Positions 1-64,000 of a stretch of 64,000 bases of DNA are shown piece by piece (within the stretch, counting starts at the first letter, position 1; every line of letters begins with the position of its first letter). The DNA comes from Cliona cf. orientalis (Eukaryota; Porifera; Demospongiae; Clionaida; Clionaidae). A program made the translations under genes and the position numbers. Below the pieces are notes generated by a model that saw nothing but the letters and a program-made list of their open reading frames with translations, was not told the DNA's origin and ran no database searches. Where the stretch lies: NCBI GenBank assembly GCA_963930775.1, contig OZ005693.1:248001-312000 (forward strand), read 5' to 3'.

Positions 1-159
1 ATGTATAGACTATGTACTGTTGCCATAGCATTGTAGTGTTGATTACTCAACAGTTGGTAGTTATGTACCGTGACTGTATTAACTGTACTACCATAGATAT
101 ATACCAATCTACCATAAGAAATTAGCATTTTATGAATTTCTCATAACGTGTCTATATGA

Positions 160-700
160 GTGACTGACGACTCCAAAATTACTAACTTTACCAGCATTAC
201 CCTTGTCGCTGCTGTCGCCTACGGCACCAATATTACTAATTTTACCAATTTTACCAACTTTACCAGCATTACCCTTGTCACTGCCGTCGCCTACGGCACC
301 AATATTACTAATTTTACCACTTTACCAGCATTACCATTGTCGTTGCTGTCGCCTACGACACCAATATTACTAATTTTACCAATTTTACCAACTTTACCAG
401 CATTACCCTTGTTGCTGCCGTCACCTACGGCACCAAAATTACTAACTTTACCAATTTTACCAACGTTACCAGCATTAAATTACCCTTGTCACTGCCGTCG
501 CCTACGGCACCAATATTACTAATTTTACCAATTTTACCTACTTTACCAGCATTACCATTGTCGTTGCTGTCGCCTACGGCACCAAAATTACTAACTTTAC
601 CAATTTTACCAACTTTACCAGCATTACCCTTGACGCTGCCGTCGCCTACGGCACCAATATTACCAATTTTACCAATTTTACCAACTTTACCAGAAAAGTG
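160..700. repeat. 72-bp minisatellite, about seven units
   Basis: The anchor GCCTAC (once ACCTAC) recurs near 217, 289, 351, 423, 500, 572 and 644, giving spacings of 72, 62, 72, 77, 72 and 72 bp. Each unit contains shorter subrepeats of the type TTTTACCAA. Because 72 is a multiple of three, long Pro/Leu/Thr-rich open frames arise by chance. The 62- and 77-bp units break the frame, so I do not call it coding. It lies just upstream of the first visible SSUH2 exon and is probably intronic. The rest of 1-782 is AT-rich with nothing else recognisable. Confidence 0.9.
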
Positions 701-782
701 CTTTTTTAAAATATTTTTTCCCTACGTAGTATTAGATTAAGTACGGTATGTTCCTTTGTTAATTAAACGTGACTGTGTGCAG

Positions 783-2550
783 GTCAGGTGATTGATGGTC
801 CCCAGAATGGCCCCGCCCCCGGTCCGTGGGATATAGCGGCTCAGCCGAACGGGATGTTCTCCAACCACGATAAGAGCTTTGAGGTCCCCCACACTGCCTC
901 CGTCAAGTCGTGCCACAACTGCATGGGCGTCGGAATGAACAGGTGCTGGAGGTGCCACGGACGAGGAAGGGTGAGTCATGTGACTGTTGTCACTGAATTG
1001 GGAAAGCCCCTTAGTTCACTAAGTGTAATGATGGCTGTAGTTGTTGGTATTTGGTAAGGGGTCGTCAAAATTTTGAAGTGTTCTGAAAAATCAACTTTTT
1101 TATGTTGTTAGGTGATCTGTGGTAGCTGCAATGGAACTGGTCGTCATTTGCGCACGGTAGTGCACCACGACCATCACCACCATCACCATGGACACCATCA
1201 CCATGGACACCATCACCACCATCACCATGGCCACTCCCACGTCGATACGGAGTCTGTCCCCTGCCTGCAGTGCAACGGCTCAGGACGGAAAAGGTATGAT
1301 AATTTATTATAGGGTGAAATTATTCAGAATGAGCATGAGGGCAGAGTATAATAATATTAATAATTATTATTGTCATGCTGAAAAATTTAGAGTTAAGGAG
1401 GAATTTAGGGGAGACTATTATAGTTACAGCGAGATAAATATTTTGTTTTCGATGAGGAGAATAATATGAAGCTGGGGTGGGGGCATAATGTTCATATAAG
1501 CATTAATTTTTTGTTACATACACAGATGATCAAATTATTTTTAGTTCTACTGGCATTAATTTCAGAGAACTAATTATCTTATTATCTTTGTCCTGATCAG
1601 GTGCTGGACGTGCCATGGGTGTGGTCAGGTGGAGTGCCAGCTCTGTCGCACTAGGGGCCAACTCAAGTGCTACATCAAACTCACCGTGGCCTGGAAGACG
1701 CACAAGAACGACCATGTTGTGGAGCGGACTGCCCTCCCCGATGAGTTGATCCGGGGGGCCCAGGGGCAGGAGGCCTTCAAGGATCAGCGGCCGAGGGTGG
1801 CCCCCGTCGCCACGTTCCCCGACCAAGCTGTCAACGACGCCTCACGGCGGCTCGTTGACGCCCATTCCACCTCCTTCCCCACTGAGAGGATCCTCATGCA
1901 AGTGAGTGGGCGAGGGGAACGCAGGCGGGAACGGGGGCGGGGGGCGAGGGGAGGACGATAAAATTGCAGAAATTTGTAACTTGAGCAGTAGTATTACAAC
2001 TTTAAAGTGTAAAAATTATTTAATTTAATAATAACTGGGTTAGTGGTTGTCCGGAGAGTGGTAGTATAAATTTGTACAAGTGATGAAATTACAACAGTTA
2101 GCTACTGTCTACACTTTTCATTGAAAAATGTCAGTGTATATCTATCGAGGAAGCCATTTGAATTTCTGATGTGTGCTCCATTAGAATAGTTATGTCAGAA
2201 ATCCAGCCATGACTTTGCCAAAAAGGCTTTCCATGTACCTACTAATTTTTGATCACAATTAATAGGAAATTGGGATAGTCAACCGCTGGTTCTTTCAGGA
2301 ACAGGAAACGAGCAGATGTGTAGTTGATCACTGTTCTCTAGAGAAATTCTAATAGGGTAATAGATTAGGATAATGTTTTTTTCCCCCTCTCTTCCATTCG
2401 TAGCGTCACTGGATACGAATCGTGCCCGTCTCTGAGGTGCAGTGCGACTACAAGGGCTCAAGGTTCAGCTACTGGGTGTACGGCCACAACAACCTTGTCT
2501 TCAACCCGGACTACCCCCAGAAGTGGTGCTGGGGCTGCACTGTGCTCTAG
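783..2550 (+). CDS. SSUH2: SSUH2-like protein with DnaJ-type CxxCxGxG zinc motifs (last four exons, 5' end missing)
   Basis: Exons 783-970, 1112-1293, 1601-1901 and 2404-2550 join in one frame (junction phases 0, 2, 0) and end at TAG 2548-2550. The first exon contains the family landmark IDGPQ and the motif CHNCMGVG, then CWRCHGRGR. Further Cys pairs follow (CGSCNGTG, CLQCNGSG, CWTCHGCG, CQLC), the array of zinc-binding knuckles typical of SSUH2 and DnaJ central domains. The protein ends in YPQKWCWGCTVL, like the family's conserved C-terminus. SSUH2 homologues in vertebrates are linked to tooth development, but the molecular role is unclear. Odd feature: exon 2 carries a 26-residue insert with 21 histidines (1163-1240) between two zinc knuckles. 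Upstream exons and the promoter lie left of the window or are not recognisable. Confidence 0.9.
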
Positions 2551-3300
2551 GCACCCTCGGCCAGTCCGGGCTAGCAACGAGAATGGCACATGCAAGAACT
2601 TGACAAAGATTGACAGGAGTGAGACACAGATTGATTTAGGTGTTAATTATAAGGAATTGTTTTTTGTTGTTGTTATTGTTTTCTGTTCTGTGATTCCCAA
2701 ATGCTTTGATCTTTTCTATTTTTAGCATTTTTAGGTTTGAGTATTTTTATGCACTGTAATTATAATATTGGTTTTATTGGACATGGTATGGTGCGTACTA
2801 GGCCTATAATTATTGTGTGCATATATAGTAGTTTTTACAATGACATGCTTCTATAGTATACATCTCCTAAGATTTTGTGCTCTACATACATGCCCGGTAT
2901 GTACAACTCCGCTAGCTAGTTGACATAATTTGTTTCCATGGCAATGCTCGATCTGGCAACAGGTAAGAGCTGTAACCATCCATCGATTCTGCTTATCCCG
3001 AGTTTTGATCTGCTGCACAAACGCACAAGAATTCACAGTGGAACAATAATATTGTTGCAAATATACAAACATTTCTTGTTTATGTACCACTGTTTGAACA
3101 GCAGTTGACTGAACATGCAGCATCATATTATTATAAAACGATTTGATGATTCAGCCCCCTCACATTGGCCTAGTTACATGTAATTAAATTGTCGGCGGGA
3201 GCTGATTAACCACTAATAGGATATGTGGCCGACCTGAGGAAGTAGAGTGATATCCGGTTTGATCGGAGACTATAATATAATTATTATGCATTATCGTGTT
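2551..3300. other. Intergenic stretch between SSUH2 and receptor A
   Basis: This holds the presumed 3' untranslated region of the SSUH2-like gene and AT-rich spacer. I see no convincing coding frame, RNA gene or repeat. Short open frames here lack splice context and similarity to anything else in the window. Confidence 0.6.
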
Positions 3301-3428
3301 ATCCGGCCACCGCGGAATTGAACTCCCGCACCTGACGTCACAGATTTTCCGCGCACGCGCACACCACAATAAAACGAGGTAGTGAAGCCATGCAACCACA
3401 CTATTGAGCCTTGTGGACTAGCCCATGC
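3301..3428 (+). promoter_or_regulatory. Likely promoter of receptor A: CRE and NRF1-like palindrome
   Basis: A perfect palindromic cAMP response element TGACGTCA is at 3333-3340. A GCGCACGCGCAC block at 3351-3362 matches the NRF1 consensus YGCGCAYGCGCR in its core. Both lie 70-100 bp before the first in-frame ATG. Binding is inferred from consensus only. Confidence 0.55.
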
Positions 3429-6400
3429 ATGCATATGATGATGAAGCTGCTGGCTTATCTCTCGATCTTTCCCTTCGTATCGACGACGCTGCTCTCTCTG
3501 CAGCCAACGATCCAAGCCAAGAAGTCTTCAGATCTCTCAGGCAGCAGTTTCGCGCCAGCCCGTCCGCGTGACACCAGAAGCGCAATGCCACCTGTGTCTC
3601 CAGCACATGACTCGTGCTTGAACAACGCAACGCGAGGATCTCGCGTCGAGTACACACTGGTAACTGCCAATTCTCCAGACTGCGAGGTTTCTCTGGTTGA
3701 CAACTTCCCCGTGAGAGTTCAGTACAGGCTGATACAGGAGACGAGTAATGGTGCGGATTCTCAATCATCTACTAAATGGATGGATCCCCTTTGCACGCCT
3801 TCTGTTATACCAGGTGAGAGCTTCCTTCACTCAAAGCAAACATTGTTAGTGAGTCTATTTCAAAGATATTGTATAAAGATGACTGTTAATTATAATAATA
3901 TAGACTCAGGCTGTGAAAATAACTTGACTTCATCAGCTGGTAATTTGCCAGTCCATGTCGCAGTGAGGTCTTATAGTCTTCAGTTGCCAAGTGACATCGA
4001 TCACATCAATGCTAGTCAGAGAGTTCAACTTCGTCTGGTCCAATCGGATCACAGAGGAGGATTCTGTGACTGTTGGGCTGTCTCTAATTTAAGGTTAACC
4101 TTGGTGGAATCCAGCAGCACCAATATTTCCCTAAAGTGAGAACTCCTAGCTAACTAAGTCACATGTACATTGTTAAATTCCTGCATTTTTGTTACAGTGA
4201 AGTTTGCAACACAAGTGGAGGAAGGTTTGATAGCTTATCGGCCTTCCTCGAACCTTATATGATAAACCAAAGTATGGTCAATGATTTGCTCACTTGCACA
4301 AGTCCACCAACTTCTACCAGCTCTTTTCTTGTTGGTTTTTGTCGCAATGGTAGTGCGAGTGTTCCTCGAGGGTTTGTCTCAGTTGAGCTTGGTGCTGAGA
4401 CCCAGTCACAGTGTGAGAATACTGCAGCTGTGGTGGACACTGGCAGACCTACTCCTCTAATGGGAGACCAATGTGATTCAATGCCACATGTGTGAGTTTA
4501 CTTTGCATAGATCATGAAATTTCTGTAATCTTGCCTCTACCATGCTTTTGACCCGCATGCGTTTAATAGCTGCTATCTGTTGAATAATACTATATTATAA
4601 TTATTGTATGTAGGAAAGTAAGATTTTCTCTCCTATTTGGTACAATAAATTCTTTTGATGAAGGGGTGGAGCTTTCATTTCGAAACTTGAACAGCAGTAG
4701 CAGAGAATGGATCCCGCTGATGTTCTTCACATCAAGAGATCCAAATGATCGAGATACAAGAATTAACATTGGGAATGTCAATACTTCCTCAAGTCAAGTC
4801 CAAATTCGAGGCTACAGTGTGCTTTATAATGTTGCTAATGATGCCAGTAGATCATTGAGCATCTGTGGCAGTGAGATCGTCCAAAATAATGGGATTTTCA
4901 ATCATATCCAGTTCCGATGGCTGCAGACAAATGCACAAAGGGTGGAAACAAATAGGGATACAGTTATGCTAGACGATGTTGAAATCTGCTCATATTTGAT
5001 TGAAAAATACCTGATCTTCGTCGACAATTTCAATAACCAAACTACCTTAGAGTAAGTGCATATTATTTTGATACTAATAATACGATTTTTGCTATCGTAT
5101 GTACAGTGGCAGTAGGTGGGCTAATTCACAGCGTGCAACAATAGAACAACGTCAACTTCAATTTGGAATGGCTGCACCTATATTTACTCCAACACCAAAT
5201 GGTTTAATCGGTAGTCGATGGGTATCCACTGTTTCCCTTAACCCCAACCCTCCTCCTCCTCAACTCAGCTATACCCTAATCACTGCGGCCGTGGCCACCT
5301 CTCCCTCAGCCTGTCTCAGCACTGATCCAACATTCATAGCACCACCTCTCAGGTTGGAGTATCGACGAGGGAGTCGTGATGGATGGAAAACACTTAACTA
5401 CCGTAAGGAAGTAACTGATATCACTGTCACTGAATGCATATTAATTTTAGCATGTTTAAACCTTCTGCAATCATTCTATAACTCTATAATATTAGATAAT
5501 GTCACGTCAGGAGACAGTTCGGCTACAACATTCATAACAGATTTGGACTACTACAGCGAGTACTTTCAGTTTCGTTTTGTTCAGTTGGATCACCGTGGAG
5601 GATTCTGTGACTGCTGGGCCGTGGCAAACCTCACTATCACATATCAGGGCTATACCAATGTGTTAAAGTAAGTCAGTGACATAATATTATTATGCATATG
5701 GAAGGCTAAACAACCATGGAGATGCATGCTATGCATGTACTGTTAGCACCTGCTTTTGAAGTTTCATGTGTATATTGGAGCCAAAGTGCAGAAAGGATGG
5801 GAGAGTAGGGAAGCAGATAACTTATCAATAATTATCAATAATTATTAGCCAATTATAGTGGTCTAGTAAACATAGTTGTTCATGCTGATATTTCCTCCTT
5901 CTCAATTTCAGGAAATTTTTGATTCCTCAATCTCAAATTAATACATTGCGTACCTTTCCCCCTTATTATAGTGAGACATGCACTGAAACGGGCAATATCA
6001 TACACAGCATGGACAACACAACCTATTATCGTTACTATGATGTCTTTGGCAACTCCCGTGGGGAGCTGCAGAGGAGTGGTGTGGCCGAACTGTGTGGGGG
6101 CAGTGCCAGTGTACCTCGAGGCTTTGCTACTCACAAGGCATACCTGAACAACTCTCAGTCCACTGGTGCTAGTGACCTATTGTCACCCTGTGATGATGAA
6201 TCGGTCGTCGTTGATGGCAAAGAAAATCCATTCACTGAATGCAATGACACGGAATTGAGAATGTAAGTCTGTAAGAATGAATTATGATGCACATTCAATA
6301 AAAGAAATCTCTTCGCAGAGAAGTAGCCTTTGATCTTGATTTTCTCACTGAGAGCGAATATTGCAACGATACTGTAGACAGTTTCCATGAAGGAGTTGAG

Positions 6401-9400
6401 CTGTCCTTCAGGAGCTTGGTACAAGATGAAGAAGAGATGACTCAGTCTGATGATGAATGGATTCCTCTGGTCTACTATGCCAGCAGTCTTGATCTTAGTG
6501 ATGGCAACGCCATTTTAGTTGTTGCGAATGGTACACCTATCAATGAAACAGGGGGGAGGTTCATGCTTAGGGGATACAGCGTGCCCTACATCATAGCAAG
6601 CAAAGATCGACATCGAGTAACTCTGTGCAGTGAAGCAGATCTTCTTGATTATCCGATGGAGTTTCGATGGCTGCAAACTTCCTCGATATCTCTAAACGGC
6701 AGAAGCACTGCAGAGGACATTATCCTGTTGGACAACATCAGTATAAGTCTACAGAACAGCTCTCACTCTGCTTCCCTCTTTGATGAGCGTTTTGATGAAG
6801 ACCCAAATTCACTACTGTAGGTTTCATAATGTACTTTGTCAATATAAGTAGCATTATTACTTGTGTTCATTAATTTATTTTGATGGTGCTTAGGAGCTCT
6901 GGTCTACTGAAGAAGGATAATGTTTGGCTATTGAATACTAGTTCTACTGTTAGTGATTGCGAGCCTATGAAGCAAGGTGGAGGAGCCCTTTTCTTCTACA
7001 CACAGCCAGCCAACACTTCTGAACCTCAGCCTAGCAGCGCTTCAGATGCTCCATTCACTAGAGCCACTATGATAAGTAGCCGTCAGCTTGTGATTGGTCC
7101 CCTGGACCCGGCAAATGTAACTCTAGAGCCCCGCCCACCGGCAACAATCACTCCTCCACCTAGCACTGATGGTAACAAAATTATTATTATTATTACGACA
7201 ATTAAATTTTATAAGTGTAATATGATTGCTATAGGAATTATGCCCACGACACAAGGTCAGAGTGCAGTAGAAAGTGAAACTCTTGAGATAATTGCTCGTG
7301 ATCCAAGAATATCTGGGATTCTGAGTTTGGTAAAAATGCAATTTTTGGGGATATGTATAATTTGTGTGTGCATAGCACGACTATTTGCATGGTAGTGTTA
7401 TTTACAAACATTGATTAACACAGATTGAGGAATCTCCCGAGATGGCCCTTCAAGTTCTGGCTTCTGTGTTGGGTGAGCCTGGAGGAGGAGGAGGAGAGGG
7501 AAATGGTTCCACTGCAGCTGATGATGATGATGTTGACCTCTCTGCAGCAGCCTACCTGCTCAGTCGGGTAGGCAGTGTTCTGGGGAATTCATCAGTGGAA
7601 CGAACAATAAGCGAAGTAAGCCTATAACTTCTTTGTCATATCAATTTACATAAAAGCATTGAATAAGACTGATTACATCTCATAACACTCCTCCCCGGAC
7701 CCCCCCCCCCCCCCCCCCCCCGGACCCCCCAAATTTAATGACATTGTATATTTTTTCATCAAAACTATTATCCACTCTGATGGTGATGTTTAGTCCATAT
7801 TTAAATCCCCCCCCCCCCCCCCCCCCCGGCCCCCCATTCAGTAATGATCCTTCCCCTTGGCATCTAACTACTATAGCACAATTATCATGCTGAATGCACT
7901 TGTGATGTATAATACACGCACACGTCAGGCATTTGTCTCTGTTGGTAACAATCTGCTGAACGCTGGTCAGAGAAGAACTGTCATGGGGGGAACTGGTGTA
8001 AGCTAATAGTTTGTCACTCATTTCTTTCACATTACTCAATTAGTCCGTTTCTATCCGTCTGCCCTGTGCAGGCGTCAGACGACACGGCTGGTAGCACTTT
8101 GCTTCAAGTGCTGGAGAGATTTGCTCTGAACAATCATGACGTTTCTCACCCACCTCCAACAAGCAACAACATCGGTATGATGGCATAACTAATTTTTTGT
8201 TCCTCTTTCTGTTGCATCCATATCGTCTGTATTCAGAGACAAAGAGAGGAATGTCTATTTTTGAAACAATAATATTTACAGTAATTGGTTGTTATATTTC
8301 TCTCTCTTTCCTCATGCAATTCTTTGCCCAATACACAAACGATGTCGTTGCTTTGAAGTATTTCATGTTCAAGAGCTGTTAATAGCTGAACCCGGCAAGT
8401 CAATAACTCCAATTGAGGAAGACGTCGCTGAAATAAGCATTCCAAGTGAAGTGCTGGCAAGCCAAGAAGATGGGAATCCAATCAGAATGGCCTCATTCCT
8501 ATTCAGAAACATGTCGGGCCTTCTACCACAAAGACTGAGCAGCAATGGAGCTGAAAATGATAGGTATGGTAGCACTACCACCTCCTTTGGTAGCCCATGG
8601 TGTTTATTCCACATACCTGTCAGTAATTTTTATGGAGGCCAGATACCTATGCTATACACTATGCACTGCCTTCCTCTGAGTCTCATAGTGAAGCCTGAAT
8701 GCCAAAGGATTTCCTATGATTCACAATGTGTAGGTTGTTTAGATCCATTACATAACTTTGGATCATAGTGACGAAAAATTGTGGCTTCTGTCACGTATTG
8801 AATGTATCACATCCTGCTATTAGCTATCTATAGGATTGGCATTAGCAATGGTGTGTGTGGTCAAATTGAAAGGATATTGAATAATATTATTGTTATGATT
8901 TGATCTTTGTGCAGTGATTCAGAGGGGGTGGTGTTTCGTTTGGCCTCTCCAGTCATCTCTGCCAGTTTCCAGTGTGATACTTGTACCACATCCAACCTCT
9001 CCACTCCAGTACAAGTCACATTCAGACACACTGAATATGATAGAGTATGTCTCAGAAACTAAAAAAATTATTTACAATGCTGCATCAACATGTAGTTAGA
9101 ATCATTAATATTCCATAGGTTTTGTTGGAAAACGATCGCAATAGTTCTGAAGTAAAGTGTGTCTTTTGGGACTTTGATGACACGTGAGTAATAAAACCCG
9201 ATAATTGTTTGTTTACCGTGAGTTATTTGAAAGTCATCAGTTTAAACACTTTTGCTCTTCAAAATTGGCAATTTACAATTTGGAGTTTGTAAATAGTAAT
9301 TGTCACCTCTCTTCCTCACACACACACACAGTCAACGTGAAGATGCTGTTCTCTTTGAAGGGCAGTGGTCAGAGGAAGGATGTCAGGTTAACCAAGATCT

Positions 9401-11195
9401 CTCCACACCCTCCATGACTGTCTGCGACTGCAACCATCTCACTAACTTTGCCATCTTGCTCAGCGCTCGACCTCCGACCTTTACACCGCCTCAAGCACTG
9501 GCGTTGCAAGTCATCGGCTATGTTGGAGTATCAATTTCACTGGTTGCCATGGCAGCAACTGTGTTTGTGTTCCTGTTCCAAAAGTAAGTAATGTATTTTC
9601 AGTCAAAGTTACAAAAATTTACTAACGTTTCCAAAATTAGGGCCCTTCGTACGATGCGTAACTACATTCACATTCAACTGTGTGTGACGCTGGCCATTGC
9701 TCAGATTATCTTTGTGGCTGGAATTGAGCCTCGTTTGGGGGAGGGGCATTTGGTGGGTGGAGTCCCAGTTGGCTGTCGATTGGTGGCTGTTCTCCTCCAC
9801 TACTGGTTCCTAGTCTCCTTCATGTGGATGCTGATGGAGGGCGTGGTCCTCTATGTTGCACTGGTCAGGGTCTTCATCAAGTCTCATGCTAGATACGTTG
9901 CAGCCTTCACCATTGCCAGCTATGGTAAGTATTGACAGAGACCATCTACATTGGTACTTAACAAGTAGCTATTTTCTCCAGGTTTGCCTCTGCTCTATGT
10001 TGGTGGTCTCACAGTACCTCTGGGCTTTGCTAGGAGTGAGGAGATGAGAAAGTATCAAAGCTATGACTATGGCTATGAGCAGGCGTAAGTAAAAAAAATG
10101 AGCTCTTCTCTTATAATAATAATCATGTACGTTTTCATCCCACGTTCAGCTGCTACTTGAATCCTGCCACTTCATTTGTCTGGTCACTGATTGCTCCGGT
10201 GATACTGATCCTGCTGGCTAACGTCGGCTTCTTCATAATGGCTGTTGTCATCATGTGCAGACACCAGAGGAGGCAGCAAGACAAGAACAAAACCAAACAA
10301 GTTAGGTAAGGACCAGGAAAGATGTCCATGACTGTACTGTACAATGTAATTGCTGGAATAATCCCAAATTTAGGCATTGGTTGAAGGCCTCCATCTCTCT
10401 GACTGTGGTGATGGGCATTACTTGGATCATTGGAGTTTTGGTGATAGAAGTTGAAGAGCTCTTTGCCCTTGCGTTCATCTTCACCATCTTTGTGGCCTTC
10501 CAAGGTCTCTTCATCTTTGTCATCTTTGTCCTGCTCTCAAAGCAAGTGAAAGAAAGCTACGCAAAATGGTGGAAGGCTAAAGTTGCTGAGTCCGATTTTC
10601 TCAGCAAACACTTTGGAGACAAGAGTATCGCTGCTTCTACCTTGGTAAATTTGCTACTTAGAGCTAGTACTAACTTACAAAATTATATTTTGATTTTGAT
10701 TTTTATGTTTCCCTCTTTTGGCAGACTACCCGACGCAGTGCTCCTTCAATATCATTCGCCAAGTCTAGTACTGCGCAGGAATCCAGTGAGGCAGCAGCTG
10801 GTGAGAAGTTTGAACTCTCTCAAAGTCGTGAAAACATCATTACAAATTCCTACATAGAAGAAGGGCCAGTGAATGACAAGGACGAGGAGAAACCTGTTCA
10901 AGACTTTGGAACTTCGTTCAATGTAATATTTGTCACGCGGCCCGACTCTGTCGCTTCGTGGAATATAATGAATAACGCCGACATAGAAAATGGATACATA
11001 AAAGAAGGTACTACTTGGCAGCAGCATGTAGCGCTAGAATATTAAATAGATAATGATGCTGTTCTGCTTTTCAATATAGGGTCGTCCAGTGATAATTTGG
11101 TGGAGATGGAGTTAAATGAAAACAGAGCAGTGCCTAATCACTATGTAGATAGTAGTGAGTTCATCCGGTACTCCCATGATAATACTCAACAATAA
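3429..11195 (+). CDS. Receptor A: adhesion GPCR with four reelin-like subrepeats (23 exons)
   Basis: Exons: 3429-3813, 3904-4135, 4198-4491, 4614-5051, 5107-5402, 5496-5667, 5972-6262, 6319-6816, 6894-7171, 7235-7329, 7424-7615, 7929-7997, 8072-8174, 8359-8563, 8915-9044, 9119-9183, 9332-9583, 9641-9924, 9982-10084, 10150-10305, 10374-10644, 10725-11007, 11080-11195; 1735 aa. The start is the first in-frame ATG before a hydrophobic signal peptide. Residues 30-870 hold four modules, each ending in HRGGFCDCWAVxNL or FRWLQ followed by a LDD/LDN block; a partial fifth follows. Then come GAIN (about 990-1245), GPS with CDCNHLT, and 7TM (about 1290-1560). The long Ser/Glu-rich tail is unique to A. 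Adhesion GPCRs normally self-cleave at HL|T and signal through G proteins. Introns 1 (90 bp) and 5 (93 bp) are open in frame, so retention is possible. The frame is intact throughout. Confidence 0.87.
7700..7827. repeat. Paired poly-C tracts in receptor A intron 11
   Basis: Two runs of 22 and 21 cytosines (7700-7721 and 7807-7827) are each followed by GG and a further C-run. They lie about 85 bp apart within the intron between the 7424-7615 and 7929-7997 exons. The complementary strand is G-rich and could form quadruplexes. Such runs are also prone to sequencing error. Confidence 0.9.
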
Positions 11196-11267
11196 TTTTC
11201 AATCAACATTAAATTTTTCATTTTTATCACTTCACTCAATTGATCATGCAATCACAATTACCAAGTT

Positions 11268-11309
11268 TGAGCATGCGCAGTCCTTCGCGCGCGTTTTTGC
11301 GCATGCTCA
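11268..11309 (+). promoter_or_regulatory. Inverted-repeat promoter element upstream of receptor B
   Basis: TGAGCATGCGCA at 11268-11279 is repeated perfectly inverted at 11298-11309, with a CGCGCG-containing spacer of 18 bp. Each arm contains a GCATGCGC NRF1-type half motif. It lies about 90 bp before the start codon of B and is the only GC-rich patch in the 201-bp gap between A and B. Confidence 0.5.
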
Positions 11310-11396
11310 TAAATCAACGTCTTGATTTCCTTCTGGGGGAGGAGTATCGAAGTATTCTTAACGCTCAAGGACCTCTCTAAAATTTACAAGTTTAAG

Positions 11397-14300
11397 ATGA
11401 AAGCGCTTGTTCTGATATTTCTGTCCCTCGTGCAATTCCTGGAGTCTCGCGCCACAGGCGCAGTTGGGGCCACCGCAACGGCGACGCCAGCGCCGCGCAA
11501 TTTCACGCTCGAGTACACCTTGATCACGGCCAACTCTCCGGACTGCCCGAGCTTCCAGGCATATCCACCACCACAACTACAATATCGAGAGGGACCAGAG
11601 ACTGAGTGGACTACCCTCACTAGTAAGATTCTTCTCATGTTTTAATACAATATCGTATAATATTATACTGTACTTGTACTGGTAGACATGGAGATGGTAA
11701 ATCATACAAATTTCACTACCTCCAAGAGAGCTCGTGTTGATGTTTCAAGATTTGTATTGAATCTATATCTTCAGTTGAATGGAAGCCAAGAGTTGCAGAA
11801 TAGTTCTCAGTTTCATTTTGTTCAGATGGAGCATCGTGGAGGATTCTGTGACTGCTGGGCCGTGGCAAACCTCGCTCTAAGGGAAAGGAATGGCTTGAAG
11901 TAAGTATTACCCACAATTCTACTATTGAAGGCTAATTAGCTAGCTGACTTATTTTCAGCATGCAGTGTGGTAAAAGGGTGAACTTAGAAGAAATCTTTGA
12001 AACATCACCAAACAAGCTGCCGGGATATGACCATGATGATGTCATTGCTGGATTCTGTCGGGACAGTGCACTCATACCCCGAGAATTCATCTCTGTGTTG
12101 GGTGTAACAAATTCACCAGCTCCAAACTGTACGATAGTTCCTCGTTTTACTCCTCCACGGACGGACTGTGGCATATCAGACACGAGAATGCAAGTCAATG
12201 GCATGTTGATCGATGCTGTGCCATGAACTGCTGTATTGTGATTAATTTTTTTTATCCTTTGCCCACATGCAGTGAAGTATCCTTTGATCTTAGAATTCTG
12301 ATTGCTAACTGTGATGGAATAGATGATTTCAGTGAAGGAGCTGAACTGTCCTTCAGAAGTGTTTTAGAGAATGGCACAACTACTGATTGGATCCCACTGA
12401 TGTTCTTTGCCCCTAACTTAAAGATAACTCAGCCCTATGTGCGGCTAATACTTCATGGCAATAATGGAAATTTCAACCTTAGGGGATATAACGTGGCTTA
12501 CACAATTCAAAATGAAACCGCTAGAAGCTACAATTATAGTATTTCCATGTGTGGAGGTGACATACTGTGCATGCGATGTCCATTGCAGTTTCGGTGGTTA
12601 CAAAATGCTTACCAAGTACAACCTGTCATCAGGGACGTAGTGCTGCTGGATAATGTTACAATCAGGTTGAAGAACAGTACACACTATGCAATCCTCTTGG
12701 AAGACTGCTTTGATTACAGTGGTTCTCTCATGTAAGGGTCATTGTATTATTACGATAATAATATTATTATGGTCCTTTTTAAAGATTATTAAATTTTCAT
12801 TCTTCGATAGTGCATCACGTTGGAATCTAAGTTCATCTTATAATATTCATCTTGATGTGCGGAATAAGGAGAGAAATTATTGCCATGGATCTTCAATAGT
12901 TGATAGAGCATTATTCTTCTATCCTGAATTATCTGAAGATTTCTTCTCTCTTATTAATAATGCTAGTAATAGACCTTATAGTGTCAACAGTCGACAGCTT
13001 GTCACCAATTTCCTTGATCCGAGTAATGTCGAGTGGTCTTACTTAGACCAAGGGACTGAGAATGTTTTAACATGTGAACCTCCGGATTTAACTACTACAA
13101 TCACTGAAGTGACTAGAACCACTACTTTACCAGAAGTGACAGGAGGGATGACAGAGATCACCGATGTTGTACAATCAACAGTGCCTGAGACGACTGCAAC
13201 CATCATCACCACTGAAGTATCTCCCACCACTGTGCTAGAAGGGATTATTCGGCTGGCTGTTGTTGGTAGCCTCAGTAGTCAGATGCAAGCTCAGATCATG
13301 GTTTGTACTAGTATACCCTAAACATATATTATAATATTATTTAAGTCACACTAAGATAGCCTCATTTTCCTCTTGTACACAGACGCTTATAATTAATGAA
13401 CAAGATGCCATGTTGGCATTGCAACAACTGAACACTTCGCTTAGCCTTTCACAAGAATGCAAGGTGAATCTGACTGCAGTTGTGTCCATTCTCAGCATTG
13501 TGGTGATGAACTTTGGCAATCAAATTGTTGAGCGACCCATCAGTGAGGTACATAATATGTAGGAGGAAAGATGTATCTGTTGATGTTTCACTACATGCTC
13601 ACATATTATACACATATCACATCACACACTATATAGTTGGTGTTGTCAATTGGCAGTCGTGTGATGGATATTGCCCGTACAAATTGCGCTACAGACACAA
13701 AGGATGATGTAGGCATATTAAATTTTACTATCTGCTCAAGGTGCCTATATGACTAGCGATATTTATTTGATATTTTTACAGCCACCAGAGATACCGGTTT
13801 TAGCCGGCAGCACTCTACTCCAAGTTATCGACAAATTTGCACTGACTAATCACGATGTGTCTTATGAAGTCACAAGCGACAATATCAGTGAGAGCTATAC
13901 ATTAAATTTGTATACTAGCTACAGTAACCACATTGTAACAATAATTATGGTTATGTGAATGTGCTAGAGTTGAATCCATGACATAGGCGCCACTTGTTGC
14001 TGGTGTCTGTTTCAGTTTTAGTAACAGCTTTCCTGCATGTGTCAAAAAAAAACAATAACAAAATCGAACTGCATGAGCTAAACATAAACCTTCCTTAATC
14101 CTAAACACACGCACTGCATGGTTGATCGTGACGCACTCGGTGTATCTTTCACTATGAAAACTCGAGACAATAAGCCATCCACTTGTTAATTAGCTGATGG
14201 CCCAAGGGCAATAATATTGTTGGCTCAGCGTGAAACTTGTGATAGGAATAACAATTATTATTAGTTTCAGTCAATTAAACACCCGGAATTCTCAATAATA

Positions 14301-17300
14301 ACATTATAATGCCAATGATGATTCAAATCATAACAAGATTGGAATTGTCATGCACGATTATTTTCAGAGTTCCTAGTGGAGGAATGGACACTGAATGATC
14401 ATGAAGTACCGTTCATTCGCTCACTGCACACAAATAGTGAAGATGCCACGATACATGTTCCAATATCATAATAAATCACTAAATAATATCATCAAGTTCT
14501 GAGATCGAGAACGGTAGTCCTGTCAGAATGGCTTCCCTACTCTTCAGGAATATGTCAGGGTTATTGCCAGAGAGGCTCCGTGAAGACACTAATATTATGA
14601 CCAACAGCAGGTCAGCTCAAAAAATTACGGTTATGCAAAGTTTAACGGAAGGAATATATATCATGTTTACTCATATGGAGCACTATTATCATAATGCACT
14701 GCTGTTGTTGACAGCCAGATCGATTGCATGTATTGAAAATACACTAAGATGATTAAATATTATTGTACGTAGTGCACTAGCGTTTCATGGATCATAACAT
14801 TTTGTGTTCATGCGCCAGCCACAGTGACTCTCGGACCCGGTGTGTAATAGTTCAAGACCTTACTACAAATAGTAGAGTATAATAGTGATTCATGTAAAAT
14901 TTAATCAATAGTGACAGTTTCCTCTAGACCACTACTGACTGCATGTCTTACCCAAATTTGTGAAATAATACTGTAACCATAATTATTGTGCATTATGCAT
15001 GCACTTTATATCAATACTCATAATAATTATTGTTGCATGGTACATTTCTTTCAGTGACTCTGATGACCTTGTGTTTCGTTTGGCCTCTCCGGTCATCTCT
15101 GCCAGTTTCCAGTGTGATACTTGTACCACATCCAACCTCTCCACTCCAGTACAAGTCACATTCAAACATACACCCTATGATCAGGTACATCATTACTTTA
15201 CCACAAGTTAATTTTCTACACATAAGCAATCACATAGAGTCTGGTTAATGAAATTAATGGTTGATATTAATCATTATAGGCTCTCTTGGAGAATGATGAT
15301 AATGGAACTGTGAGATGTATGTTTTGGAATTTCAGTGATACGTAAGTCAGAGGGATGGTATAATTATAATGTTAAAATTTGACTGAGTAATGGGTTAATG
15401 AGTATAGCTGCACATTAATTCTCACCGCGCCACTGTGGCGGTACACAACTACTGCACTCATTCTAAAACTAGATAAATAATTTATTTTGTGGCCGTAGCT
15501 GCATGGGGGCTTACCTGCATGTGCATCTGTTGACTTCATAAAGCTCCATTAATACTATGAATAATATTATTATCACAATCATGTTGTGCATACTGAAGAT
15601 TTTGGGAAAGGACAAGTATATAAGCTATTTTTAAGAGCACTTAATATGTTGATTTCAACATCGAGAAACCTCGTTGTTTGTAGTAAAGTTTTTGCTACGT
15701 AGGCAGCAAGATGTGAGTCATTATGACACACCAAATGCCAGACAAGTCGACACCAGCCTACCGTACCTACCTACAATCGTACATCACTAGGACCACCATG
15801 TATGGTAGTCCAACAGATGTAGTACATGCATGGTTGCCAGGGTAACCAGGTACAGTTGTTGTGGAATGCTAACAGTGAAAGTGCAGAGATTAGCTTCTAA
15901 GGTTGAGATTTGGACTGGTTCTATTGTTAGTGTGACCAAAAGTGTTGCTGTTATTTTTGCTGTACATAGTGAGGAGTCTGGAGCCATCCTCTTCCCAGGG
16001 CAGTGGTCTGAGGAAGGCTGTAAGACAAACTTCAACTCCACCATGACTGTCTGCAAGTGCAACCATCTCACTCACTTTGCCATCTTGCTCAGTGCTCGAC
16101 CTCTCAACCTCTCACCGGCAAAAATCTTATCCTTACAGATTATTGGATACGTCGGAGTATCCATCTCACTGGTTGCCATGGCAGCGACTGTATTTGTGTT
16201 CCTTTTCCTGAAGTATGTACGGAATTTATAGTCAAAATTGAAGCATAAAGTGTAATAAATTAATGCCAATGTTTCCAAAATTAGGGCCCTTCGTACGATG
16301 CGTAACTACATTCACATTCAACTGTGTGTGACGCTGGCCATTGCTCAGATTATCTTTGTGGCTGGAATTGAGCCTCGTTTGGGGGAGGGGCATTTGGTGG
16401 GTGGAGTCCCAGTTGGCTGTCGATTGGTGGCTGTTCTCCTCCACTACTGGTTCCTAGTCTCCTTCATGTGGATGCTGATGGAGGGCGTGGTCCTCTATGT
16501 TGCACTGGTCAGGGTCTTCATCAAATCTCATGCTAGATACATTGCAGCCTTCACCATTGCCAGCTATGGTGAGCACTACTAGCAAGGAATTGCCCAATAA
16601 TGATCTTCTGAATAAAATCCTCCAGGTTTGCCTCTGCTCTATGTCGGTGGCCTCACATCTCCTCTAGGATTTGTCAGGACAGAAAACTTCAGGCCAAATC
16701 AAAACTATGACTATGGATATGAGCAAGCGTAATAATTTTTATACCAGTATGAGACGAAAACTGAAATTTTTACCCCTCTTTATGCAGCTGCTACTTGAAT
16801 CCTGCAACAAAGTTCACTTTATCGTTCATTGTTCCAGTGATTTTTATTTTCCTGGCTAACATTGGTTTCTTCATAATGGCTGTTGTCATCATGTGCAGAC
16901 ACCAGAGGAGGCAGCGTGCAGAAAAGAAAACACATAAGATCAAGTAAGGCTATTTTTAAAAGTTGTGCGACTTGTGGATAATATTATAGAATCTGATTAT
17001 ATTGGTGTCTCGTACCTGCTATGAGAAAAGGGACCATTCATGTTAGTATGAAACGAGATCAATTATTTATCATGACAATGTCCAACTTGCTTTCTACAAA
17101 ATTAGTGAGTATACTTGTATCAGCGTATTGACATCAACATACAGCGGATACACCTACAGAATAGTATACATTATACTCTATGCATACTAGTACAAGCTAC
17201 ACATGACAAACATGAAGTCCCAAATGGTCCCTTTTCTCACAGTTGGTCTCATTTCTCTGTGAGTATCAATTACTATTAATACCAATCCACACTTTTTTTT

Positions 17301-18088
17301 TCAAGGCACTGGCTGAAAGCGGTCATCTCTCTGACTGTGGTGATGGGCTTTACTTGGATCATTGGAGTTTTGGTGATAGAAGTTGAAGAGCTCTGTCCTC
17401 TTGCCTACATCTTCACCATCTTTGTGGCCTTCCAAGGTCTCTTCATCTTTGTCATCTTTGTCCTGCTCTCAAAGCAGGTGAGGGAGAACTATGCAAAATG
17501 GTGGAAGGCTAAAATCGCTGAGTCGGACTTTCTCAGCAAACACTTTGGAAAAAAGAGCATCAGCAGCTCAGCAGTGGTGAGGGGGAAATTAATAATCCAG
17601 TATAAGTAGCTATCGCTTCAAATGTTATTATTGAAATTTCTTTGCAGATGGCTCCGCGAAGCCCACCATCAATTTCTACATCTGCACATGAAAAAAGCAG
17701 CAATGGAGTCAGTTTTACGAGCAAGAGCACTAAGAGCCTGGCTGTTGATAATACTGACTCAGACCTGTGCAAGATAGCACTGGAAACCAGTTCATGTGAA
17801 CAAGCACATGGTGTTGAAAATGGTAGCCACTATAACAATATTATTATAAGTATTGAAAGGAACACAGTTAATGCTGTTAATGCTGTTTTCCTTTGCTACA
17901 GATATTTCAACATCAACTTTTATTCCAAATGGATTTTCATTGAACGGCAGAGGTATGCTTTTCATTAATATTACCATGTCTAGAAATAATCGAAGGCCTT
18001 ATTCACTGCAGCAGGTGTGTCTAATGGAAGTTCTGTGGGAGACAGTGGATTCAAAAGAGCATCACCCAATCACTATAATATTGTGTAG
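11397..18088 (+). CDS. Receptor B: adhesion GPCR with two reelin-like subrepeats; frame interrupted in the GAIN region
   Basis: Exons: 11397-11622, 11686-11899, 11959-12189, 12273-12731, 12811-13300, 13383-13547, 13637-13708, 13782-13887, 14368-14610, 15055-15184, 15280-15341, 15970-16212, 16285-16568, 16626-16728, 16788-16943, 17306-17576, 17648-17822, 17902-17952, 18012-18088. There is a signal peptide (MKALVLIFLSL), two subrepeats (exons 1-2 and 3-4), a partial third, a Thr-rich stalk in exon 5, GAIN, GPS (CKCNHLT) and 7TM. Intron 3 has a GC donor (GCAAGT at 12190). Exon 9 carries 23 extra bases between two copies of AATATCAT (14462-14469 and 14485-14492), which put TAA at 14469-14471. Without these bases the exons total 3735 nt, an exact open frame of 1244 codons. 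B is either freshly inactivated, polymorphic, or affected by an assembly error. Introns 8, 9 and 11 (440-630 bp) hold no other gene that I can see. Confidence 0.8.
17022..17239. mobile_element. MITE-like hairpin in receptor B intron 15
   Basis: TGAGAAAAGGGACCATT at 17022-17038 recurs as its exact reverse complement at 17223-17239, enclosing 184 bp of AT-rich DNA without a coding frame. The equivalent intron is only 60-120 bp in the other receptors, so the segment is an insertion. Clear target-site duplications were not identified, so the exact ends are uncertain. Confidence 0.5.
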
Positions 18089-18239
18089 ACTGTATTGCAT
18101 GATAATTACGTGTATTTGTCAGTATTAATGTTATTGTTAATAATTCCGCTCCGGCCAAATGTATTGTGAATAATAGTGTCTAAATTTAATGTAGTCTCTG
18201 CTGAACTTTGAATCCTATTAATTTTGTAGTAGCGCCATC

Positions 18240-18347
18240 GACGGCCCATTTGCGCATGCGCATGAACTATTTTGCAGATCTGGGCTGATAAAAGACCGTG
18301 ATCGTCGCCGATCTGTGGCAGGTAGCTGCATTCCAGACGATCCAATC
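18240..18347 (+). promoter_or_regulatory. Likely promoter of receptor C with NRF1-type site
   Basis: TGCGCATGCGCA at 18251-18262 is a full palindromic match to the NRF1 consensus, 86 bp before the ATG. The whole gap between B and C is 259 bp. Confidence 0.55.
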
Positions 18348-21300
18348 ATGCGAGCTGGTCTAGTTCTCGCGGTCCTGCTATCCACACTGCCGCGGTGGCC
18401 GCTGAATCTCCAGCGTCTGTGCGTCGCTGAAGAGCAGCCGACCCCACAGACGACTGGCCTCACGGTCCAGTATACTATGATAATAGCTAACTCTCCAGAC
18501 TGCGAGCGTTCTCTGGTTGACAATTTTCCAGTAATAGTTCAGTACAGGACTATAATGACTGGCGGTGATGGAGGGCAAAACAACAGCGTCAGCCAATGGA
18601 TGGACTCTCCTAGTCGGATGCCAGGTAGCTATATATGTACTTGTGTCATGATTACTAATTGAGTATCGATAGTATACAAACAGGAGTTACTAACTCGATT
18701 GGTTGTGAGACTGTGTTGACTTCATCTGCTGATAATTTGCCAGTCCATGTCGCAGTGAGGTCTTATAGTCTACAGTTGCCAAGTGACGTTGATCACATCA
18801 ATGCTAGTCAGAGAGTTCAACTTCGTCTGGTCCAATCAGATCACAGAGGAGGATTCTGCGACTGTTGGGCAATCACTAACCTCAGAGCATCAAATCTAGA
18901 AGCCACTTTGATGTAAGAAAAACTGATCAGCTATAACTACATGTATATAAGATCTATTTACAGGCAGGTATGTGATTCAAATGGGATTAATCACACAAGC
19001 TTGTCTAATTTTCTTGGAGATTTTGCACTAAGTCTTGACAATAATAATATTAATATGCTTGACAATGAGTGTATGGACCAAGATATAATTTCTTCTGACA
19101 CATCAGTTCTTGGTTTTTGTCGAGGTAGTGCGAGTGTTCCTCGAGGGTTTGTCTCAGTTGAGCTTGGTGCTGAGACCCAGTCACAGTGTGAGAATACTGC
19201 AGCTGTGGTGGACACTGGCAGATCTACTCCTCTAATGGGAGACCAATGTGACTCAATGCCTCATGTGTGAGCAATAGCAAAAAATAGCTAATTAATGCAT
19301 GATACTGCACTAATATTTTGTACATACAGGATAGTGAACTTTGATATAATATTTGTCAGTGGTGGACGGAGAAGACCAATGTTAGAGTTCTTTGATGAAG
19401 GGGTGGAGTTTGGATTTCAAAACCTAAATAGTGGCAGAGAATGGATTCCTTTAGCATTCTATTCATTTCATACTCCTGGTATGCGTGAAGAGGAAATCAG
19501 GATTGGACCAACACTCAGTGGTAATACTGCCGTTGTTATACGAGGATACAGTGTGCCCATTTACCTTGTGGGAGGTACAATCACACACAGAGCTGAGTTG
19601 AAGCTGTGTGGCAGTAAGATCATTCAAAACAGTGCTTCACTGAGCTTCAGGTGGCTACAGACTGTCGTCTCAATTGGTGAAAATAATCTAGATATAGCCT
19701 ATTTAGATAATGTTACAATCAGCATTAACTTCCCTGAAGGACATAATAATATTATGATGTTACTTGATGATGACTTCAATGATGAGATGATGATCAAGTA
19801 GGTTAATTTATATATCTGCTTGCAAAATTTAATGTATATACTTATATAACCAATCAGCTCCACGAGATGGACTGGGATTCGTCGTGTAACATTGCAGTGT
19901 GAAAATGGGCTTGATTGCCGACTTCAGTTTGGTATGGAGGCACCTACGTTTACTCCACTCAATATTAATAATAGAATGGGCACCATCATCAGCCGAGGGA
20001 TATCCACTGTCCCCCTGACTCTCAACTTCCCATCAATATCCACTACAATAGCTACAGTAACTGATCCTATGACCACTACTGAAATATCAACAACAGCAGA
20101 GGTGGTCGATACTCAGTCTCAGACTGGTGCTATGGCTACCACTGAAACGTCAACAACTACAATAAGTACAGCGGAGATCGATACTGTTGCTATGGTTACC
20201 ATTGAAATGTCAGCAGCTACAACAAGTGCAGAGGATCTGGAAGACAACATTCTAGAACATATTAGGGAAACTTCAACATTTAACCACATCCGTGCTCTGG
20301 TGAGGGTGGTGGGTGGCTAATCATGAGCTTTCCTACACGTTTATCTGAGAATAGGGCAGAATTCTTGTAAATGTGTAGAAACTTTTTCCCTATTCTACAC
20401 ATTCCTACATGCATGAAATCCATATTTTTGTCTAGTGGTGCATTTGACAATTCAGTTGATAATGTTTATGATGCATAATATAGATTCTAAATGGATCTTT
20501 GGAGGCAGCGCTGATAAACCTAAACATAGATATAATACAGAGTCCTACTGTATTATACAGCGAGGGTGAGCCCGAGAATCTTACGGCAACTGTCTACCTC
20601 CTCAGTGCCACCGTTAATGAGCTGGGAAACCAGACAGTTGAATCAAACACTAGTCAGGTATATATGTAGCTAATGGAAAGTAGTACATTCCCTTATCCGT
20701 GATTACTTAATCCTGCTGAAGATATTTTTGTCAGTGGCAAGTGGATTTTTGGATGGTGCTCAAAGACAGCTGCTGCAGGCTGGAAGGGAACAAGAAGTAA
20801 AGAAAACATGGTTGATCTTTGTGGCCATAATAATTATTATACTAATGATATTATATAGTCGTTGGAACTCCAGTACCTAGCTGGAAGCACCCTGCTCCAG
20901 ACTGTGGACGAATTTGCTCTTAACAGTCACAACACATCATCTCCTCCAGTCACCAGTGACAATATCGGTATGCAATAGCGTGTGAGTGATTACGTAGGAG
21001 ATTAAGTAATATCTAATCATCCAGAATAATTAATTATCTAAAGTACTTGTGGGCACATGATCACATCTTTAATATTTGACTCGTAACTTCCCAGACATAA
21101 TAATAGTATTATAATATTATAGCATGTGTATGATTTTCAAATTTTCCAGCCATTGGTTCGGCTGTGGGGCTGCCATGTCATATACAAAACATTGAGTAAC
21201 CTAAAGCATACCTTAATTAATTATTTGACATTCTATCTCGTAATTCAAACTTGTAAACTTTAGCCATATTTGCAAACAAATTACAATAACTGCATTTCTA

Positions 21301-24027
21301 TAATCATGTATCTTAATAGTTCCTAGATTTTTATGTATTATCATGCGTGCACTTCTACAGTTTTTCATGTTGAAGAGTTGTCAGTGAATGAAACTGGTGC
21401 AGTATCACTCTCTCCCATTCAAGGAGAAAACGCTGAGATCATTATTCCAATAAGAGAAGTGCTGGCAGGCCTTGAAAGTGGAGCAGAGGTTAGGATGGCT
21501 GCTCTACTCTTCAGAAACATGTCAGGACTACTACCAAACAGCACTGATAATGAGGAAAAGTAATGTGGAGTGAGAGTCATACAGCTTGCTGCCGCTAGTA
21601 TCTCCCATTGCATGTGTGCATGATAACGTAGGAGTCAGTGTTTTTGTGATTGTTTGTAGGTCTCTAGCTATATAAAGAATTGTTATTCATTTCATGGTAT
21701 GGATAATAATTATAACTACTGGTTGTAACATAAAGTACAAGACTGTGGTATTCGACATATGCGTCTACTATCACTGGACCAAAACTAAGATTTCCTCAAT
21801 TATGTCATGCATGTTTACCAATTGCAAATCATAGAGCTTCCCTACTCATGTTTGTTTATCTGAGGATAGGGCACAATTTTTGAAATTTGTAGAAAATTCT
21901 GCCCTATCCTGCACATTTCCTTACATGTATGAAATTCATTCTTATTTTTGTCTAGTGTATAGTTTTACAGAGTACAATAATATATCATGTAACTTCAAAG
22001 ACAGACATACAAAAATCAGTCATGTACCTTATCTATCCAAATGTAGCAACACGGATGACCAGCTTGTGTTTCGTTTGGCCTCTCCAGTCATCTCTGCCAG
22101 TTTCCAGTGTGATACTTGTACCACATCCAACCTCTCCACTCCAGTACAAATCACATTCAGACACACACCCTATGATCAGGTTAGTCTGTATGATGGTGAA
22201 CAATCTACAACATAACTTGTTAATATTATTATCAGATTCTTTTGGGGGACAACTTCAATGGTTCGGCGAAGTGCGTATTTTGGCAATTTGATGAACCGTG
22301 AGTATAAAAATTTTAATAATAAATAGGCCCGGTGATAATTGCATTAAACATGTGCATGCCACCTAGGGACAGATCGGCAGCCATCCTCTACCCAGGGCAG
22401 TGGTCCGATGAAGGCTGTGAGACAAACTTCAACTCCACCATGACTGTCTGCAAGTGCAACCATCTCACTCACTTTGCCATCTTGCTCAGTGCTCGACCTC
22501 TTGTCCTCTCACAAGCAAAAACATTAGCCTTACAGATTACTGGGTACATTGGAGTGTCCATCTCACTGGTTGCCATGGCAGCAACTGTTTTTGTGTTCAT
22601 TTTCCTCAAGTAAGAATGGATTTTTTCAGTAACCTTTTTTGACCAAATGTACCTCCATAAACAGACCTCTTCGTACGATGCGTAACTACATTCACATTCA
22701 ACTGTGTGTGACGCTGGCCATTGCTCAGATTATCTTTGTGGCTGGAATTGAGCCTCGTTTGGGGGAGGGGCATTTGGTGGGTGGAGTCCCAGTTGGCTGT
22801 CGATTGGTGGCTGTTCTCCTCCACTACTGGTTCCTAGTCTCCTTCATGTGGATGCTGATGGAGGGCGTGGTCCTCTATGTTGCACTTGTCAGGGTCTTCA
22901 TCAAATTTCATAGCAGATACATTGCAGCCTTCACCATTGCCAGCTATGGTGAGCACATAGTAGCTAATAGCATCACTGGCAAGAAATTACTAAATGTTAT
23001 TCTGGAATAAATTCCTCCAGGTTTGCCTCTGCTCTATGTTGGTGGTCTCACAGTACCTCTGGGCTTTGCTAGGAGTGAAGAGATAAGGAGAAATCAAACC
23101 TACGATTATGGCTATGAGCAGGCGTAAGTGATTCATACATCATACTATATCGTAGCCACATGACAAAGTTTTCCAACTAAATTGCAGCTGTTATTTGAAT
23201 CCTGCCACATCATTTGTCTGGTCATTTATCACTCCGGTCATTTTAATCATCTTGGCTAACGTCGGTTTCTTCATAATGGCTGTTGTCATCATGTACCGAC
23301 ACCAGAAGAGGCAGCAAAATAAAGATAATGTTAAGAGAGTCAGGTGAGAAGAATAATATAATATATGTTGCTAAAAATAGTACGTTTATCCTATAAATAT
23401 TTGCTAAAAAGGCACTGGTTGAAGGTATCTATCTCTCTGACTGTGGTGATGGGCATTACTTGGATCATTGGAGTTCTGGTGATAGAAGTTGACGAGCTCT
23501 TTCCCCTCGCTTACATCTTCACCATCTTTGTGGCCTTCCAAGGTCTCTTCATCTTTATCATCTTTGTCCTGCTCTCAAAGCAGGTCAGGGAGAACTACCT
23601 CAAGTGGTGGAAGGCTAAGGTCGCTGGGTCAGACTTCCTTAGCAGCCATTTTGGAGAGAAACATCTTACACTGGGAACATCAGCATCAGTAAGACAATAA
23701 TCATTAGACTGCCTAGCTGCCCATTATCGCTAATTTCTGTGGTTCAATGATCAATATCTTCAGTCAACAGCTCAACGCAATGCCTCTGTTCCTGGGCCAT
23801 CAGATGTAAAGTCTTTCAGTCTAAAATCATCAATTGAAGTCAGTAAATCGGACATCGAGAAAAGTGAGATATTTGAGAACTCTTTCATTGATGGTAAATC
23901 ACTGAGTGAGTCTTACAAGCACGACTCAATGGAAAGAACAACGTTCTCCTTCAATGTCACCTTCATTCCCACTCCCCCTGTTGCCATGGATACAGTAGCT
24001 TGTGTTAATCCCCGTGTACATAGCTAA
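18348..24027 (+). CDS. Receptor C: adhesion GPCR with two reelin-like subrepeats and a Thr-rich stalk (17 exons)
   Basis: Exons: 18348-18624, 18684-18912, 18964-19266, 19330-19797, 19858-20299, 20484-20657, 20722-20796, 20859-20967, 21361-21559, 22047-22179, 22236-22297, 22367-22609, 22665-22948, 23021-23123, 23188-23343, 23412-23688, 23764-24027; 3798 nt, 1265 aa, frame intact. Signal peptide MRAGLVLAVLLS. Subrepeat 1 is exons 1-2 and subrepeat 2 is exons 3-4. Exon 5 starts a third subrepeat and then becomes a Thr/Ser-rich stalk about 80 residues long, likely O-glycosylated. GAIN follows, then GPS (CKCNHLT, exon 12), 7TM (exons 12-16) and a Ser-rich tail. TM1 and TM2 coding are separated by an intron (22610-22664), unlike in D, E, F, H and I. 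C is the reference for what I call the C-type; G shares its 7TM and tail. Confidence 0.87.
20325..20437. repeat. Short hairpin repeat, copy 1 (receptor C intron 5)
   Basis: The segment runs from GAGCTTTCCTACAC to TTTTTGTCTAGTG and contains an inverted GAATAGGG / CCCTATTC core. Related copies are at 21834-21957 and 55458-55574. It lies between C exons 5 and 6, and the matching intron of H lacks it. Confidence 0.55.
21834..21957. repeat. Short hairpin repeat, copy 2 (receptor C intron 9)
   Basis: Same layout as the 20325 copy: GAGCTTCCCTAC, an AGGATAGGGCA / TGCCCTATCCT inverted core, then TTTTTGTCTAGTG. The flanks match the 55458 copy, so these two probably descend from one insertion before gene duplication. 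Confidence 0.55.
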
Positions 24028-24188
24028 TTCCTTGTCTACTGACAAGAAAACTGAAGGAAACAGATTATAATATCACGTAATATTTTATTCAGGGCCTGAA
24101 TTATAACTGAAAAAGATAAATCCTACTTATTATCATTTGTGTAATTGTCATGATTGTGCCTGAATATTAATACATGTATGAAATGGAA

Positions 24189-24313
24189 AGGGTCGTCAAG
24201 GTTACAAATTTAGACGACGTCCGTATGCGCATGCGCGTTGAGAAATCATCACGATAAAAACACATTATTCATGGCTTGTGGGAGCCTCATTCCAGCCATT
24301 CCAGCCGCACATC
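24189..24313 (+). promoter_or_regulatory. Likely promoter of receptor D with NRF1-type site
   Basis: GGAAAGGGTCGTCAA, a block shared with the upstream regions of E, F, G, H and (in part) I and J, is followed by TGCGCATGCGCG at 24226-24237. The rest of the 286-bp C-D gap is AT-rich. Confidence 0.55.
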
Positions 24314-27300
24314 ATGCGAGTTAGTCTAGCCCTCGCTATCCTTCTATCCGTACTGCGGTGGCCGCTGAATCTCCTGCCTCTATGTGTCGCTGGAGGGCAG
24401 CCGACCCCAGAGACAACTGGCCTCACGGTTCAGTATACTCTGATAGTAGCTAACTCTCCAGACTGTGAGCCTTCTCTGGTTGACAATTTCCCAGTAAGAG
24501 TCCAATACAGGACGATTGTGACTGGCGGTGATGGAGAGCAAAACAATAACGATATTAGTGAATGGATGGACTCTCCCAACATGCCAGGTATGCACTGATC
24601 GAATGTGCTAGCTAAAACTCAGTACTGTGATTTTAGCTATTTGTATTGAAACAGAAATTGCTAACTCGATTGGTTGTGAGGCTAACTTGACTTCATCAGC
24701 TGGTGATTTGCCAGTCCATGTCGCAGTGAGGTCTTATAGTCTACAGTTGCCAAGTGATGTTGATCACATCAATGCTAGTCAGAGAGTTCAACTTCGTCTG
24801 GTCCAATCAGATCACAGAGGAGGATTCTGCGACTGTTGGGCTGTCTCTAACTTAACAATCAGATTCACAGCATCAAATTTGGAGGCTACTTCAGTGTAAG
24901 TATAGCTAATTGATCAGCTATATGTATTTATTATGCATCATAAAAATTATTTAGCTACAGGCCTAGGCAGACATGTGATTCAGATGGAATGAATTATGCC
25001 AGTTTGTCAAATTTTCTTGGAAATTTTAAAATTGATAACACACTTGCTGTGTGTGATAATCAAGGTAGAATTTCTGCTGATCCTTCATTTCTTGGTTTTT
25101 GTCGAGGTAGTGCGAGTGTTCCTCGAGGGTTTGTCTCAGTTGAGCTTGGTGCTGAGACCCAGTCACAGTGTGAGAATACTGCAGCTGTGGTGGACACTGG
25201 CAGACCTACTCCTCTAATGGGAGACCAATGTGAATCAATGCCTCATGTGTGAGTGGAAAAAATATCCGTCTATAAGATTCGATTCTTATCATTGATTATT
25301 TTGCAGGGAAATATCTTTTTCCCTCAACTCTATGCCTACCTCAAGTGATCTGGATTCACTAGATGATGGGGTGGAATTTGGATATAGATTAAATGAAAAT
25401 GAGTGGATCCCTCTTGCATGGTACTCATCTCGAGCTAACCGAGATGATTGGATTAAAGTTGGAACATTGACGAATAATAATCTCATGGTACGGGGATTCA
25501 GTGTACCATTTATTCATAGAAACACAACCAATGCCACGTTGAAGCTGTGTGGCAGTGAGGTCATAGAGGGTGGTGCCTCACTGAGCTTCAGGTGGCTACA
25601 GACAGTCAACTCTACTGTGACGCCAAATACAGATGATATAGCTATTGATGATGTTCAAATTCGCATTAATTCTTCCACACTGCAACTTGTGCTACTTATG
25701 GATAATTTTGACAATCAGATGAGCATCAAGTAGGTTATTTTAATTAAGTACTTATCCTCATATCAGCTTGTAACTTACACAATCACCTATTTCAGCTCCA
25801 GTAGATGGACTGACATTGATCGTGTGACAATAGATGAGCAAAACCACAGACTAGTGTTTGGTGCAGAGAGTCCAATGTTTGGTCCACTCCCTCCACAAAT
25901 AGCTGGTCAACCACGGCGAACCATCATCAGTCGAAGAATATCCACCGTCCCTCTTCACCTCAGCTTCCAAATACAACTCAGCTACACTTTAATCACAGCC
26001 AGCTCTCCAGATTGTCCAAACACTGACCCAGCACCACCTCCCAGGCTGGAGTATCAAGCTAATGGTTCACAAAACTGGACGATTACTAAGCCAGGTATAT
26101 ACCCCAAGGAAAGCACTTGTGAAGTATTACAATTATCTAGTTGCATAATAATATCATGCATAATAATATTATGCATACAGATACCATCTCTGTAACTGAA
26201 GAACCATACATGGCCATAAGAAGCTATTCAACCAGTATTGGTGGCATAGCTCTAAATGCACTACCAGTTCAGTTTCGTTTTGTTCAGTTGGATCACCGTG
26301 GAGGATTCTGTGACTGCTGGGCCGTGGCTAACCTCACAGTCACTCCACCAAATGGACAAGCTACAGAATTATTGTATGTTTCATGAGGTGTTCCAACCGC
26401 ATATATACCTCACTGTAATTTTGATAATCGTTATTATTGTCAAAATTAATTAAATTTCAGTGAGGTATGCGGAGGGAACACCTCAGAAGCCTTCCAGTCA
26501 CTTTTGGAGAGAATGTCCAATCAGATATTAGGGACGTTAGGCGACAGTATTATTGCTGGATTCTGTGGGGACAATGAAGGCATACCTCAGGTGTTTATCG
26601 CTCAATTTGGAGGTATGCCTCTTCAAGGATTTAGAGAATGTAACAGTTCTGATCTAGTTTTGGAGACAACAACAGAAGATGAAGGTACTGACGTGACTAG
26701 AACAAATATAAATACATTGGAATCTGATGTCCGAGATAGCATCATCATGGAGAATGGAAATTTTGGTTTAGTTCTAGTCCAGGTATGTTGAATTCATAGC
26801 ACACATAAATGCATACATACAACAACACACTATGCAGATTGAAAGCAGAATGTACACGAGTGCATTGGTGATTCTGAATGACTCAGTGAATCTCAGTGTG
26901 ACCACAGCCACTGCTAGTAACGTGAACTTAACACAAGCCTCATATCTACTCAGTGCTATAGTGAATGGTTTTGGCAACCAAACAGTCAGACAAGGTGTCA
27001 GTGAGGTATTTATTAATATTATTATCTCAATCTGAGGTACATAATAATACACTATTTCTATTTCATGCACACTCACACACGTTGAACAGTTGGTTTTGTC
27101 TACTGCCAGTGGACTCTTGGAAATTACCCAAAACCGAGTTGAAAATGGAATAAATGTATACTCCCTTTGTAGTTTGCTAGCCCAATTATCATGATAGTGA
27201 TTCTGTTTATGCCTGTGATACAGAAACCAGATATCATTGCCGGAAGCACTCTGCTTCAAGTCACTGATCAGTTTGCTCTCAACAACCACAATATATCTCA

Positions 27301-29966
27301 TCCAGTCACAAGTGATAACATTGGTATGTAGCTATTGACCTATAATAATGACACTAATTATTATATGGATGCACAAATTAAGTCTTTCTAGTAAAAGAGA
27401 TATCCTTGAATGACATTGAGGATGAATTCATCTCTGGTGTATCAGAGGAAAGAGCTAAAATACGTATTCCAAGAATAGCTTTGGAAAGAAGTGATCAAGA
27501 TCCTGTCAGAATGGCTTCTCTGCTCTTTAGAAATATGTCAGGGCTGCTACCAGAAAGGCTGGAGGGAAATGAAAATGATCGGTTGGTTAACATAATTTTG
27601 AATGAAATCCGATATTATTATTATACCTCTCTCATTCTCAAATGCGTACACACACAATGTCATAATAATCAATAATACCCTGTCAGCAGAAACCTTGTGT
27701 TTCGTTTGGCCTCTCCAGTCATCTCTGCCAGTTTCCAGTGTGATACTTGTACCACATCCAACCTCTCCACTCCAGTACAAGTCACATTCAGACATACACC
27801 CTATGATCAGGTTAGTCCATATTATTATTATCATGCATGACAATTAAGTGCATTAATGTAAAATGGGGTACTTAAATACATGATATAATATCTAGCTATC
27901 AACCTCCAGGTATACTCATTTGCCAGGATTTTTACTGAGTTCTGAGTATGAAATTTAATACTAATTAAAAAAGTAGTGGAGACTAAATGATTTACTGGAA
28001 ACCATCATGGGGCAATATTATCTGCTGGTTATAGAGCTTAATTTTGCATTATCCATGCCACAAATTATAAAATTATTATAGTAGCTACATGCCATAGTTT
28101 CCTCATTTCAGGCTCTAGTGGACAGTGATCCTGAAACCTCAATCGTGTGTGTTTTCTGGGACTTTGATGATGAAGCAGAGTGAGTAGCTGACTAGCTACC
28201 AATTACAAGTACTCAGACTATTATTACTACAAGTACTACACTATAATATTATATACTTGTATACTAGTGGTTGACTAAAAATAGAATATAGAATTACCTG
28301 CATGAGTGGATCTTGTAACAATAATTGATGCCCATGCAGCGAATATTTCATCTACATTTAATTTGTAGGGGATCATAAGCCCTGAATCAGTACCTACTAT
28401 ATAAACCTGGTATTAGAATTGAATAATTTATTATTATGCTCTTTGACCTTAAAATTAATGTAGGCAAAACCCTGGCACCATCCTCTTTCCGGGGCGGTGG
28501 TCTGAGGAAGGCTGTGAGACAAATTTCAACTCCACCGTGACTGTCTGCAAGTGCAACCATCTCACTCACTTTGCCATCTTGCTCAGTGCTCAACCTCTTG
28601 ACCTTTCACAGGCAAAAATCTTATCCTTACAGATTATTGGGTACATTGGAGTATCCATCTCACTGGTTGCCATGGCAGCAACCATGTTTATATTCCTTTT
28701 CTTGGAGTGCAAAATTAATGCTAATATTTCCAAAAAGAGACCTCTTGTTACGATGCGTAACTATATTCACATTCAACTGTGTGTGTCGCTGGCCATTGCT
28801 CAGATTATCTTTGTGGCTGGAATTGAGCCTCGTTTGGGGGAGGGGCATTTGGTGGGTGGAGTCCCAGTTGGCTGTCGATTGGCGGCTGTTCTCCTCCACT
28901 ACTGGTTCCTAGTCTCCTTCATGTGGATGCTGATGGAGGGCGTGGTCCTCTATGTTGCACTGGTCAGGGTCTTCATCAGTCATCATGCTAGATACATTGC
29001 AGCCTTCACCATTGCCAGTTACGGTAAGTATTGACGAGACCACCTATACTGGTACTTAATAAGTAGCTATTTTCTCCAGGTTTGCCTCTGCTCTATGTTG
29101 GTGGTCTCACAGTACCTCTGGGCTTTGCTAGGAGTGAGGAGATAAGAAAGTATCACAGCTATGACTATGGCTATGAGCAGGCGTAAGTAAAAAATTAATT
29201 TCTCTTCTCTTCACATTTTTAAATATCTACTGCTTGTATCCAGCTGCTATCTGAATCCCACAAGCTCATTCGTGTGGTCACTCATTCTCCCAGTGATTCT
29301 GATCCTACTGGCTAACATTGGTTTCTTTATAATGACCCTGGCTATCAAGTATAAAAACCAGAACCGAACTGAGCAGCACAAAGAAAAATCCAAACAAGTT
29401 TGGTAAGCTTTTGCTAGGATTACTCAGAGATATTGAGTTTGAAAACCATATTGTAATTTATAAAAGGAATTGGTTGAAGGCCTCCATATCTCTGACTGTG
29501 GTGATGGGCATTACTTGGATCATTGGAGTTCTGGTGATAGAAGTTGAAGAGCTCTTTCCCCTCGCTTACATCTTCACCATCTTTGTGGCCTTCCAAGGTC
29601 TCTTCATCTTCATCTTGTTTGTGCTGCTCCAAAAACCAGTGAGGGAGAGCTACACTAAATGGTGGAAGGCTACGGTCTCTGACTCCGATTATCTCAGCAA
29701 ATACTTTGGACAAATAAACCTTACCTCCACACTGGTCAGTGACTTATATCATGTTACATAATAGATCCATGGAGTAATTAAAATTTATACACATTTAGAC
29801 CCCTCAGGGTATTGTACCTTCTACTCTGAAATCACCAGAAGCCAATGGTGAAAAGCTTGAGTTGTCTCAAGGTGAAATTATCAAAAATCTCAATGTCAAA
29901 GAAGGTACTGAACCAGATGAAGAACAGCCTCAACAAGAAAAAGAGCAGCATCCAATCACTGCATAG
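24314..29966 (+). CDS. Receptor D: adhesion GPCR, C-type N-terminus on an E-type body (18 exons)
   Basis: Exons: 24314-24587, 24655-24895, 24961-25248, 25307-25729, 25796-26094, 26181-26373, 26461-26782, 26838-27005, 27090-27155, 27224-27323, 27392-27581, 27690-27810, 28112-28179, 28464-29023, 29080-29182, 29244-29402, 29467-29734, 29808-29966; 1333 aa, frame intact. The signal peptide MRVSLALAILLS and exons 1-3 resemble C and H. From exon 4 on it resembles E, F and I, so the gene is a mosaic. There are three complete subrepeats (exons 1-2, 3-4, 5-6) and a truncated fourth with a short Thr/Glu stalk (exon 7), then GAIN (exons 8-13). Exon 14 encodes GPS (CKCNHLT) through TM4 without an intron. 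The tail is rich in Glu, Gln and Ser. The last intron uses a weak GTCAGT donor. Reading through it would give a short alternative end at 29757-29759. Confidence 0.86.
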
Positions 29967-30138
29967 ATTATGATGCATCATTCTCACAATAATAGATTCA
30001 CAGTCAAGTTATTGCCACGGTAGATGATAGATTAGCAAATTTTAGAAAAACTCTTAATACGTCACCTCAAAGTTAATTTTGTGATAATAATTTATTAAGG
30101 TTCGACGATCAACATAATGTGATCTTTGCCAAAGTTGA

Positions 30139-30260
30139 TGGAAAGGATCGTCAAAGTGACACGATTTGCGCGCGCAAAATCTGGGCATGCGCAATAGGTG
30201 AGATTTTGCCAACGCCTCGTTTGAAGCCGCATATAGCTAGACTAGATCGACTTCAAATGG
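30139..30260 (+). promoter_or_regulatory. Conserved E-type promoter block upstream of receptor E
   Basis: The block holds GGAAAGGATCGTCAAAGTGAC, the 14-bp palindrome TTTGCGCGCGCAAA (30165-30178), GGGCATGCGCAATAGG and a TATA-like CATATAG near 30230. The same order recurs before F and G, with degraded forms before I and J. Confidence 0.6.
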
Positions 30261-30311
30261 CTTGCTAGCCTCAGCCTGAGTCCTTGCTAAGCTTTGAATA
30301 AGCCAGACATT

Positions 30312-32942
30312 ATGAATTTGTTTTTTCTCTTGATTTTTCAGTGTGGATTGTTTTATTTATCGAAGGCCTCGCCTCGAAGCATATCAGGGTCAGTTTCTCC
30401 CTCTGGCGCCGCGGCACCCCCGACACATCGAGTCGCTCGAAGAACTGCGTCACAGCAGGCCACCGTCGAGTATACTTTGATAACTCTCAATTCTCCTGAC
30501 TGTAATCCTTACCCGGTCGACAAATTTCCCGTGAGGGTGCAGTACAGGATTACAAATTCAGATCTTAGCACATCTAGGGAATGGATCAGCTTGGAGTCCA
30601 TGATTGCAAAAAGTAAGTATCATGCAGCAAGAAATCACACTGTATTATCTAGTCTAGCTAAGTGGTAATGAATAAACTGAAAGATACACATAATTTGTGC
30701 CTAGTTGAAAAATTTAATAAAGAATTATTATTCACTAAACGCAGGTTCAAACGGATGTGAATCTTTCCCCCTAACTCCATCAGTTGGTAACAATAACATT
30801 ACGGCCAATGTGAGATCCTACAGTGCAGTGATTCCCAATATTAACTCAATCAGTGATGATCAGAGAGTTCAACTTCGTCTGGTCCAATCAGATCACAGAG
30901 GAGGATTCTGCGACTGTTGGGCTGTCTCTGATCTAACACTAAGACATGAAGATTCCACTGTCCATGTCATTCCACTGAAGTAAGCTCCAATCATAACTCT
31001 TATCAGAAATATAACATTATTATTGCTACAGTCGACCTTGTTCCACAACTGAAGGTGCTTATGCCAGTTTGTCAGCTTTTCTTGCCAAATCTGGCAGCAG
31101 TGGTGATACAGTTACTTGCACTAACTACACCATTTCTGCTGACACATCATTCAGTCTTGGTTTTTGTCGAGGTAGTGCGAGTGTTCCTCGAGGATTTGTC
31201 TCAGTTGAGCTTGGTGCTGAGACCCAGTCACAGTGTGAGAATACTGCAGCTGTGGTGGACACTGGCAGACCTACTCCTCTAATGGGAGACCAGTGTGACT
31301 CAATGCCTCATGTGTGAGTGAAGAATTATCTTAGTATAGGATTTGATTCTCATCAATTATTTTTTTGCAGGGAAATAGTTTTTTTCCTCAACTTGATGCC
31401 TGACAATAGCAACTTAGATTCACTAGATGAAGGGGTGGAGTTTGGATGTAGAATAAATAATAATAATGAGTGGATCCCTCTGGCGTGGTACTCATCTCAA
31501 ACTAACCGAGATACTAATTGGACTGAAGTTGGAACATTGATGGATAATAATCTCACTGTACGGGGATTCAGTGTACCATTTATTCATGGAGACACACACA
31601 ATGTTGCATTGAACCTGTGTGGCAGTGAAGTCATAGAGAATGGTGCCTCACTGAGCTTCAGGTGGCTACAGACAGTTAACTCTAGTCTAGGGCCAGGTAT
31701 AGATAACATAGCTATTGATGATGTCCAAATTGGCATTAAGTCTTCCACACTGCAACTTGTGCTACTTATGGATAATTTTGACAATCAGATAAGTATCAAG
31801 TAGGTTATTTTAATAAAGTACCTATCTTCACATCAACCTGTAACTTACACAATTACCTATTTCAGCTCCAGTAGATGGACAGACATTGATCGTGTGACAA
31901 TAGATGAGCAAAACGACAGACTAGTGTTTGGTGAAGAGAGACCAATATTTGGTCCACTCCCTCCAAGGCCAGAGAGACCTGATGAAGGACAGCGAACCAT
32001 CATCAGTCGAAGAATATCCACTGTCCCTCTTCACCTCAGCTTCCAAATACAACTCAGCTACATTTTAATCACAGCAAGCTCTTCAGATTGTCCAAACACT
32101 GACCCAGCACCACCTCCCAGGCTGGAGTATCAAGCTAATGGTTCACAAAGCTGGATAATTATCGAACCAGGTACCCCAACAACAGCACTAAGTCTTGCGA
32201 ACTTCAAGATAATAATAATCAATAATTATTACATAATATCATGCATACAGATAACATCTCTGTAACTGAAGAACAATACATGGCAGTGAGAAGCTATTCA
32301 ACCAGTATTGGTGGCATAGCTCTAAGTGCACTACCAGTTCAATTTCGTTTTGTTCAGTTGGATCACCGTAGAGGATTCTGTGACTGCTGGGCCGTGGCTA
32401 ACCTCACAGTCACTCCACCAAATGGACAAGCTACAGAGTTATCGTATGTTTCACATTTCAGTAAAATAATACTTAGATTATTGGTTGTGTTACTGCATGT
32501 GATCACATTTCAGTGAGGTATGTGGTGGGAATACCTCAGAAGCCTTCCAGTCACTTTTGGAGAGAGTATCCAATCAGACATTAGGGACGTTAGGTGATAG
32601 CATTATTGCTGGATTCTGTGGGGACAGTGAAGGCATACCTCAGGTGTTTATCGCTCAATTTGGTGGTACGCCTCTTCAAGGATTTAGAGAATGTAACAGT
32701 TCTGATCTAGTTTTGGAGATAACAACAGAAGATGAAGGTACTGACTTGACTATAACAAATACTATTAATACGATAAATACACTGGAATTCGAATCTGATG
32801 TCCGAGATAGCATCATCATGGAGAATGGAATTTTCAGCTCAGTTCTAGTCCAGGTATGGTATCAGCAGGAACAAATTGAATTAATATACCTACCCATACT
32901 TGAGTCTATGTATGGAATATGAACAAAATTTAATATTATGTG

Positions 32943-32983
<41 letters not shown>

Positions 32984-35900
32984 ACACACACACACATACG
33001 CACAAAAACATAATAGATTGAAGAGAATATGTTCACAAGAGCAATAGTGAGTCTGAACGATGCACTGTATCCCAACAGTATCACTATAGATGATACTGTA
33101 AACGTAACCCAAGCAGCTTATCTTCTCAGTGCTATTGTGAACGGCTTTGGGAACCAAACAGTTGGGGCAGATGTCAGCCAGGTAAGCTTAATAGTACAGT
33201 ATTGACTACTATGACAATTTTAAGAGACACAGTATATCATTGTCAACGGCTTTAACTGGCACACACACACATGTATTAGCTGATATTATCAGTTGCCAGT
33301 CGGCTACTTGAAATTGCTCAGAACAGAGTAGAGAGCGGAATAAATGTTAGTTACTCTATTCAATCCTTCAAAAGGTGATACACTGTCATTTTTGTGCATA
33401 GGTAGTGGAAGATTTGGCCGGTAGCACACTGCTACAGACCATCGATCAGTTTGCTCTGAATAATCAAAACGTATCTCATCCAATCACGAGTGATAACATT
33501 GGTATGTACTGTATCTATGATATTGTAATTCTGAATTAGTAGGAGTGGAGGGAATTAACCAGGAAGGCAGCATTATGATGCGAATTTACTGCATAACCCA
33601 TGGCCACTGCAGTGTTTCAAGTTGAGGAGATATCCATAAATGATACTGATGACATGTTCTCTGGTGTGGAAGTAGAAGGAGCTGAAATACGTATTCCAAG
33701 AGAAGTGTTGAGAGGAAATCCCAATCCTGTCAGAATGGCTTCTCTGCTCTTCAGAAATATGTCAGGGCTGCTACCAGCAAGGCTGGAGGGAAATAATAAT
33801 GACGGGTATAGTTACATTTTTGTTGGCGAAAAGAGAGTGTCTATGAAATTTCATGCATACATCTCTTATATAAAGTGACTCTGATGAACTTGTGTTTCGT
33901 TTGGCCTCTCCAGTCATCTCTGCCAGTTTCCAGTGTGATACTTGTACCACATCCAACCTCTCCACTCCAGTACAAGTCACATTCAGACACACTGAAAATG
34001 ATCAGGTACCTTACCATCATGACAAATCAAGTTGCATGAATGCAGAATGTACATGGGGTGCTTAAACATATTTAGCTATCTACCTCCAAGTATACCGATT
34101 TACTAGTATTTTACTGAATTCTGAATATAAATGTAATACTAAAAAATACTGAAAAGTAGGGGAGACTATGTCAATTATCATGGGGCAATTAGCTAGTTAT
34201 AGCCGGAGCATAATACCTGTCATAAATTCCTCATTTCAGGCTCTAGTGGACAGTGATCCTGAAACCTCAATCGTGTGTGTTTTCTGGGACTTTGATGATG
34301 AAATTCAGTAAGTACTAGCTAATTAAAAGCACTAGTGATTGGATATCACTGGACTAAAACAGAGTAACTGTTACATTTTCATAAAATTACCTACATGAAC
34401 GGAGTAATTGATGCCCAGCAAATGCGGAGTAGGGTTTCATCTAAGTTTGTAGGGGATCATCAGCCCTGAATCGGTGCCTACTATAAATATGGTATTACTA
34501 TGCTCTCTGACCTTAAAAATTAATGTAGGCAACAGTCTGGAGCCATCCTCTTCCCAGGGCGGTGGTCTGATGAAGGTTGTGAGACAAACTTCAACTCCAC
34601 CATGACTGTCTGCAAGTGCAACCATCTCACTCACTTTGCCATCTTGCTCAGTGCTCGACCTCTTGACCTCTCACAAGCAAAAATCTTAGCCTTACAGATT
34701 ATTGGGTACATCGGAGTGTCCATCTCACTGGTTGCCATGGCAACAACCATGTTTATATTCCTTTTCTTGGAGTGCAAAATTAATGCTAACATTTCCAAAA
34801 AGAGGCCTCTTGTTACGATGCGTAACTACATTCACATTCAACTGTGTATGACACTGGCCATTGCTCAGATTATCTTTGTGGCTGGAATTGAGCCTCGTTT
34901 GGGGGAGGGGCATTTGGTGGGTGGAGTCCCAGTTGGCTGTCGATTGGTGGCTGTTCTCCTCCACTACTGGTTCCTAGTCTCCTTCATGTGGATGCTGATG
35001 GAGGGCGTGATCCTCTATGTTGCACTGGTCAGGGTCTTCATCAGTCATCATGCTAGATACATTGCAGCCTTCACCATTGCCAGCTATGGTAAGTATTGAC
35101 AGAGCAGAGGGGTAGGAGCAAGGGGGCACCCACTTTCTAGGAGGGGGGGGGGCATAGCCCCTCCACATTTGAGTCTGAACTTTCTTATACTAATTAGCTA
35201 ATTTGGGAATTCTTTGTGTATTTTATACCCTGCATTGTTGAAGTAAATTTTCTTATTGCCTGATCGAGCCTAATTACACAGGAATAACTGATTCAAATTT
35301 TAGTCCCAAAAATGTCTCAGAATGCATCCGGTAATACCTAAAATCTCAAAATTTTCTGGGGGAGCATGCCCCCAGACCCTCCTAGGAGAGCTGCGAGCAG
35401 CAGGGGCCTTCGGCCCCAACCTATTCTGCGTCGGTTTGTATGCCCTCCCCCCCCCCCCCCCCACCTTTTTTATTGCTTCCTACCCCTCTGCAGAGACCAC
35501 CTATACTGGTACTTAATAAGTAGCTATTTTCTCCAGGTTTGCCTCTGCTCTATGTTGGTGGTCTCACAGTACCTCTGGGCTTTGCTAGGAGTGAGGAGAT
35601 GAGAAAGTATCACAGCTATGACTATGGCTATGAGCAGGCGTAAGTTAAAAATTAATTTCTCTTCTCTTCACATTTTTATCATTATTGCACGTCCAGCTGC
35701 TATCTGAATCCCGCCAGCTCATTTGTTTGGTCACTCATTCTCCCAGTGATTCTGATCCTATTGGCTAACATCGGTTTCTTTATAATGACCCTGGTCATCA
35801 AGTATAAAAACCAGAACAGAACTGAGCAGCACAAAGAAAAATCCAAGCAAGTTTGGTAAGCTATAGCTAATTATAGCTACAGAAGTGAGATTAAATTTGA

Positions 35901-36422
35901 ATAGATTATAATTTCTATTGTAAAGGAATTGGTTGAAGGCCTCCATCTCTCTGACTGTTGTGATGGGCATTACTTGGATCATTGGAGTTTTGGTGATAGA
36001 AGTTGAAGAGCTCTTTGCTCTGGCATTCATCTTCACCATCTTTGTGGCCTTCCAAGGTCTCTTCATCTTCATCTTGTTTGTGCTGCTCCAAAAACCCGTG
36101 AGGGAGAGCTACGCTAAATGGTGGAAGGCTACGGTCTCTGAGTCCGATTATCTCAGTAAATACTTTGGACAAACAAACCTTACCTCCACACTGGTCAGTG
36201 ACTTATATCATGTGATGTAATAGAGCTAGCCTAATGATTAGCTATATCCCCCCTCAGGGTATTGTATCTTCTACTCTGAAATCATCAGAAGCCAATGGTG
36301 AAAAACTCGAGTTATCTCAATGTGAAATTATCAAAAATCTGCAAGTTAAAGAAGGTACTGAACTGGATGAAGAACGGCCTCAACAACTTCCGTTGAAAAA
36401 ACAGCATCCAATCACTACATAA
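30312..36422 (+). CDS. Receptor E: adhesion GPCR with three reelin-like subrepeats (18 exons)
   Basis: Exons: 30312-30612, 30745-30979, 31032-31313, 31371-31799, 31866-32170, 32251-32443, 32514-32853, 33017-33181, 33280-33345, 33402-33501, 33613-33805, 33876-34005, 34240-34307, 34529-35088, 35537-35639, 35697-35855, 35926-36193, 36258-36422; 1353 aa, frame intact. Signal peptide MNLFFLLIFQ. Subrepeats span about residues 35-178, 179-415 and 416-581, with a truncated fourth to about 640, then a short Thr/Glu stalk. GAIN is 696-935, the GPS cleavage motif HLT is near 967, and 7TM is about 985-1270. The first intracellular loop contains the exonised stretch ECKINANISKK. Intron 7 has a CA microsatellite (32943-32996) and intron 14 a MITE-like insertion. 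The start of exon 9 at 33280 was chosen over a nearer AG because it restores the 22-codon exon seen in the paralogues. Confidence 0.87.
32943..32996. repeat. CA microsatellite in receptor E intron 7
   Basis: A nearly pure CA dinucleotide run of about 54 bp, with one CCCA interruption. G has a much shorter CA-rich stretch in the same intron. Confidence 0.95.
35105..35490. mobile_element. MITE-like DNA transposon in receptor E intron 14
   Basis: The 386-bp segment begins CAGAGGGGTAGGA and ends in its reverse complement TCCTACCCCTCTG with one base of slack. Subterminal regions also match imperfectly (G-run with GCATA against TATGCC with C-run). It is flanked by CAGAG at 35100-35104 and 35491-35495. 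Receptor A has the empty site TTGACAGAGACC in the same intron, and D has a close variant. No coding capacity. The superfamily is not assigned; a 5-bp duplication and CAG...CTG termini are not enough to decide. Confidence 0.75.
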
Positions 36423-36624
36423 ACTATAAAGAGCTTTACTTGAATATTATGCATCATTCTCACAATAATTGATTCACAGTCAAGTTATTGTAGATGATAG
36501 ATCAACATGATTTATAATTATTTTAGCTAAATACTTGTACTCTTTAATAATAAGTCACCTCAAATTTTGTGATATCAAGGTTGAATAATAGCGATGATCA
36601 TCATCGTGAGCTTTTGCCAAAGTT

Positions 36625-36742
36625 GATGGAAAGGATCGTCAGAGTGACGCGATTTGCGCGCGCAAAATCTGGGCATGCGCAATAGGTGAGTTTTTCCCAC
36701 GCCTCCTTGAAGCCGCATATATAGATCGACTTCAAATGGCCT
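36625..36742 (+). promoter_or_regulatory. Conserved E-type promoter block upstream of receptor F
   Basis: GGAAAGGATCGTCA, the palindrome TTTGCGCGCGCAAA (36653-36666), GGGCATGCGCAATAGG and a TATA box ATATATA (36717-36723), about 60 bp before the start codon. Confidence 0.6.
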
Positions 36743-36782
36743 CAGCCTGAGTCCTTACTAAGCTTTGAACAAATCAGACATC

Positions 36783-39700
36783 ATGAACTTTTTTTATCTC
36801 TTAATTTTTCAGTGTGGATTGTTTTGTTTATCGAAGCCCTCGCCTCGAAGCATATCAGAGTCAGTTTCTCCCTCTGGCGCCGCGGCACACCCGACACATC
36901 GAGTCGCTCGAAGAACTGCGACACAGCAGGCCACCGTCGAGTATACTTTGATAACTCTCAATTCTCCTGACTGTGAGAATTACACGGTCGACAAATTTCC
37001 CGTGAGGGTACAGTACAGGCTTACTGCAAACCCAGGACTTACTAGTGACAGATCTAGGGAATGGATCAGCTTGGAGTCCATGATTGCAACAAGTAAGTAT
37101 CATGCAGCAATAAATCATACTTTATTATCTAGTCTAGTTATATGGTAATGAATAACTGAAAGATACACATAGTTTATGCTAGTAAATATTTATTCTTCAC
37201 TAAACACAGGTTCAAACGGATGTGAATCTTTCCCCCTGACTCCATCAGTTGGTAATGATGACATTAGGGGTAGTGTGAGATCCTACAGTGCAGTGATTCC
37301 CAATATCAACCCAATCAGTGATGATCAGAGAGTTCAACTTCGTCTAGTCCAATCAGATCACAAAGGAGGATTCTGTGACTGTTGGGCTGTCTCTGATCTA
37401 ACACTAAGACATGAAGATTCCACTGTCCATGAAATTCCACTGAAGTAAGCTCCAATTATAGTTAATGTTTATTGGAAATATAACATTATTATTGCTACAG
37501 TCGATTTTGTGCCACAAGTGGACAACTTTATGCCACCTTGTCAGCTTTCCTTGGACAATCTGGCAGCAGTGGTGATACGGTCACTTGCACTAACTACACC
37601 ATTTCTTCTGACACATCAGTTCTTGGTTTTTGTCGAGGTAGTGCGAGTGTTCCTCGAGGGTTTGTCTCAGTTGAGCTTGGTACTGAAGCCCAGTCACAGT
37701 GTGAGAATACTGCAGCTGTGGTGGACACCGGCAAACCTACTCCTCTAATGGGAAACCAATGTGACTCAATGCCTCATCTGTAAGTGAAAAAAATATCTAT
37801 AGGATTTGATTCTCACCATTGCATGATTATTTTGCAGGGAAATATCTTTTTTCCTCAATTTTATGCCTACCTCAGGTGATCTGGATTCATTAGATGAAGG
37901 AGTGGAGTTTGGATATAGATTAAATGATAATGAGTGGATCCCTCTTGCGTGGTACTCATCTCAAACTAACCGAGATGATTGGATTGAAGTTGGAATGTTG
38001 ACAGATAATAATAATCTCACTGTACGAGGATTCAGTGTACCATATATTCATGGAAATGCACAAAATGTTGCATTGAAGTTGTGTGGCAGTGAGGTCATAG
38101 AGGATGGTGCCTCACTGAGCTTCAGGTGGCTACAGACAACCAACTCTAGTCTAGGAGAAGGTCTAGATGATATAGCTATTGATGATGTTCAAATTGTCAT
38201 TAAGTCTTCCACACTGCAACTTGTGCTACTCACAGATAATTTTAACAATCAGATGAGCATCAAGTAAGTTATTTTAATGAATAATAATAATAATAATATT
38301 ATATCACTGTGCTAGTCCTATTTCAGTTCCAGTAAATGGACTGACATTGATCGTGCGACAATAGATGAGCAAAATAGCCAACTAGTGTTTGGTGCAGAGA
38401 GTCCAATGTTCGGTCCACTCCCTCCAAGGCCAGAGATACCTAATGAACCACGACGAACCATCATCAGTCGAAGAATATCCACAGTCCCTCTTCACCTCAG
38501 CTTCCAAATACAACTCAGCTACACTTTAATCACAGCCAGCTCTTCAGATTGTCCAAACACTAACCCAGCACCACCTCCCAGGCTGGAGTATCGAGCTAAT
38601 GGCTCATTAAGTTGGACAACGATCAAACCAGGTACCCTAACAATAAGCAAGTATTACAATTATCGATCTACAGGCATAATATCATGCATACAGAAAACAC
38701 CTCTGTAACTGAAGAACAATACATGGCAGTGAGAAGCTATTCAACCAGTATTGGTGGCATAGCTCTAAGTGCACTACCAGTTCAGCTTCGTTTTGTTCAG
38801 TTGGATCACCGTGTAGGATTCTGTGACTGCTGGGCCGTGGCAAACCTCACAGTCACTCCACCAAATGGACAAGCTTCAGAACTATCGTATGTTCCATTTT
38901 GGTTGTCATCTATGATAAAATTAATAATTATTATCACATTTCAGTGAGGTATGCGGTGGGAACACCTCAGAAGCCTTCCAGTCGCTTTTGGAGAGAGTAT
39001 CCAATCAGACATTAGGGACATTAGGCGACGGTATTATTGCTGGATTCTGTGGGGTCAATGAAGGCATACCTCAGGTGTTTATCGCTCAATTTGGAGGTAC
39101 GCCTCTTCAAAAATTAGGAGAATGTAATAGTTCTGATCTAGTTTTGGAGACAACAACAGAAGATGAAGGTACTGACGTGACTACAATAAATATAAATACA
39201 CGGGAATCTGATATCCGAGATAGCATCATCATGGAGAATGGAAATTTCAGCTCAGTTCTAGTCCAGGTATGTTGAATTCATAGCACACATAAATACATAC
39301 ACACAATAACACACTATGCAGATTTTTTTTTTGTCTATAAGAATTCTTGCTTCAATAGCAAGGGATACACAATAGCCAAAAATAAAAGGCTAATCGGGTG
39401 TGCACCCGGTGACATAACTAATTACTTACAGTGAGAATACAATAATATTATGCTAGATAATAGTTAAGGAGAGTTAATGTTGGTTTAATTGGTTAAGTAA
39501 ATGCTTAAATGAGTGCAGACTGGGAGAGTTAACAAGGGTTTCATTAAGCGAGTTCCAGGCTCTGACACTGCTGGGAACAAACGAGTGATAATAGTAGTTG
39601 GTGCGGGCAAACGGACAGTGTAATGTCAGGTCTCTTGCTAGTCTGGTAGAATGTGCTATTTGACTCTGGATAACATCTTCGGGGAAGTCACACAGCTGGT

Positions 39701-42700
39701 GGACAACTTTATAAACTTGAGCTAGCTTCAGGTGTAGACGTCGATTGCTCAACTTGGGGATATTCACCAGGCTTATCAATTCCTCGTAACCAGATTCCCA
39801 GCGATGAGAAATTAGTTTCAGTGCGAACTTTTGGACTGACTCTAATCGGTTGATGTCCTGCTGCATGTACGGATCCCATAGCTGGCACGAGTATTCCAGA
39901 TGAGGACGAACAAGACTGAGATAAAGCTGCTTTAGTGTCTCGGGCGAGGAGTTGTTATAGAATTGCCTGTACAACATTCCAAGTATCTGCTTGGCTTTGC
40001 TACAAATGCCAGCAATATGGTCAGACCATGTCAGGTTGTTTTTAACTAGCACACCGAGATACTTGTAACATTCAACCTCTTCAAGGGTTGTACCACCGAG
40101 GCACAACGAGACTCCGGTATTCAAAGTTGCCCTATGCTTTTTGGATACGATCATGTACTTGCATTTTCCCCGATTCAGTTGCAGTAACTGCTCATCAGAC
40201 CACTTCGCCAGCTTAAGGAGGTCAGATTGTACGGAAGTTAGGTCATCTTGTGGTTGTGAAATACTGCGATACAGCAAGACATCATCACAGTAGAGGACCC
40301 TGCGAGATTGCGGAGAGATGTCAACCTCTGTGATACCATTAATGTAGATTGAGAATAGGAGGGGCCCTAACACTGAGCCTTGAGGAACTCCCGAGACCAC
40401 AGCTACTTGATTGGAAGTGGCTCCATCCACAACTACCCGTTGCCTCCTCAGTGTCAGGTAGTCGTACAGCCAAGCCAGCAGATTAACATGCAACCCGATA
40501 TCCTGCAGCTTTCTCATCAAAGGTGCATGTGGTACACTGTCAAACGCCTTTCGGTAATCTAAGAAAACAGCACAAATATCCTTTCCTGATTCCATCAGCT
40601 GGAGCCAATCATGCACCGTTACCAGAAGAGCTGACACTGTAGAACGGCCAGCTCGAAATCCCCACTGGCAGTCAGAGAGAGGGTAGTGCTGGGTCAAGTG
40701 ATTAAAGATAAGTTCATAAATATGCTTTTCCAATACTTTACTGAGTATGCACGGCAGGGAGATCGGTCTGTAATTGTCAGGCGAGTGAGCTCCTGTCGAC
40801 TTGGGAATAGGCACAACTGATGACAACTTCCATCCACTTGGTACTCGGCCACTTTTAATGGAAAGATTAAACAACTGCGAGACAGAAGAGGCGATACCTA
40901 CTGCTGTATTCTTCAGCATTTTTGCGGAGATGCCATCTGGTCCACTTGATTTGGACGCATCTAAGCTTGTAAGAAGCTCATAGACTGTGTCTTCGTCACA
41001 AGCGAGCTCATCAGGAAATTCTCCAAGGTCAAAGTGGAAGTCGCTTCCTGACCAGTCTTCTAGGGGAGCACTTGAACGATTGAAGCATTTAGAGAAGAAA
41101 GAGTTTAGCATTTCAGCCTTTTGTGAACCAGTGAGAGCCTCATTACCATCTTCATCTGTCAGAGTGGGGATGGAGGATTGCTTTTTGTTGAGAAACTTGA
41201 TAGACTTCCAGAATTCCTTGGGATTTTTAGGGTTCAATCTCTGGAAATATGATCTTTTAGCTGTGCGCAATTCCGAGGTGACTTTATTTCTCATCCTCCT
41301 GTACTTCGATAAGTTTCCTGACAGTTTCCCTTGCTTATATAGAAGATTCTTCTTTTTAATTGAATTAACAAGCCCCTTTGAGAGCCAGGGAAGATTTTTG
41401 CGTTTGGGTAATACCTTTCTCGGGATACAGTCCTGCATTATGCTGAGAAATTTCTCACACCATCTGCTCCATGTTACATTGACATCATTTGAAAACAGAG
41501 TAGACCAGTCAAAGCTGTCAATTAGCATCAAAGCTCTTTCCCAATCTGCTTGATCATAGCACCAGACAATACGACGAGATTGAAAGCAGAATGTACACGA
41601 GTGCATTGGTGATTCTGAATGACTCAGTGAGTCTCAGTGTGACTACAGCTGTTGCTGGTAATGTGAACTTAACACAAGCCTCCTATCTGCTCAGTGCTAT
41701 AGTGAATGGCTTTGGCAACCAAACAGTCCTGCAAAGTGTCAGTGAGGTAGCTATCTAATAATTTTCTCAATCTGAGGCACATAATAATACACTATTTCTA
41801 TTTCATGCACACTCATACACATTGAACAGTTGGTTTTGTCAACTGCCAGTGGACTCTTGGAAATTGCCCAAAACCGAGTTGAAAATGGAATAAATGTATA
41901 TACTTACTCCCTTTGTAGTTTGCTAGCCCTATTTCATAGTGATTCTGTTTATGCCTGTGATATAGAAACCAGATATCATTGCCGGAAGCACTCTGCTTCA
42001 AGTCATTGATCAGTTTGCTCTCAACAACCACAACATATCTCATCCAGTCACAAGTGATAACATTGGTATGTAGCTATTGGCCTATAATAATGATATAAAT
42101 AATTATTATGATGGATATAATTATGGATGCATAAATTAAGTCTTTCTAGTTAAAGAGATATCTTTGGATGATATTGAGGATGAATTCATCTCTGGTGTAT
42201 CAGAGGAAAGAGCTAAAATACGTATTCCAAGGATAGTTTTGGAAAGAAGTGATCAAGATCCTGTCAGAATGGCTTCTCTGCTCTTTAGAAATATGTCAGG
42301 GCTGCTACCAGAAAGGCTGGAGGGAAATGAAAATGATCGGTTGGTTAACATAATTTTGAATGAAATCTGATATTATTATAATAATAGCTAATTATACCTC
42401 TTTCCTTCTCAAATGCGTACACACACAATGTCATAATAATCAATAATATACCCTGTCAGCAGAAATCTTGTGTTTCGTTTGGCTTCTCCAGTCATCTCTG
42501 CCAGTTTCCAGTGTGATACTTGTACCACATCCAACCTCTCCACTCCAGTACAAATCACATTCAGACATACACCCTATGATCAGGTTAGTCCATAATATTA
42601 TTATCATGCATGACAATTAAGTTGCATTAATGTAAAATGGGGTACTTAAATAATATAATATCTAGCTATCTACCTCCAAGTATACTGATTTGCCAGGATT

Positions 42701-44847
42701 TTTACTGAGTTCTGAGTATGAAATTTAATACTAATTAAAAAAGTAGTGGAGACTAAATGATTTACTGGAAACCATCATGGGGCAATATTATCTACTGCCA
42801 CAAATTATTAAATTATTATAGTAGCTAGATACCATAGTTTCCTCATTTCAGGCTCTAGTGGACAGTGATCCTGATCGGTTGGGGCAATATTATCCATGCC
42901 AATATTATCCATGCCACAAATTATTAAATTATTATAGTAGCTAGATACCATAGTTTCCTCATTTCAGGCTCTAGTGGACAGTGATCCTGAAACCTCAATC
43001 GTGTGTGTTTTCTGGGACTTTGATGATGAAGCAGAGTGAGTAGCTGACTAGCTACTAATTACAAGTACTCAGACTATTATTACTACAAGTACTACACTAT
43101 AATATTATATACTTGTATAGCTACTAGTGGTTGACTAAAAATAGAATATAGAATTACCTGCATGAGTGGATCTTGTAACAATAATTGATGCCCAGCGAAT
43201 GTTTCATCTACGTTTAATTTGTAGGGGATCATCAGCCCTAGCCTGAATCAGTACCTACTATATAAACCTGGTATTAGAATTGAATATTATTATGCTCTTT
43301 GACCTTAAAATTAATGTAGGCAAAAGCCTGGCACCATCCTCTTTCCGGGGCGGTGGTCTGAGGAAGGCTGTGAGACAAATTTCAACTCCACCATGACTGT
43401 CTGCAAGTGCAATCATCTCACTCACTTTGCCATCTTGCTCAGTGCTCAACCTCTTGACCTTTCACAGGCAAAAATCTTATCCTTACAGATTATTGGGTAC
43501 ATCGGAGTGTCCATCTCACTGGTTGCCATGGCAGCAACCGTGTTTATATTCCTTTTCTTGGAGTGCAAAATTAACGCTAACATTTCCAAAAAGAGACCTC
43601 TTGTTATGATGCGTAACTACATTCACATTCAACTGTGTGTGACGCTGGCCATTGCTCAGATTATCTTTGTGGCTGGAATTGAGCCTCATTTGGGGGAGGG
43701 GCATTTGGTGGGTGGAGTCCCAGTTGGCTGTCGATTGGTGGCTGTTCTCCTCCACTACTGGTTCCTAGTCTCCTTCATGTGGATGCTGATGGAGGGCGTG
43801 GTCCTCTATGTTGCACTGGTCAGGGTCTTCATCAGTCATCATGCTAGATACATTGCAGCCTTCACCATTGCCAGCTATGGTAAGTGTGGAACACTGAGAC
43901 TGAGAAGAATTATCTCCCGTAGCCACACTGTTTCCTGCAGGTTTGCCTCTGCCCTATGTTGGTGGTCTCACAGTACCTCTGGGCTTTGCTAGGAGTGAGG
44001 AGATGAGAAAGTATCACAGCTATGACTATGGCTATGAGCAGGCGTAAGTTAAAAGTTAATTTCTCTTCTCTTCACATTTTTAATATCTAATGCTTATGAT
44101 TATTGCACGATATGTCCAGCTGCTATCTGAACCCCGCAAGCTCATTCGTGTGGTCACTCATTCTCCCAGTGATTCTGATCCTACTGGCTAACATTGGTTT
44201 CTTTATAATGACCCTGGTCATCAAGTATAAAAACCAGAACAGAACTGAGCAGCACAAAGAAAAATCCAAGCAAATTTGGTAAGCTATAACTAATTATACA
44301 GAAGTGAGATCAAATTTGAATAGATTATAATTTCTATTGTAAAGGAATTGGTTGAAGGCCTCTATCTCTCTGACTGTGGTGATGGGCATTACTTGGATCA
44401 TTGGAGTTCTGGTGATAGAAGTTGAAGAGCTCTTTCCCCTCGCTTACATCTTCACCATCTTTGTGGCCTTCCAAGGTCTCTTCATCTTCATCTTGTTTGT
44501 GCTGCTCCAACAACCAGTGAGGGAGAGCTACGCTAAATGGTGGAAGGCTACGGTCTCTGAGTCTGATTATCTCAGCAAATACTTTGGACAAACAAATCTT
44601 ACTTCCACACTGGTCAGTGACTTATATCATATAACATAATAGATCCAGTAATTAAAAATTTATACACGTTTAGACCCCTCAGGGTATTGTACCTTCTACT
44701 CTGAAATCACCAGAAGCCAATGGTGAAAAGATCGAGTTCAAATTGTCTCAAGGTGAAATTATCAAAAATCTGAATGTCAAAGAAGGTACTGAACCGGATG
44801 AAGAACAGCCTCAACAAGAAAGAGAGCAGCGTCCAATCACTGCATAG
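36783..44847 (+). CDS. Receptor F: adhesion GPCR carrying a retrotransposon in intron 7 (18 exons)
   Basis: Exons: 36783-37092, 37210-37444, 37501-37779, 37838-38263, 38327-38631, 38694-38886, 38945-39266, 41579-41746, 41830-41895, 41966-42065, 42150-42339, 42463-42583, 42968-43035, 43320-43879, 43941-44043, 44120-44278, 44345-44612, 44683-44847; 1345 aa, frame intact. The layout equals E: signal peptide, three subrepeats and a truncated fourth, a short stalk, GAIN, GPS with CKCNHLT, 7TM with the exonised first loop, and an acidic tail. Intron 7 is 2312 bp instead of about 55-160 because of the antisense non-LTR element at 39325-41576. The target-site duplication supplies a new AG directly before exon 8, so splicing could survive. 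A second copy of the exon 13 acceptor region lies at 42796-42874. Using it would reach a stop, so the downstream acceptor at 42967 must be used. Confidence 0.84.
39325..41576 (-). mobile_element. 5'-truncated non-LTR retrotransposon, antisense in receptor F intron 7
   Basis: On the minus strand the element ends in a poly(A) tail, seen as an 11-T run at 39323-39333, and is flanked by AGATT at 39320-39324 and 41577-41581. D and I show the empty site TATGCAGATTGAAAGC at the matching place. The element holds the region between endonuclease and reverse transcriptase, the full reverse transcriptase and about 150 bp of 3' UTR. The endonuclease and any first ORF are missing, as expected from target-primed reverse transcription that stopped early. 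The intact frame and perfect duplication suggest a recent insertion. Confidence 0.9.
39474..41576 (-). CDS. Reverse transcriptase of a CR1/L2/jockey-like LINE (N-terminus truncated)
   Basis: About 700 codons are open without a stop; the first codons of the maximal frame run into host DNA. Reverse transcriptase landmarks in order are the FLDYRKAFDSVPH block (motif A, catalytic Asp), GVPQGSVLGPLLF (motif B), LYCDDVLLY (motif C, 40281-40292 for YCDD), the NRGKCKYMIVSKK block and YKYLGVLV. Motif C is YCDD rather than the usual YADD or FADD; both aspartates are kept. The C-terminal part (PHLEYSCQLWDPY and later) is typical of this LINE group. The first ATG lies outside the element, so the copy is unlikely to make its own protein. 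The clade is named from motif style only. Confidence 0.88.
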   Translation of the reverse strand, partial: RRIVWCYDQADWERALMLIDSFDWSTLFSNDVNVTWSRWCEKFLSIMQDCIPRKVLPKRKNLPWLSKGLVNSIKKKNLLYKQGKLSGNLSKYRRMRNKVTSELRTAKRSYFQRLNPKNPKEFWKSIKFLNKKQSSIPTLTDEDGNEALTGSQKAEMLNSFFSKCFNRSSAPLEDWSGSDFHFDLGEFPDELACDEDTVYELLTSLDASKSSGPDGISAKMLKNTAVGIASSVSQLFNLSIKSGRVPSGWKLSSVVPIPKSTGAHSPDNYRPISLPCILSKVLEKHIYELIFNHLTQHYPLSDCQWGFRAGRSTVSALLVTVHDWLQLMESGKDICAVFLDYRKAFDSVPHAPLMRKLQDIGLHVNLLAWLYDYLTLRRQRVVVDGATSNQVAVVSGVPQGSVLGPLLFSIYINGITEVDISPQSRRVLYCDDVLLYRSISQPQDDLTSVQSDLLKLAKWSDEQLLQLNRGKCKYMIVSKKHRATLNTGVSLCLGGTTLEEVECYKYLGVLVKNNLTWSDHIAGICSKAKQILGMLYRQFYNNSSPETLKQLYLSLVRPHLEYSCQLWDPYMQQDINRLESVQKFALKLISHRWESGYEELISLVNIPKLSNRRLHLKLAQVYKVVHQLCDFPEDVIQSQIAHSTRLARDLTLHCPFARTNYYYHSFVPSSVRAWNSLNETLVNSPSLHSFKHLLNQLNQH
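42796..42990. repeat. Partial tandem duplication of the exon 13 acceptor region in receptor F
   Basis: A 79-bp segment starting TGCCACAAATTATTAAATT (42796-42874) is repeated at 42912-42990, offset 116 bp. It includes the acceptor CCTCATTTCAG and the first 23 bases of the exon. The upstream copy diverges after GATCCTGA and would run into TAG, so it is a decoy. Confidence 0.85.
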
Positions 44848-45013
44848 ATTTAAAAAATGCATCATTCTCACAACGATAGATTCACAGTCAAATTAATGTA
44901 GATGATAGATCAACAAATTTTTAACTAAAAACTCTTAAGACGTCACCTCAAATTAATTTTTGATAATATTAAGGTTGAATAATAGCTATGGCATTGTGAG
45001 CTTTGCCCAAGTT

Positions 45014-45132
45014 GATGGAAAGGATCGTCAAAGTGACACGGTTTGCGCGCGCAAAATCTGGACATGCGCAATAGGTGATATTTTTTCCCACGCCTCCTTG
45101 AAGCCGCATATATACTAGATCGACTTCAAATG
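45014..45132 (+). promoter_or_regulatory. Conserved E-type promoter block upstream of receptor G
   Basis: GGAAAGGATCGTCAAAGTGAC, the palindrome TTTGCGCGCGCAAA (45042-45055), ACATGCGCAATAGG and the TATA box ATATATA (45108-45114). Confidence 0.6.
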
Positions 45133-45176
45133 GCCTCAGCCTGAGTCCTTGCTAAGCTTTGAGCAAACCAGACATC

Positions 45177-48100
45177 ATGAACTTGTTTTATCTCTTACTT
45201 TTTCAGTGCGGATTGCTTTGTTTATCGAAGGCCTCGCCTCGAAGCATATCAGGGTCAGTTTCTCCCTCTGGCGCCCCGGCACATCGAGTCGCTCGAAGAA
45301 CTGCGTCACAGCAGGCCACCGTCGAGTATACTTTGATAACTCTCAATTCTCCCGACTGTAAGGATTACCCCGTCGACAAATTTCCCGTGAGGGTGCAGTA
45401 CAGAATTACAAATTCAGATCTTAGCACATCTAGGGAATGGATCAGCTTGGAGTCCATGGTTGCAACAAGTAAGTATCATGCAGCAAGAAATCACACTGTA
45501 TTGTCTAATCTAGCTAAGTGGTAATGAATAACTGAAGGGTACACATTGTGACAGTAGCAAATTAAATAAAAAATTATTTATTCACTAAACGCAGGCTCAA
45601 ATGGATGTGAATCTTTCCCCCTGACTCCATCAGTTGGTATCAATGATATTAGGGCTAATGTGAGATCCTACAGTGCAGTGATTCACAATATCAACCCAAT
45701 CAGTGATGATCAGAGAGTTCAACTTCGTCTGGTCCAATCAGATCACAGAGGAGGATTCTGCGACTGTTGGGCAGTCTCTGATCTAATACTGAGACATGAA
45801 GATTCCACTGTCCATGAAATTCCACTGAAGTAAGCTCCAATCGTAATTCTTATCAGAAATAATATTATAACATTATTATTGCTACAGTCGATCTTGTGCC
45901 ACAAGTGGAGAACTTTATGCCATTTTATCAGCTTTCCTCGGACAATCTGGCAGCAGTGGTGATACGGTCACTTGCACTAACTACACCATTACTTCTGACA
46001 CATCGGTTCTTGGTTTTTGTCGAGGTAGTGCAAGTGTTCCTCGAGGGTTTGTCTCAGTTGAGTTTGGTGCTGAGACCCAGTCACAGTGTGAGAATACTGC
46101 AGCTGTGGTGGACACTGGCAGACCTACTCCTCTAATGGGAGACCAATGTGACTCAATGCCTCATCTGTGAGTGGAAAATATCTGTAGGAGTTGATTCTCA
46201 CCATTGATTATTTTGCAGGGAAATCTCTTTTTCCTTCTCAATGCTTACCTCAGGTAATCTGGATTCACTAGATGAAGGGGTGGAGTTTGGATATAGACTA
46301 AATGATAATGAGTGGATCCCTCTTGTGTGGTACTCATCTCCATCTAACCAAGAAGTTGGAAGGTTGATGAATGGTAATCTCATGGTACGAGGATTCAATG
46401 TATCAGTCTATCGTGTAATGGGAAACACACGCAATCCTCAATTGAAGCTGTGTGGCAGTGAGATCATAGAGGGTGGTGCCTCACTGAGCTTCAGGTGGCT
46501 ACAGACAGTCACCTCTGCTGTGGAGCCAAGTGTAGATGATATAGCTATTGATGATGTTCAAATTGGCATTAAGTCTTCCACACTGCAACTTGTACTACTT
46601 ACAGATGATTTTGACAATCAGATGAGCATCAAGTAAGTTATTTAATTTAAGATATTGTGCTTATTTTCACATAATTTGTAACTATTTCAGCTCCAGTAGA
46701 TGGCCTGTCATTGATCATGCGACAATAGAAAATAATCAACTAGTGTTTGGTGCAGAGAGTCCAATGTTTGGTCCACTCCCTCCAGAGAGACCTAATGCTC
46801 CATGGCGAACCATCATCAGTCGAAGAATATCCACTGTCCCTCTTCACCTCAACTTCCAAATACAACTCAGCTACACTTTAATCACAGCCAGCTCTTCAGA
46901 TTGTCCAAACACTGACCCAGCACCACCTCCCAGGCTGGAGTATCGAGCTAATGGTTCACTAAGCTGGACAACGATCAAACCAGGTACCCCAATAAAAGTG
47001 CTTGTGAAGTATTACAATATTAATTATCTACTGGCATAATAATATCATGCAATTATTATTCCTACAGATAATATTTCCGTAACTGAAGAACAACACATGG
47101 TGGTGAGAAGCTATTCAGCCAGTATTGGTGGCATGGCTCTAAGTGCACTACCAGTTCAGTTTCGTTTCGTTCAGTTGGATCACCGTGGAGGATGCTGTGA
47201 CTGCTGGGGCGTGGCAAACGTCACAGTCACTCCACCAAATGGACAAACTACAAAACTATTGTACGTTTCACATTTCAGTAAATTAAATTACAGACCACTT
47301 ATTAAATTATTTTGTCGTGATACTGTGATCACATTTCAGCAAGGTATGTGGTGGGAATACCTCAGAAGCCTTCCAGTCACTTTTGGAGATTCTCACAGGC
47401 ACTGTGTCAAATCAGATATTAGGCGACGGTATTATTGCTGGATTCTGTGGGGACAATGAAAGCATACCTCAAATGTTTATCGCTCAATTTGGAGGTACGC
47501 CTCTTCAAGGATTTAGAGAATGCAACAGTTCAGAATCTCTGCCTTTGGAGACAACAACAGAAGATGGAGGTACTGACGCGACTACGACAAATACAACAGA
47601 AGATGAAGGTACTGATGTGACTACAACAAATATTATTACAACAACAGAAGATGAAGGTACTGACGCGACTACGACAAACATTATTACAACAACAGAAGGT
47701 GGAGGTACTGACGTGACTACGACAAATAATATTATTACAACAACAGAAGGTGAAGGTACTGACGCAACTACGACAAACATTATTACAACAACAGAAGGTG
47801 GAGGTACTGACGTGACTACGACAAATAATATTATTACAATAACAGAAGGTGAAGGTACTGACGCGACTACGACAAATAATAATATTATTACAACAACAGA
47901 AGATGAAGGTACTGACGTGACTACGACAAATAATATTATTACAACAACAGAAGGTGAAGGTACTGACGCGACTACGACAAACATTATTACAACAACAGAA
48001 GGTGAAGGTACTGACGCGACTACGACAAATATTATTACAACAACAGAAGATGAAGGTACTGACGTGACTACGACAAATAATATTATTACAACAACAGAAG

Positions 48101-51100
48101 GTGAAGGTACTGACGTGACTACGACAAATAATATTATTACAACAACAGAAGGTGAAGGTACTGACGCGACTACGACAAACATTATTACAACAACAGAAGA
48201 TGAAGGTACTGACGCGACTACAATAAACATTATTACGATGAATACTGTAATACTGGAATCTGCTATTCGAGAAAGCATCATCATAGAAAATCGAAATTTC
48301 AGCTCGGTTCTAGTTCAGGTATGGTATTAGCAGGAAATATACCTATATACCCATACTTGAGTCTATATGGAATATGAACAAATATATACACGCACATGCA
48401 CACATAAAAACACAATAGATTGAAGCGAACATGTTCACAAGTGCAATAGTGATTCTGAACGATGTACTGTATCCCAACAGTATCACTATAGATGATACTG
48501 TAAACGTAACCCAAGCAGCTTATCTTCTCAGTGCTATTGTGAATGGCTTTGGGAACCAAACAGTTGGGGCAGACGTCAGCCAGGTAAGCTTAATAGTACA
48601 ATATTGACTACTATGACAATTTTAAGAGACACTGTATCATTGTCAATGGCTTTACGTAACTTACATGCATGAACATGCATTTAACATATAGCTGATACTG
48701 TCAGTTGCCAGTCGACTGCTTGAAATTGCTCAGAACAGAGTGGAGAGTGGAACAGACGTTAGTTGCACTATTCACAATTACTGTATTGTGCTAAGATGAT
48801 ACACTGTCATTTACGTATAGGTAGTGGAAGATTTGTCTGGTAGCACGCTGCTACAGACTATCGATAGGTTTGCTCTGAATAATCACAACATATCTCATCG
48901 AATCACGAGTGACAACATTGGTATGTACTGTATATCTACGAGATTGTAATTCTGAACTTAGTAGAAGTGGAGGAATGCATAATAATACTTTTGGTATGCA
49001 ATAACTAAATGATGTGAATATTCCACTGTAGTGTTTCAAGTTGAGGAGATATCCATAAATGATACTGATGACATGTTCTCTGGTTTGGAAGTAGAAGGAG
49101 CTGAAATACGTATTCCAAGAGAAGTGTTGAGAGGAAATCCCAACCCTGTCAGAATGGCTTCTTTGCTCTTCAGAAATAAGTCAGGGCTGCTACCAGCAAG
49201 GCTGGAGGGAAACAATGATGGGTATGTACATTAAGAATTTCTTGGGTGAACATAGAGTGGCTCTAAAAATTAATACTATTATTATGATTATACATACAGT
49301 GACTCCAATGACCTTGTGTTTCGTTTGGCCTCTCCAGTCATCTCTGCCAGTTTCCAGTGTGATACTTGTACCACATCCAACCTCTCCACTCCAGTACAAG
49401 TCACATTCAGACACACTGAATATGACCAGGTACACCTATATCTATAAAAAGCAGTCTCCAGGCCACTCTCATATTTTCAATGTTGTGCATGTAACATTGA
49501 AGATGGGGCCTGCATGGATCTGGAGATGAGGCTAAGACTACTATTACTAGCAATAAGTTAATGTCGTAACAATGCATATGCGCAAGTACGTATCAAGTTA
49601 CGTCTGTAATCTGTTATGATTGTTCATTTCAGGCTCTAGTGGACAGTGATCCTGGAAGCTCGATCGTGTGTGTTTTCTGGGACTTTGATGATGAGATTGA
49701 GTAAGTTCTGTTACGTAGACAAACAAAAAAACTAGAGAATTTAGGTTCCTACCGTAAACGAGAAAAACAGAATCCATGCAAATCAATATGCAGCTGTATA
49801 AGTTACTTTGATGTGGATTTCTGCATAAAATAAATGGCATTGAAGCCTAAGTTTCTTTGCCTCCACCGACCTATTATATTACTTTCCGTTGCTATAATGA
49901 TACATACTTTATGATATTTGACCTAACATAATATTATATACTAGTTGGTATTGCATTGCTGCAAAATGCAGTTATATTACATTATATAATTTTTATCATG
50001 TTGGCAGATGATTTGTTCTATATTATTATACTGTAGCTAGAAGTATAAGAAAATTAAGTTATGTTTTGGTAATGAGGGTATGCAGGAAATTATACTTATG
50101 GCATTGTGAAAATTCCGAATCATTAGTATCTCACGCAGTATTGATAGTCTTCACTCATAATATTATTATTGCGTGTATGTTTGTCTGATCTCCTTGCAGG
50201 CAACAGTCTGGTGCCATCCTCTACCCAGGGCGCTGGTCTGAGGAAGGCTGTGAGACAAACTTCAACTCCACAATGACTGTCTGCAAGTGCAACCATCTCA
50301 CTCACTTTGCCATCTTGCTCAGTGCTCGACCTCTTGACCTCTCACGAGCAAAAACATTAGCCTTACAGATTACTGGGTACATCGGAGTATCCATCTCACT
50401 GGTTGCCATGGCAATAACAGTTATGGTATTTCTTTTCCTAAAGTGAGTGGGTGAATTCCTGGTAATTTTCCGACTTTGCTATTATGGTAGAAATTAATTA
50501 TTATAGGGCCCTCCGTACGATGCGTAACTACATTCACATTCAACTGTGTGTGACGCTGGCCATTGCTCAGATTATCTTTGTGGCTGGAATTGAGCCTCGT
50601 TTGGGGGAGGGGCATTTGGTGGGTGGAGTCCCAGTTGGCTGTCGATTGGTGGCTGTTCTCCTCCACTACTGGTTCCTAGTCTCCTTCATGTGGATGCTGA
50701 TGGAGGGCGTGGTCCTCTATGTTGCACTGGTCAGGGTCTTCATCAGTCATCATGCTAGATACATTGCAGCCTTCACCATTGCCAGCTATGGTAAGCATGG
50801 CAAGGAATTGCCCATGGCCAACTAAAAATGATATTAGCTAAATCAAATAGCCTCACTGGCAAGAAATTATCCAACAATGTTCCTCTGCAACAAATTCTCC
50901 AGGTTTGCCTCTGCTCTATGTTGGTGGTCTCACAGTACCTCTGGGCTTTGCCAGGAGTGAGGAGATAAGAAGAAATCAAACATACGATTATGGCTACGAG
51001 CAGGCGTAAGTGATTCATAGATCATACATCGTAGCCATGTGACAAAGTTCTTCAACTAAATTGCAGCTGTTATTTGAATCCTATCACATCATTCATCTGG

Positions 51101-51928
51101 TCATTTATCACTCCGGTCATTTTAATCATCTTGGCTAACATTGGCTTCTTCATAATGGCTGTTGTCATCATGTACCGACACCAGAAGAGGCAGCAAGACA
51201 AGAATAATCTTAAGAGAGTCAGGTGAGAAAAATAATATTATGTTACTAAAAATAATCTACAATAATTGAATTTGCTTAAAAGGCATTGGTTGAAGGTATC
51301 TATCTCTCTGACTGTGGTGATGGGCTTTACTTGGATCATTGGAGTTCTGGTGATAGAAGTTGACAAGCTCTTTCCCCTTGCATTCATCTTCACCATCTTT
51401 GTGGCCTTCCAAGGTCTCTTCATCTTTGTCATCTTTGTCCTGCTCTCAAAGCAGGTGAGGGAGAACTACCTCAAGTGGTGGAAGGCTAAGGTCGCTGGGT
51501 CAGACTTCCTCAGCAGTTTCTTTGGAGAGAAACATCTTACACTGGGAACATCAGCATCAGTAAGACAATAATCATTAAACTGCATAGCTGCCCATTATTG
51601 TTAATTTTTGTGGCTCAATTATCAATTTCTTCAGTCAACAGCTCAACGCAATGCCTCTGTTCCTGGGCCATCAGATGTAAAGTCTTTTGGTCTAAAGTCA
51701 TCGATTGAAGTCAGTAAATCGGACATTGAGAAAAGTGAGATCTTTGAGAACTCTTTCATTGACGGCAAATCACTGAGTGAATCTTACAAACACGACTCAA
51801 TGGAAAGAACAACGTTCTCCTTCAATATCACCTTCATTCCCACTCCCCCTGTTGCCACAGATATAGTTAATCCCCGTGTACATGATACCTTGTCTACTGA
51901 CAAGAAAGCTGAAGGCAACAGATTATAA
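45177..51928 (+). CDS. Receptor G: adhesion GPCR with E-type ectodomain, C-type 7TM and an expanded Thr-rich stalk (19 exons)
   Basis: Exons: 45177-45468, 45595-45829, 45888-46166, 46219-46632, 46691-46983, 47068-47260, 47340-48318, 48419-48583, 48692-48757, 48821-48920, 49032-49221, 49300-49429, 49633-49700, 50200-50442, 50507-50790, 50903-51005, 51067-51222, 51283-51559, 51635-51928; 1586 aa, frame intact. Exons 1-13 match E (signal peptide MNLFYLLLFQ, three subrepeats, GAIN). Exons 14-19 (GPS, 7TM, tail) match C, including the separate TM1 and TM2 exons and the tail beginning STAQRNASVPGP. The join lies in intron 13. Exon 7 is 979 bp instead of about 320-340 because the stalk motif TTEDEGTDATTTNIIT is present 14 times. 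In one subrepeat the Cys-rich block reads GGCCDCWGVANV, a small departure from GGFCDCWAVANL. Confidence 0.87.
47551..48237 (+). repeat. Coding minisatellite: 14 Thr-rich stalk repeats in receptor G
   Basis: Units of mainly 48 or 51 bp encode TTE[D/G][E/G]GTD[A/V]TTTN(N)IIT. All length changes are multiples of three, so the frame is kept. D, E, F and I have a single diverged copy at this place. The product would be a Thr-rich, acidic and probably O-glycosylated spacer between the reelin-like repeats and GAIN. Confidence 0.95.
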
Positions 51929-52048
51929 TATCACATAATATTACTCAGGGCCTGAACTGTAACTGAAAAAGATAAATCCTACTATTGTTAATTAGATCAT
52001 TTGTGTCATTGTCAAATTTTTATGATCACGCCTTAATAACATGTACAA

Positions 52049-52155
52049 AATGGAAAGGGTCGTCAAGCTTCCGACCGTACCGCGCGTCAACGTCTATTTG
52101 CGCGTTGAGACATTCGAATAGGGTATGGTTTGTGGGAGCTTCATTCCAGCACATC
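52049..52155 (+). promoter_or_regulatory. Degenerate promoter block upstream of receptor H
   Basis: GGAAAGGGTCGTCAAG is kept, but the NRF1-type palindrome seen before C and D is reduced to scattered GCGCG and TTTGCGCG pieces. This fits the damaged state of H. Confidence 0.45.
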
Positions 52156-55100
52156 ATGCGAGTTGGTCTAGCCCTCGCTATCCTTTTGTTCGTACTGCGA
52201 TGGCCGCTGAATCTCCAGCCTCTATGCGTCGCTGGAGGGCAGCCGACCCCAGAGACGACTGGCCTCACGGTTCAGTATACTATGATAGTAGCTAACTCCC
52301 CTGATTGTGAGCCTTCTCTGGTTGACAATTTTCCAGTAAGAGTTCAGTACAGGACGATAATGACTGGCGGTGATGGAGAAAGCGTCAGCCAATGGATGGA
52401 CTCTCCTAGGATGCCAGGTAGCTACATTATACCACAGATACATGTACCTGCATATTAAACTAATTAAGTATCGATAGTGTACAAACAGGAATTACTAACT
52501 CGACTGGTTGTGAGGCTATGTTGACTTCATCAGCTAGTAATTTGCCAGTCCATGTCGCAGTGAGGTCTTATAGTCTACTGTTTCCAAGTGATGTTGATCA
52601 CATCAATGCTAGTCAGAGCGTTCAACTTCGTCTGGTCCAATCAGATCACAGAGGAGGATTCTGCGACTGTTGGGCTGTCTCTAACTTAACAATCAGATTC
52701 ACAGCATCAAATTTGGAGGCTACTTCAGTGTAAGTATAGCTAATTGATCAGCTAATATTTATTATGCATCATAAAAATTATTTACAGGCCTAGACAGACA
52801 TGTGATTCAGATGGGATGAATTATACCAGTTTGTCAGATTTTCTTGGAGATTTTGCAATTGATAGCACATGCACTTACTATGTGTATAGACCAAAATTTA
52901 CTTTCTGCTGACACATCATTTCTTGGTTTTTGTCGAGGTAGTGCGAGTGTTCCTCGAGGGTTTGTCTCAGTTGAGTTTCAAGGTGCTGAGACCCAGTCAC
53001 AGTGTGAGAATACTGCAGCTGTGGTGGACACTGGCAGACCTACTCCTCTAATGGGAGACCAATGTGACTCAATGCCTCATCTGTGAGTTTACTTTGCATG
53101 GATCATCAAGTACGTAATCTTGCCTCCATGCCACTATAGACCTGCATGTGTTTAAATGCTGCTAGCTATAGCTGTTGAATAATATAATTGTTTTTATGCA
53201 CAGGGAAGTAACATTTTCTCTCCAACTTGGTGGTACAGTTCCAGGAAATACTCTGAATTCATTCGATGAAGGAGTGGAGTTTTCATTTCGAAACCTGAAC
53301 AGCAGTAGGAGAGAATGGATCCCACTGATGTTCTTCACATCAAGAGATCCGAGTGATCGAGATACAAGAATTTACATAGGGGAAATTTCCGATGGTCGAG
53401 TCCAAATTCGAGGCTACAGTGTGCTTTATAACAGCACTATCGCTAATGATGCCAGTAGACCACTGGATGTTACTCTGAGTATATGTGGCAGTGAGATCGT
53501 CCAAAGTAATGGAATTTTCAATCATGTCCAGTTCCGATGGCTGCAGACAGCCACACATACTGCTGACCCAAATAGGGATAGAGTTCTACTAGATGATGTT
53601 GAAGTACATTCATACTTGATTAACGGATCTTCATGGATGATTTCAACAACCAAACTACCTTAGAGTAAGTGCATAATACATACTAATATTAATTCTTACT
53701 ATCGTCATTTTTTTTATTATTATAGTGACAGTAAGTGGAGTAATGCACAGCGTGCAACAATACAACAGCAGCAACTTCAATTTGGAATGGCTGCACCTAT
53801 ATTTACTCCAACACCAAATGGTTTAGTCGGTAGTCGATGGGTATCCACTGTTCCCCTGACTCTTAGCATCCCGATAATGTCCACTACAACAGCTACTGTT
53901 GCTATAGCCACCACTGACTTGTCGGCAACTACAAAAAGTGCAGAGGTTCTGGAGGACGATATTCTAAAATATATTAGGGAAACTTCGACATTTAACCGCA
54001 TCCGTGCTCTGGTGAGTGTAGTGGGTACTATGTACCTGTACATACAGTTCAGTTGACATTGTAATAATTGTGACATTGTAGATTCTAAATGGATCTTTAA
54101 CAGCAGCACTGATGAACCTAAACACAGATATAATACAGAGCCCTACTGTATATAACGAGGATGAGCCCGAGGATTCTGCAGCAACTGTCTACCTCCTCAG
54201 TGCCACTGTTAATGAGCTGGGAAACCAGACAGTTGAACCAGCCACCAGTCAGGTATGTGTGTAGGTGTAGTGGAGAATAATATACATACATCCTTTTTAT
54301 GTAATTATCATTGTATTTTCTCTCTGCATTAACAAAAATATGAAGATATTTTTATCAGTAGCAAGTGGAGTTTTGGACATAGCTCAAAGGCGGCTGCAGG
54401 CTGCAGCTGGAAGGGAACAAGATGTAAATAAAGCATGGTTAATCCACATGGTGTACTGTGGCCACACTAATGATAATTATTATTGCCCAATTATTGTATA
54501 GTCGTTAGAACTCCAGTACCTAGCTGGAAGCACCCTGCTCCGGACTGTGGATGAATTTGCTCTCAACAATCACAACACATCATCTCCTCCAGTCACCAGT
54601 GACAATATCGGTATGCTAGTAGCCTACAGTCATGTGACATGTGTGAGACAGCGTGAATATGAGTGATTATAATAATTATTACATAGGGAAAAATTTTCTA
54701 CATAATATTTCATTATAATTTTTACAACAAACAAGTACAAGACTGTGGTATTCGACATAATATGCTCTACTCTGAAAAATAAGTGTAGGAAAGCTCATGT
54801 TTTGGCCAGCATGCATGACATACGTAAGGAAATCTTAGTCTTGGTCAAGTCATTGAAAAATCTAATAAAAGTATCAATCTACCCGGCCTGATCACATCAA
54901 TATCCACAATAATCAGTCGCCTACTTTAATTAATGGTTCTAATAATATCATGCATGCACTTGTACAGTTTTTCGTGTTGAAGAGTTGTCAGTAAATGGAA
55001 CTGGTGCAGTATCACTTTCTCCCATACAAGGAGAAAATGCTGAGATCATTATTCCAATAAGAGAAGTGTTGGCAGGCCTTGAAAGTGGAGCAGAGGTTAG

Positions 55101-57300
55101 GATGGCTGCTCTACTCTTCAGAAACATGTCAGGACTACTACCAGACAGCACTGACTATGAGGACAGGTAATAGCTAATAGCTGGAGCTAGTGTATATGGG
55201 AGTGAGAGGGAGAGAGAGTGCTATCATACAGCCATTGCATGTGCATGATAACGTAGGAGTCAGTGTTTTTGTGATTGTTTGTAGGTCTCTAGCTATATAA
55301 AGAATTTCATGCATGGTATGGATAATAATTATAACTAGCTACCGGTTGTAGGTACAAGACTGTGGTATTCGACATATGCTCTACAGTGACTATAATAATC
55401 ACTGGACCAAAACTAAGATTTCTTTATTTATGTCGTGCATACTGATTGCAAATCATAGAGCTTCCCTACACATGTTTGTTTGAAGATAGGGCAGATTCTG
55501 AAATGTGTAGAAGTTCTTCCCTATCCTACACATCTCCTTACATGCGTGAAATCCATAATTGTTTTTGTCTAGTGTATAGTTTACAGAGTATATAGCTACA
55601 ATAATAATATTATAGAACTTCAAAGACTTGCATACACACATCAGACATGTACCTTATCTATCCATGCAAATGTAGCAACACGGATGACCAGCTTGTGTTT
55701 CGTTTGGCCTCTCCAGTCATCTCTGCCAGTTTCCAGTGTGATACTTGTACCACATCCAACCTCTCTACTCCAGTGCAAGTTACATTCAAACACACTGAAT
55801 ATGATCAGGTTAGTCCGTATGCTAGTGAATAATCTACAACTTAATTTTAATATTATTGTTAGATTCTTTTGGGAGACAACTTTGATGGCTTGGTGAAGTG
55901 TGTATTTTGGCAATTTGATGAACCGTGAGTATAAAATTTTTAATAATAAGTAGGCCCAGTTAAACATGTGCATGCCCCCTAGGGATCAGTCTGGAGCCAT
56001 CCTCTTCCCAGGGCAGTGGTCTGAGGATGGCTGTGAGACAAACTTCAACTCCACCATGACTGTCTGCAAGTGCAACCATCTCACTCACTTTGCCATCCTG
56101 CTCAGCGCTCGACCTCTTGATCTCTCACAGTCAAAAATCTTATCCTTACAGATTATTGGATACATTGGAGTATCCATCTCACTGGTTGCCATGGCAGCAA
56201 CCATGTTTATATTCCTTTTCTTGGAATGCAAAATTAATGCTAACATTTCCAAAAAGAGACCTCTTGTTACGATGCGTAACTACATTCACATTCAACTGTG
56301 TGTGACGCTGGCCATTGCTCAGATTATCTTTGTGGCTGGAATTGAGCCTCGTTTGGGGGAGGGGCATTTGGTGGGTGGAGTCCCAATTGGCTGTCGATTG
56401 GTGGCTGTTCTCCTCCACTACTGGTTCCTAGTCTCCTTCATGTGGATGCTGATGGAGGGCGTGGTCCTCTATGTTGCACTGGTCAGGGTCTTCATCAGTC
56501 ACCATGCTAGATACATTGCAGCCTTCACCATTGCCAGCTATGGTAGGTGTGGAACACTAAACTGAGAAGAATTATCTCCCATAGCTACACTGATTCCTCC
56601 AGGTTTGCCTCTGCTCTATGTTGGTGGTCTCACAGTACCTCTGGGCTTTGCTAGGAGTGAGGAGATAAGGAGAAATCGAAACTATGATTATGGCTACAAG
56701 CAGGCGTAAGTTTGTTCTTCACTTCATATTTGATATCTACTACTTGTATTATTATTGCATATCCAGCTGCTATCTGAATCCCGCCAGCTCATTTGATTGG
56801 TCACTAATTCTCCCAGTGATTCTGATTCTACTGGCTAACATTGGCTTCTTTATAATGACCCTTGTTATCAAGTATAAAAACCAGAACCAAACCGAGAAGC
56901 ATAAAGAAAAATCCAAGCAAGTTTGGTAAGCTTTTGCTAATTTGGATTCAGAGATATTAAATTTGAAAGAAAAAACCATAATTGTTAAGGAATTGGTTGA
57001 AGGCCTCTATCTCTCTGGCTGTGGTGATGGGCATTACTTGGATCATTGGAGTTCTGGTGATAAATGGTGGAAGGCTACGGTCTCTGAGTCTGATTATCTC
57101 GGCAAATACTTTGGACAAAATTTAATAAACCTTACCTCCACACTGGTCAGTGACTTGTATCATGTGATGTAATAGAGCGGCTAGCCTAATGATTTTATCC
57201 ATTTAATTAGACCTCTCAGGGTATTGTATCTTCTTCTCTGAAATCATCAGAAGCCAATGGTGAAAAAATTCCAGTTGTTGTCTCAAAGTGAAATTAATAA
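52156..57300 (+). pseudogene. Receptor H: broken adhesion GPCR, C-type ectodomain on E-type 7TM, TM7 deleted
   Basis: Recognisable exons: 52156-52417, 52489-52729, 52788-53082, 53204-53664, 53726-54011, 54082-54252, 54346-54423, 54502-54610, 54968-55166, 55676-55808, 55863-55924, 55983-56542, 56603-56705, 56767-56925, and 56990 to a stop at 57123-57125. Exons 1-11 are C-type (exons 4-5 closest to A). From the GPS exon on it is E-type. Lesion 1: exon 3 is 295 bp where relatives are multiples of three, and TGA 52909-52911 is in frame. Lesion 2: exon 4 is 461 bp, and TAG 53661-53663 comes at its end. Lesion 3: 118 bp are missing between 57060 and 57063, removing the end of TM6 and all of TM7. 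The tail region near 57213-57300 is also degenerate. Splice sites remain good, so decay is recent. A truncated secreted product from the first exons is conceivable. Confidence 0.85.
55458..55574. repeat. Short hairpin repeat, copy 3 (receptor H intron 9)
   Basis: Paralogue of the 21834 copy: GAGCTTCCCTACAC, an inverted GATAGGG / CCCTATC core, TTTTTGTCTAGTG. It sits in the same intron of the C-type gene layout. Confidence 0.55.
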
Positions 57301-57492
57301 TAATTATCAAAAATAGTAGATGATAGATCAGTAATTTTAGCTAAAAATTTAATACGTCACCTCAAATAATATTATGTATATTGATAATAATAATTTATTA
57401 TTGATTTTGTGTAATTATCAAGGTTGAGTAATACACAATATCACATCTATCTAAGTATCATCATTGTTAGCCACACAACCATCAAAGTCGTT

Positions 57493-57604
57493 AGAAAGGG
57501 TCGTCAAAGTGATACGATTCGCGCGCGCAAAATCTAGGCATTCGCAATAGATCAGCTTTTATCCACGCCTCCTTGAAGCCACTATATAACTAGACTTCAA
57601 ATGA
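57493..57604 (+). promoter_or_regulatory. Diverged E-type promoter block upstream of receptor I
   Basis: GAAAGGGTCGTCAAAGTGA is conserved. The palindrome is altered to TTCGCGCGCGCAAA, and the GCATGCGC motif has become GCATTCGC. A TATATA-like stretch lies near 57584. Confidence 0.5.
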
Positions 57605-57644
57605 CTTGCATGCTACTTGCTGAGCATGGAATAAGCCAGACATT

Positions 57645-60600
57645 ATGAACTTGTTTTATCTCTTAATTTTTCAGTGCGGATTGTTTTGTTTATCGAAGGC
57701 CTCGCCTCGAAGCATATCAGGGTCAGTTTCTCCCTCTGGCGCCGCGGCACCCCCGACACATCGAGTCGCTCGAAGAACTGCGTCACAGCAGGCCACCGTC
57801 GAGTATACTTTGATAACTCTCAATTCTCCTGACTGTAAGAATTACACGGTCGACAAATTTCCCGTGAAGGTGCAGTACAGGGTTACTGCAAATCCAGGAC
57901 TTACTAGTGACAGATCTAGGGAATGGATCAGCTTGGATTCCATGATTGAAAAAAGTAAGTATCATGCAGCAAGAAATCATACTATATTTTCTAATCTACC
58001 TAAGTGGTAATGAATAAACTGAAAGATACACATAATTTGTGCTAGTTTAAAAATTTAATAAAGATTTATTCTTCACTAAACACAGGTTCAAGCGGATGTG
58101 AATCTTTCCCCCTGCCTCCATCAGATGGCGATGATGACATTAGGGCCAATGTGAGATCCTACAGTGCAGTGATTCCCAATATCAGCCCAATCAGTGATGA
58201 TCAGAGAGTTCAACTTCGTCTGGTCCAATCAGATCACAGAGGAGGATTCTGTGACTGTTGGGCTGTTTCTGATCTAACACTAAGACATGAAGATTCCACT
58301 GTCCATGACATTCCACTGAAGTAAGTTCCAATTATAGCTCATTCTTATCGGAAAATGTAACATTATTATTGCTACAGTCGATCTTGTGCCACAAGTGGAG
58401 ACGTTTATGCCAGTTTATCAGCTTTCCTTGGACAATCTGGCAGCAGTGGTGATACAGTCACTTGCACGAACCACACCATTTCTTCTCCAACATCAGTTCT
58501 TGGTTTTTGTCGAGGTAGTGCGAGTGTTCCTCGAGGGTTTATCTCAGTTGAGTTTGGTGCTGAGACCCAGTCACAGTGTGAGAATACTGCAGCTGTGGTG
58601 GACACTGGCAGACCTACTCCTCTAATGGGAGACCAATGTGACTCAAGATCAATGCCTCATGTGTGAGTGGAAAAATATCTATAGGATTTGATCCTCACCA
58701 TTGCATGATTATTTTGCAGAGAAATAATATTTTCCCTCGATATGGTTGTCAGGCAAGGTTCTTTGGATTCACTAGATGAAGGTGTGGAGTTTGGATATAG
58801 ACTAAATGAAAATGAGTGGATCCCTCTTGCGTGGTACTCATCTCGAGATAACCGAGATGATTGGATTAAAATTGGAACATTGATGGATAATAATCTCATG
58901 GTACGAGGATTCAGTGTACCATTTATATTATATGGAAATGCACACAATGTTGCATTGAAGCTGTGTGGCAGTGAGATCATAGAGGATGGTGCCTCACTGA
59001 GCTTCAGGTGGCTACAGACAGTTAACTCTAGTCTAGATCCAGGTGTAGATAATATAGCTATTGATGATGTTCAGATTGGCATTAATTCTTCCACACTGCA
59101 ACTTGTGCTACTTATGGATAATTTTGACAATCAGATGACCATCAAGTAGGTTATGTTAATTAAGTACTTATCTTCACATCAACTTGTAACTTACACAATC
59201 ACCTATTTCATGATCAGCTCCAGTAGATGGCCTGTCATTGATCGTGCGACAATTGAAAACAGCCAACTAGTGTTTGGTGCAGAGAGTCCAATGTTTGGTC
59301 CACTCCCTCCATTGGGACCTAATGGTCCAAGGCGAACCATCATCAGTCGAAGAATATCCACTGTCCCTCTCCATCTTAGTTTCCAAATACAACTCAGCTA
59401 CACTTTAATCACAGCCAGCTCTCCAGATTGTCCAAATACTGACCCAGCACCACCTCCCAGGCTGGAGTATCGAGCTAATGGTTCACAAAACTGGATGGTT
59501 ATCGAGCCAGGTACCCAAGGAAATTAAGCACTTATGAAGTGCTACAATAATCATCTACTGGCATAATATTATTATTATCATGAATATTCATATAGATAAC
59601 ATCTTTGTAACTGAAGAACAATACATGGCAGTAAGAAGCTATTCAACCAGTATTGGTGGCATAGCTCTAAGTGCACTACCAGTTCAATTTCGTTTTGTTC
59701 AGTTGGATCATCGTGGAGGATTCTGTGACTGCTGGGCCGTGGCAAACCTCACAGTCACTCCACCAAATGGACAAGCTACAGAACTATCGTATGTTCCATT
59801 TTGGTGGTCATTTATGATAAATAATTTGTTATTATCACGTACATTTCAGTGAGGTATGCGGTGGGAACACCTCAGAAGCCTTCCAGTCACTTTTGGAGAG
59901 AGTATCCAATCAGACATCAGGGACGTTAGGTGACGGTATTATTGCTGGATTCTGTTGGGACAGTGAAGGCATACCTCAGGTGTTTATCGCTCAATTTGGA
60001 GGTACACCTCTTGAAGGATTAGGAGAATGTAACAGTTCTGATCTAGTTTTGGAGACAACAACGGAAGATGAAGGTACTGACATGACTACAACAAATATAA
60101 ATGCACGGGAATCTGATGTCCGAGATAGCATCATCATGGAGAATGGAAATTTTAGTTTAATTTTAGTCCAGGTATGTTGAATTCATAGCACACATACACA
60201 TACACACAATAACACACTATGCAGATTGAAAGCAGATCATACACAAGTGCATTGGTGATTCTGAATGACTTTGTGAGTCTCAGTGTGACTACAGCTGCTG
60301 CTGGTAATGTGAACTTAACACAAGCCTCCTATCTGCTCAGTGCTATAGTGAATGGTTTTGGCAACCAAACAGTCGGACAAGGTGTCAGTGAGGTATTTAA
60401 TAATATTATATCTCAATCTGAGGCACATAGCTATTAATGCACTGTTTCTATTTCATGCACACTCAAACACATTAAACAGTTGGTTTTGTCAACTGCCAGT
60501 GGACTCTTGGAAATTGCCCAAAACCGAGTTGAAAATGGAATAAATGTATACTCCCTTTTGTAGTTTGCTAGCCCTATTATCATAGTGATTCTGTTTATGC

Positions 60601-63247
60601 CTGTGATATAGAAACCAGATATCATTGCCGGAAGCACTCTGCTTCAAGTCATTGATCAGTTTGCTCTCAACAACCACAATATATCTCATCCAGTCACAAG
60701 TGATAACATTGGTATGTAGCTATTGCCCTATAATAATAACATTAATTATTATGATGGATATATATGGCATGCACAAATTAAGTCTTTCTAGTTAAAGAGA
60801 TATCTTTGAATGACGTTGAGGATGAATTCATCCTTGGTGTGTCAGAGGAAAGAGCTAAAATACGTATTCCAAGAATAGTTTTGGAAAGAAGTGATCAAGA
60901 TCCTGTCAGAATGGCTTCTCTGCTCTTTAGAAATATGTCAGGGCTGCTACCAGAGAGGCTGGAGGGAAATGAAAGTGATCGGTTGGTTAACGCAATTTTG
61001 AATGAAATCTGATATTATTATTATACCTTTCTCTATCTCAAATGCATACACACACATAACATACCCTATCAGCAGAAACCTTCAGGCTTGTGTTTCGTTT
61101 GGCCTCTCCAGTCATCTCTGCCAGTTTCCAGTGTGATGCTTGTACTACATCCAACCTCTCCACTCCAGTACAAGTCATATTCAGACATACACCCTATGAT
61201 CAGGTTAGTCCATATTACTATCAAGACAATTAAGCTGCATTAATGTAAATTTAAATGGGGTACTTAATATCTAGCTATCTACCTCCTGGTCAAAGTATAC
61301 TGATTTGCAAGTATTTTTTTTACTGAATTCTGAGTATGAAATTTAATACTAAAAAGTAGTGGAGATTAATTATCATTTACTGGAAACCAATCTGCTGGTT
61401 ATAGAGCTTAATTTTGCATGATACATGCCACAAATTATAAAATTATTATAGTAGCCACATGCCATAACTTCCTCATTTCAGGCTCTAGTGAACGGTGATC
61501 CTGAAGGCTCAATCGTGTGTGTTTTCTGGGACTTTGATGATGAAATTGAGTAAGCACTAGTTAATTACAAGTATACTATAGTGGTTTGATGTTACCGAAC
61601 TAAAAACAGAATGTATAGAGTTACATTTTCCATGAAAATTTAATATACATGAGCTAATTTGTACCAGCCCTGGATCGATAGCTATCTCTGGTATTAGAAT
61701 AGCAATATTATGCACTTTGACCTTAAATCTTAGAGTGCAGCCTGGAGCCATCCTCTACCCAGGGCGGTGGTCTGATGAAGGCTGTGAGACAAACTTCAAC
61801 TCCACCATGACTGTCTGCAAGTGCAACCATCTCACTCACTTTGCCATCTTGCTCAGTGCTCGACCTTTTGACCTCTCACAGGCAAAAATCTTATCCTTAC
61901 AGATTATTGGATACATTGGAATATCCATATCACTGGTTGCCATGGCAGCAACCGTGTTTATATTCCTTTTCTTGGAGTGCAAAATTAATGCTAACATTTC
62001 CAAAAAGAGACCTCTTGTTACGATGCGTAACTACATTCACATTCAACTGTGTGTGACGCTGGCCATTGCTCAGATTATCTTTGTGGCTGGAATTGAGCCT
62101 CGTTTGGGGGAGGGGCATTTGGTGGGTGGAGTCCCAATTGGCTGTCGATTGGTGGCTGTTCTCCTCCACTACTGGTTCCTAGTCTCCTTCATGTGGATGC
62201 TGATGGAGGGCGTGGTCCTCTATGTTGCACTGGTCAGGGTCTTCATCAGTCATCATGCTAGATACATTGCAGCCTTCACCATTGCCAGTTATGGTAAGCA
62301 TGGAATACCGACACTGAGAAGAATTATCTCCTGTAATTACATTCCTCCAGGTTTGCCTCTGCTCTATGTTGGTGGTCTCACAGTACCTCTGGGCTTTGCT
62401 AGGAGTGAGGAGATGAGAAAGTATCACAGCTTTGACTATGGCTATGAGCAGGCGTAAGTTAAAAATTAATTTCTCTTCTCTTCACATCTAATGCTTAAGC
62501 TTATCATTATTGCACGATATTATATCCAGCTGCTATCTGAATCCCATGAGCTCATTCGTGTGGTCACTCATTCTCCCAGTGATTCTGATCCTACTGGCTA
62601 ACATTGGATTCTTTATAATGACCCTTGTTATCAAGTATAAAAACCAGAACAGAACTGAGCAGCACAAAGAAAAATCCAAGCAAGTTTGGTAAGCTTTTGC
62701 TAGGATTACTCAGATATTTGAATAATCATAATTATTATTATAAAGGAATTGGTTGAAGGCCTCCATCTCTCTGACTGTGGTGATGGGCATTACTTGGATC
62801 ATTGGAGTTCTGGTGATAGAAGTTGACGAGCTCTTTCCCCTCGCTTACATCTTCACCATCTTTGTGGCCTTCCAAGGTCTCTTCATCTTCATCTTGTTTG
62901 TGCTGCTCCAAAAACCAGTGAGGGAGAGCTACGCTAAATGGTGGAAGGCTACGGTCTCTGAGTCTGATTATCTCAGCAAATACTTTGGACAAACAAACCT
63001 TACCTCCACACTGGTCAGTGACTTATATCATATGACATAATAGATCCAGTAATTAAAATTTATACACGTTTAGACCCCTCAGGGTATTGTACCTTCTACT
63101 CTGAAATCACCAGAAGCCAATGGTGAAAAGATCGAGTTCAAATTGTCTCAAGGTGAAATTATCAAAAATCTGAATGTCAAAGAAGGTACTGAACCGGATG
63201 AAGAACAGCCTCAACAAGAAAGAGAGCAGCATCCAATGACTGCATAG
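57645..63247 (+). CDS. Receptor I: adhesion GPCR with three reelin-like subrepeats (18 exons)
   Basis: Exons: 57645-57954, 58086-58320, 58378-58662, 58720-59145, 59218-59510, 59596-59788, 59850-60171, 60225-60392, 60480-60545, 60612-60711, 60792-60981, 61086-61203, 61482-61549, 61734-62293, 62351-62453, 62530-62688, 62746-63013, 63083-63247; 1342 aa, frame intact. Same plan as E and F: signal peptide MNLFYLLIFQ, three subrepeats, a truncated fourth with a one-copy stalk motif, GAIN, GPS with CKCNHLT, 7TM with the exonised first loop, and an acidic tail. Exon 12 has 7 extra bases near its start. They create a new acceptor (CTTCAG, ending 61085), and using it instead of the ancestral one restores the frame at the cost of one Asn. 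Exon 14 starts at 61734, after CTTAG, because this alone gives the paralogous reading into the GPS. Confidence 0.86.
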
Positions 63248-63384
63248 ATTTAAGAAATTTCATCATTCTAGATTCACAGTCAAATTACTGTAGATGATAG
63301 ATCAACAAATTTTAGCTAAAAACTCTTAATACGACACCTCAAAATCAATTTTTTTGATAATATTAAGGTTTGCCCAAGTTGATA

Positions 63385-63500
63385 ATAAGGACCGTCAAAA
63401 TGACACGATTTGCGCGTGCAAAATCTGGGCATGCGCAATAGGTGATATATTTTCCCACGCCTCCATGAAGCCTGGTATACTAGATCGACTTCAAATGGCC
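63385..63500 (+). promoter_or_regulatory. Diverged E-type promoter block upstream of receptor J
   Basis: GACCGTCAAAATGACACGA, TTTGCGCGTGCAAA (palindrome with one change) and GGGCATGCGCAATAGG are in the same order as before E, F and G. Confidence 0.5.
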
Positions 63501-63541
63501 TCAGCCTGAGTCCTTGCTAAGCTTTGAACAAGCCAGACATC

Positions 63542-64000
63542 ATGAACTTGTTTTATCTCTTCATTTTTCAGTGTGGATTGTTTTGTTTATCGAAGGCCTC
63601 GCCTCGAAGCATATCAGGATCAGTTTCTCCCTCTGGCGCCGCGGCACCCCCGACACATCGAGTCGCTCGAAGAACTGCGTCACAGCAGGCCACCGTCGAG
63701 TATACTTTGATAACTCTCAATTCTCCTGACTGTAAGCTTTACCCGATCGACAAATTTCCCGTGAGGGTGCAGTACAGGATTACAAATTCAGATCTTAGCA
63801 CATCTAGGGAATGGATCAGCTTGGAGTCCATGATTGCAACAAGTAAGTATCATGCAGCAAGAAATCACATTGTATTATCTAATCTAGCTAAGTGGTAATG
63901 AATAACTGAAGGGTACACATTGTGACAGTGGCAAAATAATTATTTTTTACTAAACACAGGTTCAAATGGATGTGAATCTTTCCCCCTGACTCCATCGGTT
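63542..64000 (+). CDS. Receptor J: tenth adhesion GPCR of the array (first exons only)
   Basis: Exon 1 is 63542-63842 and exon 2 begins at 63960; the gene is cut by the window edge. Exon 1 encodes the signal peptide MNLFYLFIFQCGLFCLSKAS and the start of the first reelin-like subrepeat (EYTLITLNSPDC, FPVRVQYR). It is nearly identical to E and G exon 1, so the E-type plan is expected downstream. The array therefore continues beyond the window. Confidence 0.85.

Follow-up and report, generated by a model that had tools for sequence, protein, structure and literature searches.

The window, a stretch of 64,000 nucleotides of the Cliona cf. orientalis genome (contig OZ005693.1, labelled C5 here; C5:248001-312000), lies in a tandem array of adhesion G protein-coupled receptor (GPCR) genes, probably lineage-specific, whose ectodomains are probably chains of diverged homologues of reelin subrepeats. 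The products are predicted to be receptors that cleave themselves and carry a tethered agonist beneath a reelin-like recognition head, on the basis of reelin-like half-modules, a GAIN-like region, a GPS of CNHL/T type, a class B seven-transmembrane (7TM) domain and, by eye, a signal peptide. The new element is an apparent rule, found in four architectures, for the half-modules with which the heads start and end.

The genome comprises 216.8 Mb in 149 contigs. A tblastn search of C5:230001-430000 with the exons of receptor gene g5 as query gave 289 exon matches, all on the + strand, and these sort into 23 tandem adhesion-GPCR gene copies. The window contains g1-g9, each with matches from head through 7TM, plus the 5' start of g10 (Table 1). 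Two copies are damaged: g12 has no 7TM match and carries stops in exon 4, and g15 lacks most head exons. Module relatives were also located outside the array (at 2.92-2.98 Mb on C5, 3.08 Mb on C16, 6.63 Mb on C2, 1.14 Mb on C1 and 436-454 kb on C19), with 7tm_2 matches near every one of these loci.

Splice models were built with a simple GT-AG joiner for eight window genes (g1, g3-g9); g2 and 14 copies outside the window were left out. Five of the eight models (g3, g4, g5, g6, g9) contain neither a stop nor a problem junction, those of g3 and g4 starting without the first methionine. Flagged joins are present in g1, g7 and g8: the g1 model has two, together with one internal stop in its 7TM part, where an undetected intron is possible, and in g8 exons 2 and 3 lack a junction and the last exon is split over two frames.

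Several other sequence features were recorded. A 72/221-base tandem repeat lies upstream of the first whole gene (window 179-693). Between the signal peptide and the first half-module, g5 (30312-30464), g6, g7, g9 and g10 carry an HRVARR stretch, which we take to be a possible proprotein-convertase site. A coding minisatellite in g7 (47593-48236; 48/99-base unit, the 48-base unit being present about 13 times) lengthens a Thr-rich stalk, at which the g4, g5, g6 and g9 models each have one unit of TTEDEGTD type. Elsewhere in the genome, a silicatein-like coding sequence (C12:3671600-3672050) has Ser at the catalytic Cys position (QGQCGASYAF), as would suit a siliceous sponge, for which silicatein is a marker, and a second silicatein-like match lies inverted about 2.5 kb away; the silicatein-like sequence at C19:4533600 and the best-scoring cluster on C16 have Cys at this position.

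Table 1. Features of the window (positions in the window; module halves are numbered 1, first, and 2, second).
Feature	Position	Strand	Parts and basis
Receptor g1	3429..10857	+	A2 half 3645-4133; B 4205-5046; C 5111-5641; D 6003-6799; E first half 6922-7176; GAIN 7523-9181; GPS+7TM 9333-10650; tblastn exon matches and splicing
Receptor g2	11508..17576	+	Second half 11508-11894; D 11966-12714; E first half 12908-13030; GAIN 13416-15339; 7TM 15971-17576; tblastn order
Receptor g3, class II	18465..23670	+	A2 half 18465-18910; B 18971-19789; C first half only 19859-20029; then GAIN, GPS+7TM
Receptor g4	24428..29755	+	A2 24428-24881; B 24974-25724; C 25797-26371; D1-like 26462-26782; then GAIN, 7TM
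Receptor g5	30312..36217	+	Signal peptide from 30312; A2 half 30465-30977; B 31033-31794; C 31867-32444; D1-like half 32515-32853; GAIN 33017-34308; GPS+7TM 34527-36217; complete model, 17 coding exons, 1307 aa, 0 internal stops
Exon 3 3' tract (GFCRGSASVPRG...)	31159..31314	+	Homogenised among copies
Receptor g6, class I	36783..44633	+	Splice model
Non-LTR (LINE-type) reverse transcriptase frame	39477-41633	-	RVT_1 1.8e-31; in the long g6 intron between 39266 and 41579
Receptor g7, class I	45177..51541	+	One flagged join inside exon 13
Receptor g8, class II	52270..57169	+	A2 52270-52715; B 52901-53606; C first half 53730-53876; then GAIN, 7TM
Receptor g9, class I	57645..63034	+	1296 aa model, 0 internal stops
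Receptor g10, start	63542..64000	+	Runs on past the window end

The receptor core was identified by Pfam and structure-database matches. For the whole g5 protein, Pfam listed three families only at E ≤ 0.1: 7tm_2 (7.6e-45, over positions 3-250 of 250), GPS (2.9e-13) and Reelin_subrepeat-B (1.2e-10). The Pfam GAIN family was unlisted for g5 at this threshold; the GAIN-GPS stretch matched ADGRL3 (6vhh) at E 4e-9 over 206 residues (query 76-281), and its match to ADGRG1 covered the last 84 residues. The CNHLT motif is intact in all eight spliced genes, as is the HFAILLSA or NFAILLSA that follows it. The receptors therefore share the GAIN-like region, the CNHL/T GPS and the class B 7TM with ADGRL3 and other GAIN-GPS-7TM receptors, and differ from them in the reelin-like head. 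The ectodomains described for adhesion GPCRs of Amphimedon (PMC4302439) and choanoflagellates (PMC12716839) include HRM, laminin G, EGF, LRR, FN3, Calx-beta and other domains, and 0 occurrences of the word "reelin" were listed for either paper.

A preliminary description of this DNA had proposed a single scheme of motif blocks for all head modules. The blocks were found where it placed them (tblastn on the nine window copies running from head to 7TM, and spliced models), but they fall into two module types, each with its own motif set. Modules A and C read YTLITAxSxDC ... LEY ... FRFVQxDHRGGFCDCWAVANL, and modules B and D read FCRGSASVPRG ... EGVEF ... EWIPL ... FRWLQ ... AIDDVQI. A and C plainly form a single family (hhalign P 4.4e-31). 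B matches the pooled A+C profile weakly, though in register along 107 columns (P 0.0018, prob 15), and lacks a significant match to C taken by itself (P 0.055 in one direction and 0.028 in the other), so that B is tied to A and C mainly via reelin.

The kinship with reelin, which had been read from motif order, was supported by profile comparison. A reelin profile was prepared from eight subrepeats of solved structures, with letters taken from PDB matches, and was aligned with the module profiles by hhalign. It matched C at P 3e-7, B at P 1.3e-7 and A+C at P 8.2e-9, in register, and the best values from 150 column-shuffled reelin decoys were far weaker (0.0044, 0.017 and 0.0015, respectively). 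With window genes only, P was 9.2e-8 for C and 2.5e-5 for B. The C19 sequence in the B profile had originally been found via the reelin model, and the comparison was therefore rerun without it (P 8.8e-8). For the C profile set, g0, g2 and g12 were dropped and the first g1 copy was replaced by a hand-joined one; divergent first-exon rows were left out of alignment A6. Modules and reelin subrepeats (PF21471; PDB 2DDU, 2E26, 3A7Q, 6A48) have the same strand order and landmarks (CG..AL.F; R..T.dL; C; LEY..W; FRW.Q...WA.DN), and hold a common register along about 95-130 columns.

The whole g5 receptor scored 41.6 bits for Reelin_subrepeat-B, above the curated cut-off of 27. All 15 spliced C modules matched this family at E ≤ 1 (best 8.2e-7, 29.3 bits). 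Among ten single C modules with bit scores, two were above the cut-off (27.9 and 29.3) and eight below (13.7-26.8), the lowest score belonging to a module of the second cluster on C5. Scored singly, modules A, B and D were all under the cut-off. Exact reversals of five C modules gave no Reelin_subrepeat-B match in Pfam, and four of the five gave DUF7099 at E 0.05-0.085, which is chance level. Single sequences were also scored with an HMM of the eight reelin subrepeats. The top score among 6,900 shuffles was surpassed by 44 of the 69 modules (C 15/15, A 25/25, B 3/25, D 1/4). With just 4/29 single B or D modules above the shuffles, the case for B rests on the profile.

Searches of wider databases were less sensitive. 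With the C profile A9, the sole PDB chain at E ≤ 10 was reelin 6a48 (E 0.2, with no individually passing stretch), and reelin was absent from PDB searches with the narrow profiles A1 and A2. A genome search with the reelin model gave eight scored candidates, four of which matched at E ≤ 1: two in the array, one at C19:436428 (a module relative near 7tm_2) and one at C8:8276551. The last was set aside as a chance match, its frame being FN3-like by eye. Since six-frame searching of the genome detects few of the modules, the lack of reelin elsewhere in the genome is weak evidence. The C19 locus (C19:434928-438296, - strand) holds a divergent module, FRWMQ...WWLDDI, near 7tm_2, with 23-30% identity to array modules.

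These data support the reading of the modules as diverged homologues of reelin subrepeats, as judged at the sequence level, and not as reelin repeats of the A-EGF-B kind. The Asp-box pattern S/T-x-D/N-x-G-x-x-W was found in none of the 69 modules and in six of the eight reelin subrepeats used; a review states that it occurs in all reelin subrepeats (PMC4882317). The reelin subrepeat is a jelly roll of two sheets and 11 strands, with calcium bound on its convex side. The EGF family was unlisted for g5 (Pfam, E ≤ 0.1) and the modules directly abut one another. It is the absence of both features that leads us to speak of diverged subrepeat homologues. Further differences from reelin are the CDCW with which A and C modules close, the membrane-receptor context in place of a secreted protein, and a chain that begins and ends mid-module.

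An alternative places the modules in a different beta-sandwich family (MAM, Eph ligand-binding or CBM-like), their likeness to reelin then being a shared generic jelly-roll pattern. AlphaFold models of B and C were of low confidence (pLDDT 46.7 and 54.1, both queries including intron residues), and Foldseek searches with them gave no PDB match at E ≤ 0.001. Among the best 50 matches listed, reelin ranked 5, 7 and 46 in the B listing and 28 in the C listing, amid many unrelated beta-sandwich proteins: Eph receptor domains, a MAM-containing receptor and TNF-like folds stood alongside it, all non-significant, and the best match for B was the bacterial InhA2 peptidase. The models being poor, their fold matches were not counted as support for the reelin reading. 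MAM receptors (PTPRK, PTPRM, neuropilin) are also comparable as beta-sandwich adhesion heads with a closing motif, ...DIA(I/L)DDI/V..., like that of the B modules. However, a profile of two MAM sequences failed to match the modules: P was 0.71 with C, where reelin gave 3e-7, and 0.022 with B, where reelin gave 1.3e-7. In Pfam scans of the modules, MAM, Eph, LamG, CUB and Ig were unlisted at E up to 10 or 1, at which the HMMER filters drop most matches above 0.1; MAM, LamG and Ig had been named beforehand as folds that could displace the reelin reading. An origin from MAM, LamG, Ig, CUB or Eph domains was rejected because these Pfam scans listed none, and for MAM additionally by the two-sequence profile. 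We consider a non-reelin beta-sandwich family unlikely overall, and retain the assignment to diverged reelin subrepeats.

Each module was split at the boundary between the two reelin halves, the first of which reads CG..AL.F..R..T.dL. It had been proposed that two to four modules precede GAIN-GPS-7TM in each gene; modules are indeed present there, but the first is a second half only and the last a first half only. This arrangement was found in 22 of 22 rows covering the 23 array copies (a single row stands for both g12 and g13, the damaged g12 and g15 are included, and one row opens with a stray extra A2 fragment), and in four architectures: A2-B-C-D-E1, A2-B-C-D1, A2-B-C1 and A2-D-E1. It follows that first and second halves are equally many in every gene. 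The last half of class I genes (exon 7) has 38% identity to its g2 counterpart (E 4e-6), and is called D1-like because that counterpart runs into the second half of D. Module first halves matched reelin first halves at P 1.3e-4, and in class II genes the similarity to exon 5 stops at the half boundary.

By eye, the ten window genes have a signal-peptide-like stretch and a short linker and then the second half, as do the C16, C2 and C1 loci; in g2 the signal-peptide-like stretch lies directly ahead of the half module. Using a first-half HMM, no C/E-type first half was detected at E ≤ 0.1 in the 1.2 kb upstream of 20 genes; the same HMM gave 26 matches across the whole array, which is partly its own training source. 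No B/D-type first half precedes A2 in tblastn order. In g1 and in five class I genes that were measured, the introns separating halves are of phase 2, and g3 has one exception; in-frame gain or loss of halves is therefore possible.

The half-module rule could reflect history alone, a permuted fold or a closed head. Since a second half opens the head and a first half closes it in all four architectures, the folding unit might be a circularly permuted reelin subrepeat, or the first and last halves might form a split domain that closes the head into a ring, its ends meeting at GAIN; we hold these structural readings to be possible yet doubtful. If true, the heads would have a new ectodomain design, and a ring clasped by a split jelly roll next to GAIN, which cleaves itself, would lend itself naturally to use as a switch that force or a ligand opens. 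In this way the rule turns into a concrete question of how the heads fold and whether they close.

Comparison of the copies indicates that heads and 7TM parts have been reassorted within the array. In g7, g18 and g22, class I heads are joined to the exon-16 type of g3; in g8 and g13, class II heads are joined to a 7TM of g5 type; and in g4 the start of a class II head is fused to a class I body. The 3' tract of exon 3 (156 bases) has 87-100% identity in 21 array matches, 20 of them at ≥93.8%, with diverging flanks. Its between-class dS was 0.045 (88 pairs), compared with 1.009 in the 5' half of exon 3 and 1.546 in exon 4 (108 pairs), g10 and g12 being left out of the exon 3 test. A copy at the C2 locus, on another chromosome, has 92% identity over 149 bases. 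The low dS and the C2 copy point to gene conversion or exchange, and the tract is a candidate gene-conversion hot spot. Purifying selection alone was rejected as its cause, synonymous change being low too.

For class I genes (12 genes, g4 included; copies with stops removed per exon, exon 13 keeping 10/12), omega was 0.33-0.82 in exons 1-7, 0.21-0.60 in the GAIN exons and 0.17-0.35 in the 7TM exons 13-16. Omega exceeded 1 in none of the 15 class I exons tested, values that are blurred by exchange between copies, and positive selection is thus not indicated. These values bear on the possibility that the receptors are reelin-related but chiefly non-signalling adhesion tethers, with the 7TM as an anchor. 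Such tethers would suit the large ectodomains, with 12-25 N-glycosylation sequons ahead of the GPS in each of the eight models, and the long Thr-rich stalk of g7. The class I 7TM exons, however, are among the most constrained (GAIN exon 10, at 0.21, and head exon 7, at 0.33, also being low), and the GPS is intact in all eight models, so that a mainly anchoring role of the 7TM appears improbable. Even less plausible is an array largely of decaying duplicates with rules produced by recent copying: the damage in g12 and g15 and the broken last exon of g8 fit it, but five of the eight modelled genes splice cleanly (two of these, g3 and g4, without a first methionine) and omega is below 1 in all 15 class I exons.

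For signalling receptors with reelin-like heads, the following mechanism can be proposed. In adhesion GPCRs generally, the GAIN domain cuts itself at the GPS, and a tethered agonist stays behind (PMC12716839). Here, GAIN would cut itself between L and T of CNHLTHFAIL (CNHLTNFAIL in g1), and the head would stay on non-covalently after the predicted cleavage. A putative ligand on matrix, a microbe or an adjacent cell may bind the reelin-like head; binding or pull would then shift or strip the head, baring the THFAILLSA tethered agonist, which would turn on the 7TM core. The array could act as a repertoire in which faster-changing heads (omega 0.33-0.82) sit on a conserved signalling core (0.17-0.35) and would be shuffled through unequal exchange and gene conversion. 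That the array receptors recognise microbes or other sponges is our guess; up-regulation of a sponge adhesion GPCR by microbial signals has been described (PMC6208332).

The combination had been put forward as lying outside the standard receptor classes, and among the open-access papers listed in literature searches, none paired reelin with an adhesion GPCR in its title or the start of its abstract. Since Pfam itself can assign Reelin_subrepeat-B, database annotations of the pairing may exist. Reelin has been studied as a secreted brain-wiring protein. A reelin subrepeat on self-cleaving sponge receptors would place the domain in a neuron-free animal, and on a receptor instead of a ligand. The sponge receptors may thus reflect an early use of the reelin building block in sensing, and the array, in which the heads are reassorted while the core is conserved, would be a candidate recognition repertoire in an animal without adaptive immunity.
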